Positions 1-64,000 of a DNA stretch of 64,000 bases are shown here, piece after piece. The number at the start of each line of letters is the position of its first letter. Positions within the stretch are counted from its first letter, which is position 1. Below the pieces are notes generated by a model. It was given only the letters and a program-made list of their open reading frames with translations. It did not search any database and had not been told where the DNA came from. This stretch comes from Globisporangium splendens (taxonomy: Eukaryota; Oomycota; Peronosporomycetes; Pythiales; Pythiaceae), in contig VFIW01000029.1 of assembly GCA_006386115.1 (NCBI GenBank), forward strand, positions 1 through 64,000, read 5' to 3'. The translations under genes were made by a program, and so were the position numbers.

Positions 1-208
1 TGTGTGTGTGTGTGTGTGTGTTGCGTATGCATGCGTGCGGGTTGTGTCTGACTGCAGTGTGCGTGTGTGTGTGTGTGTGTGTGTGCGGTGGCGAGCGCGA
101 GAAAAGAAAAGAGAAGAAAGAAAAGAAAAAGAGTAGACAGCACTCGGACTTCCCCGGTGGTCACCCACCCGAGTACTACCCGAGCTTGAGGCTGCTTAAC
201 TTCGCAGA
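1..208. repeat. 5S/tRNA-Ala array, partial unit at window start
   Basis: The window opens in the convergent side of an array unit: a (GT)n tract (1-20), a unique bridge, a second (GT)n tract (about 60-85) and a GAAAA-rich tract (about 100-132), followed by the 3' part of a minus-strand 5S gene. The matching tRNA-Ala lies outside the window. Confidence 0.9.
133..208 (-). pseudogene. 5S rRNA gene 1, 3' part (positions 43-118)
   Basis: The reverse strand reads as the 3' two thirds of a 5S rRNA, with GAAGTTAAGC (box A) and the GGGTGGGTGACC region. The gene is interrupted at 208/209 by SINE 1. Its 5' part lies at 4692-4749, beyond SINE 1 and LINE A1. The fragment keeps all three internal promoter boxes but lacks the 5' arm of helix I. 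Confidence 0.92.
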
Positions 209-507
209 GATTTAAGCCACCAGGACCCGCCACGCCACCCGGAGGTGATGTGGAAGTACAAGTGACTTTGTAACTTAACCCGCGCAGGCCGGGTCCTGTA
301 CCCCTCATTACACTACGGGGCCTTTTTGGCAACGGGGCCTCCCCCACGATGAAGGGCCAGGACACTTATTCAGCGCCCCAGTTGCTCGTCCGCTTAACTG
401 CCTGTCTCCGGTCACACCCGGCTGACGGGTTGGCATCGACGGGAATCGATCCAGTGACCTCCCGGTCCCCAAGCCAGTGTTTGACCACTGACCCAAATGG
501 GATCGGT
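209..507 (-). mobile_element. tRNA-derived SINE, copy 1, in 5S site
   Basis: This is a ~299-bp element on the minus strand. Its 5' end (right side, about 430-507) is tRNA-like, with a box A-like TGGTCAGTGGTC and a box B-like GGATCGATTCC. The anticodon arm does not fold well, so it is not a working tRNA. The body is GC-rich with GGGGCC repeats, and the 3' end reads GGTGGCTTAAATC with no poly(A). It is flanked by TGCTTAACTTCGCAGA at 193-208 and 508-523. The right-hand repeat is at the same time the left repeat of LINE A1. No ORF is present; mobilisation must depend on a LINE. Confidence 0.8.
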
Positions 508-523
508 TGCTTAACTTCGCAGA

Positions 524-1080
524 TAAACAAGTTACATTACACTCTTAGGGGGTGCTTTCCTATTCTCCGCTACCTATACTTATGTGTGGAATATGCAAAT
601 ATGCACTTTTTCTGTGAGGTCCACTATTCGGTTAAGCGAGTATAGTGAAATCAAGTCAAAATGCAAAACCGGTATGACCAGGTTGGACAGTTGCGCCTTG
701 AGTTCTTGGGTGTATGGTGGTGCAGTGGTATGTACCTGGCTTGGGATCCCGGAGGTCGCTGGATCGATTCCGGGTGGGAGCAAAATTTGGGAAAGTCGAA
801 AAAACCGAAAGTTGTGTAGCTTGGGGTAAATGTCGTGTGTAAGCGCTTCTTGGGACTCGAGACATAATCAAGGAACTGGCATATTCCGCTCTACCTTTGG
901 GTAAGTCTCAATAGAGTCAGGCTTGGGGTTTGACGGGTGGAACTTGCCACCACCCATGTATAACTCTGCATGAGCCGTTCCAAGGAGCCGGATGGGATTA
1001 TTCTCTGTGCACGCACGTTCCCGGTTGGCATTCACAGCTTGGTGTAGGCTTCTTCAAATCTTGTCTTCACAACCACTGTA
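524..1080 (-). other. LINE A1 3' UTR with antisense tRNA-like module
   Basis: 557 bp of non-coding sequence between the ORF2 stop and the element's 3' end. On the plus strand, opposite to the LINE, about 712-780 reads as a degenerate tRNA: box A-like GGTGCAGTGGTATGTACC and box B-like GGTCGCTGGATCGATTCC. It resembles the head of the 5S-site SINE, roughly 80% by eye. The extreme 3' end carries no poly(A). Confidence 0.7.
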
Positions 1081-4000
1081 TCAATTAGCACCTTCTTCAA
1101 AGTCATTCGACTCTGTCGTGCTGGTGTCAAAGCCAGCGTCTTGTATCAGCCTCTTTAGCTGACGCAAGGCTAGAGCCGAGTGTCTTTGGCTTTTGACGTG
1201 TAGCTCGTGCTTGTACGCCTGGATGTGGAGCTGGAGAAGCGCTTGTATCCTGGCTTGTGTCTCAACTGAGTTGGGGACTTGGCCGTGGAATCGGATGTCA
1301 TTGCGGTGCATCCATATGCAGCGGGTCACAATGGCTCGCACAAAGTTGAGCACCACAAAGAGGGTGTAGCCGTATTTTTCCTTGGCTTGTGGGGTAGGCT
1401 GGAGACTGGAGAAGTACACGAGGGTTCCCCACGAGAGGTCGCTTGCAAAAGCTCTTTGGAGAGGCTGTAGAAACGGGTCCCATAACCGCGAGGCAAAGGG
1501 ACAAAGCCAGAAGAGGTGCTGAGGGGTCTCGAGGTCTTCACAGTCAAAATGGCAAGTTGTCTTGGCATCTTGGAGGTGCTGGAATCGATAGCCTAGGTGC
1601 AAGGCGTTGTGTTGAAGCCGGTAGAGAAAATCGGCGTAGACTGGGAGGAGGTGTTTGTTCAACTTTAGATCGCGTTTCCAGAAGTCATACCCAGGAGCTT
1701 CCGAGACTCCCAACCGCTGCAACGGCAACGCAGGGGGCTTGGGACACTTGAGCACGTTCCGGATCTTGGCAACCGTGAGGTCTTCTAGGGGGTGCTCTCC
1801 AATGACCCAGTTATGGAAAGCACTTGCAAAGGCTTGACTTGGACGAGGACCGTGGGGTGGGTCACGGAGTACTCGAAGCGCAATATCACAGTCCACGAGG
1901 AAGTTCCTGCAATAGCGTGTGTTGTATGCTCTTGAGTCTCCTGGTTGTTGGATCGCTGTGGCGAGTGCCGCCGGTGTTGGCGTACTACCACAGAGACCGT
2001 ATATGTCTTCTGCCGTGTAGAGCTGGAGCTGGGCGAGTCTCTGCACGAGTGCCGAGGGTCTTGTAGCTAATGTGCGGTCTTGGCTTCCATGTCGTAGTGT
2101 GGCATTGTGCAATAGCGGCATCGACAGTAAGTCGAATTGGCTTGCGCTGACTGGCATCTTGGGTCTCAACTTCGTGTGCCAGACAAACAGCACCTGGTGC
2201 CAGAAGCTGTTGAGAGCGGACCAGCGGTTTTCACGCCGAGTGCTGGCGTGGTTGGGGCTGGTAGTTACTGGGGCGTACAGGATATCGAGGGGTCGGCCCC
2301 ATGGAGTCATAGCCTGCTGAAAGACTTCAACAACAGGGGACACCCAACTGGGAAGCGAGTGATGGCACTCTCGCACACTGTTAACCACACGTACAAGTGC
2401 ATGTACTTGTAGCGCGTTCACAGAGTCTTCTATCTGTGTGAGACCGAGACCTCCTTGGGATCTTGGAGTGTACCACCAGTCTGTGGCCAGGATAGCTGAC
2501 AGTCGGGAGCTGGAAGTGCTGGAGTCACTCAAGAAAGTCGCGATGACACCCTTGATTTGATCTTGAAAACCGGATTGCGGGATATGACACACACTGGCTG
2601 TGTACCAGAGCGTGGGCAGCACAATTTGCTGGAGCAACGCCACTCGGCCGTTCAGAGTCCTTGCGCGGTGCTTCCATACTGCACAACGGAGCTGGATACT
2701 GGCAATGAGGTGGTGCAGCCGATCTGTATTAGAGAGGCGCGGTCCATAACGAATACCGAGAAGCTTGGCTTCACCAGTATTGTCAATGACTTGCACACCG
2801 AGTTGCTGCAGCTGGGTCTGGAGTTCTTGATCTTCATCTGTCCATTCTCGAAAAGGTAGTATGACAGTCTTGTGCGTGTTGAGCTTCATCCCGGCTGCCG
2901 AGCAAAACAATTGGACACGTTGTAGAAACTGGGGTGCAAGAGAGAGATCACTGAGGAGCCCTGTGCAATCATCTGCAAAGCTGATAATTGTGTGGGGTTC
3001 GTCGGAGTGTGGCAACTTGAGACCGTGGGGGTTGAACTGGACTCGGAGGTAGTTCAACAGCGGTTCAATGTAGAGCACAAATAACGCTGGCGAGAGTGGA
3101 TCACCTTGCCGAACTCCTGCTCCCAGTGCGAAATGGGGAAGTGGAGCGCCATTGAAGAGAATCGATACGATCGTGCTTCGAATCATCACTCGGATCCATT
3201 CCCGGAAATTGGGACCAAACCCAAAGTGCCTCAGTGTCATCTCGAGTGCATCCCACACAACACTGTCAAAGGCTTTGGCAAAGTCGAGTAGGAGTGCACC
3301 TGCCATTTCTTGGCATCGTTGGAACAGATGCTGGAGAGCTTGGAACCGGAGATGCGCGTTACGAATGTCACGTCCTGGGACGAAGCCGTATTGATCCGTG
3401 TGGAGCAACTTGGGCAAAATTGACTGTAACCTCTTCGACAGGATTTTCGGTCCGAGCTTGGCATCGATGTTCAATAGCGTGATCGGCCGATAGTTACTGG
3501 GAACACGTCGGTCACCACTCTTGTATAGGAGCGAGATCTGTCCTCTTCTCTGGAACTTGGTCATCTTACCGAGTTGGAATTGAGACGAGTACACCACTTC
3601 GAGTATCTTGCTCCAAAGCTGAATGTCCACGTTGTAGTACGCAAGCGGGAGACCGTCTGGACCTGGGGACTTGTTGGCTGTGGTGTGCTTCAGCGCATAG
3701 TAGAAGTCGCTCGCAGTGAACGGACTATCTAGCATGCGCTGGTCTTCTGTAGTAAGTCTGGTCTTGGTGTGCTGGAGGATTCTCGACAGCTTGAGTGGGT
3801 TCCACTTTGGCTTGGGATGAGAGTACTCACGAGACGGCGAACAATAGACACCACTCCAATACCGGTTGAATTTTTCGCACATAGAGTGCAAGTCTTCTGC
3901 CGATTGCACTGGGATGGTCGTCTTGTGCAGGAGCATTGGGGGTCGGAAGAAATACTTGGTGCACTTTTCGGACTGGTACAGGTCGGAGGCAAATTTTTGC

Positions 4001-4691
4001 TTGGACTTGTGGTGGTCTTCTTCTTCAATTTGGGCTCGCAATTTTTGTTGGAGCGAACTCAGGGTTGCTGAGACTTCTTCAGACGGACTGAGATGCTCGA
4101 GGTGTTGCAGCTGATTGATGCGCACGTGCAGGTCTTCTTTCTCGACTTGTCGCTTGTTCTTCTTGTCGTTGAAAAGCTGGCGTAGGTAAATACAGTCTTG
4201 GCGCTTGTGCTCGTCGAGCAGATGTCCTGGGTTGTATGTCGATGCAATGGTCGGGTCAATTGATTCCGCCAGTTTTATCAGGGACAACTTCAGATATTCT
4301 TGGGCTTCGGGAAGTTCGATGACCCAGCTTGGACATCGCCACGGTGCTCTTGTTCTTGGCTTGAATAGTTCGGAACCGAGGGTGAACTCGATCCCGCAGT
4401 GGTCGGCTTTGTTGGGCTGGTGCTTCCAGTCGTGCTTGAGTTGTTTGAGCTGCCGGTTGAATATATCGGAACTCAATAGGACGAAGTCGATGCGAGCACT
4501 TCGGTTGGGGCTTGTAAACTCGCGAACATGGGGGTTCTGCAGGCGCCATGCATCAAAGAGATTCAGAGCCTGCATCCACTCCAGGAGTTCTTGACGGCCC
4601 TCGCGGCGGGCTCGGTTGTTGGTCTGGGCTTGGTCGAGTTGGGTCGAGAAGACTGTGTTGAAGTCTCCGAGAGCCAAATGTATGGCATTGT
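1081..4691 (-). pseudogene. LINE A1 ORF2, 5'-truncated endonuclease/reverse transcriptase
   Basis: The reading frame is open for about 1200 codons from the 5' truncation to its stop. It keeps the second half of the AP-type endonuclease (LGDFN; IDFVLLSS; DHCGIEF) and the complete reverse transcriptase. RT motifs include SNYRPITLLN, LLLDFAKAFDS, GVRQGDPLSPALF and the catalytic FADDC. It also keeps the C-terminal cysteine/histidine finger CHFDCEDLETPQHLFWLC. The first ~147 residues, with the endonuclease catalytic glutamate, are missing, so this copy cannot be autonomous. The protein is otherwise nearly identical to A2 and A3, which points to recent spread. No start codon of its own is expected. 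Confidence 0.93.
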
Positions 4692-4749
4692 TGCTTAACT
4701 TCGCAGAGCGAACGGGATACGGTGTTCTCAGCCTAAGATGGCCGTCTAC
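4692..4749 (-). pseudogene. 5S rRNA gene 1, 5' part (positions 1-58)
   Basis: Runs from GTAGACGGCC (helix I 5' arm) to the target-site repeat. It complements the fragment at 133-208; the 16-bp TSD is present in both. Together they give 118 nt, with helix I pairing GTAGACGGC to GCTGTCTAC. Confidence 0.92.
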
Positions 4750-5011
4750 ATCATATCACATATTTATATACTACTCATGCATCAAACCCTAGCTGCACAC
4801 TCATTTCTTTGCTTCGAGGTAGAGTGGATATTGGTATATTGGTGTCGCGCAGTGGCATCGTGCGTGGTTCGTGGCGCGCATGGTGTGATAGATGGGGTTG
4901 TGGGTGTCAGAGGTGGGGTGTGAGTGGCTCGTTGATGGCGTATGTGTTGTAGGGAGCGATATGGTGTGTGTGCGAGTTTGTTATTGTGTGTGTGTATATA
5001 GTGGGTGTGAT

Positions 5012-5084
5012 GGGGATGTAGCTCAAATGGTAGAGCGCTCGCTTAGCATGCGAGAGGTACTGGGATCGATACCCAGCTTCTCCA
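5012..5084 (+). tRNA. tRNA-Ala(AGC), canonical copy
   Basis: A 73-nt cloverleaf. The acceptor is GGGGATG/CTTCTCC with the G3:U70 wobble that marks tRNA-Ala, one T6-T67 mismatch, and discriminator A73. The D stem is GCTC/GAGC, the anticodon stem CTCGC/GCGAG with loop TTAGCAT (anticodon AGC), the variable loop AGGTA, and the T stem CTGGG/CCCAG with loop ATCGATA. Position 54 is A rather than T. There is no encoded CCA. The first run of five T's downstream is about 100 nt away. Confidence 0.96.
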
Positions 5085-5495
5085 AATGGTTCTGTTACTG
5101 TGATATGATCGTCATCAACAGCACTTTCCCAAATGTGCACTTCGCAGTCTCACCTGTGAATTCGTTGACATTGAGTAACAATTTTTTTGCTGCACCCCTT
5201 GCCTCTCCTCCTTTGCTCGGCTGCAAGCCTCCTGTTCTTGTACATTATGCGTCGCTATATCCACACACGCACTCATGTCGTCAAGAAGGCGCGTGAACGT
5301 GAATACGCTTTCTGTGCGCCAATTCGCTTGTGGTACTGCCAAATATCTCGTGCGAATATGCAGTGCATGTGTGTGTGTGTGTGTGTTGCGTATGCATGCG
5401 TGCGGGTTGTGTCTGACTGCAGTGTGCGTGTGTGTGTGTGTGTGTGTGCGGTGGCGAGCGCGAGAAAAGAAAAGAAAGAAAAGAAAAGAAAAAGA

Positions 5496-5571
5496 GTAGA
5501 CAGCACTCGGACTTCCCCGGTGGTCACCCACCCGAGTACTACCCGAGCTTGAGGCTGCTTAACTTCGCAGA
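5496..5571 (-). pseudogene. 5S rRNA gene 2, 3' part
   Basis: Positions 43-118 of 5S, cut at the standard site by LINE A2. The 5' part is at 21317-21374. Confidence 0.92.
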
Positions 5572-5902
5572 TAAACAAGTTACATTACACTCTTAAGGGG
5601 TGCTTTCCTATTCTCCGCTACCTATACTTATGTGTGGAATATGCAAATGTGCACTTTTTCTGTGAGGGCCACTATTCGGTTAAGCGAGTATAGTGAAATC
5701 AAGTCAAAATGCAAAACCGGTATGACCAGGTTGGACAGTTGCGCCTTGAGTTCTTGGGTGTGTGGTGGTGCAGTGGTATGTACCTGGCTTGGGATCCCGG
5801 AGGTCGCTGGATCGATTCCGGGTGGGATCAAAATTTGGGAAAGTCGAAAAAACCGAAAGTTGTGTAGCTTGGGGTAAATGTCGTGTGTAAGCGCTTCTTG
5901 GG
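5572..5902 (-). other. LINE A2 3' UTR, distal part, with antisense tRNA-like module
   Basis: This is the element's 3'-terminal 331 bp, up to the Gypsy TSD (5898-5902). It contains the plus-strand tRNA-like module at about 5761-5827. The rest of the 3' UTR resumes at 14659 and runs to 14884. Confidence 0.85.
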
Positions 5903-6450
5903 TGTAACCGGACACTTCCGAGTTACGCAGCACGGTACGTGTGTGAGGAAGCGTGTGCACGACTTCTCTCAAGGACTCTGTTCCAAGAGCTGTTGCCTTC
6001 TTCCTGCAGTGCAACGATCGGTCACCTATAGATCTCTATAGAGTAACCGTCAATAACTAAAGACTTAGTCAGAGGTAAAAATGGAACTGTTTATTTGTTG
6101 GGGGTTGCCCTTTGCAGGATACCCTGAGTTATCTTTAGTTCACTATCTAGCATAGTGAACCTCCGCTTATTTCAATGTGGACATAAGTGAATGGCTCTGA
6201 ATTGCCGTGTTATTCAATTGGTCTAAAAGCATATAGTTTTAGCCTATGAGAGTCGTGTCTGTGACCGGCCTCTAATCAGAGTAGCTTGGCTACCTTTGTG
6301 GTTCGAGTAAGTGCGGTGAACCTAATGGATCGGCTGCTTTGGTGTTTCTCGTAGCTAAGTACGGAAACTTTAGTTGCATGCGGACTTAGTCCAATGCCAA
6401 CAGATTGAGCTAAGTTGCTGCGGTGCAACTTAGCGTGTGACCCCGTTACA
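5903..6450 (-). repeat. Gypsy 3' LTR
   Basis: A 548-bp terminal repeat, TGTAACCGG...CCGTTACA on the plus strand; its inverted ends TGTAAC/GTTACA are perfect. It pairs with 14107-14653. Confidence 0.96.
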
Positions 6451-6463
6451 CCACCCCCCACCT
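6451..6463 (-). other. Gypsy polypurine tract
   Basis: On the minus strand AGGTGGGGGGTGG lies directly upstream of the 3' LTR, the expected place for the plus-strand DNA primer. Confidence 0.85.
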
Positions 6464-6615
6464 AAAGTGCGAAACACGGGAGTGGTTTCGAAAGAGTGGT
6501 GGCCACGCTACGACGCACGAAGTCGTGGTCAGTATTCTTCGGGAGAGGCACTGCGAACACGCGTGCAAATCTCTCCGAAAAGCATCGCAACATCACAAGT
6601 GTGAACGCACACGTG

Positions 6616-8151
6616 ATGGCGACGAACAAATCGGTGCGCGAAAAGATCGCCCGAAGCGCGAGCGGTCCTGCAGAAGGACTCGTTCAAAGACTGCAGAAGC
6701 TCGGCGCTGAGAAGCGCGAGGCGGCAAGCGCAAAACAACGCGCTGCCGCTGCGGTCACGTCTGCCACGGAAGACGTGAGCATGAGCGACGACGAGTCGGC
6801 TCAATCGAAGACTGCTCCTGACGGTGTCAGTGAGCTGCAATTTGGCGATCTCCCTGCCATCAAGCCGATGAGCAGGGCAAGCGACGCCGATGACGACACG
6901 GCAGTCGACTACCAAGAGTACTCACCCGAGGAAGGGGAGGAAGAGGAAGGCATCACCGTGAGGCGCGACTCCATCGACGAGTGGGTCGAGTATGAGGAGC
7001 TGCGTTACGGGAGCGGTAGCCCCGAACTGCACGAGTTGGAGCGAAATCCCTCGGCAGACGTCTCGATTTATCGGACGGAGGAAGAGAATGACGTCGCAAA
7101 GACTGTCAATGAAAGGGAGAAGGAGGAGGTCATCATTACCAACAATGAGACCGGACTGGAACCACCACCAAAAGGTTCCGTCCATTTTTCGCTTCCCGTT
7201 ATGCCGCCGCCAAAGGAATGGCCGACAGCGAAAACCCCGGCAAATTTACTTGCACGGGCGCGGGTTCCACTCGAGAGGTATTACTCCGAGTTCGCACGAT
7301 GGCGCGAAGCCGATCTGCGAGGACGTGATGGGGCACTGCGCGTGCACCCGATCCCGGTTATCCTTTACGAAGGTGAGACCGAGGATCAATACGAAACCGC
7401 GTTCTTGGCATCAAGAACTGGTGTGAAACGCTTTGGGGCTGCGCGTACATTGGCCACCGATCCTGGGGCACAACGTAGCCAGCGCATGCAATTCGCTGTG
7501 CAGCGCGTACAAAAGTATCGCGAAGCAACAAAGAGTGATGACCGTGCTCGCACGAGTCTCGGTATTAACAAGCGACAGATGGACGAGTCTCACTCACCAT
7601 CAACGCACGCTCAAAAGCGGCGACCATGTCGGGAACGTCCTCGAGGAGGCGCTCAGCAGGCTCCCATGTGCTCTGCGACAAATCGTATCCACGCCACTTC
7701 ACAAGGTAGTGGGTGTTCCCCTTGCGCCGCTGCACACGCAGCAGACGCTCGACATGGTAGTGGCGCTGTCCCTGCTTATCAATCAGCGGGACCGGTGGCA
7801 CCCTACCGCGCTTCAGCATCGGTGGTTGCACCAGATGCGATGGTTCAGATGGTTCACGCGAACGCATCGTCTTTGGGGGTGCTACAGCAAGACGTCCGTG
7901 CCCTTCGCCAGCAATATCTGGACGAGACCTCGCTGTTAAAGCAGAGGGTGACGGCGCTTGAGACGGAGCTGAAGGAAGCTCGTCAGATGCTGGAGGAGTA
8001 CCATGTCCGCGGGAAGAACTTCCACGCGAGGTACGCTCCGCGAGTGAAGACGCTTTTGGAGAGGCACAACGCGCTCGTGTCTCGATGGGCGGCGTCTGAG
8101 CCCCCTGATGAGACCGACGTGCTCCCGCACTGGGATAAGAATCCGCAGTAA
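6616..8151 (+). CDS. Antisense ORF of the Gypsy element, unknown function
   Basis: This 511-codon ORF starts at the first ATG (6616); the frame is open back to a GTG at 6496. It runs opposite to gag-pol. Its last ~195 codons overlap the 3' end of pol (7565-8151), which encodes the integrase-chromodomain linker and the chromodomain. The product has an acidic stretch (EEGEEEEG), a basic middle, and a C-terminal segment (about residues 420-500) rich in heptad-like leucines that should form a coiled coil (LLKQRVTALETELKEARQML). I recognise no catalytic motif. The first ~950 bp lie outside pol and have no other coding explanation. It could be an accessory protein translated from an antisense transcript, a captured host fragment, or a chance ORF over the overlap. 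Conservation in related elements would decide. Confidence 0.55.
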   Translation: MATNKSVREKIARSASGPAEGLVQRLQKLGAEKREAASAKQRAAAAVTSATEDVSMSDDESAQSKTAPDGVSELQFGDLPAIKPMSRASDADDDTAVDYQEYSPEEGEEEEGITVRRDSIDEWVEYEELRYGSGSPELHELERNPSADVSIYRTEEENDVAKTVNEREKEEVIITNNETGLEPPPKGSVHFSLPVMPPPKEWPTAKTPANLLARARVPLERYYSEFARWREADLRGRDGALRVHPIPVILYEGETEDQYETAFLASRTGVKRFGAARTLATDPGAQRSQRMQFAVQRVQKYREATKSDDRARTSLGINKRQMDESHSPSTHAQKRRPCRERPRGGAQQAPMCSATNRIHATSQGSGCSPCAAAHAADARHGSGAVPAYQSAGPVAPYRASASVVAPDAMVQMVHANASSLGVLQQDVRALRQQYLDETSLLKQRVTALETELKEARQMLEEYHVRGKNFHARYAPRVKTLLERHNALVSRWAASEPPDETDVLPHWDKNPQ

Positions 8152-11100
8152 CGTCATGGTAGCGTTTCAGCAAACCCACGTAGAACACGGGGTGCGTTGC
8201 CATTCGCGTTGGGAGATCGAGCTTGTAATTCAAGTCTCCAATCTTCTCCACAACAGTGTACGGCCCGATGAATCGTGGCAACAACTTGCTCCCGCTGGGG
8301 AGCGTTGTGACTGCATCGTTTGGTAGGTTTTTAATGCTCAATAGCACTTTATCACCCACACAAAACGTTTGTTTGTTCTTTCTACCCGATTTATCGGCGT
8401 AGAGCTTCTGCTTGTATTGCGCAGCAGCTAGTTGGTCGCGTACGCGACGCAACAATGCTGCGCGCTCATCGACAAATTGCCGCGCTGCCGCGACGGCTTT
8501 GTCTTGCTTTTTCGTTGCTCTCGCAGCGCGTGCTGCAGAGAGATCTATTTCTGCGCCGGTGGGTGGCACCGCGCGCTCTCCCTTTCGTGGCTGACGCTCG
8601 CACGAGCAGTCGCCTGATTCTGTCTGAGACTGGCTATTTTTGGCATGAGTACCGTAACTCGGTACCGTGGGAGATCGATCTATAGGGACACGAGTACCGT
8701 AACTCGGTACCGTGGGAGATCGATCTATAGGGACACGAGTACCGTAACTCAGTACCGTGGGAGATCGATCTATAGGGACACGAGTACCGTAACTCGGTAC
8801 CGTGGGAGATCGATCTATAGGGACACTAGTACCGTAACTCAGTACCGTGGGAGATCCATCTGTAGGGACACGAGTACCGTAACTCAGTACCGTGTTTTTC
8901 TCTCCAAATGTGGAACGCGTGCCGTCCGGTAAGACCGTGACAGATTCGAAGTGCGACCGCACAGGCGGCGCATCGCGCGCGTCCACGTGAGCGGTTAACG
9001 CCACGTCTGGTGACGGAGGTCGCGCACTCGCATCGAGCGCAGCGAGTTGCCCTCCCACCGCAGAATATTCGACGCCCTCAAACTGAGTGGCGGGTATGTG
9101 CGAGTGCCGCAGCGAGTTAAAATAGAACGGAGTCACGGTCGTAGAGGCGTGCTCGCTGCTATTTATAGCAAACTCGGCGTACGGCAGCCAGCGGCTCCAG
9201 TCGCGGGGATGATCGACAGCGATGCTGCGAAGAATATCCTCGACGACACGGTTTACGCGCTCGGTTTGCCCGTCTGTCTCGGGATGATCGGCAGTGGACA
9301 TCGCCAGATCTGTGCCGAGCAGGCGGAAGAGTTCGCGCCAAAAGGCAGCGGTGAAACGCGGGTCCCGGTCTGATACAATAGACTCGGGCAAGCCGTGATA
9401 GCGGAACACGTGCTCTAAAAATAGGCACGCCGTCTCTTGGGCAGTGACATGCTTGCGCACAGGCGCAACATGCACCATTTTGCTCAGTCGGTCGACGAAC
9501 ACGACGACGCCTGTGTTGCGCGCCTTGTCTTCCGGGAAACCGAAGACGAAATCCATGCTGACCGACTTCCAGCAATCTTGCGGAATCGGCAGCGGATGCA
9601 GCGGCGCTTTGTTCTTGCCCGCAGGCTTCACGCGCTGGCACTGTTCGCATGAACGTACATAATTGGCCACCCATTTGTACTGGTGTGGCCACCAAAACAC
9701 ATTGGACACTTGCAAGAAGGTCTTTTCACGCCCCAGATGCCCACTCGCTGGCGCATCGTGAAACTCATGAAGGATCGAAAGTTTCAGATCCTGGTCATGC
9801 GGTACATACACACGCGGGTAATCGAAGTTGGACAGTTGATGCCACAATAACCCGTCGTGATAACTAAACCGAGCAAGCTTTGACTCGAGTTTGGCAGGCA
9901 ATGACTCTTTCGACGAGCCGTCAAAGTGAGCAATCAACAAGCGACATTCATCGTCCTTTGGATAAAGCGACTGAATATTGTCCTTGAGCTTTGTTTGCAC
10001 TCGACTGATGCTCAGATGCATGAGATCAGGAGCGCGCTCCGAACACAGAGCGTCGGCGCTGTTGTCAACGCTCGACTCGTAATCTGGACGGCGCGAAAGC
10101 GCGTCCGCCAGAACATTTTCCTTTTCCGGCTTGTATTCGACCCGAAAGTTGAACTCGGAGAAGAATGCAAGCCATCGCGCCATTCGCTGCGACAGATGGG
10201 GAGAATTAATCGCGGTTCGCAAGGACGCGTGATCCGTGTACACAACAAACGGTGTCGCACCCAAAAGGTGGACCCTGAACTTCAAGAGAGCGTACTTGAT
10301 CGCAAGCAGCTCCTTGTCGTGCACAGGATAGTTCTTTTCAGCTGCTTTAAGCAGTCTGCTTTGGTATGATACGACGCGCTCATGGCCGTCATCATCCTTC
10401 TGCATCAGCGCACAGCCGATTGCAAAATCGCTGGCATCGCACACGACACTGAAAGCTTTCGTGTGGTCCGGCAACGCCAGGACAGGAGCGCGAACAAGCG
10501 ACTCCTTCACGTCAATGAATGCATTCATGACATCGCTGGTCCAGTCCCATTCGACATCCTTTTTCAAGAGATGCGTGAGTGGACGGACTCTCGCCGCATA
10601 GTTGTGGCTGTACTTGTGCAAATAGTTTGCCAAGCCAAGCCACTTGCGCAAATCCTTGACGTTCTTTGGGATCGGCCAGTCGGCGATCGCCTTGATCTTC
10701 TCTGGGTCCGCGCGGACTCCAGCTTTGCCAACATAGCACCCCAGGATCGGAATCTCTGAGGCGCCAAAGATGCACTTCTTCAGGTTGCAATACAGACTGT
10801 TGTCTCGTAAGCACTGCAACACTGAGCGCAAATGTCTCTTGTGCACGTCAACGGCTCTGAGATCTCCTTCGGCACGACTGTGCACGAAGATGTCATCGAA
10901 GTAGCTCGGTGCGTACGCACGATGAGGACGCAGAAGATGCGTTACCAGACGATTGAACGTCGCTGGTGCATTCTTCAGACCTTGCGGCATAACGAGCCAC
11001 TCCCACAGCATTCCGCTGGGTGTGCTTACTGCCGTCAAGGGAACGTCACTCTCTCGCATGAGGATCTGATAGAACCCATCCATCAGATCCAATGCTGAGA

Positions 11101-12814
11101 ACACAGTTGAGCCGCCCATGGAGTCGATCAAGACATCCTTTCTTGGGATCGGTGTTTGTGCTGGAATGGTGGCGGCGTTCAGCTTGTTGAAAGCGTGAAC
11201 AATGCGCCAGCCACCAGTCGCTTTCCGCACACAAAACGTGGGTGAGCTATGTGGAGACTTGCTTTCTCTCACATGACTGGCGAGGGCTCGTTTCGCGAAG
11301 AACTCGTCGATAGCCTCAACCTGCTCGCGGGGCAGCGGCCATTGTCTGGTCACGCAATATTTGCTCCCGGGCTCGAGATCGATCTCGTGCCGTACGCCAC
11401 GGTCAACGGGCAGGGCACTTGGCACTTTGTCGGGGAACACATCTTTGAACTCCCACAACAAGTCAAAGTATGGACTGCCTTTCACGGCGTCCCAGTCCTG
11501 AGCAGCAAACCGCCTCTGTTTGTCTGACTCCAAAACACTCTCATCCGCAGTGGACGAGGTGCACAGTTCGCTACGCGTAAACGCGGTAGGAACGACGATC
11601 TCGCGGATCTGATCACGCTCTAGCTCCGTAAGAAAGAGCTCGAAGCTCATTTCTTCGAGGGATACGATCGCCTCAAAGGTACTCGGCAGCCCATGGAGCG
11701 CCGCAAATTCAGCGAAGAACACTTCGTCTGATGCGTTTGCTTCCGGACTGCGCTTTGCGCGTCTGAGTGCCACGTCAACGTGAGCGCGATCTATCGACGG
11801 ATCCGAGATCCTGTCAAAGGCGCGCAGCGAAGCTGCAGCTGCGTCGAGAGATGGGGCAATCGTGTGCGAGGCGGCCGTTTCCTCGGCAACAGATGCCAAT
11901 GCACTGTCTCTCTTGCGAGCTGACAACTTGCGTCGCCCTCGTCGGTTGATGCGAACACGCGACCTCGCGGTTCTGAGCTCCAGTACTGCACCGCCAGGGT
12001 GGTACGAGCTGGCTGACGCGTGTACGCCTGTACTGTCGCTGTCACTTGCGGGGGCTGGCTCGGATGCTCTGGAGCTGCACACTTGCGCACCAGTGTCCAC
12101 GTCTGGACTTTCTGGCGCTTCCGCACAAACTGGGCTACCTGCCGCAGTGTATCGCTTCGCTGGGCTACCTGCCTCAGCGCATCTTCTTGCTCGGCTCTCT
12201 GCCGCAGCGTGTGTGTTTGAAGCGGGGCTACCTGCCGCCGCGTGTCTTCCAGCTGGGCTCCCTGCCGCAGCGTGTGCGCTTGAAGCGGGGCTACCTGCCG
12301 CCGCGTGTCTTCCAGCTGGGCTCCCTGCCGCAGCGTGTTCAATGCTCACATCCATAGCGTGGAAATATTCCCGCAATCTTCGCTCTTCATCAGAGGAAGG
12401 GGTGGAGCTCCCGATTGTGCGTGCTCGCCAATCGGTCCAAGGCTGATGTTTCGCCAGCCAAGGCATTCCTAGGATGAGGTCGTACTTCGACCCCATCGCT
12501 AGTACTACGAAGGTTTCTTTGCAGACAAAGTCGCAAAATCTGAAAGAGAGTTCAACTCGAACTCCTTCAGTGTGTACTGTCGACCCATCGGCCAGACGTA
12601 CGATCATCTTCTCGCGCTTGCCAGTGTGGACAAGTCGCTCATACGCTTGCAGACTCTGTTTCAGAGCTGACTTAGAGACGAAGTTCTGTGACGCACCGCA
12701 GTCAACAAGAACCGTCATTTTCTTCTCATAGCCCTTCACATCGGCGCTATATACCAACATCTCACTCGGAGCCTTGTTGTCAAGAGCTCCTGGGACTAAG
12801 CTTCCCATCTGCAC
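7565..12814 (-). CDS. pol: Gypsy pol polyprotein with chromodomain
   Basis: 1,749 codons counted from a GTG; the first ATG is two codons later. The frame is open upstream to the shift site at 12889-12895, so pol is probably made as a gag-pol fusion. Domains in order: retropepsin (VDCGAS, Asp38); a low-complexity linker with alanine-rich repeats; reverse transcriptase (PSYFDDIFVHS); RNase H (VVCDASDFAIG; YTDHASL); integrase HHCC finger (GHLGREKTF...CEQCQR); DDE core (SVSMDFV, IVSDRDPRF, SADHPETDGQTERVNR-like). These are followed by a 15-residue repeat block, the integrase C-terminal barrel (VGDKVLLS...RFIGPYTV) and a chromodomain (HYLVKWRGYD...TWEPAERL). No stop or frameshift is seen. The chromodomain usually steers such elements to heterochromatin. 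Confidence 0.96.
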   Translation of the reverse strand: MQMGSLVPGALDNKAPSEMLVYSADVKGYEKKMTVLVDCGASQNFVSKSALKQSLQAYERLVHTGKREKMIVRLADGSTVHTEGVRVELSFRFCDFVCKETFVVLAMGSKYDLILGMPWLAKHQPWTDWRARTIGSSTPSSDEERRLREYFHAMDVSIEHAAAGSPAGRHAAAGSPASSAHAAAGSPAGRHAAAGSPASNTHAAAESRARRCAEAGSPAKRYTAAGSPVCAEAPESPDVDTGAQVCSSRASEPAPASDSDSTGVHASASSYHPGGAVLELRTARSRVRINRRGRRKLSARKRDSALASVAEETAASHTIAPSLDAAAASLRAFDRISDPSIDRAHVDVALRRAKRSPEANASDEVFFAEFAALHGLPSTFEAIVSLEEMSFELFLTELERDQIREIVVPTAFTRSELCTSSTADESVLESDKQRRFAAQDWDAVKGSPYFDLLWEFKDVFPDKVPSALPVDRGVRHEIDLEPGSKYCVTRQWPLPREQVEAIDEFFAKRALASHVRESKSPHSSPTFCVRKATGGWRIVHAFNKLNAATIPAQTPIPRKDVLIDSMGGSTVFSALDLMDGFYQILMRESDVPLTAVSTPSGMLWEWLVMPQGLKNAPATFNRLVTHLLRPHRAYAPSYFDDIFVHSRAEGDLRAVDVHKRHLRSVLQCLRDNSLYCNLKKCIFGASEIPILGCYVGKAGVRADPEKIKAIADWPIPKNVKDLRKWLGLANYLHKYSHNYAARVRPLTHLLKKDVEWDWTSDVMNAFIDVKESLVRAPVLALPDHTKAFSVVCDASDFAIGCALMQKDDDGHERVVSYQSRLLKAAEKNYPVHDKELLAIKYALLKFRVHLLGATPFVVYTDHASLRTAINSPHLSQRMARWLAFFSEFNFRVEYKPEKENVLADALSRRPDYESSVDNSADALCSERAPDLMHLSISRVQTKLKDNIQSLYPKDDECRLLIAHFDGSSKESLPAKLESKLARFSYHDGLLWHQLSNFDYPRVYVPHDQDLKLSILHEFHDAPASGHLGREKTFLQVSNVFWWPHQYKWVANYVRSCEQCQRVKPAGKNKAPLHPLPIPQDCWKSVSMDFVFGFPEDKARNTGVVVFVDRLSKMVHVAPVRKHVTAQETACLFLEHVFRYHGLPESIVSDRDPRFTAAFWRELFRLLGTDLAMSTADHPETDGQTERVNRVVEDILRSIAVDHPRDWSRWLPYAEFAINSSEHASTTVTPFYFNSLRHSHIPATQFEGVEYSAVGGQLAALDASARPPSPDVALTAHVDARDAPPVRSHFESVTVLPDGTRSTFGEKNTVLSYGTRVPTDGSPTVLSYGTSVPIDRSPTVPSYGTRVPIDRSPTVLSYGTRVPIDRSPTVPSYGTRVPIDRSPTVPSYGTHAKNSQSQTESGDCSCERQPRKGERAVPPTGAEIDLSAARAARATKKQDKAVAAARQFVDERAALLRRVRDQLAAAQYKQKLYADKSGRKNKQTFCVGDKVLLSIKNLPNDAVTTLPSGSKLLPRFIGPYTVVEKIGDLNYKLDLPTRMATHPVFYVGLLKRYHDVTADSYPSAGARRSHQGAQTPPIETRARCASPKASSLAERTSRGSSSRGHGTPPASDELPSAPSQAPSPSALTARSRPDIAGEGHGRLAVAPPKTMRSREPSEPSHLVQPPMLKRGRVPPVPLIDKQGQRHYHVERLLRVQRRKGNTHYLVKWRGYDLSQSTWEPAERLLEDVPDMVAAFERALMVSETRPSVAC
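8648..8893 (-). repeat. 45-bp minisatellite inside the integrase region of pol
   Basis: About six in-frame copies of a 45-bp unit encode 15 residues each (VLSYGTRVPIDRSPT and close variants). The unit contains an inverted repeat GTACCG...CGGTAC. It lies between the DDE core and the C-terminal barrel, a flexible place where length changes are tolerated. Confidence 0.93.
12120..12345 (-). repeat. Alanine-rich coding repeat in pol, 63-bp period
   Basis: Two near-identical 63-bp copies, plus degenerate flanking half-units, encode repeats of the type HAAAGSPAGRHAAAGSPAS between protease and reverse transcriptase. The reading frame is kept. Confidence 0.85.
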
Positions 12815-12850
12815 GACTCTAGTAGTCGGCGACGCCGAAGCTATAGAGTC

Positions 12851-12895
12851 CGTCTCAGTAGAGCGTCCCGCTTCTACTGAGACGTTCCGTTTCCC
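12851..12895 (-). promoter_or_regulatory. Programmed -1 frameshift signal between gag and pol
   Basis: On the minus strand the heptamer G GGA AAC (12889-12895), in the gag frame, is followed after a 4-nt spacer (GGAA) by a perfect inverted repeat. Its arms are CGTCTCAGTAGA and TCTACTGAGACG, with a 10-nt loop (12851-12884). A -1 slip there enters the pol frame, which is open across the gag stop (12874-12876, inside the hairpin) as far as the protease. Heptamer, spacer and hairpin match the standard -1 recoding layout. Confidence 0.85.
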
Positions 12896-14034
12896 TTTCT
12901 TGCCGCAGCGGATCTGCCACCTCGATGAGCGTGGTTACCGCGCGGCGGTTGGTAGTCTCTCGCCTGATTTCCAGTGCGAGGAGCGGACTGCCTTGGAGCG
13001 GGACACTTCGACTGATAGTGTCCTCGCTTGCCACAATTGAAGCAGACCACTTCGGCGCTGCTAAGATCCATTGGCATCGGGCCATGGAAGCGCTGGCTGT
13101 TCGTGACTGCTCGGTGGCTGGTATGCGCACCATTGTGGCGGCCAGCGTTCCAATCAGGTCGACTGACTCTGAATGATTGCTGCTCAACGAGCGCAATGCG
13201 GATCGCATCTTCCATCGTGGCCGGCAAGCGTCGGTACAGCTCCTGACGCGCTGGTCCACTGTTGAGGCCGTTGAGAAACGCAGGCACTTTCACAGACTCA
13301 GGCAAAGGGCTGGTCGTGATCGCCGCGCATAGACTTCTCATCTCCTGGATGTATCGTTCCAGCGAGAGCTTCCCTTGTCTCAAGGAGAAGAAACGACCTT
13401 GCAACAGCACTTCGTTGTTCGGAGGCTGATACATGGCGGTGATTTTCGCACGGAAAATATCCCACGTGTCGAACGCACACTCATCGGCGAGCAACGTCGA
13501 GAATGCCCATTCCGACGCTCGACCGCGCAGGTTCGAGATGGCGAAAGACACCATCTGCTCGTTGCTGTCGATGAGCTGAGCCTTGGCGCAACGCTCCACG
13601 GCGAGTAGCCAGTGGATGAGCTTGTCGCCATCCGCACCATCGAATTTCGGAGCGTCAATCTTGACAGCTCTTGGGCGGGGAGTTTGGGACGTGGGTGTCT
13701 GAGGCGCAGCAGCCGCACTCGACAAAGACGTGGCTGCACCAGCAACCACAGATACCACTCGCTCGAGCGCTTCACGCGACTCAGCAGCTGAGCGCAGCAT
13801 CTCTGCGGTCAAGCTTGCGGTGGCTTGCATTTGTGCTTGCGCACTTCGCTCTCCTTCGAGGCGCTGAGCGTTCGAGAAGTTCTCGAACTGCTCGAGTCGA
13901 AAGATTTGCTGCTCCGGCGACGCCGAGAGCAACTCTAGCGCGACTTGGTCGCCTAGAGCTTGTGCCATTCGGGTCAGCACACTCCGGTGTTCAGCCGAGA
14001 GGTGCGGGAACTGCGCAGGGTCAATTGACGCCAT
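12874..14034 (-). CDS. gag: Gypsy gag with CCHC zinc knuckle
   Basis: 386 codons from the ATG next to the primer-binding region. It forms the particle shell and binds the element RNA. The central part (about residues 120-300) is the Ty3-type capsid region, with DKLIHWLLAVERC, TWDIFRAKITAMY and LSLERYIQEM. A zinc knuckle CFNCGKRGHYQSKC follows near residues 335-350, then a basic tail. The N-terminal ~100 residues are glutamine- and alanine-rich and look coiled-coil-forming. It ends at TAG (12874-12876), 12 nt beyond a GGGAAAC slippery site that leads into pol. Confidence 0.95.
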   Translation of the reverse strand: MASIDPAQFPHLSAEHRSVLTRMAQALGDQVALELLSASPEQQIFRLEQFENFSNAQRLEGERSAQAQMQATASLTAEMLRSAAESREALERVVSVVAGAATSLSSAAAAPQTPTSQTPRPRAVKIDAPKFDGADGDKLIHWLLAVERCAKAQLIDSNEQMVSFAISNLRGRASEWAFSTLLADECAFDTWDIFRAKITAMYQPPNNEVLLQGRFFSLRQGKLSLERYIQEMRSLCAAITTSPLPESVKVPAFLNGLNSGPARQELYRRLPATMEDAIRIALVEQQSFRVSRPDWNAGRHNGAHTSHRAVTNSQRFHGPMPMDLSSAEVVCFNCGKRGHYQSKCPAPRQSAPRTGNQARDYQPPRGNHAHRGGRSAAARKGNGTSQ

Positions 14035-14089
14035 GGTGAATCCTTGAGGAAGCGATTCAGGCAGTCACCTCTGCCGGGTCGTAGATTGA

Positions 14090-14104
14090 CTACGAGTGCT
14101 ACCA
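14090..14104 (-). other. Gypsy primer-binding site
   Basis: Two nucleotides inside the 5' LTR the minus strand reads TGGTAGCACTCG. It starts with TGG, complementary to a tRNA CCA end. The first 8 nt fit the 3' end of eukaryotic initiator tRNA-Met (TGCTACCA); beyond that the match is not clear, so the primer tRNA is uncertain. Confidence 0.65.
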
Positions 14105-14106
14105 GT

Positions 14107-14653
14107 TGCAACCGGACACTTCCGAGTTACGCAGCACGGTACGTGTGTGAGGAAGCGTGTGCACGACTTCTCTCAAGGACTCTGTTCCAAGAGCTGTTGC
14201 CTGCTTCCTGCAGTGCAACGATCGGTTACCTATAGGTCTCTATCGAGTAACCGTCAATAACTAAAGACTTAGTCAGAGGTAAAAACGGAACTGTTTATTT
14301 GTTGGGGTTGCCCTTTGCAGGACACCCTGAGTTATCTTTAGTTCACTATCTAGCATAGTGAACTTCCGCTTATTTCAATGTGGACATAAGTGAATGGTTC
14401 TGAATTGCCGTGTTATTCAATTGGCCTAAAAGCATATAGTTTTAGCCTATGAGAGTCGTGTCTGTGACCGACCTCTAATCAGAGTAGCTTGGCTACCTTT
14501 GTGGTTCGAGTAAGTGCGGCGAACCTAATGGATCGGCTGCTTTGGTATTTCTCGTAGCTAAGTACGGAAACTTTAGTTGCATGCGGACTTAGTCCAATGC
14601 CAACAGATTGAGCTAAGTTGCTGCGGTGCAACTTAGCGTGTGACCCCGTTACA
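14107..14653 (-). repeat. Gypsy 5' LTR
   Basis: A 547-bp terminal repeat, TGCAACCGG...CCGTTACA on the plus strand. One base of its inverted end differs from the other LTR (TGC versus TGT). The TTGGG duplication follows at 14654-14658. Confidence 0.96.
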
Positions 14654-14884
14654 TTGGGACTCGAGACATAATCAAGGAACTGGCATATTCCGCTCTACCT
14701 TCGGGTAAGTCTCAATAGAGTCAGGCTTGGGGTTTGACGGGTGGAACTTGCCACCACCCATGTATAACTCTGCATGAGCCGTTCCAAGGAGCCGGATGGG
14801 ATTATTCTCTGTGCACGCACGTTCCCGGTTAGCATTCACAGCTTGGTGTAGGCTTCTTCAAATCTTGTCTTCACAACCACTGTA

Positions 14885-17800
14885 TCAATTAGCACCTTCT
14901 TCAAAGTCATTCGACTCTGTCGTGCTGGTGTCAAAGCCAGCGTCTTGTATCAGCCTCTTTAGCTGACGCAAGGCTAGAGCCGAGTGTCTTTGGCTTTTGA
15001 CGTGTAGCTCGTGCTTGTACGCCTGGATGTGGAGCTGGAGAAGCGCTTGTGTCCTGGCTTGTGTCTCAACTGAGTTGGGGACTTGACCGTGGAATCGGAT
15101 GTCATTGCGGTGCATCCATATGCAGCGGGTCACAATGGCTCGCACAAAGTTGAGCACCACAAAGAGGGTGTAGCCGTATTTTTCCTTGGCTTGCGGGGTA
15201 GGCTGGAGACTGGAGAAGTACACGAGGGTTCCCCACGAGAGGTCGCTTGCAAAAGCTCTTTGGAGAGGCTGTAGAAACGGGTCCCATAACCGCGAGGCAA
15301 AGGGACAAAGCCAGAAGAGGTGCTGAGGGGTATCGAGGTCTTCACAGTCAAAATGGCAAGTTGTCTTGGCATCTTGGAGGTGCTGGAATCGATAGCCTAG
15401 GTGCAAGGCGTTGTGTTGAAGCCGGTAGAGAAAATCGGCGTAGACTGGGAGGAGGTGTTTGTTCAACTTTAGATCGCGTTTCCAGAAGTCATACCCAGGA
15501 GCTTCCGAGACTCCCAACCGCTGCAACGGCAACGCAGGGGGTTTGGGACACTTGAGCACGTTCCGGATCTTGGCAACCGTGAGGTCTTCTAGTGGGTGCT
15601 CTCCAATAACCCAGTTATGGAAAGCACTTGCAAAGGCTTGACTTGGACGAGGACCGTGGGGTGGGTCACGGAGTACTCGAAGCGCAATATCACAGTCCAC
15701 GAGGAAGTTCCTGCAATAGCGTGTGTTGTATGCTCTTGAGTCTCCTGGTTGTTGGATCGCTGTGGCGAGTGCCGCCGGTGTTGGCGTACTACCACAGAGA
15801 CCGTATATGTCTTCTGCCGTGTAGAGCTGGAGCTGGGCGAGTCTCTGCACGAGTGCCGAGGGTCTTGTAGCTAATGTGCGGTCTTGGCTTCCATGTCGTA
15901 GTGTGGCATTGTGCAATAGCGGCATCGACAGTAAGTCGAATTGGCTTGCGCTGACTGGCATCTTGGGTCTCAACTTCGTGTGCCAGACAAACAGCACCTG
16001 GTGCCAGAAGCTGTTGAGAGCGGACCAGCGGTTTTCACGCCGAGTGCTGGCGTGGTTGGGGCTGGTAGTTACTGGGGCGTACAGGATATCGAGGGGTCGG
16101 CCCCATGGAGTCATAGCCTGCTGAAAGACTTCAACAACAGGGGACACCCAACTGGGAAGCGAGTGATGGCACTCTCGCACACTGTTAACCACACGTACAA
16201 GTGCATGTACTTGTAGCGCGTTCACAGAGTCTTCTATCTGTGTGAGACCGAGACCTCCTTGGGATCTTGGAGTACCACCAGTCTGTGGCCAGGATAGCTG
16301 ACAGTCGGGAGCTGGAAGTGCTGGAGTCACTCAAGAAAGTCGCGATGACACTCTTGATTTGATCTTGAAAACCGGATTGCGGGATATGACACACGCTGGC
16401 TGTGTACCAGAGCGTGGGCAGCACAATTTGCTGGAGCAACGCCACTCGGCCGTTCAGAGTCCTTGCGCGGTGCTTCCATACTGCACAACGGAGCTGGATA
16501 CTGGCAATGAGGTGGTGCAGCCGATCTGTATTAGAGAGGCGCGGTCCATAACGAATACCGAGAAGCTTGGCTTCACCAGTATTGTCAATGACTTGCACAC
16601 CGAGTTGCTGCAGCTGGGTCTGGAGTTCTTGATCTTCATCTGTCCATTCTCGAAAAGGTAGTATGACAGTCTTGTGCGTGTTGAGCTTCATCCCGGCTGC
16701 CGAGCAAAACTCTTGGACACGTTGTAGAAACTGGGGTGCAAGAGAGAGATCACTGAGGAGCCCTGTGCAATCATCTGCAAAGCTGATAATTGTGTGGGGT
16801 TCGTCGGAGTGTGGCAACTTGAGACCGTGGGGGTTGAACTGGACTCGGAGGTAGTTCAACAGCGGTTCAATGTAGAGCACAAATAACGCTGGCGAGAGTG
16901 GATCACCTTGCCGAACTCCTGCTCCCAGTGCGAAATGGGGAAGTGGAGCGCCATTGAAGAGAATCGATACGATCGTGCTTCGAATCATCACTCGGATCCA
17001 TTCCCGGAAATTGGGACCAAACCCAAAGTGCCTCAGTGTCATCTCGAGTGCATCCCACACAACACTGTCAAAGGCTTTGGCAAAGTCGAGTAGGAGTGCA
17101 CCTGCCATTTCTTGGCATCGTTGGAACAGATGCTGGAGAGCTTGGAACCGGAGATGCGCGTTACGAATGTCACGTCCTGGGACGAAGCCGTATTGATCCG
17201 TGTGGAGCAACTTGGGCAAAATTGACTGTAACCTCTTCGACAGGATTTTCGGTCCGAGCTTGGCATCGATGTTCAATAGCGTGATCGGCCGATAGTTACT
17301 GGGAACACGTCGGTCTCCACTCTTGTATAGGAGCGAGATCTGTCCTCTTCTCTGGAACTTGGTCATCTTACCGAGTTGGAATTGAGACGAGTACACCACT
17401 TCGAGTATCTTGCTCCAAAGTTGAATGTCCACGTTGTAGTACGCAAGCGGGAGACCGTCTGGACCTGGGGACTTGTTGGCTGTGGTGTGCTTCAGCGCAT
17501 AGTAGAAGTCGTTCGCAGTGAACGGACTATCTAGCATGCGCTGGTCTTCTGTAGTAAGTCTGGTCTTGGTGTGCTGGAGGATTCTCGACAGCTTGAGTGG
17601 GTTCCACTTTGGCTTGGGATGAGAGTACTCACGAGACGGCGAACAATAGACACCACTCCAATACCGGTTGAATTCTTCGCACATAGAGTGCAAGTCTTCT
17701 GCCGATTGCACTGGGATGGTCGTCTTGTGCAGGAGCATTGGGGGTCGGAAGAAATACTTGGTGCACTTTTCGGACTGGTACAGGTCGGAGGCAAATTTTT

Positions 17801-18932
17801 GCTTGGACTTGTGGTGGTCTTCTTCTTCAATTTGGGCTCGCAATTTTTGTTGGAGCGAACTCAGGGTTGCTGAGACTTCTTCAGACGGACTGAGATGCTC
17901 GAGGTGTTGCAGCTGATTGATGCGCACGTGCAGGTCTTCTTTCTCGACTTGTCGCTTGTTCTTCTTGTCGTTGAAAAGCTGGCGTAGGTAAATACAGTCT
18001 TGGCGCTTGTGCTCGTCGAGCAGACGACCTGGGTTGTATGTTGATGCAATGGTCGGGTCAATTGATTCCGCCAGTTTTATCAGGGACAACTTCAGATATT
18101 CTTGGGCTTCGGGAAGTTCGATGACCCAGCTTGGACATCGCCACGGTGCTCTTGTTCTTGGCTTGAATAGTTCGGAACCGAGGGTGAACTCGATCCCGCA
18201 GTGGTCGGCTTTGTTGGGCTGGTGCTTCCAGTCGTGCTTGAGTTGTTTGAGCTGCCGGTTGAATATATCGGAACTCAATAGGACGAAGTCGATGCGAGCA
18301 CTTCGGTTGGGGCTTGTAAACTCGCGAACATGGGGGTTCTGCAGGCGCCATGCATCAAAGAGATTCAGAGCCTGCATCCACTCCAGGAGTTCTTGACGGC
18401 CCTCGCGGCGGGCTCGGTTGTTGGTCTGGGCTTGGTCGAGTTGGGTCGAGAAGACTGCGTTGAAGTCTCCGAGAGCCAAATGTATGGCATTGTCTTCGAA
18501 CTGTCGGGGGAGACTATCGAAGAAGCTTGGTCGGTCGGTTGGGTTGACTGGTGCGTACACTGCGTGGATGTAGGCTGGGGAGCCATCGAGTATACCTTGG
18601 AGCACGAGATACCGTGAGAGAGTGTTTGGGTCACTCACTTGGGTTTCCGTGATGTCTTGGATATCTTGGACCGGACAGGTGGGGGTGAGTAGAATACCCA
18701 CTCCCGCCTGTCCGGTATACATGTCGGAATGGTCATGGGACCAAAAGGCGGTGTTGAAGCTTGACGACTTTCTCCACAAAAAGTCTGCGCGCTTAAGGTT
18801 GGCGGGGTTGGTGAACTTGGTTTCTTGCAATGCGATAATATGGAACTTGGACGAGAAGTAGTTGAGCGTACTCTGAGTGACTCGGTTGAAGCCGTTCACA
18901 TTAATAGAGTATCCCCGTAGGGTCCAGTCCAC
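14885..18932 (-). pseudogene. LINE A2 ORF2, broken by a 2-bp deletion
   Basis: It encodes the same endonuclease, reverse transcriptase and zinc-finger protein as LINE A3. The 5' frame (from 18932) is open through endonuclease and RT (FADDC present). It goes out of frame near 16273, where plus-strand ggagtacc replaces ggagtgtacc. The rest of the protein, including the CHFDCED...C finger, continues in another frame to 14885. The break lies after the RT core, so a truncated RT could still be made, but without the C-terminal finger. ORF2 has no ATG at its 5' end, only a GTG at 18932. Confidence 0.93.
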
Positions 18933-18933
18933 A

Positions 18934-20784
18934 TTAGAGAGAAGGCAGGGTGGGGAAGGCGACCTTGCGCAGTTCGCAGATTGAGGTCAAAAGTTCACTT
19001 GGAAGTCGCATACTGGCCAATTTCTCCATCAAATCGGACCGGAGTAGGTTCAGCAGCGTCGCGTCATCCCACAGCAGCCAAAGTGTGTGCTGGAGTCGCT
19101 GAGCCGGAGCTTGCGAAATCGCACACACCTTGAAAGGGTCGGAGTAGATGCTGGGAGCCATCACTTGTAACAGCAGGTCGAACTCGGCGATCCAGACTTG
19201 CTGCCAGAAAAGCGCTTGGTTGTGGTCGAGACACTGACTGAGCATGGTCTGGTAGTCTTCGGGGTCTTGGGGGTTGAACACGGCTTGGACCTTGTCCTCG
19301 AACGTGTCGAGTTCCGGGAGCAGTTCCTGCGAGCTGATTTTCCGGAACAAGGCGTGGCCGTAGAACTTTCCCCTCATGACAGTGTAGTTGCTCGGGGTGC
19401 TGGTGTCGTAGAGCGGTCGGAGGTGGCTTGGCTGGGTTTTGAGCAAGACTATGCTCACCTCAGGACTTGGTTCTTCTTCAAATTTTTGAAGGAACGCCTG
19501 GATGAATTTGCACAGACTCGCCACAGTCATCGACTCGACGTTGTAGTCGATGGTTGCACGCTGTACCTCGATCTGACCTTCCACTTGAGTCAGTTGCGAT
19601 CGGATAGGTGAGCGGTCGTGGTTGTGGAGGGTGACGTCTATGTCCGGAGAGATAGGCGCGTCCTCCGAGCCCAGCGTAATCCACTCGTACACGTTGTGAG
19701 ACGCGACGAGCGGATAGGTGGTTTGAGATGGTGGCAGCAGAAAGGCTTGCGCCTGATCCGCTCGTGCCGTAGGGAAGATCATCTTCTTGCTCCTCTCGAT
19801 CAGATGGTACGCGTCGCACACATCTGGGAGAGGCGGGATGGGGATGGTGACCTTCTTCTCTCCGGAGGTCCACATCGAGGATGGGTTGACAGACAACGAC
19901 GTCATGTCCGAGTCCGATCCCATATCGGCATCCGAGTCACCACCAGTGTCAGCTGGGGTGGTCGGCTGCACACCTGCGTCCGAAGGAGAATCGCTGCTTG
20001 CTTCGGCAGCCGGTGGGTCTTCGCTGGTCTTGGTCCTGCGCCTTTCCAATAGAAACGGCAGGGTCTTCTTATTGTAGGCTTGGATGCGGTGGTTGACGAC
20101 ACAATAGCCAGACGCAGTGAACTGGATCTGGCGTAGAGGTTCCTTGCCACCGATCATCAGCACTGCAGGGGGGTCTTTCTGGTTGAAGTAGACCCGTCGA
20201 TTGCGTGACTGCAATCCATTGGCAGTCCGGGAAGGGGTGATGTACACGGGAGGTACACCGTGGGCCACAAACCAATCGTAGATGATACTATCAGTCGTAT
20301 CATCTGCGAGTCGCTGCAGCTCCACATAGTACCAGTGAGAGTACTTGGAGTAGGGTTGAATCTTGAACGACCGTCCGCAGACGGTGAGTTGCAGATTACC
20401 CAGCTTCGTGCAGATCTCTCGATCGGTGCACGTGAAGCTCACTCCCTTTCCTCGGATCACTTTGAAGTCCCGAAGGTGCACAATACTATTGGCCCATAAT
20501 GTGGACTTTTGGTCAGCACCCAACGACGTCATGATCTCCGTGTCCGAAAACGTGGAGGTCAAGTCTCTCGCGGGGATCCACATCGGGTAGCACTGGTCGC
20601 TGTTCACTGGCGTGGGAACGCCTCGCAACGCAGCTGCCTTCCGTTCAGCAGCTGTACGGTCTTCGTCTTGGAACGCCCTTTCTGCTTCCGCAAAAGTTGC
20701 GTCCGTGGGGATGGTCGCTTGTTGGCGTGATGAGTTGGCACGCCATTGCTTGCGCCACTCGGTGTTGGCAGCTGAGGTCTTCAT
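18934..20784 (-). CDS. LINE A2 ORF1, probable RNA-binding protein
   Basis: 616 codons from the first ATG (MKTSAANTEW); the open frame extends six codons further to a TTG. It ends with TAA one base before the ORF2 GTG. I see no CCHC knuckle. About residues 100-260 contain two stretches with the beta-alpha-beta feel of RRM-like folds (VSFTCTDREICTKL; SIIYDWFVAHGVPPVYI...RRVYFNQ), as in many LINE ORF1 proteins. A serine/aspartate-rich linker follows, then an alpha-helical C-terminal half. The role is inferred: coating the LINE RNA and aiding strand transfer. It differs from the A3 copy by only scattered residues. Confidence 0.85.
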   Translation of the reverse strand: MKTSAANTEWRKQWRANSSRQQATIPTDATFAEAERAFQDEDRTAAERKAAALRGVPTPVNSDQCYPMWIPARDLTSTFSDTEIMTSLGADQKSTLWANSIVHLRDFKVIRGKGVSFTCTDREICTKLGNLQLTVCGRSFKIQPYSKYSHWYYVELQRLADDTTDSIIYDWFVAHGVPPVYITPSRTANGLQSRNRRVYFNQKDPPAVLMIGGKEPLRQIQFTASGYCVVNHRIQAYNKKTLPFLLERRRTKTSEDPPAAEASSDSPSDAGVQPTTPADTGGDSDADMGSDSDMTSLSVNPSSMWTSGEKKVTIPIPPLPDVCDAYHLIERSKKMIFPTARADQAQAFLLPPSQTTYPLVASHNVYEWITLGSEDAPISPDIDVTLHNHDRSPIRSQLTQVEGQIEVQRATIDYNVESMTVASLCKFIQAFLQKFEEEPSPEVSIVLLKTQPSHLRPLYDTSTPSNYTVMRGKFYGHALFRKISSQELLPELDTFEDKVQAVFNPQDPEDYQTMLSQCLDHNQALFWQQVWIAEFDLLLQVMAPSIYSDPFKVCAISQAPAQRLQHTLWLLWDDATLLNLLRSDLMEKLASMRLPSELLTSICELRKVAFPTLPSL

Positions 20785-21316
20785 AATACAGGGGTAGGTC
20801 AAACTTGATATTTTTCTTGATTTTCTTGGCTGGATTTTGTTGGGTTCAAAGTGCAGTTTTTTTGTGATTTCTTGTTTTCTTGGGTTGCAGGGGTCGACTG
20901 CTTGGTCGAGAACCGAGGGAAAGTCAAACTCTCAAGCTGACCTAAAGATTCCCAGGGACCGCTCGTTATGAGGCAGTGTAGGAAGCAGTAGGCAGCACCT
21001 GAAGAGTCAAAATCAGAGTGCAAAGCGAACCTCAATTCGCGGCAGCTCCGATCAGCACACTTCGGGAGAGCAATAGCACTCACTGATGAGCTCCAGAAAT
21101 TCGATCCCACCAACAAGCGTGGCAGACGAGACTGATCACTAACCACGTCGTGGAAAGCACCGGGTCTCTAACCAAAATTTCAGAGGTTCACCCGTGTGAA
21201 CTAAGGGACGGTCGGGGTTGGGGGTCGGCAGTCGCTTGGGTCCAGCTGGCGAGAAAAGTCGATAGCAAGCGTGGGCTTGTCTATTCGACCTGTGGGGTAG
21301 CTGGCAAATTGGAAAG
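20785..21316 (-). other. LINE A2 5' UTR
   Basis: 532 bp. Near the 5' end is an imperfect hairpin (21258-21289: GTCG/CGAC, ATAG/CTAT and CAAGC/GCTTG blocks with single bulges). The terminal motif ggggtagctggcaaatt (plus strand, 21294-21310) is shared with LINE B. A 115-codon minus-strand ORF (20799-21146) is frameshifted in A3, so it is unlikely to be coding. Confidence 0.8.
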
Positions 21317-21374
21317 TGCTTAACTTCGCAGAGCGAACGGGATACGGTGTTCTCAGCCTAAGATGGCCGTCTAC
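21317..21374 (-). pseudogene. 5S rRNA gene 2, 5' part
   Basis: Positions 1-58 including the TSD copy; partner of 5496-5571. Confidence 0.92.
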
Positions 21375-21621
21375 ATCATATCACATATTTATATACTACT
21401 CATGCATGAAACCCTAGCTGCACACTCATTTCTTTGCTTCGAGGTAGAGTGGATATTGGTATATTGGTGTCGCGCAGTGGCATCGTGCGTGGTTCGTGGC
21501 GCGCATGGTGTGATAGATGGGGTTGTGGGTGTCAGAGGTGGGGTGTGAGTGGCTCGTTGATGGCGTATGTGTTGTAGGGAGCGATATGGTGTGTGTGCGA
21601 GTTTGTTATAGTAGGTATGAT

Positions 21622-21694
21622 GGGGATGTAGCTCAAATGGTAGAGCGCTCGCTTAGCATGCGAGAGGTACTGGGATCGATACCCAGCTTCTCCA
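21622..21694 (+). tRNA. tRNA-Ala(AGC), canonical copy
   Basis: Identical over 73 nt to the copy at 5012. The upstream TATA-like motif is replaced by gtaggtatgat. Confidence 0.96.
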
Positions 21695-22112
21695 AATGGT
21701 TCTGTTACTGTGATATGATCGTCATCAACAGCACTTTCCCAAATGTGCACTTCGCAGTCTCACCTGTGAATTCGTTGACATTGAGTAACAATCTTTTTGC
21801 TGCACCCCTTGCCTCTCCTCCTTTGCTCGGCTGCAAGCCTCCTGTTCTTGTACATTATGCGTCGCTATATCCACACACGCACTCATGTCGTCAAGAAGGC
21901 GCGTGAACGTGAATACGCTTTCTGTGCGCCAATTCGCTTGTGGTACTGCCAAATATCTCGTGCGAATATGCAGTGCATGTGTGTGTGTGTGTGTGTTGCG
22001 TATGCATGCGTGCGGGTTGTGTCTGACTGCAGTGTGCGTGTGTGTGTGTGTGTGTGTGTGCGGTGGCGAGCGCGAGAAAAGAAAAGAGAAGAAAGAAAAG
22101 AAAAGAAAAAGA

Positions 22113-22188
22113 GTAGACAGCACTCGGACTTCCCCGGTGGTCACCCACCCGAGTACTACCCGAGCTTGAGGCTGCTTAACTTCGCAGA
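22113..22188 (-). pseudogene. 5S rRNA gene 3, 3' part
   Basis: Split by SINE 2; the 5' part is at 22487-22544. Confidence 0.92.
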
Positions 22189-22486
22189 GATTTAAGCCAC
22201 CAGGACCCGCCACACCACCCGGAGGTGATGTGGAAGTACAAGTGACTTTGTAACTTAACCCGCGCAGGCCGGGTCCTGTACCCCTCATTACACTACGGGG
22301 CCTTTTTGGCAACGGGGCCTCCCCCACGATGAAGGGCCAGGACACTTATTCAGCGCCCCAGTTGCTCGTCCGCTTAACTGCCTGTCTCCGGTCACACCCG
22401 GCTGACGGGTTGGCATCGACGGGAATCGATCCAGTGACCTCCCGGTCCCCAAGCCAGTGTTTGACCACTGACCCAAATGGGATCGG
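22189..22486 (-). mobile_element. tRNA-derived SINE, copy 2, in 5S site
   Basis: 298 bp, TSDs at 22173-22188 and 22487-22502. It differs from copy 1 by single bases (for example cacacc for cacgcc) and lacks one T at its 5' end. Confidence 0.8.
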
Positions 22487-22544
22487 TGCTTAACTTCGCA
22501 GAGCGAACGGGATACGGTGTTCTCAGCCTAAGATGGCCGTCTAC
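22487..22544 (-). pseudogene. 5S rRNA gene 3, 5' part
   Basis: Positions 1-58 with the TSD copy. Confidence 0.92.
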
Positions 22545-22806
22545 ATCATATCACATATTTATATACTACTCATGCATCAAACCCTAGTTGCACACTCATT
22601 TCTTTGCTTCGAGGTCGAGTGGATATTGGTATATTGGTGTCGCGCAGTGGCATCGTGCGTGGTTCGTGGCGCGCATGGTGTGATAGATGGGGTTGTGGGT
22701 GTCAGAGGTGGGGTGTGAGTGGCTCGTTGATGGCGTATGTGTTGTAGGGAGCGATATGGTGTGTGTGCGAGTTTGTTATTGTGTGTGTGTATATAGTGTG
22801 TGTGAT

Positions 22807-22879
22807 GGGGATGTAGCTCAAATGGTAGAGCGCTCGCTTAGCATGCGAGAGGTACTGGGATCGATACCCAGCTTCTCCA
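22807..22879 (+). tRNA. tRNA-Ala(AGC), canonical copy
   Basis: Canonical 73-nt sequence, preceded by tgtgtatatagtgtgtgtgat. Confidence 0.96.
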
Positions 22880-23292
22880 AATGGTTCTGTTACTGTGATA
22901 TGATCGTCATCAACAGCACTTTCCCAAATGTGCACTTCGCAGTCTCACCTGTGAATTCGTTGACATTGAGTAACAATCTTTTTGCTGCACCCCTTGCCTC
23001 TCCTCCTTTGCTCGGCTGCAAGCCTCCTGTTCTTGTACATTATGCGTCGCTATATCCACACACGCACTCATGTCGTCAAGAAGGCGCGTGAACGTGAATA
23101 CGCTTTCTGTGCGCCAATTCGCATGTGGTACTGCCAAATATCTCGTGCGAATATGCAGTGCATGTGTGTGTGTGTGTGTGTGTTGCGTATGCATGCGTGC
23201 GGGTTGTGTCTGACTGCAGTGTGCGTGTGTGTGTGTGTGTGTGTGCGGTGGCGAGCGCGAGAAAAGAAAAGAAAGAAAAGAAAAGAAAAAGA

Positions 23293-23368
23293 GTAGACAG
23301 CACTCGGACTTCCCCGGTGGTCACCCACCCGAGTACTACCCGAGCTTGAGGCTGCTTAACTTCGCAGA
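23293..23368 (-). pseudogene. 5S rRNA gene 4, 3' part
   Basis: Split by SINE 3; the 5' part is at 23667-23724. Confidence 0.92.
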
Positions 23369-23666
23369 GATTTAAGCCACCAGGACCCGCCACACCACCC
23401 GGAGGTGATGTGGAAGTACAAGTGACTTTGTAACTTAACCCGCGCAGGCCGGGTCCTGTACCCCTCATTACACTACGGGGCCTTTTTGGCAACGGGGCCT
23501 CCCCCACGATGAAGGGCCAGGACACTTATTCAGCGCCCCAGTTGCTCGTCCGCTTAACTGCCTGTCTCCGGTCACACCCGGCTGACGGGTTGGCATCGAC
23601 GGGAATCGATCCAGTGACCTCCCGGTCCCCAAGCCAGTGTTTGACCACTGACCCAAATGGGATCGG
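23369..23666 (-). mobile_element. tRNA-derived SINE, copy 3, in 5S site
   Basis: 298 bp, TSDs at 23353-23368 and 23667-23682; appears identical to copy 2. Because the neighbouring units are also near-identical, copies 2 and 3 may come from one insertion followed by unit duplication. Confidence 0.8.
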
Positions 23667-23724
23667 TGCTTAACTTCGCAGAGCGAACGGGATACGGTGT
23701 TCTCAGCCTAAGATGGCCGTCTAC
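23667..23724 (-). pseudogene. 5S rRNA gene 4, 5' part
   Basis: Positions 1-58 with the TSD copy. Confidence 0.92.
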
Positions 23725-23986
23725 ATCATATCACATATTTATATACTACTCATGCATCAAACCCTAGCTGCACACTCATTTCTTTGCTTCGAGGTAGAGT
23801 GGATATTGGTATATTGGTGTCGCGCAGTGGCATCGTGCGTGGTTCGTGGCGCGCATGGTGTGATAGATGGGGTTGTGGGTGTCAGAGGTGTGGTGTGAGT
23901 GGCTCGTTGATGGCGTATGTGTTGTAGGGAGCGATATGGTGTGTGTGCGAGTTTGTTATTGTGTGTGTGTATATAGTGTGTGTGAT

Positions 23987-24000
23987 GGGGATGTAGCTCA
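23987..24000 (+). pseudogene. tRNA-Ala stub at LINE B1 3' junction
   Basis: The first 14 nt of tRNA-Ala (GGGGATGTAGCTCA) are cut off by the LINE B1 3' end. They are the left target duplication; the right copy begins the intact gene at 31278. Confidence 0.93.
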
Positions 24001-24517
24001 GTTGAAAGTTGTCTATATTACTAGAATTAGACGGAGTGACTACTCAATCTACCTAGCGTTGACAGTTTCTACCATAAATATAATCCTACACTTGTATCTA
24101 TGATTTTATAATTTATATAATTTTTGAGATTTTTGTGAGAATAGTCCGTATGGACCAAAGTCGGGTATATAGTGGGACCTCTATTCCCTTATTTTGGGAA
24201 CTTCTGAAGTCGACAAGCCAAGCCAAGTCAAGCCAAGCCTGTCCAAGTCGAGGTGAGCAGACCCAAGCCAAGTCGAGCCGAGCCGTCTCGCCGAGGTCAA
24301 GCCGCGCGGATCTTCTTCTGTTGCTTCTGCTGTCTCGCCTGGACCCCAGGGGAACGTGAGGGCCCCGAAGCCAGGTTTGAGCGCGTTGTCAATGGAGGGG
24401 ATTCGTGTGGTCATGGCCAAGGCAGGTGGTTTTGGTGTCGACGACGCTTGTGGAGCAAGTCCTGTTTGGAGTGTGGCGGTCGGTGTCATCTGCACGCTTG
24501 AGTGCTGAGGAGTGCTC
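24001..24517 (-). other. LINE B1 3' UTR
   Basis: 517 bp. The outer ~150 bp are AT-rich, unlike the rest of the element, and almost identical to the same part of LINE B2. The inner part has degenerate caagc/cgagc repeats (24200-24310). The element ends in CAACTTTCAAC on its own strand, with no poly(A). On the plus strand the junction reads tagctca-gttg, close to the common eukaryotic tRNA D-arm TAGCTCAGTTGG. Confidence 0.85.
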
Positions 24518-27500
24518 TTATCGTTCCCGAATTTGGAACATCGTCGGGTGAGCTACCAGGAAGTCGTCGAATGCCTGGAGCGTCCTCATCTTCGTCACCA
24601 CTCTCTTGAGTGACCGTAAGTCTTCCTCTTCATATCTTCTTCTCATGTTGTGTCGGATGTGTGCACTGACAGTTGTGTAGATGACTGCCATTGCAGGGGT
24701 CACCGGTGTGGGCTGTCTTCCGTCGAACAAGCACCGGTTGCGATCCGACCAGAGGAAGTGAAGGGCCACTGCGCGGAGCGTGTGCCACACTTCGCAGATG
24801 ACGTCCTCGCACTCCTTCCAGTTGTCCTGGATGACAGGCTTCTTCGCTGTTGCGATTGCTGTCCACGTCGGATGCGAACGGAAGAACGGCGCCATGAGAA
24901 GTCGCACATGCTCCCAGACCCTCGCTGCGAGAGCGCACTCGAAGAACAGGTGCTTCTCGGTCTCGATCGCATCGCATCCGTCGCGGACGCAGTAGACGAC
25001 GCGCGGGTTCGACGTCTGAAGAAACCAGAATCGTGACCGCACGGGGAGGAGTCGGAACGCGAGGCGAAACTGCAGATCCTCGAACACGGGGAGCAGGATC
25101 CTGCGCAGGTGCTTGCTGAGGTTCACGAACTCCTTGATCTCGTCGTGGCCGATGCTCTGGTTGTGGAGCGTCATCGGATGTGGTTTGTTGGGCGGCGTCG
25201 GTTTCCAAACGACTCGAAGAAGCGCGCTCCTCAGGATCGATGGGACCAGACACACCTTCGAGCCACTTTTGCAGCCCAGGTGAGGGAATGTGCGCCGCTG
25301 TGATCTGTCTTCTTCCGACAGCGCAAGCTCGCGTACCCCAAGTCTGACCGCGATCTGTGTTGCCTCTCGGTAGAGAGAACGCAACCACTGGGATTGCACA
25401 CCGAGTGCCACAGACGCAAGAGTGAGGTCGAGATGTCGTTGGACAAAGTCGGTCTCGCTTGGCCAAAAATTGCTTCCACGCATGAAGTCAGCCAGCGAAC
25501 GCAACCCGAAGACTCTCGAGATGTGCAGACGGAACCCACGCTGGGGCTCAGGACACATCCCAAGACAGCGACGGTGAGCGTTGGCAGTGAGACTCCTTGG
25601 TGTCTGCTCGTAGTGGAGGTCTGGGTCCGAGTGGAACCAGATCGGTTGATGGAGTCCGTACTGGACACGCTCGTCCGTCGGAAGGTCGTGCCACGAGATC
25701 TCCCATCGGATCTTGTACCACCAGACCCACGTCTCCTTCCACCAAACAGAGATCAACTCCCACTTGATCATCATGCCATGTCGAAGTGGAGACACCGTGA
25801 GGAAGTCGAGCACCGTGCGTCGACCGACTCGAGGAAGAACCGCTGTGAGCAGCTCCGCACTCGGTGTTGTCCAGCTTCGCTCGTCTGGCTTGCTCGCTGT
25901 TCGCATGAACTGGAGCAGATGCTGGAGGCGTTGTCGCTTCAGTTGTGCTTCGATGCTTGGGATCTGCAGACCACCGTCACTCCTCGGGAGATACAAGAAC
26001 TCCTTCGGAATGAGCTGGATGTGGCTTGCGTCTCGATCGTGCTTCCGACTCAAGACGAACCGATTCAGCATCGACTGCCACCTCTTCACGACCGAGGGTG
26101 GAATCGACACGTGCTGGGTGTAGTGCCACAAGCGAGACAAGACCATCGTTTGCGCCACAAGAAGACGACCGCGAAGAGTCCTTGCTCGTCTGTACCACAT
26201 CTTGAAACCGTCGTAGAAGCGTTGCTCGAGGAAGTTGACGATGTCGTCGTTGACTGGCGACTGACTGAAGGGGATCCCGAGGAACTTGACCGACTCGGCT
26301 CGACCAAGCACATGCACACCTGGGAGCTGGGGACAGATCTCGTTCCGATTCAGCGCCATCAGGTTCGACTTGCCGAGATTGAGCTTCGCGCCAGACCCGT
26401 TGCAGTACTCCTCCACGAGCTCAAGCTGCGCTTGCACACTCGCAATGGAGCCTCCCAGGAGAGTCGTGTCGTCTGCGAAGAAGACACTGGTGGATGTGTG
26501 ATCCTCGGTGAGGCACACTCCGAACTCTTCGTGGGACCGCAGCAGGTTTCCCAGTGGCTCGATCGTGAGAAGGAAGAGAAGCGCAGAGAGTGGGTCGCCT
26601 TGCTTCACTCCTCTCGTCGGAAACAGCGCAGGCTGGATGTTCTGGTTGATGACGAGGTGCGCTTGCGGCTCGGTGTACAGCAGTCTCACCCACTGCAAAA
26701 AGTCCGAACCACACCCCATTCGCTCGAGCACACGGAACATGTAGTCCCAGTTCACTCGGTCGAACGCCTTCTCGAAGTCCAAGAACAGAGCATACGCTTC
26801 TTCGTCTCGACTCGTCACCAAGTCCTGCAGATCCGCGAGGAACCGCACATGGTGATGGATCGATCGACCTTTGACGAACCCTTTCTGATCCGCGTGGACC
26901 AGGTCCGGTACGACACTTTGCAGTCGATAGGTGAGAGCCTTCGAGAGCACCTTGACATCCACCGGGATGAGTGCGATCGGTCGGTAGTTGCCTGGTTGTG
27001 CTCTCGAGCCTTTCTTGTGGAGAAGCACGACGGCAGACTTGCGCTGAGAAGGGAGCAGAACCCCGCGTCGGAGTTGGTCGTTGAAGACAAGACTGAGACA
27101 CTCACCGAAGACGTCCGGAGCGACCTGGTAGAAACCAGCAGTCAAGCCGTCCATGCCAGGAGCCGACGTCGCCTTCATGTGTCGAATCGCATCCGCCAGA
27201 TCGTGAGACGTGACTGGTGCATTCAGGATGTCTCGATCCATCTCCGACGTGAACCGGACGATGGAGTCGAGAAGCTTGCGTTGCATGGTTTCGTCCGGTG
27301 GAGGAGCTCGTCCTGCTGGACTGTCGGGATCTCCCATCTCGGACCCCCAGTGTTCCAGGAAGCGAAGCAATATCTCTTGAGGATTCGATGAGACACTGCC
27401 ACTCGGTGTCATCACCCCCTCGATCGAGACCCTTCTCAAGCTCGTGTCCAATGGACGGAAGAAGTGCTTGGTCGACTTTTCAGAGTTGGTCGCTTGGAAG

Positions 27501-28600
27501 TCAAACGCACTGTCCTGGTTGTACTGACTTGTCCTCGTGACCGTCTCCTTGTACATCTTCATGGCTTCTTCGAACTCGCTGCGGTTGTTCTCGGTCGACG
27601 CATCTCGATAGCGAGCAGCCGCTTGGTCCAACGCAGCTTGAGCCTCTTCGATCGCAGCTGTGTCTTGCATCCTCAGTTTCTTCTGCACGTCTTGGAGCTG
27701 GGACTTGATACTCGCCTTCCACTTCTCCCACACCTTGCCAGGGTATGTCGAAGTGCGAAGCTTGTCGAGCACCATCTCTGCCTCCTTCTCGATCGCCGAG
27801 ACCACGAGTGGGTACTCGAGGAGGTAGCGAGGGAACTTCCAGTATCCTCGACCGTGGAGCTGCGAACCAGACCGGAAGCTCACACTGTGAGCGAGGTGGT
27901 CTCCAGCATGCTTCGGCAGGAAGTACTTGGAGTCGTCGTAGAAGCGTTCATAGAAGTCCTCCGACAGCAAGATATAGTCGAGTCGGTTCTTCCGAGGAAA
28001 GGGACCGGTGAAGACTCGCTTGGTGTCGTAGTGGATCCGCCACGCGTCCACGACACCCAGCTTCGCTAGCCACTCCAAGCAGCTGGACCTGCCAGGGTCG
28101 TAGCGCAAGTCGGGAGACGACGAGTCGAGTCTGGGGTCCAACGGAGTGTTCAGATCTCCCAACACAAAATGCGTCGCTTGATCTTCGAACCCTTCGGTGT
28201 CCAGACCCGAGAAGAATTGTTGTTTCTCTTGCTGGTCCACTGGCGCGTACACGTTGTGGATGTAGATGGGAGCACCCTCAACCATCACTTTCACGACGAT
28301 GTACCGACCTGGGACTGAGAGTTGAGAGACCTCTTCCGCCGTGTCGAAGCCTGGGAAGTCGGAGCGGAGCACCGTGAGCACTCCATTGCTCCTTCCTCGC
28401 GTCGGTCGATCGAGCTGGCAGTTCGGGTCGTTCACAAAGACTCGGTGCTTGAAGCTCGAGTCGAGGTGGAACTTGAACTTGGACAGATGCGTTCTGTCGC
28501 TCAACTTGGTTTCTTGGACGCATGCCACCGAGTGTTTCGATAGCACGCTGTCGATAAATAGGTGACCGTTCTTCTTGATGCCGTTAGTGTTGACGGACAC
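24518..28600 (-). CDS. LINE B1 ORF2: AP endonuclease, reverse transcriptase, zinc finger
   Basis: 1,360 codons from a GTG; no ATG precedes the endonuclease. The AP-type endonuclease (about residues 1-235) shows VNTNGI, CVQETK (Glu30), HNVYAPVD, LGDLN, RLDYILLSE and GDHLAH. The reverse transcriptase (about 490-790) shows GNYRPIALIPVD, ALFLDFEKAFDRVNWD, GVKQGDPLSALLF and FFADDTTLLGG (near 706). Near 1203-1222 is the finger CVRDGCDAIETEKHLFFEC, typical of the zf-RVT region in LINEs. There is no RNase H domain. It should nick the tRNA-Ala gene and copy the LINE RNA there by target-primed reverse transcription. The frame is open 5' past the GTG into the end of ORF1, and the upstream peptide is conserved with LINE B2, so GTG is probably not the true start. 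Confidence 0.95.
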   Translation of the reverse strand: MSVNTNGIKKNGHLFIDSVLSKHSVACVQETKLSDRTHLSKFKFHLDSSFKHRVFVNDPNCQLDRPTRGRSNGVLTVLRSDFPGFDTAEEVSQLSVPGRYIVVKVMVEGAPIYIHNVYAPVDQQEKQQFFSGLDTEGFEDQATHFVLGDLNTPLDPRLDSSSPDLRYDPGRSSCLEWLAKLGVVDAWRIHYDTKRVFTGPFPRKNRLDYILLSEDFYERFYDDSKYFLPKHAGDHLAHSVSFRSGSQLHGRGYWKFPRYLLEYPLVVSAIEKEAEMVLDKLRTSTYPGKVWEKWKASIKSQLQDVQKKLRMQDTAAIEEAQAALDQAAARYRDASTENNRSEFEEAMKMYKETVTRTSQYNQDSAFDFQATNSEKSTKHFFRPLDTSLRRVSIEGVMTPSGSVSSNPQEILLRFLEHWGSEMGDPDSPAGRAPPPDETMQRKLLDSIVRFTSEMDRDILNAPVTSHDLADAIRHMKATSAPGMDGLTAGFYQVAPDVFGECLSLVFNDQLRRGVLLPSQRKSAVVLLHKKGSRAQPGNYRPIALIPVDVKVLSKALTYRLQSVVPDLVHADQKGFVKGRSIHHHVRFLADLQDLVTSRDEEAYALFLDFEKAFDRVNWDYMFRVLERMGCGSDFLQWVRLLYTEPQAHLVINQNIQPALFPTRGVKQGDPLSALLFLLTIEPLGNLLRSHEEFGVCLTEDHTSTSVFFADDTTLLGGSIASVQAQLELVEEYCNGSGAKLNLGKSNLMALNRNEICPQLPGVHVLGRAESVKFLGIPFSQSPVNDDIVNFLEQRFYDGFKMWYRRARTLRGRLLVAQTMVLSRLWHYTQHVSIPPSVVKRWQSMLNRFVLSRKHDRDASHIQLIPKEFLYLPRSDGGLQIPSIEAQLKRQRLQHLLQFMRTASKPDERSWTTPSAELLTAVLPRVGRRTVLDFLTVSPLRHGMMIKWELISVWWKETWVWWYKIRWEISWHDLPTDERVQYGLHQPIWFHSDPDLHYEQTPRSLTANAHRRCLGMCPEPQRGFRLHISRVFGLRSLADFMRGSNFWPSETDFVQRHLDLTLASVALGVQSQWLRSLYREATQIAVRLGVRELALSEEDRSQRRTFPHLGCKSGSKVCLVPSILRSALLRVVWKPTPPNKPHPMTLHNQSIGHDEIKEFVNLSKHLRRILLPVFEDLQFRLAFRLLPVRSRFWFLQTSNPRVVYCVRDGCDAIETEKHLFFECALAARVWEHVRLLMAPFFRSHPTWTAIATAKKPVIQDNWKECEDVICEVWHTLRAVALHFLWSDRNRCLFDGRQPTPVTPAMAVIYTTVSAHIRHNMRRRYEEEDLRSLKRVVTKMRTLQAFDDFLVAHPTMFQIRER

Positions 28601-28640
28601 GACACTAACGTTGCTCCATGTTGTTTGGGATGGAGTTGGT

Positions 28641-31193
28641 TTAGCAACGAGTGGCCAAGCCTCCCGCTACCAGCACCACCTCTCCCTCGACAACTCGGAG
28701 CTGCAGCACCGACTCGTCGACCGGGTAGTACCCATCGAGCTTGCGAAGCTCTTCCAGGTCGTCGAGCAAGTACCCCTGCCACTGCACTTCGTTCCACTGA
28801 CTCAAGCAGTGCGCACCAAGGTCCGACCGCAAGAGCATGAGGAGAGTGTTGGGGTGGAGGAGTCTCGTGTGGTGCGCGGGGATCCACTCCACTGGCTGAC
28901 CAGTGATGTAGTGGATCCAGTGGTCGTTGCTGAAGATCGTCGGCGCGATCGACATCAGCATGAGCTCGAAGAACCCGAGTGCCTTCGTCGCTCGAGACAG
29001 TTCACTGATCTGCTCGGACGATCTCCACCACTTGGCACATGTCTTGAACATGTCGTCTCGCTTCGACGGGACCGTCGTCTTCATGTGTTTCTTCCACTTC
29101 AAACTGAACGTCACGTCTTCGCTCGGCTGAGTCGCACTCAGCACGCGGTTGATCACGTGCAACTGCGCGAGCTCTGCGACTCCGTGTCCAGTGCCAGACA
29201 TCTTCAGCGACAGAGCACTGTTGAAAGCCAGCGGCGAGTCCACTGCCTTCTTGATGACGTGGTCGGGGTTCGTGGCGTTGTCGATGAGTTTGCTCGCACC
29301 CTCGACCTGAGTGTCTGCGAGCGCAAGACGATCCGGGAGGGTGTTGAGCAGCGCCGTGTTCTCGTCGTTCAGCATCGACTCGGACACCTCCAAGATCGGA
29401 GACGCCTTCGACGCTTTCCTGATCTTCGTGTGGTGCTTTTCCACGAAGAAAGCCGACTCAGTCGACGTCTTGAGCGCCTCGGGACGCTTCACGTCGACAG
29501 GGATCACTTGGTACCGAGGACCATACTTCTTGTCCGCAGCCACATTCTTCACTTCGAAGGAGACTTCCATCGACTGCAGCACTTGGAAGTAGTTGGTGGT
29601 GGCAACACCATCCAGAGGCTGCGGTTGCTGTTTCACCAGCATGTTGGAGAAGTCGACTCCGTTTCTCGAGCGCTTCTTCTTGTTTGTCACGGTGGAGAAA
29701 CCGTCATTTCCATTTGTCAAGAGCAGCGTCGGGGACTTCATTGGCGGTTTCGGACTTCCTGGTGGAGTCATCTTGCCTTGTGAGTCGTCGAACGTGGCAA
29801 TCGAGATCGCGTCGGAGTTGCTTCGCGGCTTGGCCAGCGCTGTTTCAGCTGACGACTTGCCATGCTGAGCTCTCTGCTGGAGCTGGGCTTCCCGTTTCTT
29901 TCCTTCCTCGACTGCCTTCTGCAGCGAGGTTTGCTTCGGCTTCGCACTCGCAGCTTGAGCGTAGGTTTTCGGCGGTTGTTGTCGTTGCTGCTGGGGTTGC
30001 TCTGAAGCTGGCTTCGTGGGAGGGAACACACTGTCCGGAGTCCCGAGGTCGATTCCATGGTGCGAGCGATACCCATACGGCTGTCGCTCCGACTGGAACG
30101 GAGCATTCTTCCCATGCGCCGGGTGCAGCTTGTTGTCGAACAACACCTGGTCGCACACAGACCCATTCACGACCAACGCGCTTGGACACGAGCTGGACAA
30201 GAAGTACACTCGCCAGGTCGCCGATGTCATCCCCGTCGCGAGGTTCACTTCGCGAAAGGTGTGGTACACCGGCTGGCACCCGAGGAGGAACAGTCGGTGC
30301 ACGATCACTCGAACGTCCACATCGGGGTCGATGTTGACAATGTCGATGAAGTACTTGTCACCAAGGATGTCGAACTCCTTGAATGAAAACACTCCACCGA
30401 GGATGTTGACCTTGGTGCGTTCCAAGCGCACACAGGCTTCCTTCGTCTTGACCTTGACTCGGAGGTTGCCGCCAGGAAGCTTGGAGATCTGACCGATCTC
30501 GAAGCGCTGGTACAGCTCATCGAGTGTCGCGTTTCCGTGGCTCGTACCGGCCAACGACGCCATGATCTTTTGGAGCGGAGTCTTCGCGAGCGCTCTTCCA
30601 GTCTCGATCACCATGTCGTACTTGGCGGTCGGGAGCTGGTAGGGACGCGCTTGCTCCATTCGCGACGCGATGTGCGACCAGTCGCCTCCAGCAGCGTACT
30701 GGCGCTCAATCGCTTCGATGTCGACAGCGAGAGGCTTCGGAGTCTCGACGCGTCTGCGGGTTGCTTCGATCACAGCACGGTCTCGACGGAGGTGTTCTTG
30801 TTGCTGCAGAAGCTCAGCCATGGACAGCCGAGCGTCCACGTTCGCAGGAGCGACAACGACAGCAGAATCCATCGGGTCGTCGCCAGAGAGATCGAGGGTC
30901 GTCACTTGAGCATTCTCACCAGACTCCATCGGATCATCCACCATGGCGGTGGGGTCAGCGACAGGAGCGGGATCAGCGGGAGGCGGAGCAGTTGCGTGGG
31001 TTGGAGGAGCAGGGGATTGATCCACCGGTGGGGTCACCAGGTTTCCCGTTTGGGTGGGTTCGGACCCTTCCAAATTTTGGGAGGGGGATGGGCGGACAGT
31101 GGGACGAGGCAGGATTCTGGGTGCGGACCAAGATTTCGAGCCAGTGTCGACAGCTGGCAGCTGGTGGGTGGAGGGAGGGGCTGGGTTTTCCAT
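28641..31193 (-). CDS. LINE B1 ORF1, probable RNA-binding protein
   Basis: 850 codons from a clear ATG (MENPAPPST). The first ~150 residues are proline- and serine-rich and disordered. About residues 230-340 hold two RRM-like segments (GNLRVKVKTKEACVRLERTK; KYFIDIVNIDPDVDVRVIV...WRVYFLSS). Low-complexity, lysine-rich linkers follow, then a helical C-terminal half that is the best conserved against LINE B2. No CCHC knuckle is seen. The likely role is RNA chaperone and RNP component. It ends TGC TAA; ORF2 is open in the +1 frame across this stop. Confidence 0.85.
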   Translation of the reverse strand: MENPAPPSTHQLPAVDTGSKSWSAPRILPRPTVRPSPSQNLEGSEPTQTGNLVTPPVDQSPAPPTHATAPPPADPAPVADPTAMVDDPMESGENAQVTTLDLSGDDPMDSAVVVAPANVDARLSMAELLQQQEHLRRDRAVIEATRRRVETPKPLAVDIEAIERQYAAGGDWSHIASRMEQARPYQLPTAKYDMVIETGRALAKTPLQKIMASLAGTSHGNATLDELYQRFEIGQISKLPGGNLRVKVKTKEACVRLERTKVNILGGVFSFKEFDILGDKYFIDIVNIDPDVDVRVIVHRLFLLGCQPVYHTFREVNLATGMTSATWRVYFLSSSCPSALVVNGSVCDQVLFDNKLHPAHGKNAPFQSERQPYGYRSHHGIDLGTPDSVFPPTKPASEQPQQQRQQPPKTYAQAASAKPKQTSLQKAVEEGKKREAQLQQRAQHGKSSAETALAKPRSNSDAISIATFDDSQGKMTPPGSPKPPMKSPTLLLTNGNDGFSTVTNKKKRSRNGVDFSNMLVKQQPQPLDGVATTNYFQVLQSMEVSFEVKNVAADKKYGPRYQVIPVDVKRPEALKTSTESAFFVEKHHTKIRKASKASPILEVSESMLNDENTALLNTLPDRLALADTQVEGASKLIDNATNPDHVIKKAVDSPLAFNSALSLKMSGTGHGVAELAQLHVINRVLSATQPSEDVTFSLKWKKHMKTTVPSKRDDMFKTCAKWWRSSEQISELSRATKALGFFELMLMSIAPTIFSNDHWIHYITGQPVEWIPAHHTRLLHPNTLLMLLRSDLGAHCLSQWNEVQWQGYLLDDLEELRKLDGYYPVDESVLQLRVVEGEVVLVAGGLATRC

Positions 31194-31277
31194 GGGAAAG
31201 ACGGAGGCTGAGAGGCTGGGGAAGGCGACTGGGAGGTCTTGGATTCAACTTGAGGGGTAGCCGGCAAATTGAGAAGT

Positions 31278-31350
31278 GGGGATGTAGCTCAAATGGTAGA
31301 GCGCTCGCTTAGCATGCGAGAGGTACTGGGATCGATACCCAGCTTCTCCA
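31278..31350 (+). tRNA. tRNA-Ala(AGC), intact copy at LINE B1 5' end
   Basis: Canonical 73-nt sequence. Its first 14 nt are the right target duplication. The array spacer that normally lies upstream is replaced by the LINE B1 5' UTR, so any upstream TATA-like element is lost while boxes A and B are kept. Confidence 0.96.
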
Positions 31351-31762
31351 AATGGTTCTGTTACTGTGATATGATTGTCATCAACAGCACTTTCCCAAAT
31401 GTGCACTTCGCAGTCTCACCTGTGAATTCGTTGACATTGAGTAACAATCTTTTTGCTGCACCCCTTGCCTCTCCTCCTTTGCTCGGCTGCAAGCCTCCTG
31501 TTCTTGTACATTATGCGTCGCTATATCCACGCACGCACTCATGTCGTCAAGAAGGCGCGTGAACGTGAATACGCTTTCTGTGCGCCAATTCGCTTGTGGT
31601 ACTGCCAAATATCTCGTGCGAATATGCAGTGCATGTGTGTGTGTGTGTGTGTGTTGCGTATGCATGCGTGCGGGTTGTGTCTGACTGCAGTGTGCGTGTG
31701 TGTGTGTGTGTGTGTGCGGTGGCGAGCGCGAAAAAAGAAAGAAAGAAAGAAAAAGAAAAAGA

Positions 31763-31875
31763 GTACAGCACTCGGACTTCCCCGGTGGTCACCCACCCGA
31801 GTACTACCCGAGCTTTAGGCTGCTTAACTTCGCAGAGCGAACGGATACGTGTTCTCAGCCTCAGATTGCCGCTAC
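31763..31875 (-). pseudogene. 5S rRNA gene 5, degenerate
   Basis: A contiguous but damaged copy. It has a 2-nt loss in helix I (gagtacagc), ggatacgtg for gggatacggtg, and cagattgccgctac for aagatggccgtctac. It lies in an indel-rich stretch, so consensus error is possible. Confidence 0.75.
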
Positions 31876-32145
31876 ATCATATCACATATTTATAATACTA
31901 CTCGATCATCAAACCCTAGCTGCACACCCATTGTTTCTTCGTTGCTTCGAGTGAGTGGATTTGGTATATGGGTGTCGCGCAGGTGGTTCCATCGTGCGTG
32001 GTTCGTGGCGCGCATGGTGTGATAGATGGGGTTGTGGGTGTCAGAGGTGGTGTGTGAGTGGCTCGTTGATGGCGTATGTGTTGTAGGGAGCGATATGGTG
32101 TGTGTGCGAGTTTGTTATTGTGTGTGTGTATATAGTGTGTGTGAT

Positions 32146-32218
32146 GGGGATGTAGCTCAAATGGTAGAGCGCTAGCTTAGCATGCGAGAGGTACTGGGAT
32201 CGATACCCAGCTTCTCCA
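32146..32218 (+). tRNA. tRNA-Ala(AGC) variant, C29A
   Basis: One change from canonical: the anticodon stem is CTAGC instead of CTCGC, giving an A29-G41 mismatch. The same variant occurs at 35632. Confidence 0.85.
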
Positions 32219-32634
32219 AATGGTTCTGTTACTGTGATATGATCGTCATCAACAGCACTTTCCCAAATGTGCACTTCGCAGTCTCACCTGTGAATTCGTT
32301 GACATTGAGTAACAATTTTTTTGCTGCACCCCTTGCCTCTCCTCCTTTGCTCGGCTGCAAGCCTCCTGTTCTTGTACATTATGCGTCGCTATATCCACAC
32401 ACGCACTCATGTCGTCAAGAAGGCGCGTGAACGTGAATACGCTTTATGTGCGCCAATTCGCTTGTGGTACTGCCAAATATCTCGTGCGAATATGCAGTGC
32501 ATGTGTGTGTGTGTGTGTGTTGCGTATGCATGCGTGCGGGTTGTGTCTGACTGCAGTGTGCGTGTGTGTGTGTGTGTGTGTGTGGTGGCGAGCGCGAGAA
32601 AAGAAAAGAGAAGAAAGAAAAGAAAAGAAAAAGA

Positions 32635-32752
32635 GTAGACAGCACTCGGACTTCCCCGGTGGTCACCAACCCGAGTACTACCCGAGCTTGAGGCTGCTTA
32701 ACTTCGCAGAGCGAACGGGATACGGTGTTCTCAGCCTAAGATGGCCGTCTAC
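32635..32752 (-). rRNA. 5S rRNA gene 6, contiguous
   Basis: 118 nt with paired helix I (GTAGACGGC/GCTGTCTAC). One difference: plus-strand ccaaccc for cccaccc. The upstream spacer is type II, with a TATAAA at about -19 to -14. Confidence 0.92.
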
Positions 32753-32986
32753 ATCGGCTCTTCTCTTTATATCCTACTCATGCATGAAACCTCACACTCA
32801 TTTCTTTGCTTCGAGGTAGAGTATATATTGGCATGTTGGTGTCGCGTAGTGGCATCGTGCGTGGTTTGTGGCGCGCGTGGTGTGATAGATGGGGTTGCAG
32901 GGATCAGACGTGGGGTGTGAGTGGCTCGTTGATGGCGTATATGCTGTGGGGAGCGATGTGGTGTGTGTGTGTATAGTAGGTATGAT

Positions 32987-33059
32987 GGGGATGTAGCTCA
33001 AATGGTAGAGCGCTCGCTTAGCATGCGAGAGGTACTGGGATCGATACCCAGCTTCTACA
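32987..33059 (+). tRNA. tRNA-Ala(AGC) variant, acceptor mismatch
   Basis: The 3' acceptor strand reads CTTCTAC, so G2 faces A71. Otherwise canonical. Folding is likely weakened. Confidence 0.8.
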
Positions 33060-33482
33060 AAATGGTTCTGTTACTGTGATATGATCGTCAGCAACAGCAC
33101 TTTCCCAAATGTGCACTTCGCAGTCTTACCTGTGAATTCGTTGACATTGAGTAACAATCTTTTTGCTGCACCCCTTGCCTCCCTCCTGTGCTCGTCCTGC
33201 AAGCCTCCTGTTCCCTTGTACATTAGCGTCGCTATATCCACACACGCAACTCATGTCGCAAGAAGGCGCGTGAACGTTAATACCTTTCTGTGCGCCAATT
33301 TCGCTTGTGGTACGCCAAATATCTCGTGCGAATATGCGTGCATGTTGTGTGTGTTGTGTGTGGGGTTTCGTTGCTGCGTGCGGTTGTGTTCTGACTGCAG
33401 TTTGCGTGTGGTGTTTGTGTGTGGTGTGTGCGTGCGAGCGCGAGAAAAGAAAAGAGGAAGAAAGAGAAAAAAAGAAAAACGA

Positions 33483-33601
33483 GTAGAGCAGCACTCGGAC
33501 TTTCCCCGGTTGTCACCCACCCGATACTACCCGATCTTGAGGCTGCTTAACTTCGCAGAGCGAACGGGATACGGTGTTCTCAGCCTAAGATGGCCGTCTA
33601 C
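33483..33601 (-). pseudogene. 5S rRNA gene 7, degenerate 3' half
   Basis: The 5' half is normal. The 3' half has several single-base insertions and losses (gtagagcagc, ggactttccc, ccgatactaccc). It is at the end of an indel-rich stretch starting near 33160. Confidence 0.75.
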
Positions 33602-33835
33602 ATCGGCTCTTCTCTTTATATCCTACTCATGCATGAAACCTCACACTCATTTCTTTGCTTCGAGGTAGAGTATATATTGGCATGTTGGTGTCGCGTAGTG
33701 GCATCGTGCGTGGTTTGTGGCGCGCATGGTGTGATAGATGGGGTTGCAGGGATCAGACGTGGGGTGTGAGTGGTTCGTTGATGGCGTATATGCTGTGGGG
33801 AGCGATGTGGTGTGTGTGTGTATAGTAGGTATGAT

Positions 33836-33908
33836 GGGGATGTAGCTCAAATTGTAGAGCGCTCGCTTAGCATGCGAGAGGTACTGGGATCGATACCCAG
33901 CTTCTCCA
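33836..33908 (+). tRNA. tRNA-Ala(AGC) variant, D-loop G lost
   Basis: The D loop reads AAATTGTA instead of AAATGGTA. One of the two invariant D-loop guanines that contact the T loop is lost, and box A is altered. Probably impaired. Confidence 0.75.
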
Positions 33909-34338
33909 AAATGGTTCTGTTACTGTGATATGATCGTCAGCAACAGCACTTTCCCAAATGTTGGCACTTCGCAGTCATCAACCTTGATTCGTTGACCTTG
34001 AGTAACACTCTTTTTGCTGGCACCCCCTTGCCTCTCCTCCTTTGCCGGCTGCAAGCCCCTGTTCTTGTACATTCTCGTCGCTATAGCAACACGCACTCAT
34101 GTCTGTCAGAAGGCGTGCGTGAACGGGAATACGCTTTTCCTGTGCGCCAATTCGCTTTGTGGTACTGCCAATATCTCGTGCGAATATGCAGGCCTGTGTG
34201 TGTGTGTGTGTGTGGTGCGTATGATGCGGTGCGGTTGTGTCTGACTGCAGTGTGCGTTGTGTTGTGTGTGTTGATGTTCGTTTGGTCGAAGCGCGAGAAA
34301 AGAAAAGAGAAGAAAGAAAAGAAAAGAAAAGAAAAAGA

Positions 34339-34456
34339 GTAGACAGCACTCGGACTTCCCCGGTGGTCACCCACCCGAGTACTACCCGAGCTTGAGGCTG
34401 CTTAACTTCGCAGAGCGAACGGAATACGGTGTTCTCAGCCTAAGATGGCCGTCTAC
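34339..34456 (-). rRNA. 5S rRNA gene 8, contiguous
   Basis: 118 nt with one substitution (plus strand gaacggaatacgg for gaacgggatacgg). A GAAAA tract downstream gives the T-run terminator. Confidence 0.92.
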
Positions 34457-34759
34457 ATCATATCACATATTTATATACTACTCATGCATCAAACCCTAGC
34501 TGCACACTCATTTCTTTGCTTCGAGGTAGAGTGGATATTGGTATATTGGTGTCGCGCAGTGGCATCGTGCGTGGTTCGTGGCGCGCATGGTGTCGCGCAG
34601 TGGCATCGTGCGTGGTTCGTTGCGCGCATGGTGTGATAGATGGGGTTGTGGGTGTCAGAGGTGGGGTGTGAGTGGCTCGTTGATGGCGTATGTGTTGTAG
34701 GGAGCGATATGGTGTGTGTGCGAGTTTGTTATTGTGTGTGTATATATAGTGTGTGTGAT

Positions 34760-34832
34760 GGGGATGTAGCTCAAATGGTAGAGCGCTCGCTTAGCATGCG
34801 AGAGGTACTGGGATCGATACCCAGCTTCTCCA
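34760..34832 (+). tRNA. tRNA-Ala(AGC), canonical copy
   Basis: Canonical 73 nt, preceded by tatatatagtgtgtgtgat. Confidence 0.96.
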
Positions 34833-35254
34833 AATGGTTCTGTTACTGTGATATGATCGTCATCAACAGCACTTTCCCAAATGTGCACTTCGCAGTCTCA
34901 CCTGTGAATTCGTTGACATTGAGTAACAATCTTTTTGCTGCACCCCTTGCCTCTCTTCCTTTGCTCGGCTGCAAGCCTCCTGTTCTTGTACATTATGCGT
35001 CGCTATATCCACACACGCACTCATGTCGTCAAGAAGGCGCGTGAACGTGAATACGCTTTCTGTGCGCCAATTCGCATGTGGTACTGCCAAATATCTCGTG
35101 CGAATATGCAGTGCATGTGTGTGTGTGTGTGTGTGTGTGTGTTGCGTATGCATGCGTGCGGGTTGTGTCTGACTGCAGTGTGTGTGTGTGTGTGTGTGTG
35201 TGCGGTGGCGAGCGCGAGAAAAGAAAAGAGAAGAAAGAAAAGAAAAGAAAAAGA

Positions 35255-35372
35255 GTAGACAGCAAGCACTCGGCAATCCCCGGTGGTCAACCCACAGATA
35301 ATACCCGAGCTTGAGGTGCTTAAATCCGCAGAGCGAAGGGATACGGTGTTCTCAGCCTAAGAGGACGTCTAC
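35255..35372 (-). pseudogene. 5S rRNA gene 9, degenerate
   Basis: Changes are spread over the whole gene (agcaagcactcggcaatcc, cagataatac, gaggtgcttaaatccgc, gaggacgtctac), including box A. It is part of an indel-rich stretch of about 180 bp. Confidence 0.75.
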
Positions 35373-35631
35373 ATCATATCACATATTATATACTACTCAT
35401 GCACAAAACCTAGCCTGCACAATATTTCTGGCTCGAGTTAGAGTGGATCTTGGTATCGTGGTGTCGCGCAGTGGCATCGTGCGTGGTTCGTGGCGCGCAT
35501 GGTGTGATAGATGGGGTTGTGGGTGTCAGAGGTGGTGGTGTGAGTGGCTCGTTGATGGCGTATGTGTTGTAGGGAGCGATATGGTGTGTGTGCGAGTTTG
35601 TTATTGTGTGTGTGTATATAGTGTGTGTGAT

Positions 35632-35704
35632 GGGGATGTAGCTCAAATGGTAGAGCGCTAGCTTAGCATGCGAGAGGTACTGGGATCGATACCCAGCTTC
35701 TCCA
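35632..35704 (+). tRNA. tRNA-Ala(AGC) variant, C29A
   Basis: Same anticodon-stem change (CTAGC) as the copy at 32146, which suggests unit duplication or gene conversion. Confidence 0.85.
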
Positions 35705-36121
35705 AATGGTTCTGTTACTGTGATATGATCGTCATCAACAGCACTTTCCCAAATGTGCACTTCGCAGTCTCACCTGTGAATTCGTTGACATTGAGTAACA
35801 ATCTTTTTGCTGCACCCCTTGCCTCTCCTCCTTTGCTCGGCTGCAAGCCTCCTGTTCTTGTACATTATGCGTCGCTATATCCACACACGCACTCATGTCG
35901 TCAAGAAGGCGCGTGAACGTGAATACGCTTTCTGTGCGCCAATTCGCTTGTGGTACTGCCAAATATCTCGTGCGAATATGCAGTGCATGTGTGTGTGTGT
36001 GTGTGTTGCGTATGCATGCGTGCGGGTTGTGTCTGACTGCAGTGTGCGTGTGTGTGTGTGTGTGTGTGTGGTGGCGAGCGCGAGAAAAGAAAAGAGAAGA
36101 AAGAAAAGAAAAGAAAAGAGA

Positions 36122-36239
36122 GTAGACAGCACTCGGACTTCCCCGGTGGTCACCCACCCGAGTACTACCCGAGCTTGAGGCTGCTTAACTTCGCAGAGCG
36201 AACGGGATACGGTGTTCTCAGCCTAAGATGGCCGTCTAC
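36122..36239 (-). rRNA. 5S rRNA gene 10, contiguous reference copy
   Basis: 118 nt. Helix I is GTAGACGGC paired with GCTGTCTAC. Box A is GAAGTTAAGC near positions 47-56, followed by the intermediate element and box C (GGGTGGGTGACC). The retroelement target (positions 43-58) is uninterrupted here. Confidence 0.95.
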
Positions 36240-36501
36240 ATCATATCACATATTTATATACTACTCATGCATCAAACCCTAGCTGCACACTCATTTCTTT
36301 GCTTCGAGGTAGAGTGGATATTGGTATATTGGTGTCGCGCAGTGGCATCGTGCGTGGTTCGTGGCGCGCATGGTGTGATAGATGGGGTTGTGGGTGTCAG
36401 AGGTGGGGTGTGAGCGGCTCGTTGATGGCGTATGTGTTGTAGGGAGCGATATGGTGTGTGTGCGAGTTTGTTATTGTGTGTGTGTATATAGTGTGTGTGA
36501 T
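36240..36501. promoter_or_regulatory. Divergent 5S / tRNA-Ala promoter spacer (representative)
   Basis: 262 bp between the 5S start and the tRNA-Ala start. Leftward, TATATAAATA lies at about -21 to -12 of 5S. Rightward, TATATA lies at about -17 to -12 of the tRNA (36485-36490). The type II spacer keeps a TATAAA at a similar place despite other differences, which suggests selection. The middle is GC/GT-rich without other recognised motifs. Confidence 0.6.
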
Positions 36502-36574
36502 GGGGATGTAGCTCAAATGGTAGAGCGCTCGCTTAGCATGCGAGAGGTACTGGGATCGATACCCAGCTTCTCCA
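36502..36574 (+). tRNA. tRNA-Ala(AGC), canonical copy
   Basis: Canonical 73 nt. The distance to the previous tRNA-Ala (35632) is exactly 870 bp, the unit length. Confidence 0.96.
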
Positions 36575-36989
36575 AATGGTTCTGTTACTGTGATATGATC
36601 GTCATCAACAGCACTTTCCCAAATGTGCACTTCGCAGTCTCACCTGTGAATTCGTTGACATTGAGTAACAATCTTTTTTCTGCACCCCTTGCCTCTCCTC
36701 CTTTGCTCGGCTGCAAGCCTCCTGTTCTTGTACATTATGCGTCGCTATATCCACACACGCACTCATGTCGTCAAGAAGGCGCGTGAACGTGAATACGCTT
36801 TCTGTGCGCCAATTAGCTTGTGGTACTGCCAAATATCTCGTGCGAATATGCAGTGCATGTGTGTGTGTGTGTGTGTGTTGCGTATGCATGCGTGCGGGTT
36901 GTGTCTGACTGCAGTGTGCGTGTGTGTGTGTGTGTGTGTGTGCGGTGGCGAGCGCGAGAAAAGAAAAGAGAAGAAAGAAAAGAAAAAGA

Positions 36990-37065
36990 GTAGACAGCAC
37001 TCGGACTTCCCCGGTGGTCACCCACCCGAGTACTACCCGAGCTTGAGGCTGCTTAACTTCGCAGA
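36990..37065 (-). pseudogene. 5S rRNA gene 11, 3' part
   Basis: Split by LINE A3; the 5' part is at 44048-44105. Confidence 0.92.
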
Positions 37066-37622
37066 TAAACAAGTTACATTACACTCTTAGGGGGTGCTTT
37101 CCTATTCTCCGCTACCTATACTTATGTGTGGAATATGCAAATGTGCACTTTTTATGTGAGGGCCACTATTCGGTTAAGCGAGTATAGTGAAATCAAGTCA
37201 AAATGCAAAACCGGTATGACCAGGTTGGACAGTTGCGCCTTGAGTTCTTGGGTGTGTGGTGGTGCAGTGGTATGTACCTGGCTTGGGATCCCGGAGGTCG
37301 CTGGATCGATCCCGGGTGGGATCAAAATTTGGGAAAGTCGAAAAAACCGAAAGTTGTGTAGCTTGGGGTAAATGTCGTGTGTAAGCGCTTCTTGGGACTC
37401 GAGACATAATGAAGGAACTGGCATATTCCGCTCTACCTTCGGGTAAGTCTCAATAGAGTCAGGCTTGGGGTTTGACGGGTGGAACTTGCCACCACCCATG
37501 TATAACTCTGCATGAGCCGTTCCAAGGAGCCGGATGGGATTATTCTCTGTGCACGCACGTTCCCGGTTGGCATTCACAGCTTGGTGTAGGCTTCTTCAAA
37601 TCTTGTCTTCACAACCACTGTA
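37066..37622 (-). other. LINE A3 3' UTR with antisense tRNA-like module
   Basis: 557 bp. The plus-strand tRNA-like module is at about 37254-37322, with box B GGATCGATCCC. It is the same arrangement as in A1 and A2, so the module belongs to the family and is not a private insertion. Confidence 0.85.
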
Positions 37623-40600
37623 TCAATTAGCACCTTCTTCAAAGTCATTCGACTCTGTCGTGCTGGTGTTAAAGCTAGCGTCTTGTATCAGCCTCTTTAG
37701 CTGACGCAAGGCCAGAGCCGAGTGTCTTTGGCTTTTGACGTGTAGCTCATGCTTGTACGCCTGGATGTGGAGCTGGAGAAGCGCTTGTATCCTGGCTTGT
37801 GTCTCAACTGAGTTGGGGACTTGACCGTGGAATCGGATGTCATTGCGGTGCATCCATATGCAGCGGGTCACAATGGCTCGCACAAAGTTGAGCACCACAA
37901 AGAGGGTGTAGCCGTATTTTTCCTTGGCTTGCGGGGTAGGCTGGAGACTGGAGAAGTACACGAGGGTTCCCCACGAGAGGTCGCTTGCAAAAGCTCTTTG
38001 GAGAGGCTGTAGAAACGGGTCCCATAACCTCGAGGGAAAGGGACAAAGCCAGAAGAGGTGCTGAGGGGTCTCGAGGTCTTCACAGTCAAAATGGCAAGTT
38101 GTCTTGGCATCCTGGAGGTGCTGGAATCGATAGCCTAGGTGCAAGGCGTTGTGTTGAAGCCGGTAGAGAAAATCGGCGTAGACTGGGAGGAGGTGTTTGT
38201 TCAACTTTAGATCGCGTTTCCAGAAGTCATACCCAGGAGCTTCCGAGACTCCCAACCGCTGCAACGGCAACGCAGGGGGTTTGGGACACTTGAGCACGCT
38301 CCGGATCTTGGCAACCGTGAGGTCTTCTAGGGGGTGCTCTCCAATAACCCAGTTATGGAAAGCACTTGCAAAGGCTTGACTTGGACGAGGACCGTGGGGT
38401 GGGTCACGGAGTACTCGAAGCGCAATATCACAGTCCACGAGGAAGTTCCTGCAATAGCGTGTGTTGTATGCTCTTGAGTCTCCTGGTTGTTGGATCGCTG
38501 TGGCGAGTGCCGCCGGTGTTGGCGTACTACCACAGAGACCGTATATGTCTTCTGCCGTGTAGAGCTGGAGCTGGGCGAGTCTCTGCACGAGTGCCGAGGG
38601 TCTTGTAGCTAATGTGCGGTCTTGGCTTCCATGTCGTAGTGTGGCATTGTGCAATAGCGGCATCGACAGTAAGTCGAATTGGCTTGCGCTGACTGGCATC
38701 TTGGGTCTCAACTTCGTGTGCCAGACAAACAGCACCTGGTGCCAGAAGCTGTTGAGAGCGGACCAGCGGTTTTCACGCCGAGTGCTGGCGTGGTTGGGGC
38801 TGGTAGTTACTGGGGCGTACAGGATATCGAGGGGTCGGCCCCATGGAGTCATAGCCTGCTGAAAGACTTCAACAACCGGGGACACCCAACTGGGAAGCGA
38901 GTGATGGCACTCTCGCACACTGTTAACCACACGTACAAGTGCATGTACTTGTAGCGCGTTCACAGAGTCTTCTATCTGTGTGAGACCGAGACCTCCTTGG
39001 GATCTTGGAGTGTACCACCAGTCTGTGGCCAGGATAGCTGACAGTCGGGAGCTGGAAGTGCTGGAGTCACTCAAGAAAGTCGCGATGACACCCTTGATTT
39101 GATCTTGAAAACCGGATTGCGGGATATGACACACACTGGCTGTGTACCAGAGCGTGGGCAGCACAATTTGCTGGAGCAACGCCACTCGGCCGTTCAGAGT
39201 CCTTGCGCGGTGCTTCCATACTGCACAACGGAGCTGGATACTGGCAATGAGGTGGTGCAGCCGATCTGTATTAGAGAGGCGCGGTCCATAACGAATACCG
39301 AGAAGCTTGGCTTCACCAGTATTGTCAATGACTTGCACACCGAGTTGCTGCAGCTGGGTCTGGAGTTCTTGATCTTCATCTGTCCATTCTCGAAAAGGTA
39401 GTATGACAGTCTTGTGCGTGTTGAGCTTCATCCCGGCTGCCGAGCAAAACAATTGGACACGTTGTAGAAACTGGGGTGCAAGAGAGAGATCACTGAGGAG
39501 CCCTGTGCAATCATCTGCAAAGCTGATAACTGTGTGGGGTTCGTCGGAGTGTGGCAACTTGAGACCGTGGGGGTTGAACTGGACTCGGAGGTAGTTCAAC
39601 AGCGGTTCAATGTAGAGCACAAATAACGCTGGCGAGAGTGGATCACCTTGCCGAACTCCTGCTCCCAGTGCGAAATGGGGAAGTGGAGCGCCATTGAAGA
39701 GAATCGATACGATCGTGCTTCGAATCATCACTCGGATCCATTCCCGGAAATTGGGACCAAACCCAAAGTGCCTCAGTGTCATCTCGAGTGCATCCCACAC
39801 AACACTGTCAAAGGCTTTGGCAAAGTCGAGTAGGAGTGCACCTGCCATTTCTTGGCATCGTTGGAACAGATGCTGGAGAGCTTGGAACCGGAGATGCGCG
39901 TTACGAATGTCACGTCCTGGGACGAAGCCGTATTGATCCGTGTGGAGCAACTTGGGCAAAATTGACTGTAACCTCTTCGACAGGATTTTCGGTCCGAGCT
40001 TGGCATCGATGTTCAATAGCGTGATCGGTCGATAGTTACTGGGAACACGTCGGTCACCACTCTTGTATAGGAGCGAGATCTGTCCTCTTCTCTGGAACTT
40101 GGTCATCTTACCGAGTTGGAATTGAGACGAGTACACCACTTCGAGTATCTTGCTCCAAAGCTGAATGTCCACGTTGTAGTACGCAAGCGGGAGACCGTCT
40201 GGACCTGGGGACTTGTTGGCTGTGGTGTGCTTCAGCGCATAGTAGAAGTCGTTCGCAGTGAACGGACTATCTAGCATGCGCTGGTCTTCTGTAGTAAGTC
40301 TGGTCTTGGTGTGCTGGAGGATTCTCGACAGCTTGAGTGGGTTCCACTTTGGCTTGGGATGAGAGTACTCACGAGACGGCGAACAATAGACACCACTCCA
40401 ATACCGGTTGAATTCTTCGCACATAGAGTGCAAGTCTTCTGCCGATTGCACTGGGATGGTCGTCTTGTGCAGGAGCATTGGGGGTCGGAAGAAATACTTG
40501 GTGCACTTTTCGGACTGGTACAGGTCGGAGGCAAATTTTTGCTTGGACTTGTGGTGGTCTTCTTCTTCAATTTGGGCTCGCAATTTTTGTTGGAGCGAAC

Positions 40601-41672
40601 TCAGGGTTGCTGAGACTTCTTCAGACGGACTGAGATGCTCGAGGTGCTGCAGCTGATTGATGCGCACGTGCAGGTCTTCTTTCTCGACTTGTCGCTTGTT
40701 CTTCTTGTCGTTGAAAAGCTGGCGTAGGTAAATACAGTCTTGGCGCTTGTGCTCGTCGAGCAGATGTCCTGGGTTGTATGTCGATGCAATGGTCGGGTCA
40801 ATTGATTCCGCCAGTTTTATCAGGGACAACTTCAGATATTCTTGGGCTTCGGGAAGTTCGATGACCCAGCTTGGACATCGCCACGGTGCTCTTGTTCTTG
40901 GCTTGAATAGTTCGGAACCGAGGGTGAACTCGATCCCGCAGTGGTCGGCTTTGTTGGGCTGGTGCTTCCAGTCGTGTTTGAGTTGTTTGAGCTGCCGGTT
41001 GAATATATCGGAACTCAATAGGACGAAGTCGATGCGAGCACTTCGGTTGGGGCTTGTAAACTCGCGAACATGGGGGTTCTGCAGGCGCCATGCATCAAAG
41101 AGATTCAGAGCCTGCATCCACTCCAGGAGTTCTTGACGGCCCTCGCGGCGGGCTCGGTTGTTGGTCTGGGCTTGGTCGAGTTGGGTCGAGAAGACTGCGT
41201 TGAAGTCTCCGAGAGCCAAATGTATGGCATTGTCTTCGAACTGTCGGGGGAGACTATCGAAGAAGCTTGGTCGGTCGGTTGGGTTGACTGGTGCGTACAC
41301 TGCGTGGATGTAGGCTGGGGAGCCATCGAGTATACCTTGGAGCACGAGATACCGTGAGAGAGTGTTTGGGTCACTCACTTGGGTTTCCGTGATGTCTTGG
41401 ATATCTTGGACCGGACAGGTGGGGGTGAGTAGAATACCCACTCCCGCCTGTCCGGTATACATGTCGGAATGGTCATGGGACCAAAAGGCGGTGTTGAAGC
41501 TTGACGACTTTCTCCACAAAAAGTCTGCGCGCTTAAGGTTGGCGGGGTTGGTGAACTTGGTTTCTTGCAATGCGATAATATGGAACTTGGACGAGAAGTA
41601 GTTGAGCGTACTCTGAGTGACTCGGTTGAAGCCGTTCACATTAATAGAGTATCCCCGTAGGGTCCAGTCCAC
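37623..41672 (-). CDS. LINE A3 ORF2: AP endonuclease, reverse transcriptase, zinc finger
   Basis: 1,349 codons from a GTG, complete. The endonuclease (about 1-235) has SINVNGF, LQETKF (Glu37), HAVYAP, LGDFN (155-158), ARIDFVLLSS and DHCGIEF. The reverse transcriptase has SNYRPITLLN, LLLDFAKAFDS, GVRQGDPLSPALF and FADDC (near 717). The C-terminal finger CHFDCEDLETPQHLFWLC lies near 1190-1210. No RNase H is seen. The enzyme should nick the 5S gene at box A and prime reverse transcription there. It follows ORF1 by one base in the +1 frame. The ORF1 stop region reads TAATG, but that ATG opens a 12-codon dead end, so the start mechanism is unresolved. Confidence 0.95.
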   Translation of the reverse strand: MDWTLRGYSINVNGFNRVTQSTLNYFSSKFHIIALQETKFTNPANLKRADFLWRKSSSFNTAFWSHDHSDMYTGQAGVGILLTPTCPVQDIQDITETQVSDPNTLSRYLVLQGILDGSPAYIHAVYAPVNPTDRPSFFDSLPRQFEDNAIHLALGDFNAVFSTQLDQAQTNNRARREGRQELLEWMQALNLFDAWRLQNPHVREFTSPNRSARIDFVLLSSDIFNRQLKQLKHDWKHQPNKADHCGIEFTLGSELFKPRTRAPWRCPSWVIELPEAQEYLKLSLIKLAESIDPTIASTYNPGHLLDEHKRQDCIYLRQLFNDKKNKRQVEKEDLHVRINQLQHLEHLSPSEEVSATLSSLQQKLRAQIEEEDHHKSKQKFASDLYQSEKCTKYFFRPPMLLHKTTIPVQSAEDLHSMCEEFNRYWSGVYCSPSREYSHPKPKWNPLKLSRILQHTKTRLTTEDQRMLDSPFTANDFYYALKHTTANKSPGPDGLPLAYYNVDIQLWSKILEVVYSSQFQLGKMTKFQRRGQISLLYKSGDRRVPSNYRPITLLNIDAKLGPKILSKRLQSILPKLLHTDQYGFVPGRDIRNAHLRFQALQHLFQRCQEMAGALLLDFAKAFDSVVWDALEMTLRHFGFGPNFREWIRVMIRSTIVSILFNGAPLPHFALGAGVRQGDPLSPALFVLYIEPLLNYLRVQFNPHGLKLPHSDEPHTVISFADDCTGLLSDLSLAPQFLQRVQLFCSAAGMKLNTHKTVILPFREWTDEDQELQTQLQQLGVQVIDNTGEAKLLGIRYGPRLSNTDRLHHLIASIQLRCAVWKHRARTLNGRVALLQQIVLPTLWYTASVCHIPQSGFQDQIKGVIATFLSDSSTSSSRLSAILATDWWYTPRSQGGLGLTQIEDSVNALQVHALVRVVNSVRECHHSLPSWVSPVVEVFQQAMTPWGRPLDILYAPVTTSPNHASTRRENRWSALNSFWHQVLFVWHTKLRPKMPVSASQFDLLSMPLLHNATLRHGSQDRTLATRPSALVQRLAQLQLYTAEDIYGLCGSTPTPAALATAIQQPGDSRAYNTRYCRNFLVDCDIALRVLRDPPHGPRPSQAFASAFHNWVIGEHPLEDLTVAKIRSVLKCPKPPALPLQRLGVSEAPGYDFWKRDLKLNKHLLPVYADFLYRLQHNALHLGYRFQHLQDAKTTCHFDCEDLETPQHLFWLCPFPSRLWDPFLQPLQRAFASDLSWGTLVYFSSLQPTPQAKEKYGYTLFVVLNFVRAIVTRCIWMHRNDIRFHGQVPNSVETQARIQALLQLHIQAYKHELHVKSQRHSALALRQLKRLIQDASFNTSTTESNDFEEGAN

Positions 41673-41673
41673 A

Positions 41674-43524
41674 TTAGAGAGAAGGCAGGGTGGGGAAGGC
41701 GACCTTGCGCAGCTCGCAGATCGAGGTCAAAAGTTCACTTGGAAGTCGCATACTGGCCAATTTCTCCATCAAATCGGACCGGAGTAGGTTCAGCAGCGTC
41801 GCGTCATCCCATAGTAGCCAAAGTGTGTGCTGGAGTCGCTGAGCCGGAGCTTGCGAAATCGCACACACCTTGAAAGGGTCGGAGTAGATGCTGGGAGCCA
41901 TCACTTGTAACAGCAGGTCGAACTCGGCGATCCAGACTTGCTGCCAGAAAAGCGCTTGGTTGTGGTCGAGACACTGACTGAGCATGGTCTGGTAGTCTTC
42001 GGGGTCTTGGGGGTTGAACACGGCTTGGACCTTGTCCTCGAACGTGTCGAGTTCCGGGAGCAGTTCCTGCGAGCTGATTTTCCGGAACAAGGCGTGGCCG
42101 TAGAACTTTCCCCTCATGACAGTGTAGTTGCTCGGGGTGCTCGTATCGTAGAGCGGTCGGAGGTGGCTTGGCTGGGTTTTGAGCAAGACTATGCTCATCT
42201 CAGGACTTGGTTCTTCTTCAAATTTTTGAAGGAACGCCTGGATGAATTTGCACAGACTCGCCACAGTCATCGACTCGACGTTGTAGTCGATGGTCGCACG
42301 CTGTACCTCGATCTGACCTTCCACTTGAGTCAGTTGCGATCGGATAGGTGAGCGGTCGTGGTTGTGGAGGGTGACGTCTATGTCCGGAGAGATAGGCGCG
42401 TCCTCCGAGCCCAACGTAATCCACTCGTACACGTTGTGAGACGCGACGAGCGGATAGGTGGTTTGAGATGGTGGCAGCAGAAAGGCTTGCGCCTGATCCG
42501 CTCGTACCGTAGGGAAGATCATCTTCTTGCTCCTCTCGATGAGATGGTACGCGTCGCACACATCTGGGAGAGGCGGGATGGGGATGGTGACCTTCTTCTC
42601 TCCGGAGGTCCACATCGAGGATGGGTTGACAGACAACGACGTCATGTCCGAGTCCGATCCCATATCGGCATCCGAGTCACCACCAGTGTCAGCTGGGGTG
42701 GTCGGCTGCACACCTGCGTCCGAAGGAGCATCGCTGCTTGCTTCGGCAGCCGGTGGGTCTTCGCTGGTCTTGGTCCTGCGCCTTTCCAATAGAAACGGCG
42801 GGGTCTTCTTATTGTAGGCTTGGATGCGGTGGTTGACGACACAATAGCCAGACGCAGTGAACTGGATCTGGCGTAGAGGTTCCTTGCCACCGATCATCAG
42901 CACTGCAGGGGGGTCTTTCTGGTTGAAGTAGACCCGTCGATTGCGTGACTGCAATCCATTGGCAGTCCGGGAGGGGGTGATGTACACGGGAGGTACACCG
43001 TGGGCCACAAACCAATCGTAGATGATACTGTCAGTCGTATCATCTGCGAGTCGCTGCAGCTCCACATAGTACCAGTGAGAGTACTTGGAGTAGGGTTGAA
43101 TCTTGAACGACCGTCCGCAGACGGTGAGTTGCAGATTACCCAGCTTCGTGCAGATCTCTCGATCGGTGCACGTGAAGCTCACTCCCTTTCCTCGGATCAC
43201 TTTGAAGTCCCGAAGGTGCACAATACTATTGACCCACAATGTGGACTTTTGGTCACCACCCAACGACGTCATGATCTCCGTGTCCGAAAACGTGGAGGTC
43301 AAGTCTCTCGCGGGGATCCACATCGGGTAGCACTGGTCGCTGTTCACTGGCGTGGGAACGCCTCGCAACGCAGCTGCCTTCCGTTCAGCAGCTGTGCGGT
43401 CTTCGTCTTGGAACGCCCTTTCTGCTTCCGCAAAAGTTGCGTCCGTGGGGATGGTCACTTGTTGGCGTGATGAGTTGGCACGCCATTGCTTGCGCCACTC
43501 GGTGTTGGCAGCTGAGGTCTTCAT
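41674..43524 (-). CDS. LINE A3 ORF1, probable RNA-binding protein
   Basis: 616 codons from the first ATG (MKTSAANTEW). It is nearly identical to the A2 ORF1 with a few substitutions (for example SLGGDQKSTLWVNS for SLGADQKSTLWANS). The domain picture is the same: RRM-like stretches in the first half, an acidic serine-rich linker (SDADMGSDSD), a helical C-terminal half, no zinc knuckle. Coding is supported because both full-length copies keep the frame while 5' UTR indels are tolerated. Confidence 0.87.
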   Translation of the reverse strand: MKTSAANTEWRKQWRANSSRQQVTIPTDATFAEAERAFQDEDRTAAERKAAALRGVPTPVNSDQCYPMWIPARDLTSTFSDTEIMTSLGGDQKSTLWVNSIVHLRDFKVIRGKGVSFTCTDREICTKLGNLQLTVCGRSFKIQPYSKYSHWYYVELQRLADDTTDSIIYDWFVAHGVPPVYITPSRTANGLQSRNRRVYFNQKDPPAVLMIGGKEPLRQIQFTASGYCVVNHRIQAYNKKTPPFLLERRRTKTSEDPPAAEASSDAPSDAGVQPTTPADTGGDSDADMGSDSDMTSLSVNPSSMWTSGEKKVTIPIPPLPDVCDAYHLIERSKKMIFPTVRADQAQAFLLPPSQTTYPLVASHNVYEWITLGSEDAPISPDIDVTLHNHDRSPIRSQLTQVEGQIEVQRATIDYNVESMTVASLCKFIQAFLQKFEEEPSPEMSIVLLKTQPSHLRPLYDTSTPSNYTVMRGKFYGHALFRKISSQELLPELDTFEDKVQAVFNPQDPEDYQTMLSQCLDHNQALFWQQVWIAEFDLLLQVMAPSIYSDPFKVCAISQAPAQRLQHTLWLLWDDATLLNLLRSDLMEKLASMRLPSELLTSICELRKVAFPTLPSL

Positions 43525-44047
43525 GATGCAGGGGTAGGTCAAACTTGATATTTTTCTGGATTTTCTTGGGTGGGTTCAAAGTGCAGTTTTTTTTGTGATT
43601 TCTTGTTTTCTTGGGTTGCAGGGGTCGACTGCTTGGTCGAGAACCGAGGGAAAGTCAAACTCTCAAGCTGACCTAAAGATTCCCAGGGACCGCTCGTTAT
43701 GAGGCAGTGTAGGAAGCAGTAGGCAGCACCTGAAGAGTCAAGATCAGAGTGCAAAGCGAACCTCAATTCGCGGCAGCTCCGATCAGCACACTTCGGGAGA
43801 GCAATAGCACTCACTGATGAGTTTCAAAAATTCGATCCCACCAACAAGCGTGGCAGACGAGACTGATCACTAACCACGTCGTGGAAAGCACCGGGTCTCT
43901 AACCAAAATTTCAGAGGTTCACCCGTGTGAACTAAGGGACGGTCGGGGTTGGGGGTCGGCAGTCGCTTGGGTCCAGCTGGCGAGGAAAGTCGATAGCAAG
44001 CGTGGGCTTGTCTATTCGACCTGTGGGGTAGCTGGCAAATTGGAAAG
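43525..44047 (-). other. LINE A3 5' UTR
   Basis: 523 bp. It has a 12-bp indel relative to A2 near 43560-43580, the hairpin at 43989-44020 and the shared terminal motif at 44025-44041. No conserved ORF. Confidence 0.8.
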
Positions 44048-44105
44048 TGCTTAACTTCGCAGAGCGAACGGGATACGGTGTTCTCAGCCTAAGATGGCCG
44101 TCTAC
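44048..44105 (-). pseudogene. 5S rRNA gene 11, 5' part
   Basis: Positions 1-58 with the TSD copy; type II upstream spacer. Confidence 0.92.
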
Positions 44106-44339
44106 ATCGGCTCTTCTCTTTATATCCTACTCATGCATGAAACCTCACACTCATTTCTTTGCTTCGAGGTAGAGTATATATTGGCATGTTGGTGTCGCGT
44201 AGTGGCATCGTGCGTGGTTTGTGGCGCGCGTGGTGTGATAGATGGGGTTGCAGGGATCAGACGTGGGGTGTGAGTGGCTCGTTGATGGCGTATATGCTGT
44301 GGGGAGCGATGTGGTGTGTGTGTGTATAGTAGGTATGAT

Positions 44340-44412
44340 GGGGATGTAGCTCAAATGGTAGAGCGCTCGCTTAGCATGCGAGAGGTACTGGGATCGATAC
44401 CCAGCTTCTCCA
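44340..44412 (+). tRNA. tRNA-Ala(AGC), canonical copy
   Basis: Canonical 73 nt behind a type II spacer (gtgtatagtaggtatgat). Confidence 0.96.
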
Positions 44413-44511
44413 AATGGTTCTGTTACTGTGATATGATCGTCATCAACAGCACTTTCCCAAATGTGCACTTCGCAGTCTCACCTATGAATTCGTTGACATT
44501 GAGTAACAATC

Positions 44512-44516
44512 TTTTT
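44512..44516 (+). terminator. First T5 run after tRNA-Ala (representative)
   Basis: TTTTT starts 99 nt after the tRNA 3' end, and no T4 run lies nearer. If this is the Pol III terminator, the precursor has an unusually long 3' trailer. The same spacing holds across the array. Confidence 0.45.
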
Positions 44517-44789
44517 GCTGCACCCCTTGCCTCTCCTCCTTTGCTCGGCTGCAAGCCTCCTGTTCTTGTACATTATGCGTCGCTATATCCACGCACGCAC
44601 TCATGTCGTCAAGAAGGCGCGTGAACGTGAATACGCTTTCTGTGCGCCAATTCGCTTGTGGTACTGCCAAATATCTCGTGCGAATATGCAGTGCATGTGT
44701 GTGTGTGTGTGTGTTGCGTATGCATGCGTGCGGGTTGTGTCTGACTGCAGTGTGCGTGTGTGTGTGTGTGTGTGTGTGGTGGCGAGCGC

Positions 44790-44826
44790 GAGAAAAGAAA
44801 AGAGAAGAAAGAAAAGAAAAGAAAAA
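44790..44826 (-). terminator. 5S T-run terminator region (representative)
   Basis: Just downstream of the 5S 3' end (44829) the minus strand reads CTTTTTCTTTTCTTTTC, giving T5 followed by several T4 runs. A strong Pol III stop, conserved in every unit. Confidence 0.8.
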
Positions 44827-44828
44827 GA

Positions 44829-44946
44829 GTAGACAGCACTCGGACTTCCCCGGTGGTCACCCACCCGAGTACTACCCGAGCTTGAGGCTGCTTAACTTCG
44901 CAGAGCGAACGGGATACGGTGTTCTCAGCCTAAGATGGCCGTCTAC
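44829..44946 (-). rRNA. 5S rRNA gene 12, contiguous
   Basis: 118 nt, same sequence as the reference copy at 36122. Confidence 0.95.
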
Positions 44947-45209
44947 ATCATATCACATATTTATATACTACTCATGCATCAAACCCTAGCTGCACACTCA
45001 TTTCTTTGCTTCGAGGTAGAGTGGATATTGGTATATTGGTGTCGCGCAGTGGCATCGTGCGTGGTTCGTGGCGCGTCATGGTGTGATAGATGGGGTTGTG
45101 GGTGTCAGAGGTGGGGTGTGAGTGGCTCGTTGATGGCGTATGTGTTGTAGGGAGCGATATGGTGTGTGTGCGAGTTTATTATTGTGTGTGTGTATATAGT
45201 GTGTGTGAT

Positions 45210-45282
45210 GGGGATGTAGCTCAAATGGTAGAGCGCTCGCTTAGCATGCGAGAGGTACTGGGATAGATACCCAGCTTCTCCA
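45210..45282 (+). tRNA. tRNA-Ala(AGC) variant, T loop ATAGATA
   Basis: C56 in the T loop is A. This base is the core of box B and pairs with a D-loop G, so transcription and folding should suffer. The same variant occurs at 46391. Confidence 0.75.
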
Positions 45283-45696
45283 AATGGTTCTGTTACTGTG
45301 ATATGATCGTCATCAACAGCACTTTCCCAAATGTGCACTTCGCAGTCTCACCTGTGAATTCGTTTACATTGAGTAACAATCTTTTTGCTGCACCCCTTGC
45401 CTCTCCTCCTTTGCTCGGCTGCAAGCCTCCTGTTCTTGTACATTATGCGTCGCTATATCCACGCACGCACTCATGTCGTCAAGAAGGCGCGTGAACGTGA
45501 ATACGCTTTCTGTGCGCCAATTCGCTTGTGGTACTGCCAAATATCTCGTGCGAATATGCAGTGCATGTGTGTGTGTGTGTGTGTTGCGTATGCATGCGTG
45601 CGGGTTGTGTCTGACTGCAGTGTGCGTGTGTGTGTGTGTGTGTGCGGTGGCGAGCGCGAGAAAAGAAAAGAGAAGAAAGAAAAGAAAAGAAAAAGA

Positions 45697-45772
45697 GTAG
45701 ACAGCACTCGGACTTCCCCGGTGGTCACCCACCCGAGTACTACCCGAGCTTGAGGCTGCTTAACTTCGCAGA
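45697..45772 (-). pseudogene. 5S rRNA gene 13, 3' part
   Basis: Split by SINE 4; the 5' part is at 46071-46128. Confidence 0.92.
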
Positions 45773-46070
45773 GATTTAAGCCACCAGGACCCGCCACGCC
45801 ACCCGGAGGTGATGTGGAAGTACAAGTGACTTTGTAACTTAACCCGCGCAGGCCGGGTCCTGTACCCCTCATTACACTACGGGGCCTTTTTGGCAACGGG
45901 GCCTCCCCCACGATGAAGGGCCAGGACACTTATTCAGCGCCCCAGTTGCTCGTCCGCTTAACTGCCTGTCTCCGGTCACACCCGGCTGACGGGTTGGCAT
46001 CGACGGGAATCGATCCAGTGACCTCCCGGTCCCCAAGCCAGTGTTTGACCACTGACCCAAATGGGATCGG
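45773..46070 (-). mobile_element. tRNA-derived SINE, copy 4, in 5S site
   Basis: 298 bp, TSDs at 45757-45772 and 46071-46086. It shares cacgcc with copy 1. Confidence 0.8.
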
Positions 46071-46128
46071 TGCTTAACTTCGCAGAGCGAACGGGATACG
46101 GTGTTCTCAGCCTAAGATGGCCGTCTAC
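46071..46128 (-). pseudogene. 5S rRNA gene 13, 5' part
   Basis: Positions 1-58 with the TSD copy. Confidence 0.92.
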
Positions 46129-46390
46129 ATCATATCACATATTTATATACTACTCATGCATCAAACCCTAGCTGCACACTCATTTCTTTGCTTCGAGGTA
46201 GAGTGGATATTGGTATATTGGTGTCGCGCAGTGGCATCGTGCGTGGTTCGTGGCGCGCATGGTGTGATAGATGGGGTTGTGGGTGTCAGAGGTGGGGTGT
46301 GAGTGGCTCGTTGATGGCGTATGTGTTGTAGGGAGCGATATGGTGTGTGTGCGAGTTTATTATTGTGTGTGTGTATATAGTGTGTGTGAT

Positions 46391-46463
46391 GGGGATGTAG
46401 CTCAAATGGTAGAGCGCTCGCTTAGCATGCGAGAGGTACTGGGATAGATACCCAGCTTCTCCA
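46391..46463 (+). tRNA. tRNA-Ala(AGC) variant, T loop ATAGATA
   Basis: Same C56A change as at 45210. Both units also share gagtttattattg upstream, so they are sister copies. Confidence 0.75.
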
Positions 46464-46744
46464 AATGGTTCTGTTACTGTGATATGATCGTCATCAACAG
46501 CACTTTCCCAAATGTGCACTTCGCAGTCTCACCTGTGAATTCGTTGACATTGAGTAACAATCTTTTTGCTGCACCCCTTGCCTCTCCTCCTTTGCTCGGC
46601 TGCAAGCCTCCTGTTCTTGTACATTATGCGTCGCTATATCCACACACGCACTCATGTCGTAAAGAAGGCGCGTGAACGTGAATACGCTTTCTGTGCGCCA
46701 ATTCGCTTGTGGTACTGCCAAATATCTCGTGCGAATATGCAGTG

Positions 46745-46780
<36 letters not shown>

Positions 46781-46888
46781 GCGTATGCATGCGTGCGGGT
46801 TGTGTCTGACTGCAGTGTGCGTGTGTCAGTGTGCGTGTGCTTTCGTCTAGCGCGAGAAAGAAAAGAGATAAAAAAAGAAAAGAAAAAG

Positions 46889-47011
46889 ATAACAGCACTC
46901 GGACTTATTCCCCGGTGGTCACCCCCCGAGTACTACCCTAGCTGATGCTGCCTTAACTTGCGCGCATAGCGGAAACGGATACTAGTTTCTCAGCCTAAGA
47001 TGGCCGTCTAC
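46889..47011 (-). pseudogene. 5S rRNA gene 14, degenerate
   Basis: Many small insertions and losses, including in box A (ctgccttaacttgcgcgcatagcgg). It is in an indel-rich stretch; a normal type II unit follows. Confidence 0.75.
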
Positions 47012-47245
47012 ATCGGCTCTTCTCTTTATATCCTACTCATGCATGAAACATCACACTCATTTCTTTGCTTCGAGGTAGAGTATATATTGGCATGTTGGTG
47101 TCGCGTAGTGGCATCGTGCGTGGTTTGTGGCGCGCATGGTGTGATAGATGGGGTTGCAGGGATCAGACGTGGGGTGTGAGTGGTTCGTTGATGGCGTATA
47201 TGCTGTGGGGAGCGATGTGGTGTGTGTGTGTATAGTAGGTATGAT

Positions 47246-47318
47246 GGGGATGTAGCTCAAATGGTAGAGCGCTCGCTTAGCATGCGATAGGTACTGGGAT
47301 CGATACCCAGCTTCTCCA
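47246..47318 (+). tRNA. tRNA-Ala(AGC) variant, G43T
   Basis: The anticodon stem 3' strand reads GCGAT, losing the C27-G43 pair. Otherwise canonical, behind a type II spacer. Confidence 0.8.
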
Positions 47319-47742
47319 AAATGGTTCTGTTACTGTGATATGATCGTCAGCAACAGCACTTTCCCAAATGTGCACTTCGCAGTCTTACCTGTGAATTCGT
47401 TGACATTGAGTAACAATCTTTTTGCTGCACCCCTTGCCTCTCACCTCCTTTGTCTCTGCTGCAGCCTGTCCTGTTCTTGTACATTATGCGTCGCTATATC
47501 CACACACGCACTCATGTCGTCAAGAAGGCGCGTTAACGTGAATACGCTTTCTGTGCGCCAATTCGCTTGTGGTACTGCCAAATATCTCGTGCGAATATGC
47601 AGTGCATGTGTGTGTGTGTGTGTGTTGCGTATGCATGCGTGCGGGTTGTGTCTGACTGCAGTGTGCGTGTGTGTGTGTGTGTGTGCGGTGGCGAGCGCGA
47701 GAAAAGAAAAGAGAAGAAAGAAAAGAAAAGAAAAGAAAAAGA

Positions 47743-47818
47743 GTAGACAGCACTCGGACTTCCCCGGTGGTCACCCACCCGAGTACTACCCGAGCTTGAG
47801 GCTGCTTAACTTCGCAGA
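47743..47818 (-). pseudogene. 5S rRNA gene 15, 3' part
   Basis: Split by SINE 5; the 5' part is at 48117-48174. Confidence 0.92.
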
Positions 47819-48116
47819 GATTTAAGCCACCAGGACCCGCCACACCACCCGGAGGTGATGTGGAAGTACAAGTGACTTTGTAACTTAACCCGCGCAGGCC
47901 GGGTCCTGTACCCCTCATTACACTATGGGGCCTTTTTGGCAACGGGGCCTCCCCCACGATGAAGGGCCAGGACACTTATTCAGCGCCCCAGTTGCTCGTC
48001 CGCTTAACTGCCTGTCTCCGGTCACACCCGGCTGACGGGTTGGCATCGACGGGAATCGATCCAGTGACCTCCCGGTCCCCAAGCCAGTGTTTGACCACTG
48101 ACCCAAATGGGATCGG
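47819..48116 (-). mobile_element. tRNA-derived SINE, copy 5, in 5S site
   Basis: 298 bp, TSDs at 47803-47818 and 48117-48132. One private change (cactatgggg). Confidence 0.8.
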
Positions 48117-48174
48117 TGCTTAACTTCGCAGAGCGAACGGGATACGGTGTTCTCAGCCTAAGATGGCCGTCTAC
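48117..48174 (-). pseudogene. 5S rRNA gene 15, 5' part
   Basis: Positions 1-58 with the TSD copy. Confidence 0.92.
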
Positions 48175-48438
48175 ATCATATCACATATTTATATACTACT
48201 CATGCATCAAACCCTAGTTGCACACTCATTTCTTTGCTTCGAGGTCGAGTGGATATTGGTATATTGGTGTCGCGCAGTGGCATCGTGCGTGGTTCGTGGC
48301 GCGCATGGTGTGATAGATGGGGTTGCGGGTGTCAGAGGTGGGGTGTGAGTGGCTCGTTGATGGCGTATGTGTTGTAGGGAGCGATATGGTGTGTGTGCGA
48401 GTTTGTTATTGTGTGTGTGTGTATATAGTGTGTGTGAT

Positions 48439-48510
48439 GGGGATGTAGCTCAAATGGTAGAGCGCTCGCTTAGCAGGCGAGAGGTACTGGGATCGATACC
48501 AGCTTCTCCA
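48439..48510 (+). pseudogene. tRNA-Ala pseudogene (72 nt)
   Basis: The anticodon loop reads TTAGCAG and one C of the T stem is lost (gataccag). The next 90 bp are also indel-rich, so a consensus error cannot be excluded. Confidence 0.75.
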
Positions 48511-48929
48511 AAGGTTTTCTGTACTGGTTTTTGAATGATCGTCCATCAACAGCATTTCCCACAATGTGCAATTCGCAGTATACCTTGAATTCGTTGACAT
48601 TGAGTAACAATCTTTTTGCTGCACCACTTGCCTCTCCTCCTTTGCTCGGCTGCAAGCCTCCTGTTCTTGTACATTATGCGTCGCTATATCCACACACGCA
48701 CTCATGTCGTCAAGAAGGCGCGTTAACGTGAATACGCTTTCTGTGCGCCAATTCGCTTGTGGTACTGCCAAATATCTCGTGCGAATATGCAGTGCATGTG
48801 TGTGTGTGTGTGTGTTGCGTATGCATGCGTGCGGGTTGTGTCTGACTGCAGTGTGCGTGTGTGTGTGTGTGTGTGTGCGGTGGCGAGCGCGAGAAAAGAA
48901 AAGAAAAGAAAGAAAAGAAAAGAAAAAGA

Positions 48930-49005
48930 GTAGACAGCACTCGGACTTCCCCGGTGGTCACCCACCCGAGTACTACCCGAGCTTGAGGCTGCTTAACTTC
49001 GCAGA
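48930..49005 (-). pseudogene. 5S rRNA gene 16, 3' part
   Basis: Split by SINE 6; the 5' part is at 49306-49363. Confidence 0.92.
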
Positions 49006-49305
49006 GAGATTTAAGCCACCAGGACCCGCCACACCACCCGGAGGTGATGTGGAAGTACAAGTGACTTTGTAACTTAACCCGCGCAGGCCGGGTCCTGTAC
49101 CCCTCATTACACTACGGGGCCTTTTTGGCAACGGGGCCTCCCCCACGATGAAGAGCCAGGACACTTATTCAGCGCCCCAGTTGCTCGTCCGCTTAACTGC
49201 CTGTCTCCGGTCACACCCGGCTGACGGGTTGGCATCGACGGGAATCGATCCAGTGACCTCCCGGTCCCCAAGCCAGTGTTTGACCACTGACCCAAATGGG
49301 ATCGG
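49006..49305 (-). mobile_element. tRNA-derived SINE, copy 6, in 5S site
   Basis: 300 bp, TSDs at 48990-49005 and 49306-49321. It has two extra bases at its 3' junction (gagagattt) and a private gaagagccagg. The different junction argues for an independent insertion. Confidence 0.8.
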
Positions 49306-49363
49306 TGCTTAACTTCGCAGAGCGAACGGGATACGGTGTTCTCAGCCTAAGATGGCCGTCTAC
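49306..49363 (-). pseudogene. 5S rRNA gene 16, 5' part
   Basis: Positions 1-58 with the TSD copy. Confidence 0.92.
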
Positions 49364-49625
49364 ATCATATCACATATTTATATACTACTCATGCATCAAA
49401 CCCTAGCTGCACACTCATTTCTTTGCTTCGAGGTAGAGTGGATATTGGTATATTGGTGTCGCGCAGTGGCATCGTGCGTGGTTCGTGGCGCGCATGGTGT
49501 GATAGATGGGGTTGTGGGTGTCAGAGGTGGGGTGTGAGTGGCTCGTTGATGGCGTATGTGTTGTAGGGAGCGATATGGTGTGTGTGCGAGTTTGTTATTG
49601 TGTGTGTGTATATAGTGTGTGTGAT

Positions 49626-49698
49626 GGGGATGTAGCTCAAATGGTAGAGCGCTCGCTTAGCATGCGAGAGGTACTGGGATCGATACCCAGCTTCTCCA
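49626..49698 (+). tRNA. tRNA-Ala(AGC), canonical copy
   Basis: Canonical 73 nt with upstream tatatagtgtgtgtgat. Confidence 0.96.
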
Positions 49699-50119
49699 AA
49701 TGGTTCTGTTACTGTGATATGATTGTCATCAACAGCACTTTCCCAAATGTGCACTTCGCAGTCTCACCTGTGAATTCGTTGACATTGAGTAACAATCTTT
49801 TTGCTGCACCCCTTGCCTCTCCTCCTTTGCTCGCTGCAAGCCTCCTGTTCTTGTACATTATGCGTCGCTATATCCACACACGCACTCATGTCGTCAAGAA
49901 GGCGCGTGAACGTGAATACGCTTTCTGTGCGCCAATTCGCTTGTGGTACTGCCAAATATCTCGTGCGAATATGCAGTGCATGTGTGTGTGTGTGTGTGTG
50001 TGTGTTGCGTATGCATGCGTGCGGGTTGTGTCTGACTGCAGTGTGCGTGTGTGTGTGTGTGTGTGTGCGGTGGCGAGCGCGAGAAAAGAAAAGAGAAGAA
50101 AGAAAAGAAAAGAAAAAGA

Positions 50120-50195
50120 GTAGACAGCACTCGGACTTCCCCGGTGGTCACCCACCCGAGTACTACCCGAGCTTGAGGCTGCTTAACTTCGCAGA
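50120..50195 (-). pseudogene. 5S rRNA gene 17, 3' part
   Basis: Split by SINE 7; the 5' part is at 50494-50551. Confidence 0.92.
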
Positions 50196-50493
50196 GATTT
50201 AAGCCACCAGGACCCGCCACACCACCCGGAGGTGATGTGGAAGTACAAGTGACTTTGTAACTTAACCCGCGCAGGCCGGGTCCTGTACCCCTCATTACAC
50301 TACGGGGCCTTTTTGGCAACGGGGCCTCCCCCACGATGAAGGGCCAGGACACTTATTCAGCGCCCCAGTTGCTCGTCCGCTTAACTGCCTGTCTCCGGTC
50401 ACACCCGGCTGACGGGTTGGCATCGACGGGAATCGATCCAGTGACCTCCCGGTCCCCAAGCCAGTGTTTGACCACTGACCCAAATGGGATCGG
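50196..50493 (-). mobile_element. tRNA-derived SINE, copy 7, in 5S site
   Basis: 298 bp, TSDs at 50180-50195 and 50494-50509; appears identical to copies 2 and 3. Confidence 0.8.
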
Positions 50494-50551
50494 TGCTTAA
50501 CTTCGCAGAGCGAACGGGATACGGTGTTCTCAGCCTAAGATGGCCGTCTAC
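50494..50551 (-). pseudogene. 5S rRNA gene 17, 5' part
   Basis: Positions 1-58 with the TSD copy. Confidence 0.92.
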
Positions 50552-50813
50552 ATCATATCACATATTTATATACTACTCATGCATCAAACCCTAGCTGCAC
50601 ACTCATTTCTTTGCTTCGAGGTCGAGTGGATATTGGTATATTGGTGTCGCGCAGTGGCATCGTGCGTGGTTCGTGGCGCGCATGGTGTGATAGATGGGGT
50701 TGTGGGTGTCAGAGGTGGGGTGTGAGTGGCTCGTTGATGGCGTATGTGTTGTAGGGAGCGATATGGTGTGTGTGCGAGTTTGTTATTGTGTGTGTGTATA
50801 TAGTGTGTGTGAT

Positions 50814-50886
50814 GGGGATGTAGCTCAAATGGTAGAGCGCTCGCTTAGCATGCGAGAGGTACTGGGATCGATACCCAGCTTCTCCA
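50814..50886 (+). tRNA. tRNA-Ala(AGC), canonical copy
   Basis: Canonical 73 nt. Confidence 0.96.
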
Positions 50887-51307
50887 AATGGTTCTGTTAC
50901 TGTGATATGATCGTCATCAACAGCACTTTCCCAAATGTGCACTTCGCAGTCTCACCTGTGAATTCGTTGACATTGAGTAACAATCTTTTTGCTGCACCCC
51001 TTGCCTCTCCTCCTTTGCTCGGCTGCAAGCCTCCTGTTCTTGTACATTATGCGTCGCTATATCCACACACGCACTCATGTCGTCAAGAAGGCGCGTGAAC
51101 GTGAATACGCTTTCTGTGCGCCAATTCGCTTGTGGTACTGCCAAATATCTCGTGCGAATATGCAGTGCATGTGTGTGTGTGTGTGTGTTGCGTATGCATG
51201 CGTGCGGGTTGTGTCTGACTGCAGTGTGCGTGTGTGTGTGTGTGTGTGTGTGGTGGCGAGCGCGAGAAAAGAAAAGAGAAGAAAGAAAAGAAAAGAAAAG
51301 AAAAAGA

Positions 51308-51383
51308 GTAGACAGCACTCGGACTTCCCCGGTGGTCACCCACCCGAGTACTACCCGAGCTTGAGGCTGCTTAACTTCGCAGA
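51308..51383 (-). pseudogene. 5S rRNA gene 18, 3' part
   Basis: Split by LINE C; the 5' part is at 52864-52921. Confidence 0.92.
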
Positions 51384-52863
51384 GAAACAATTTCCATTAC
51401 ACTTATTTATGGACTTCTCACGAGTGCTAGCCAGCTATCGTATATCCGTAAATATCTAGCTGCCTACCTTAAATACGTGTTTTCTAATTGTGGTCCATAA
51501 AGACGTATGTAACTTGCGATCGATCGTAAATACGTACTTGACTTGTGCTTGGTCAGTAGATTCGCGGGGGCCATGCCATTAGAGACTGAGACCGTCAAAC
51601 GCTGCGGAATCTTGGACCTCGATGACGGTGTTGCAAACGTACTCACATACACTTGAATGACACGCAATGAAATTGCCGACCACTCATGCGACCGCGACGT
51701 CCATTGGTGCTTGCTCGAGGTGCGTTAAGGCACTTGCCTACAAAGGCAAAAATGGGGAGAGCGCGAAAATTGCCAGGAGTCAAGATGCCATTTTTTCTGG
51801 AGCGCAGCTGGTCATGCTGGAGTTTGTTTGTGCTTGTTCAGCACGTACGTACGAAGCTAACGAGACCTCTCACACGTCCGCAGCTATCGTACTTCCCGTG
51901 CTATGTCGATTCCGGTCGGGCAAAATGAGCATTTTTGTAGTCGTACTTAAGTGGGGAGCAGAGAGATTGCTCGCGCATCCAAATCCATTGGTGATCTTGA
52001 TGGCGAGGTCGCGGAAAGCTGTCGCTGCTGTAGGATGGCCGAGGATGCTTGTAGCTCGCGTGCCTGTGCCAATTCAGCTGGTGCTGTTCGCGCGGTCGAG
52101 TTCGTGAGATGCAAACAGTAGGCGCCAAAGTGAAGACGTATCAGTGCGAAAATTCGCTCTTGGACGTCTATACGGTTCGGATGGTGGTCATGAAAGCGAA
52201 TATCGTTGCGATGCATCCACAAGCACCGCAAAGTAACCACTCTCGTCACGTGCAGATAGTGCTCGAGAGATTTGCCATATCTGGCGAGACTCTGTGTTTC
52301 GAGCTCGAGCTCTGGGAGGAAAACCATGACGGTCCAGGACAACTGGCTCTTGAAGTGTGGCTGGAGATCGTGCAGGAGCGGCATCCAACACTCTGATGCA
52401 AACGCACACTCCCACAGCAGGTGTGGAGCAGTCTCGAGTTGATCGCACCCATGCGGACACTTCGTATGCGCACCTGGGACATGTTGGAAACGATAGCCGA
52501 AATGCAGCGCGTTGTGCTTCAGACGGTAAAGAAAGTCGGCATACACTGGGAGAATATGCCGATTCCGCCTATGATCTTCTTTCCACGTCTGCCTGCGGTA
52601 AGCTATGGCGCTACCGAGGCGTTGAGTCTGAACGACTGGCGCACGCACTCGCTGGATAATGAATCGGCCGGTCGAAGACTTCCATGTGCCGATCTCGCAC
52701 TGGTTAAATTCCCATACATGCATAGCGGCACGGTGTCGAATCTTGAATTGAGGTCCAATTGGCATCACCGTAACGCGCGTCAGGAGCGGATCTAGCCTTG
52801 CTATGAGCCTGTTGCAAGCTGCAACACTAAATGCACGATTGTTTTCAATCGTATTGAGCAACT
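51384..52863 (-). mobile_element. LINE C, 5'-truncated diverged relative of LINE A, in 5S rRNA gene
   Basis: 1,480 bp between perfect 16-bp 5S duplications (51368-51383 and 52864-52879), the same site and orientation as LINE A. Its 3' end (gaaacaatttccattacact) aligns with that of LINE A (taaacaagttacattacact). The coding part is related to LINE A only at protein level, so this is a separate family. 51384-51946 is 3' UTR and does not carry the tRNA-like module of LINE A. Confidence 0.92.
51947..52863 (-). pseudogene. LINE C ORF2, C-terminal remnant
   Basis: About 305 codons remain, open to the truncation point. They match the LINE A ORF2 C-terminus: LPVYADFLYRLKHNALHFGY, the finger CPHGCDQLETAPHLLWEC (CHFDCEDLETPQHLFWLC in LINE A), then RCLWMHRNDIRFH. 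Endonuclease and RT are missing. The open frame despite clear divergence suggests that the parent family was selected for function recently, before this copy arrived. Confidence 0.88.
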
Positions 52864-52921
52864 TGCTTAACTTCGCAGAGCGAACGGGATACGGTGTTCT
52901 CAGCCTAAGATGGCCGTCTAC
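52864..52921 (-). pseudogene. 5S rRNA gene 18, 5' part
   Basis: Positions 1-58 with the TSD copy. Confidence 0.92.
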
Positions 52922-53182
52922 ATCATATCACATATTTATATACTACTCATGCATCAAACCCTAGCTGTACACTCATTTCTTTGCTTCGAGGTAGAGTGGA
53001 TATTGGTATATTGGTGTCGCGCAGTGCGCATCGTGCGTGGTTCGTGCGCGCATGGTGTGATAGATGGGGTTGTGGTGTCAGGTGGGTGTGAGTGGCTCGT
53101 TGATGGCGTATGTGTTTGTAGGGAGGCGATATGGGGTGTGTGCGAGTTTGTTTATTGTGTGTGTGTATATAGTGTGTGTGAT

Positions 53183-53254
53183 GGGGATGTAGCTCAAATG
53201 GTAGAGCGCTCGCTTAGCAGCTAGATTTACTGGGATCGATACCCCGCTTCTCCA
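53183..53254 (+). pseudogene. tRNA-Ala pseudogene
   Basis: Normal up to the anticodon, then tagcagctagatttactggg replaces the anticodon stem and variable loop, and cccc appears in the T stem. In an indel-rich stretch. Confidence 0.75.
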
Positions 53255-53665
53255 AATGGTTCTGTTACTGTGATATGTCGTCATCACGCACTTTCCCAAA
53301 TGTGCACTTCGCAGTCTCACCTGTGAATTCGTGACATTGAGTAACAATCTTTTTTGCTGCACCCCTTGCCTCTCCTCCTTTGCTCGGCTTGCAAGCCTCC
53401 TGTTCTTGTACATTATGCGTCGCTATATCCACACACGCACTCATGTCGTCAAGAAGGCGCGTGAACGTGAATACGCTTTCTGTGCGCCAATTCGCTTGTG
53501 GTACTGCCAAATATCTCGTGCGAATATGCAGTGCATGTGTGTGTGTGTGTGTGTGTTGCGTATGCATGCGTGCGGGTTGTGTCTGACTGCAGTGTGCGTG
53601 TGTGTGTGTGTGTGTGTGCGGTGGCGAGCGCGAGAAAAGAAAAGAAAGAAAAGAAAAGAAAAAGA

Positions 53666-53783
53666 GTAGACAGCACTCGGACTTCCCCGGTGGTCACCCA
53701 CCCGAGTACTACCCGAGCTTGAGGCTGCTTAACTTCGCAGAGCGAACGGGATACGGTGTTCTCAGCCTAAGATGGCCGTCTAC
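53666..53783 (-). rRNA. 5S rRNA gene 19, contiguous
   Basis: 118 nt, reference sequence. Confidence 0.95.
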
Positions 53784-54043
53784 ATCATATCACATATTTA
53801 TATACTACTCATGCATCAAACCCTAGCTGCACACTCATTTCTTTGCTTCGAGGTAGAGTGGATATTGGTATATTGGTGTCGCGCAGTGGCATCGTGCGTG
53901 GTTCGTGGCGCGCATGGTGTGATAGATGGGGTTGTGGGTGTCAGAGGTGGGGTGTGAGTGGCTCGTTGATGGCGTATGTGTTGTAGGGAGCGATATGGTG
54001 TGTGTGCGAGTTTGTTGTTGTGTGTGTGTATATAGTGTATGAT

Positions 54044-54116
54044 GGGGATGTAGCTCAAATGGTAGAGCGCTCGCTTAGCATGCGAGAGGTACTGGGATCG
54101 ATACCCAGCTTCTCCA
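54044..54116 (+). tRNA. tRNA-Ala(AGC), canonical copy
   Basis: Canonical 73 nt; shortened upstream GT run (tatatagtgtatgat). Confidence 0.96.
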
Positions 54117-54535
54117 AATGGTTCTGTTACTGTGATATGATCGTCATCAACAGCACTTTCCCAAATGTGCACTTCGCAGTCTCACCTGTGAATTCGTTGA
54201 CATTGAGTAACAATCTTTTTTGCTGCACCCCTTGCCTCTCTTCCTTTGCTCGGCTGCAAGCCTCCTGTTCTTGTACATTATGCGTCGCTATATCCACACA
54301 CGCACTCATGTCGTCAAGAAGGCGCGTGAACGTGAATACGCTTTCTGTGCGCCAATTCGCTTGTGGTACTGCCAAATATCTCGTGCGAATATGCAGTGCA
54401 TGTGTGTGTGTGTGTGTGTGTTGCGTATGCATGCGTGCGGGTTGTGTCTGACTGCAGTGTGCGTGTGTGTGTGTGTGTGTGTGCGGTGGCGAGCGCGAGA
54501 AAAGAAAAGAGAAGAAAGAAAAGAAAAGAAAAAGA

Positions 54536-54653
54536 GTAGACAGCACTCGGACTTCCCCGGTGGTCACCCACCCGAGTACTACCCGAGCTTGAGGCTGCTT
54601 AACTTCGCAGAGCGAACGGGATACGGTGTTCTCAGCCTAAGATGGCCGTCTAC
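54536..54653 (-). rRNA. 5S rRNA gene 20, contiguous
   Basis: 118 nt, reference sequence. Confidence 0.95.
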
Positions 54654-54913
54654 ATCATATCACATATTTATATACTACTCATGCATCAAACCCTAGCTGC
54701 ACACTCATTTCTTTGCTTCGAGGTAGAGTGGATATTGGTATATTGGTGTCGCGCAGTGGCATCGTGCGTGGTTCGTGGCGCGCATGGTGTGATAGATGGG
54801 GTTGTGGGTGTCAGGTGGGGTGTGAGTGGCTCGTTGATGGCGTATGTGTTGTAGGGAGCGATATGGTGTGTGTGCGAGTTTGTTATTGTGTGTGTGTATA
54901 TAGTGTGTGTGAT

Positions 54914-54927
54914 GGGGATGTAGCTCA
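54914..54927 (+). pseudogene. tRNA-Ala stub at LINE B2 3' junction
   Basis: GGGGATGTAGCTCA followed at once by gttgaaagttg, exactly as at 23987-24000. The intact gene is at 62259. Confidence 0.93.
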
Positions 54928-55446
54928 GTTGAAAGTTGTCTATATTACTAGAATTAGACGGAGTGACTACTCAATCTACCTAGCGTTGACAGTTTCTACC
55001 ATAAATATAATCCTACACTTGTATCTATGATTTTATAATTTATATAATTTTTGAGATTTTTTGTGAGAATAGTCCGTATGGACCAAAGTCGGGTATATAG
55101 TGGGACCTCTATTCCCTTATTTTGGGAACTTCTGAAGTCGACAAACCAAGCCAAGCCCAGTCAAGCCGGTCCAAGTCGAGGGAAGCAGACCCAAGTCAAG
55201 TCAAGCCGAGCCATCTCGCCAAATCCAAGCCGTGCGACTTCTCCTCCTGAGACTACTGCTGTCTCACCCGGAGCCCAGGGGAACGTGAGGGCCCCGAAGC
55301 CGGGTTCGAGCGCGGAATCAATGGAGGGAATTCGTTTGGTAATGGCCGAGGGAGGTGGTTTTGGTGTTGACGACGCTTGTGGTGCAAGTCCAGTTTGAAG
55401 CGTGGCGGTCGGTGTCGTCTGCACGCTTGAGTGCTGAGGAGTGCTC
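54928..55446 (-). other. LINE B2 3' UTR
   Basis: 519 bp. The first ~200 bp (AT-rich) match B1 almost base for base, apart from one extra T near 55060. The inner half has diverged moderately. Confidence 0.85.
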
Positions 55447-58400
55447 TTAACGTTCCCGAATTTGGAACATCGTCGGGTGAGCTGCCAGGAAGTCGTCGAA
55501 TGCCTGGAGCGTCCTCATCTTCGTCACCACTCTCTTGAGCGACCGTAAGTCTTCGTCTTCATATCTTCTTCTCATGTTGTGTCGGATGTGTGCACTCACA
55601 GTTGTGTAGATGACTGCCATTGCAGGGGTCACCGGTGTGGGCAGTCTTCCGTCGAACAAGCACCGATTCCGATCCGTCCAGAGGAAGTGAAGGGCCACTG
55701 CTCGAAGAGTGTGCCACACATCGCAGACGATGTCTTCGCATTCCTTCCACTCTTCGTGAATCGACGGCTTCCGCGCCAACGCGATCACCGTCCACGTTGG
55801 CTGGCGCCGAAAGAATGGCCGCATCAGAAGCAACAGGTGCTCCCACACTCGAGAGGCAAGCGCGCACTCGAAGAACAAGTGCTGCTCGGTCTCGACTGCG
55901 TTGCAGCCGTCCTGGATGCAGTACGTGATGCCTGGGTCGGTGTCTCGCAGAAAGAAGAACCGAGAGCGCACAGGAAGCAGTCGGAACGCCACGCGAAACT
56001 GCAAGTCCTCAAAGACTGGAAGCAGGAGCTGGCGAAGGCGCTTGCCGTACTTCACGAACCGTTTCACTTCGTCCTCGTCGACGCTCTGGCTGTGGAGCGT
56101 CATTGGGTGGCTTTTCGAAGGCGGTGTTGGTTTCCACACCAGACGAAGAAGCGCGCTTCTCGGGATGGCCGGAAACAGGCATGTCTTCGTGCCATTGGTG
56201 CAACCAAGGTGCGGGAGAAGACGAAGACTTGAGTCAACTTGCAGTGGTAGTGTTCCCAGTCGGTCCACGATCTGTGTCGCTTCCTTGTACAACGACCGAA
56301 GCCATTGGGACTGGATGCCGACAGAGATGTGAGCCAGCGTGCGATCAAGGTGAGCCGACACAAAGTCGCTGCAGCTCGGCCATGCCATCCCACCACGCAT
56401 AAAGTCCGCCAGTGATCGCAAACCGAAGACCCTCGAGATGTGGAGCCGGAAGCTTCGTTGCGGCTCGGGACACATACCAAGGCACCTCCGATGAGCGTTG
56501 ACGGTTGCAGTCCGAGGGGTCTGTTCGTAGTGGAGGTGCGCATCTGCATGGAACCAAATCGGCTGAGCGAGGCACTCCCTCACGCCTTCGTCCGGCGGAA
56601 GGTTGCGCCACGTGATCTCCCAGCTGATCGTGTACCACAGCGTCCACGATGCTCTCCACCATCCTGAAGTCTTCTGCCACTTGATCATCGAGCCATGCCG
56701 CAGCGGCGATACTGTGAGAAAGTCGAGCGCTCTGCACCTTCCGACGGGTGGTAGAACAGACTTGAGCATCTCACAGCTCGCTGTCGTCCAGTTTCTCTCC
56801 TCGGGAGTCGTGGCTGTGCGCACAAACTGAAGCAGCAGCTGGAGTCGTTGCCGCTTCAGATGAGCTTCGATGCTCGGGATGCCCAGACCACCTTCGCTGC
56901 GTCTCAAGTAGAGAAACTCCTTCGGGATCAGCTGGATGTGTGTGTCTTCTCGGTCGTGCTTCCGACTCAGGACAAACTTGTTCAACATCGACTGCCACCT
57001 CTTCACGACTTGCCGAGGGACAACCACATGCTGTGTGTAGTGCCACAAGCGAGACAGGACCATTGTCTGGGCTACAAGAAGTCGCCCTCGCAGTGTTCTT
57101 GCTCGCCTGTACCACGCCTTGAAGCCGTCGTAGAAGCGGTCATCGAGGAAGGACACAATGGTGTCATTGACTGGAGACTGGCTGAACGGAACACCAAGGA
57201 ACTTCACCGACTCTGCACGACCCAGCACTTGGACGCCAGTCAGGCGAGGGCAGTCTTGGTTGCGGTTCAGTGCCATCAGCATCGACTTGCTGAGGTTGAG
57301 TTTCGCACCGGATCCCTTGCAGTAGACATCCACGAGCTCCAGTTGTGCTTGGACACTCGGGATGGAACCGCCAAGAAGCGTGGTGTCGTCTGCGAAGAAC
57401 ATGCTGGTGGCAGTGTGGTCCGCGTTGAGGCACACACCGTATTCCTCGTGCGACCGCAGCATGTTCCCAAGAGGCTCAATTGCCAGAAGGAACAACAAGG
57501 CAGACAGAGGATCACCCTGTTTGACACCTCGCGTCGGATGAAGCGCGGGCTGGATGTTCTGGTTGATGAGAAGGTGTGCTTGTGGCCGCGTGTACAGAAG
57601 CCTCACCCACTGGATAAACGCAGAGCCGCATCCCATCTTCTCAAGCACTCGGAACATGTAGTCCCAGTTCACACGATCGAAAGCCTTCTCGAAGTCCAAG
57701 AACATCGCGTACGCTTCGTCGTCGAGGTTCGTGATCAAGTCTTGGAGATCAGCGAGGAAGCGAACGTGATGGTGGATCGACCTGCCTTTCACGAATGCCT
57801 TCTGGTCCGTGTGGATGAGACTGCACACAACGGACTGGAGTCGGAACGTGAGAGTCTTGGACAGAGCTTTCACGTCGACTGGCATCAGCGTGATCGGTCG
57901 GTAGTTGCCAGGCTCGGCTCTTGATCCCTTCTTGTAGAGGAGCACGACCGCTGACTTGCGTTGGGATGGCAAGAGAGTGCCACGACGAAGCTGGTCGTTG
58001 AAGACAATGCTGAGGCATTCGCCGAACACATCGGGAGCGACCTGGTAGAAGCCAGCCGTCAAGCCGTCCATACCAGGTGCCGAGCTCGCCTTCATGTGCC
58101 TGATCGAGTCCGCAAGGTCGGAAGCCGTCACAGGAGCATTCAAGATCTCCCGATCCAGTTCTGACAGCACTCGGATGATCGAGTCAACGAGCGTTTGCTG
58201 TTTGGCTTCGTCTGGTGGAGGAGCTGTTCCTGCTGGACTGTCGGGATCTCCCATCTCGGATCCCCAGTGCTCGAGGAAACGGAGAGATATCTCTTGAGGG
58301 TTCGACGAGACACTTCCATTCGGTGTCACGACCTCTTCAATCGATACCTTCCTCAGACACGTGTCCAACGGACGGAAGAAGTGTTTGGTCGATTTCTCGG

Positions 58401-59517
58401 AGTTGGCTGCCTGGAAGTCAAACGCATTGTCTTGGTTGTACTGGCTGGTTCTGGTGACTGTCTCCTTGTAAATCTTCATCGCGTCGTCGAACTGGCTGCG
58501 GTTGTTCTCGGTGGAAGACTCACGGTATCGAGCAGCAGCCTGGTCGAGCGAAGCACGAGCCTCTTCAACCGCGGCTGTGTCTTGCATGCGGAGCTTCTTC
58601 TGAACGTCTTGCAGCTGGCTCTTGATTCTCGTCTTCCACCTCTCCCAGATTTGGCCAGGATTGGTGGAGCCACGGAGCTGGTCTCGGACTGCTTCCGCTT
58701 CCTTCTCGATCGCGGACACAACCACTGGGTACTCCAGCAGGTAACGGGGAAACTTCCAGTACCCGCGTCCATGCAGCTGGGAGCCGGTCTTGAAACTCAC
58801 GCAGTGAGCAAGGTGGTCGCCAGCGTTCTGGGGAACGAAGTACTTGGAGTCGTCGTAGAAGCGTTCATAGAACGGCTCCGAGAGAAGAATATAGTCCAAC
58901 CGGTTCTTGCGAGGCAAGGGACCAGTGAAGACTCGCTTCGTGTCATGGTGGACACGCCACGCATCCACAACGCCAAGACGAGCAAGCCACGCAAGGCAGC
59001 TCGAGCGCGCCGGGTCGTAGCGCAGATCTGGAGACGACGAGTCGAGTCTGGGATCCAACGGAGTGTTCAGATCTCCCAACACAAGGTGTGTCGCTTGATC
59101 TTCGAACCCTTCGGTGGACAGACTCGAGAAGAATTGTTGCTTTTCCTGTCGGTCCACAGGAGCGTACACGTTGTGAATGTAGACGGGAGCGTCGCTCACC
59201 ATCATCTTCACTACGAGGTACCGACCTGGGACGGCGAGGCTTGGTTGTTCCGCAGCCGTTTCGAAACCCGGCACGTCAGAGCGAAGAACGGTGAGAACAC
59301 CGCCACTGCGTCCGCGTGTTGGTCGATCCAACTGGGAGTTGGGGTCGTTCACGAAGACTTGGTGCTTGAAGCTTGAGTCGAGGTGAAACTTGAAGGTCGA
59401 GAGGTGTTGCTTGTCGCTGAACTTGGTTTCTTGGACACATGATATCGAGTGCTTCGATACCATGTTGTCGATAAATAGGTGACCGTTGTCTTTGATGCCA
59501 TTAGTGTTCACGGTCAA
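55447..59517 (-). CDS. LINE B2 ORF2: AP endonuclease, reverse transcriptase, zinc finger
   Basis: 1,356 codons counted from a TTG, which is GTG in B1 and so not a conserved start. The endonuclease shows VNTNGI, CVQETK, HNVYAPVD, LGDLN, RLDYILLSE and GDHLAH. The RT shows GNYRPITLMPVD, MFLDFEKAFDRVNWD, GVKQGDPLSALLF and FFADDTTLLGG. The C-terminal finger is CIQDGCNAVETEQHLFFEC. All catalytic motifs are kept while many other residues differ from B1, the pattern of purifying selection. The frame is open upstream through AKPTSTQPSWNNISVLTVN, which aligns with AKPTPSQTTWSNVSVVSVN in B1, so translation probably enters from ORF1. Confidence 0.95.
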   Translation of the reverse strand: MTVNTNGIKDNGHLFIDNMVSKHSISCVQETKFSDKQHLSTFKFHLDSSFKHQVFVNDPNSQLDRPTRGRSGGVLTVLRSDVPGFETAAEQPSLAVPGRYLVVKMMVSDAPVYIHNVYAPVDRQEKQQFFSSLSTEGFEDQATHLVLGDLNTPLDPRLDSSSPDLRYDPARSSCLAWLARLGVVDAWRVHHDTKRVFTGPLPRKNRLDYILLSEPFYERFYDDSKYFVPQNAGDHLAHCVSFKTGSQLHGRGYWKFPRYLLEYPVVVSAIEKEAEAVRDQLRGSTNPGQIWERWKTRIKSQLQDVQKKLRMQDTAAVEEARASLDQAAARYRESSTENNRSQFDDAMKIYKETVTRTSQYNQDNAFDFQAANSEKSTKHFFRPLDTCLRKVSIEEVVTPNGSVSSNPQEISLRFLEHWGSEMGDPDSPAGTAPPPDEAKQQTLVDSIIRVLSELDREILNAPVTASDLADSIRHMKASSAPGMDGLTAGFYQVAPDVFGECLSIVFNDQLRRGTLLPSQRKSAVVLLYKKGSRAEPGNYRPITLMPVDVKALSKTLTFRLQSVVCSLIHTDQKAFVKGRSIHHHVRFLADLQDLITNLDDEAYAMFLDFEKAFDRVNWDYMFRVLEKMGCGSAFIQWVRLLYTRPQAHLLINQNIQPALHPTRGVKQGDPLSALLFLLAIEPLGNMLRSHEEYGVCLNADHTATSMFFADDTTLLGGSIPSVQAQLELVDVYCKGSGAKLNLSKSMLMALNRNQDCPRLTGVQVLGRAESVKFLGVPFSQSPVNDTIVSFLDDRFYDGFKAWYRRARTLRGRLLVAQTMVLSRLWHYTQHVVVPRQVVKRWQSMLNKFVLSRKHDREDTHIQLIPKEFLYLRRSEGGLGIPSIEAHLKRQRLQLLLQFVRTATTPEERNWTTASCEMLKSVLPPVGRCRALDFLTVSPLRHGSMIKWQKTSGWWRASWTLWYTISWEITWRNLPPDEGVRECLAQPIWFHADAHLHYEQTPRTATVNAHRRCLGMCPEPQRSFRLHISRVFGLRSLADFMRGGMAWPSCSDFVSAHLDRTLAHISVGIQSQWLRSLYKEATQIVDRLGTLPLQVDSSLRLLPHLGCTNGTKTCLFPAIPRSALLRLVWKPTPPSKSHPMTLHSQSVDEDEVKRFVKYGKRLRQLLLPVFEDLQFRVAFRLLPVRSRFFFLRDTDPGITYCIQDGCNAVETEQHLFFECALASRVWEHLLLLMRPFFRRQPTWTVIALARKPSIHEEWKECEDIVCDVWHTLRAVALHFLWTDRNRCLFDGRLPTPVTPAMAVIYTTVSAHIRHNMRRRYEDEDLRSLKRVVTKMRTLQAFDDFLAAHPTMFQIRER

Positions 59518-59557
59518 GACACTAATGTTGTTCCACGAGGGTTGAGTCGAGGTTGGT

Positions 59558-62119
59558 TTAGCAACTGACAGCGAGGCTGCCTGCTACCATCACCACACTG
59601 CCATCAACCACCTGGAGCTTCAAGACCGACGCGTCATCGGGGTAGTAGTCTTCGAGGTCACGAAGAGCTTCCAGGTCCTCAAGAATGCGTCCTTGCCACT
59701 GCACTTCGGTCCATTGCTTCATGCACAACGCTCCAAGCTCTGAGCGAAGCAGCATCAACAGCGTGTTGGGATGCAGCAGACGGGTGTGGTGTGCAGGGAT
59801 CCACGGCACCGGCATTCCAGTCAGGTACTGGATCCAGTGGTCATTCGCGAATATCGTCGGGGCGATGGACATCAGCATGAGCTCAAAGAGACTCAGTGCC
59901 TTCGTCGCTCGAGACAGTTCTCGGACTGGCTCCGACGTTGTCCACCACTTTGCAGCGGTGTGGAACAGATCCCCTCGCGTCGACGGAACCTTGGTCTTCA
60001 TGAACTTCTTCCACTTCGTGCTGAACGTCGTGTCTTCACTTGGGTCGGAAGCACTCAAGACGCGGTTGATCATGTGGAGCTGAGCGAGCTCCTGCATCTC
60101 GTGTCCAGTCCCTGCCATCTTGAGCGACAGAGCACTGTTGAACGCGAGCGGGTTCTCGACAGCGTGTTTGGTCACATGATCAGCGTTGGTGGCGTTCGCA
60201 ACGATCTTGCACGCAGCGTCAACCTTCGTGTCGGCGTGAGTCAATCGGTCTGGGAGAACGCTGAGAAGAGCAGTGTTCTCATCGCTCGCCATCGACTCGG
60301 CCACTTCCACGATGTGCGAAGCTTTCGGTGACTTTCTCACTTTCGTGTGGTGCTTCTCGATGAAGAAAGCCGATTCCTTGGACTCCTTCAACGCTTCTGG
60401 TCGCTTGACTTCAGTCGGCAAAACTTGGTATCGAATGCCGTACTTCTTGTCCGCGGTCACTTTCTTCGCTTCGAAAGCCACCTCCACCGATTGGAGTACG
60501 TCGAAGTAGTTGGACGTTGCGATTCCGTCAAGAGGCTGCGGCTGTTGCTTGGCAACCATGTTGGCGAAGTCAGCGCCGTTCCTCGATCGCTTCTTGTTGT
60601 TCTTCTTGGTCACGGGTTGGAACCCATCGCTGTCTCCGTTGGTCAAGAGAAGGGGCTGCTGCGGACCAACTCGAGGGCTGGCAGGCGGAGTGATCTTCCC
60701 GATTGATCCGTCGAAGGTGCTCACGGATAAACCCGAGGTAGTGCTGCCAGGTTTTCTCGGCACAATCGGACCAGAAATCTGTCCATGCTGAGCTCCTCGC
60801 TGGGGCTGCGAATCTCCATTCACTTGTCCCTTGGCCGCACTCGGCGGCGAAGGTTGCTTCGGATTGCCTGCCGCTTGGGCATACGATTTCGCAGAGCTTG
60901 GTATGTTTGGCTTCTGACTTCTGAGGACTGGCTCAGACATCGGGTCAAGGAGCGGAAACGCACCACCAGGCACTCCAAGCTCAAGAGCTTGTGCAGAGCG
61001 ATAGCCGAAAGGCAAACGCTCCGAGCGGAACGGCGCATTCTTGCCGTGGGCAGGATGAAGCTTGTTGTCGAAGATCACCTGATCACAGACACCGTTGTTG
61101 ATGATCAGCGCGCTTGGACACGAACTTGACAAGAAGTAGACACGCCACGTCGCTGACGTTACACCCGTTGTGAGGTTCACTTCGCGGAAGGTGTCGTACA
61201 CAGGCTTGCACCCAAGAACGAACAAACGTTCAAGGATGAGGTCCGTGTCCGTGTCCGAGTCGACGTTCGAGATGTCGAGGTAGTACTTGTCGCCGAGGAT
61301 GTCGAATTCCTTGAAGGTGAAGACCCCTCCAAGGATATTCACCTTGGTGCGCTCCAAACGCACGCAGGCATCCTTCGACTTGACCTTGACGCGCAAGTTG
61401 CCACCAGGAAGCTTGGAGATCTGGCCGATCTCGAAGCGCTTGTACAGCTCTTCGAGTGCTGCGTTGCCGTGACCGGGGCTCGCAAGCGACGCCAAGATCT
61501 TTTGCACGGGAGTCTTCGCGAGGGCCCTGCCAGTCTCGATCACCATGTCATACTTGGCTCTCGGGAGCTGGTAGGGTCGCGCTTGCTCCAATCGTGACGA
61601 AATGTTGGACCAGTCGCCACCAGCAGCATACTGGCGCTCAATGGCCTCGATGTCGACAGCGAGGGGCTTCGGAGTTTCCACGCGACGACGAGAGGCATCA
61701 ACGACGGCTCGATCGCGGCGGAGGTCTTCTTGCAGGCGGAGGACTTCAGCCATGCTCAAGCGCGTGTCCGCGGCAGGAGCCGAAGAGGCGGGGAGAGGCG
61801 GCACCGAATTGCCAGCATGGCCACCGGCACCAGTCGAGTTGGCAGGCGGAGGCAACATCGGGATGTCACTAGAGCCGTCTTCATTCGACATGCCCGAAGT
61901 CACCGCAGGGTCCATCGGCTCGTCCACTTTTTCTTCCGAATCAGTGGAAGCGCCGACGGCTGGGTCGGTCTCATGAGGGTGACGGCCGGAAACAGGGTCC
62001 GTCGCTGAGAGCGCAAGCACATTTTTGCTTGGGCGAGGATCGGAGGGATCGAAATTTTCGGACGGGGATGGGCCGACAGTGGTACCAGTCGAGGTACTGG
62101 GTGCGGACCCAGAAATCAT
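59558..62119 (-). CDS. LINE B2 ORF1, probable RNA-binding protein
   Basis: 853 codons from the first in-frame ATG (MISGSAPSTS). The frame is open back to 62248, but without ATG. The ATG matching the B1 start (62172-62174) is now in another frame that closes after 67 codons, so B2 either has a small indel at its 5' end or uses the internal ATG. The rest matches B1: a proline/serine-rich N-terminus, RRM-like stretches (GNLRVKVKSKDACVRLERTK; KYYLDISNVDSDTDTDLIL), a low-complexity linker and a conserved helical C-terminus. It ends TGC TAA as in B1. Confidence 0.83.
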   Translation of the reverse strand: MISGSAPSTSTGTTVGPSPSENFDPSDPRPSKNVLALSATDPVSGRHPHETDPAVGASTDSEEKVDEPMDPAVTSGMSNEDGSSDIPMLPPPANSTGAGGHAGNSVPPLPASSAPAADTRLSMAEVLRLQEDLRRDRAVVDASRRRVETPKPLAVDIEAIERQYAAGGDWSNISSRLEQARPYQLPRAKYDMVIETGRALAKTPVQKILASLASPGHGNAALEELYKRFEIGQISKLPGGNLRVKVKSKDACVRLERTKVNILGGVFTFKEFDILGDKYYLDISNVDSDTDTDLILERLFVLGCKPVYDTFREVNLTTGVTSATWRVYFLSSSCPSALIINNGVCDQVIFDNKLHPAHGKNAPFRSERLPFGYRSAQALELGVPGGAFPLLDPMSEPVLRSQKPNIPSSAKSYAQAAGNPKQPSPPSAAKGQVNGDSQPQRGAQHGQISGPIVPRKPGSTTSGLSVSTFDGSIGKITPPASPRVGPQQPLLLTNGDSDGFQPVTKKNNKKRSRNGADFANMVAKQQPQPLDGIATSNYFDVLQSVEVAFEAKKVTADKKYGIRYQVLPTEVKRPEALKESKESAFFIEKHHTKVRKSPKASHIVEVAESMASDENTALLSVLPDRLTHADTKVDAACKIVANATNADHVTKHAVENPLAFNSALSLKMAGTGHEMQELAQLHMINRVLSASDPSEDTTFSTKWKKFMKTKVPSTRGDLFHTAAKWWTTSEPVRELSRATKALSLFELMLMSIAPTIFANDHWIQYLTGMPVPWIPAHHTRLLHPNTLLMLLRSELGALCMKQWTEVQWQGRILEDLEALRDLEDYYPDDASVLKLQVVDGSVVMVAGSLAVSC

Positions 62120-62258
62120 GGCTGGTGCGACAGTCGAGGGTTGGGGGAGGGTTGGGGTAGCTGGACTTTTCCATGGGGAAACTTGAGGCTGAGAGGGCTT
62201 GAGAGCTTGGAGGGTGTTCTTGGATTCAACTTGAGGGGTAGCCGGCAAATTGAGAAGT

Positions 62259-62331
62259 GGGGATGTAGCTCAAATGGTAGAGCGCTCGCTTAGCATGCGA
62301 GAGGTACTGGGATCGATACCCAGCTTCTCCA
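62259..62331 (+). tRNA. tRNA-Ala(AGC), intact copy at LINE B2 5' end
   Basis: Canonical 73 nt, beginning with the right target duplication. As at 31278, LINE sequence replaces the upstream spacer. Confidence 0.96.
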
Positions 62332-62744
62332 AATGGTTCTGTTACTGTGATATGATCGTCATCAACAGCACTTTCCCAAATGTGCACTTCGCAGTCTCAC
62401 CTGTGAATTCGTTGACATTGAGTAACAATCTTTTTGCTGCACCCCTTGCCTCTCCTCCTTTGCTCGGCTGCAAGCCTCCTGTTCTTGTACATTATGCGTC
62501 GCTATATCCACACACGCACTCATGTCGTCAAGAAGGCGCGTGAACGTGAATACGCTTTCTGTGCGCCAATTCGCTTGTGGTACTGCCAAATATCTCGTGC
62601 GAATATGCAGTGCATGTGTGTGTGTGTGTGTGTGTTGCGTATGCATGCGTGCGGGTTGTGTCTGACTGCAGTGTGCGTGTGTGTGTGTGTGTGTGTGCGG
62701 TGGCGAGCGCGAGAAAAGAAAAGAGAAGAAAGAAAAGAAAAAGA

Positions 62745-62862
62745 GTAGACAGCACTCGGACTTCCCCGGTGGTCACCCACCCGAGTACTACCCGAGCTTG
62801 AGGCTGCTTAACTTCGCAGAGCGAACGGGATACGGTGTTCTCAGCCTAAGATGGCCGTCTAC
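62745..62862 (-). rRNA. 5S rRNA gene 21, contiguous
   Basis: 118 nt, reference sequence. Confidence 0.95.
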
Positions 62863-63126
62863 ATCATATCACATATTTATATACTACTCATGCATCAAAC
62901 CCTAGCTGCACACTCATTTCTTTGCTTCGAGGTAGAGTGGATATTGGTATATTGGTGTCGCGCAGTGGCATCGTGCGTGGTTCGTGGCGCGCATGGTGTG
63001 ATAGATGGGGTTGTGGGTGTCAGAGGTGGGGTGTGAGTGGCTCGTTGATGGCGTATGTGTTGTAGGGAGCGATATGGTGTGTGTGCGAGTTTGTTATTGT
63101 GTGTGTGTGTATATAGTGGGTGTGAT

Positions 63127-63199
63127 GGGGATGTAGCTCAAATGGTAGAGCGCTCGCTTAGCATGCGAGAGGTACTGGGATCGATACCCAGCTTCTCCA
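63127..63199 (+). tRNA. tRNA-Ala(AGC), canonical copy
   Basis: Canonical 73 nt. Confidence 0.96.
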
Positions 63200-63557
63200 A
63201 ATGGTTCTGTTACTGTGATATGATCGTCATCAACAGCACTTTCCCAAATGTGCACTTCGCAGTCTCACCTGTGAATTCGTTGACATTGAGTAACAATCTT
63301 TTTGCTGCACACCTTGCCTCTCCTCCTTTGCTCGGCTGCAAGCCTCCTGTTCTTGTACATTATGCGTCGCTATATCCACACACGCACTCATGTCGTCAAG
63401 AAGGCGCGTGAACGTGAATACGCTTTCTGTGCGCCAATTCGCATGTGGTACTGCCAAATATCTCGTGCGAATATGCAGTGCATGTGTGTGTGTGTGTGTG
63501 TGTTGCGTTGGCGAGCGCGAGAAAAGAAAAGAGAAGAAAGAAAAGAAAAGAAAAAGA

Positions 63558-63676
63558 GGAGACAGCACTCGGACTTCCCGGTGGTCACCCACCCGAGTAA
63601 TACCCGAGCTTGAGGCTGCTTTAAACTTCGCAGAGCGAACGGGATACGGTGTTCTCAGCCTAAGATGGCCGTCTAC
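63558..63676 (-). pseudogene. 5S rRNA gene 22, degenerate
   Basis: Changes: ggagacagc at the helix I 3' arm, cttcccggtgg, gagtaatac, and gctgctttaaacttcgc, which breaks box A and the LINE A target. The unit also lacks the usual GT-rich block upstream (63500-63510). Confidence 0.75.
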
Positions 63677-63938
63677 ATCATATCACATATTTATATACTA
63701 CTCATGCATCAAACCCTAGCTGCACACTCATTTCTTTGCTTCGAGGTAGAGTGGATATTGGTATATTGGTGTCGCGCAGTGGCATCGTGCGTGGTTCGTG
63801 GCGCGCATGGTGTGATAGATGGGGTTGTGGGTGTCAGAGGTGGGGTGTGAGTGGCTCGTTGATGGCGTATGTGTTGTAGGGAGCGATATGGTGTGTGTGC
63901 GAGTTTGTTATTGTGTGTGTGTATATAGTGTGTGTGAT

Positions 63939-64000
63939 GGTGATGTAGCTCAAATGGTAGAGCGCTCGCTTAGCATGCGAGAGGTACTGGGATCGATACC
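63939..64000 (+). tRNA. tRNA-Ala(AGC) variant, cut by window end
   Basis: 62 of 73 nt are present. It starts GGTGATG, so the G3 needed for the G3:U70 alanine identity pair is T. The 3' acceptor strand is outside the window. Confidence 0.8.

Follow-up and report, generated by a model that had tools for sequence, protein, structure and literature searches.

Site-specific LINEs of multicopy RNA genes include Mutsu (5S), Keno (U2), and Dewa (spacer of a tRNA-Leu array), all of which belong to the Tx1 clade. To our knowledge, the relatives of the LINEs described below use either a single tRNA isotype or a window adjacent to tRNA genes. According to the respective reports, Mutsu is a 5S-specific LINE of zebrafish (PMC3706591; PMC11202950), Keno carries an APE-like endonuclease, and NeSL-1_TV (tRNA-Pro), LIN15_SM (tRNA-Arg), and LIN25_SM (tRNA-Glu) are non-LTR retrotransposons within tRNA genes (PMC4640811). 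The literature also locates Dp_NLTR-A upstream of mature tRNAs at a distance of 2-6 bp (PMC5006619), describes whole U2 genes upstream of insertions of the oomycete Utopia in Phytophthora U2 arrays (PMC4640811), and reports Dada DNA transposons whose insertions hit exact positions within genes for tRNAs and snRNAs (PMC3706591).

We analyzed a 64,000-nucleotide stretch of DNA from the oomycete Globisporangium splendens, referred to as the window, which is part of a 441-kb contig and carries a tandem array of 5S/tRNA-Ala units of ~870 bp (1..64000; Rfam, ARAGORN, unit BLAST). The array extends past the window to about 146.5 kb of the contig, as determined by unit BLAST. Rfam assigned the 5S genes to the minus and the tRNA genes to the plus strand, and ARAGORN called 19 tRNA-Ala(AGC) genes in the window. 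Examples of uninterrupted genes are a 5S rRNA gene at 53665..53783 (minus strand; RF00001, 100 bits) and a tRNA-Ala(AGC) gene at 54044..54116 (plus strand; RF00005, 57.4 bits; ARAGORN). Ten of the 22 5S copies in the window are interrupted, all at the same place (starts at 132, 5495, 22112, 23292, 36989, 45696, 47742, 48929, 50119, and 51307).

The best-preserved LINE A copy of the window (37066..44047, minus strand, 6982 bp), which was delimited by its junctions and by comparison with other copies, is flanked on both sides by TGCTTAACTTCGCAGA, a 16-bp duplication of 5S positions 43-58 (37050..37065 and 44048..44063, minus strand). It contains ORF1 (41674..43542, minus strand, 622 aa, no Pfam match) and ORF2 (37623..41672, minus strand, 1349 aa) with an RT domain and an endonuclease-like match that falls slightly short of the Pfam cut-off. 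LINE A is inserted in sense orientation to 5S and splits the gene. Another copy in 5S (5572..21316, minus strand) has its ORF2 in two frames and carries a nested LTR retrotransposon toward its 3' side, and the insert at 210-4691 consists of a SINE and a 5'-truncated LINE A (524..4691, minus strand; copy comparison) stacked at one 5S site. Outside the window, all eight LINE A 3' ends found on contig C121 with up to 3 mismatches were at the 5S site. On contig C63, 10 LINE A 3' ends, four of which were read as sequence, are consistent with a chain positioned at the 5S site with a regular step of ~1.49 kb, and this chain may have been amplified. LINE A is thus 5S-specific, with the exception of one clear off-target copy on C165; a LINE A-like end off the 5S site on C140 is doubtful.

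LINE C and the SINE use the same point in 5S, as had been proposed for a single 16-bp site, but in the window junctions they are flanked by TGCTTAACTTCGCAGAG, which is the LINE A duplication plus one base. This extra base may be a target base or an element base. The 297-bp SINE lies at the 5S site at 210..506 (junctions, copy comparison) and, by its junctions, at 22190..22486, 23370..23666, 45774..46070, 47820..48116, 49009..49305, and 50197..50493, always on the minus strand. All 13 SINE copies on C121 were also at this site. One full SINE copy on C131 and one partial copy on C171 were off it and, together with the LINE A copy on C165 and the doubtful end on C140, speak against specificity for this site. 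LINE C (51385..52863, minus strand, 1479 bp; junctions) is the sole copy found in the assembly and is probably 5'-truncated. As a BLAST search for a 3' tail common to the SINE and LINE A or LINE C found none, it is their common 5S site that points to the driver of the SINE.

Both LINE B copies in the window are inserted at tRNA-Ala, antisense to the tRNA, and are flanked by TGGGGATGTAGCTCA. Copy 1 (24001..31277, minus strand; junctions; including the element's own leading A at 31277) encodes ORF1 (28641..31193, minus strand, 850 aa, no Pfam match) and ORF2 (24518..28600, minus strand, 1360 aa) with an APE-type endonuclease and RT. Copy 2 (54928..62258, minus strand; junctions) encodes an ORF2 of 1356 aa with the same two domains (55447..59517, minus strand) and an ORF1 reading frame of up to 896 aa whose start is uncertain (59558..62248, minus strand). 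The DNA of the two copies is 77% identical. Next to each copy lies a severed tRNA-Ala fragment comprising nucleotides 1-14 (23987..24000 and 54914..54927, plus strand; junctions), and a complete tRNA-Ala gene is found at the 5' end (31278..31350 and 62259..62331, plus strand; both RF00005, 57.4 bits, the top score in the window). The 15-bp site of the preliminary description flanks both copies, but the genome-wide junctions revealed a true duplication of 14 nt (tRNA nucleotides 1-14) and showed that the leading T of TGGGGATGTAGCTCA, an A on the LINE strand, is the element's own base. Because the duplication corresponds to tRNA nucleotides 1-14, the neighboring tRNA gene is rebuilt whole. In this sense, the statement that both genes are attacked applies to LINE A, which splits 5S, but not to LINE B.

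We extended the analysis of LINE B to the genome, with all genome-wide counts referring to one draft assembly of G. splendens. We read every one of the 41 places in the genome that match the 3' end of LINE B exactly, and 38 of them run directly into TGAGCYA, the complement of tRNA nucleotides 8-14, while three (C99, C100, and C170) lie off tRNA and 5S genes. A looser set of 3' ends comprised 59 places, 53 of which were at box A; the other six were the three off-target ends and matches on C96, C151, and C157, which look like chance word matches. A search for LINE B 5' ends yielded 106 in the genome and none in a reversed control, and 94 of these were read, with 12 left out. A tRNA gene abuts 71 of the 94, tRNA nucleotides 1-14 followed by the 3' end of another element abut 14, 5S abuts four, the 5S duplication with a LINE A end abuts three, and two are elsewhere (C46 and C151). 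In 57 of the 71 tRNA junctions, the box A nick is located exactly 14 nt plus one base from the LINE B 5' end, and the other 14 deviate by at least one base. As all 94 5' ends begin with the A, although the target's own base differed at 24 of 53 box A 3' junctions, this A belongs to the element.

The tRNA class of these 5' ends was assigned with a loose motif, in which 60 of the 71 are ARAGORN calls and 11 were recognized by eye (five Tyr-like with an intron, one of them broken, two Gly-CCC, one Leu-CAA, one Met/Ile hybrid, and two degenerate). The 60 of 94 5' ends with an ARAGORN-named tRNA cover 10 amino acids and 13 anticodons, counted over the pooled LINE B subfamilies. The family thus sits, in antisense orientation, at the corresponding position in many different tRNA genes. 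We therefore reject a specificity of LINE B for tRNA-Ala, and the view that it 'owns' this gene is not supported. Scattered copies outside the named site, which the preliminary description had regarded as evidence against its view, do exist with respect to tRNA-Ala but not with respect to box A. Its further assumption that both sites cover box A agrees with the nick after A14 in tRNA genes; for 5S, the duplicated positions 43-58 overlap the position of box A, which we take to be about 50-64, and the priming nick of LINE A falls before it.

The stacks of tRNA 1-14 and a LINE end could be taken as proof of re-targeting to such hybrid sites, but a second hit in a whole tRNA gene yields an identical layout, and the order of insertion in the stacks is therefore not readable. 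With 2 mismatches allowed, the 300 bp of LINE B next to the hybrid sites contained no B box, a result that does not decide between the orders. Read on the tRNA strand, the 3' end of LINE B is GTTGAAAG, which is at most suggestive of an imitation of the D loop.

With respect to the encoded proteins, ORF2 of LINE B matched PF03372 and PF00078, both above the cut-offs, and ORF2 of LINE A matched PF00078 above the cut-off and PF14529 with 25.8 bits at a cut-off of 27.4. For both, human L1 ORF2p is the nearest PDB protein. Pfam searches at E 1 gave no ORF2 match to RNase H or to a restriction-like endonuclease, and an APE-type domain is present. Both LINEs thus combine an APE-type endonuclease and RT in ORF2, with the LINE A endonuclease below the Pfam cut-off, and occupy one exact position in a multicopy gene with target duplication, as is characteristic of site-specific, L1/Tx1-like non-LTR elements of the APE type. 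A third relative, LINE D, is situated in 18S rDNA, a Pol I gene. An RT tree of 46 hand-chosen proteins out of the 161 found, together with four from G. splendens, resolved A/D and B as sister clades of L1-like elements; several of its rows are long-branched, its root serves for drawing only, and it is without a labeled Tx1 reference. No LINE B relatives were found among viral and prokaryote contigs. The junctions and the RT tree bear out that two related site-specific LINE lineages use exact, different points in one composite array, and also the sense orientation of LINE A and the antisense orientation of LINE B. No special mechanism is needed for the co-occurrence of two lineages in one unit, which had been highlighted as apparently new: as the array contains both targets, the sharing is incidental.

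Very probably, LINE A and LINE B represent separate branches within a single oomycete clade of L1-like elements whose members insert at a single bond in conserved parts of structural-RNA genes. The junctions, their precision, the isotype spread, the tRNA gene left whole, and the RT tree are the observed basis of this view. LINE B enters box A of many tRNA genes directly behind A14 on the sense strand (TRGCTCA^R), presumably by target-primed reverse transcription from the nick after A14. The other end of the element joins at tRNA nucleotide 1, such that a complete tRNA gene adjoins a LINE pointing away from it. The insertions of LINE A, LINE C, and the SINE are at one bond of 5S, run in sense direction, and split the gene. 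ORF2 itself may read the target site by direct DNA recognition, the conserved element start (ACTTYYCAATTTGC) together with the last target bases may constitute an oomycete INR+FPR core promoter, and the LINE proteins presumably mobilize the SINE and short elements. We further put forward, as a tentative scenario for which the chances appear slightly below even, that one old oomycete LINE clade was split by re-aiming of its endonuclease, toward box A of most tRNAs in B, 5S in A and C, and 18S in D. LINE B insertions would then be gene-rebuilding and harmless, transcribable via an INR+FPR completed by the first tRNA bases, and the gene could be hit again, with short elements that retain just the two ends of LINE B relying on its machinery.

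Instead of direct recognition, the Pol III machinery could guide LINE B to tRNA genes, comparable to the proposed guidance of TRE5-A by TFIIIB, a contact ascribed to ORF1 in TRE5/TRE3, and its endonuclease would then cut a preferred base in box A. This machinery is common to all tRNA isotypes, the LINE A target 5S is likewise a Pol III gene, and Dictyostelium TRE5, TRE3, and NLTR-A choose tRNA genes of all kinds (PMC5911963; PMC5006619). However, the single-bond precision of LINE B, with no window, and the position of LINE D in a Pol I gene within the sister lineage speak against such guidance, which we consider rather unlikely.

That the sites were hit just a few times and the old insertions multiplied with the tRNA/5S arrays, making site specificity merely apparent, would fit the tandem arrangement of the target genes, the near identity of some copies, and the regular chain on C63. 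But elements occupy one and the same bond in genes of at least 10 tRNA isotypes spread over many contigs, the site is common to full, truncated, and short elements, and the two LINE B copies within one tRNA-Ala array are only 77% alike. As diverged copies with 77-99% identity occupy the same site, they do not represent one amplified insertion, and amplification is an improbable explanation. Even less credible is an origin of the junctions in errors made when a repetitive region was assembled. Near-identical LINEs in tandem arrays do pose difficulties for assembly, and the available one has draft status; yet it is a PacBio and Illumina hybrid with 10.2 Gb in 0.7 million PacBio reads (PMC7163027), from which we calculated a mean PacBio read of ~14.6 kb, longer than the 7.3-kb element. 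Junctions with proper duplications were found on many contigs, and the recurrence of the window junctions on other contigs shows that they are not due to chance.

Single-bond insertion by an L1-like clade, as we propose it, can be set against known systems. Mutsu, Keno, and Dewa resemble LINE A and LINE B as site-specific LINEs in multicopy RNA genes, but they are animal elements with one kind of gene each, and no cross-isotype targeting of box A was found for them in the literature consulted. NeSL-1_TV, LIN15_SM, and LIN25_SM are listed among families with restriction-like endonucleases and with one isotype per name, whereas LINE B is of the APE type and, as a whole family, covers at least 10 amino acids rather than one isotype. 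The dictyostelid TRE5/TRE3 and NLTR-A/NLTR-B share with LINE B the targeting of various kinds of tRNA gene in a compact genome with the gene being spared; they accept tRNA genes of any kind, and the 2-6 bp of Dp_NLTR-A are close to the 0-1 bp of LINE B. However, the dictyostelid elements use windows outside the gene, whereas LINE B enters box A after nucleotide 14 and duplicates tRNA 1-14, and NLTR-A/B have an RNase H after the RT, for which LINE B ORF2 gave no match at E 1. Utopia shares the host group and the whole target gene beside the insertion with LINE B, but has a restriction-like endonuclease, a U2 target instead of 5S or tRNA, and another RT lineage (PMC4640811). Dada differs from LINE A and LINE B by its DDE transposase and short duplications and is not a retrotransposon. 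A search of the open-licence PMC literature, covering titles, the beginnings of abstracts, and selected passages, with Repbase and most subscription papers outside its scope, did not turn up an APE-type LINE that uses box A in a range of tRNA isotypes. The use of a single bond in box A by one family in different tRNA isotypes, with the gene exactly restored, looks new, for which such a search is weak evidence.

If our view is correct, LINE B represents a naturally occurring endonuclease/RT system for a single bond within a motif common to most tRNA genes and leaves the genes whole, which would be a lead for DNA insertion at harmless sites. A clade whose members target tRNA, 5S, and 18S genes would also open the evolution of target choice in LINEs to direct tests. 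The oomycete also maintains a 5S array in which nearly half of the copies in the window (10 of 22) are interrupted.

In the assembly of Globisporangium splendens (53.3 Mb, 195 contigs, one species), which was the scope of all genome-wide searches and is taken to be the rgcb-1 draft from PacBio and Illumina reads (PMC7163027), the window carries a unit of about 870 bp in which 5S (minus strand) alternates with tRNA-Ala(AGC) (plus strand), as found with Rfam, ARAGORN, and BLAST. The array extends to about 146.5 kb on C121, the contig of 441,217 bp whose first 64,000 positions are the window. Ten of the 22 5S copies in the window are interrupted at one common place. The insert is a lone SINE in six of them, LINE A in three (in one case a truncated copy stacked with a SINE), and LINE C in one; Rfam accepted 10 of the 12 other copies. 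LINE B occupies two tRNA-Ala sites, and the adjoining tRNA-Ala genes (31278-31350 and 62259-62331) are both whole, as they have the top Rfam tRNA score of the window. As the preliminary description has it, one composite unit does carry two lineages, LINE A at 5S and LINE B at tRNA-Ala, but this follows from the presence of both targets in the array. Elsewhere, at two loci on C114 and C122 (L001 and L005), a tRNA-Ala and a tRNA-His gene adjoin each other in head-to-tail order without a spacer.

The tie of LINE B to tRNA-Ala, also proposed earlier, had to be given up, as tRNA genes of many amino acids hold the family at the same point: LINE B is a tRNA-gene element and not a tRNA-Ala element. 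LINE B-like ORF2 was found on many contigs, which is a lower bound because 34 of 605 candidates were scored, and the first of these loci were at the same point of Thr, Lys, Met, Ile, Phe, Asn, and other tRNA genes. The 14-base 3' end has 41 exact matches in the genome, all of which were read. In 38 of them it is directly joined to TGAGCYA, which is tRNA positions 8-14 in complement; the other three are on C99, C100, and C170. The 5'-end pattern occurred 106 times with up to three mismatches (reversed control: 0). The 94 of these that were read adjoin a tRNA gene (71), tRNA 1-14 followed by the 3' end of another element (14, termed stacks), 5S (4), a row of LINE A derivatives on C63 (3), or other sequence (2). 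ARAGORN named 60 of the tRNAs (Met and Ala 13 each, Thr 12, Phe 7, Ile 6, Asn 5, and a single Arg, Leu, Ser, and Lys), and Tyr (with intron) and Gly-CCC targets were identified by eye.

Read along the LINE strand, the whole tRNA gene comes first, in complement, and is followed by the LINE in 5' to 3' direction, the complement of tRNA positions 14 to 1, and the tRNA upstream flank. The base between the element and tRNA nucleotide 1 was an A on this strand in 94 of 94 cases, whatever the family, although at 24 of the 53 box-A 3' junctions the target itself had another base at this position, and the leading A therefore belongs to the element. Consequently, the duplication is tRNA 1-14, and on the tRNA sense strand the 3'-end bond directly follows A14, which lies inside the box A consensus. 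This duplication fitted exactly at 57 of 71 junctions and was off by at least one base at 14. A strict pattern fixed both ends in 11 of the 14 stacks, and the gap was 15 bp (14 plus the A) in all 11. Whereas LINE B leaves a whole tRNA gene, LINE A leaves no whole 5S gene, as 5S positions 1-58 stand beside one of its ends and positions 43-119 beside the other.

ORF2 of both LINE A and LINE B contains an RT domain, and its nearest solved protein is human L1 ORF2p; the APE-type endonuclease scored above the Pfam cut-off in LINE B and slightly below it in LINE A. A G. splendens 'Pollike protein, partial' is 97% identical to LINE A ORF2. LINE D, a relative of LINE A (37% identity), is antisense in 18S rDNA (Rfam RF01960) on C58 (33214-39847) and C175 (loci L043-L046 and L121). 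Its duplication CACCAGACTTGCCCTCCA flanks the C58 copy on both sides and was also seen beside the C175 copy, at its 3' end. We take this position to be the 530 loop. In an RT tree of 50 rows, 30 rows of oomycete and environmental proteins form one clade (100/99), in which A and D together make up one branch (100/100) and B the other (100/100). Proteins homologous to LINE B occur in Plasmopara, Peronospora, Aphanomyces, and Lagenidium.

The most likely mechanism is that the site is recognized in the DNA by ORF2, which nicks it and then copies the element RNA from the nick by target-primed reverse transcription, a process established for LINEs generally. LINE B could possibly be guided to its target by Pol III factors, but the single-bond precision and the fact that a sister lineage uses a gene transcribed by Pol I argue against such guidance and leave direct reading of the DNA by ORF2 as our preferred explanation. 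Among known elements, NeSL-1_TV, LIN15_SM, and LIN25_SM use one tRNA kind each (PMC4640811), whereas the LINE B family uses many isotypes, and TRE5, TRE3, and NLTR-A insert in windows beside tRNA genes (PMC5006619, PMC5911963), in contrast to the one bond in box A used by LINE B; Mutsu is, like LINE A, a LINE in 5S and was already known (PMC3706591, PMC11202950). An APE-type LINE at one box A bond across isotypes with exact gene repair was not seen in excerpts of the open-licence PMC literature.

The starting stretch of each family contains AATTTGC. Taken together with the final bases of the target, the LINE B starts have the form [C/G]CACTTC-TC-AATTTGC, which matches in length and spacing the oomycete core block of INR (YCAYTYY), a 2-nt gap, and FPR (MWTTTNC) described in PMC3599244. 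Of the 94 starts, 23 fitted INR fully, 58 had one mismatch to it, and 13 had two; FPR fitted in 93, a count that is not independent because the search pattern itself contains FPR. The LINE B start and the target bases may together constitute an INR plus FPR promoter.

Short elements of about 694 bp at the tRNA site (L016:8904-9597 on C188; L124, C35:84300-85900) have in common with LINE B only about 35 bases at the start and 20-25 at the end; their middles are unrelated, and they are putative non-autonomous riders. Hybrid tRNA genes were seen beside an element at C35:84330 (L069, L124; Met 5' part, Ile body) and at C162:1696476 (L112; Asn 5' part to at least position 17, Met body); they may reflect old-site tRNA sequence carried in the element RNA, or gene conversion.

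LINE A, LINE C, and the SINE are confined to 5S, exceptions apart, among which are a LINE A on C165 and a SINE on C131. A search of the whole assembly for LINE A 3' ends with up to three mismatches gave 23 places. On C121, seven of eight adjoin 5S sequence and one adjoins a 5S piece after a SINE. On C63, the first of ten adjoins one half of a 5S gene. Each of the nine others lies behind a 5' end at a gap of exactly 16 bp, and the row appears to be a chain of elements derived from LINE A; 5S sequence was read at four of these ten places. The remaining five places are LINE C (a single copy in the assembly), the off-target C165 copy with its own duplication, an ambiguous LINE A-type end on C140, and one match each on C123 and C178. 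Among 15 SINE matches, 13 were full copies at the 5S site on C121, one was the full C131 copy flanked by a different duplication, and one was partial (C171). The C165 LINE A (locus L019) and the SINE relative on C171 (L049) are both at TCTGGTAGCACTTTGC, within sequence common to the two loci, which may be another repeat that offers a secondary target. In its 3' part, LINE A contains an antisense tRNA-like stretch (window 37259-37330) that resembles the SINE head (SINE positions 30-65) over 36 bp at 89%. Nested in a LINE A 3' part is a Ty3-type LTR retrotransposon with a chromodomain (window 5903-14653), which has LTRs of about 548 bp that are 97.4% identical and a 5-bp duplication, TTGGG.
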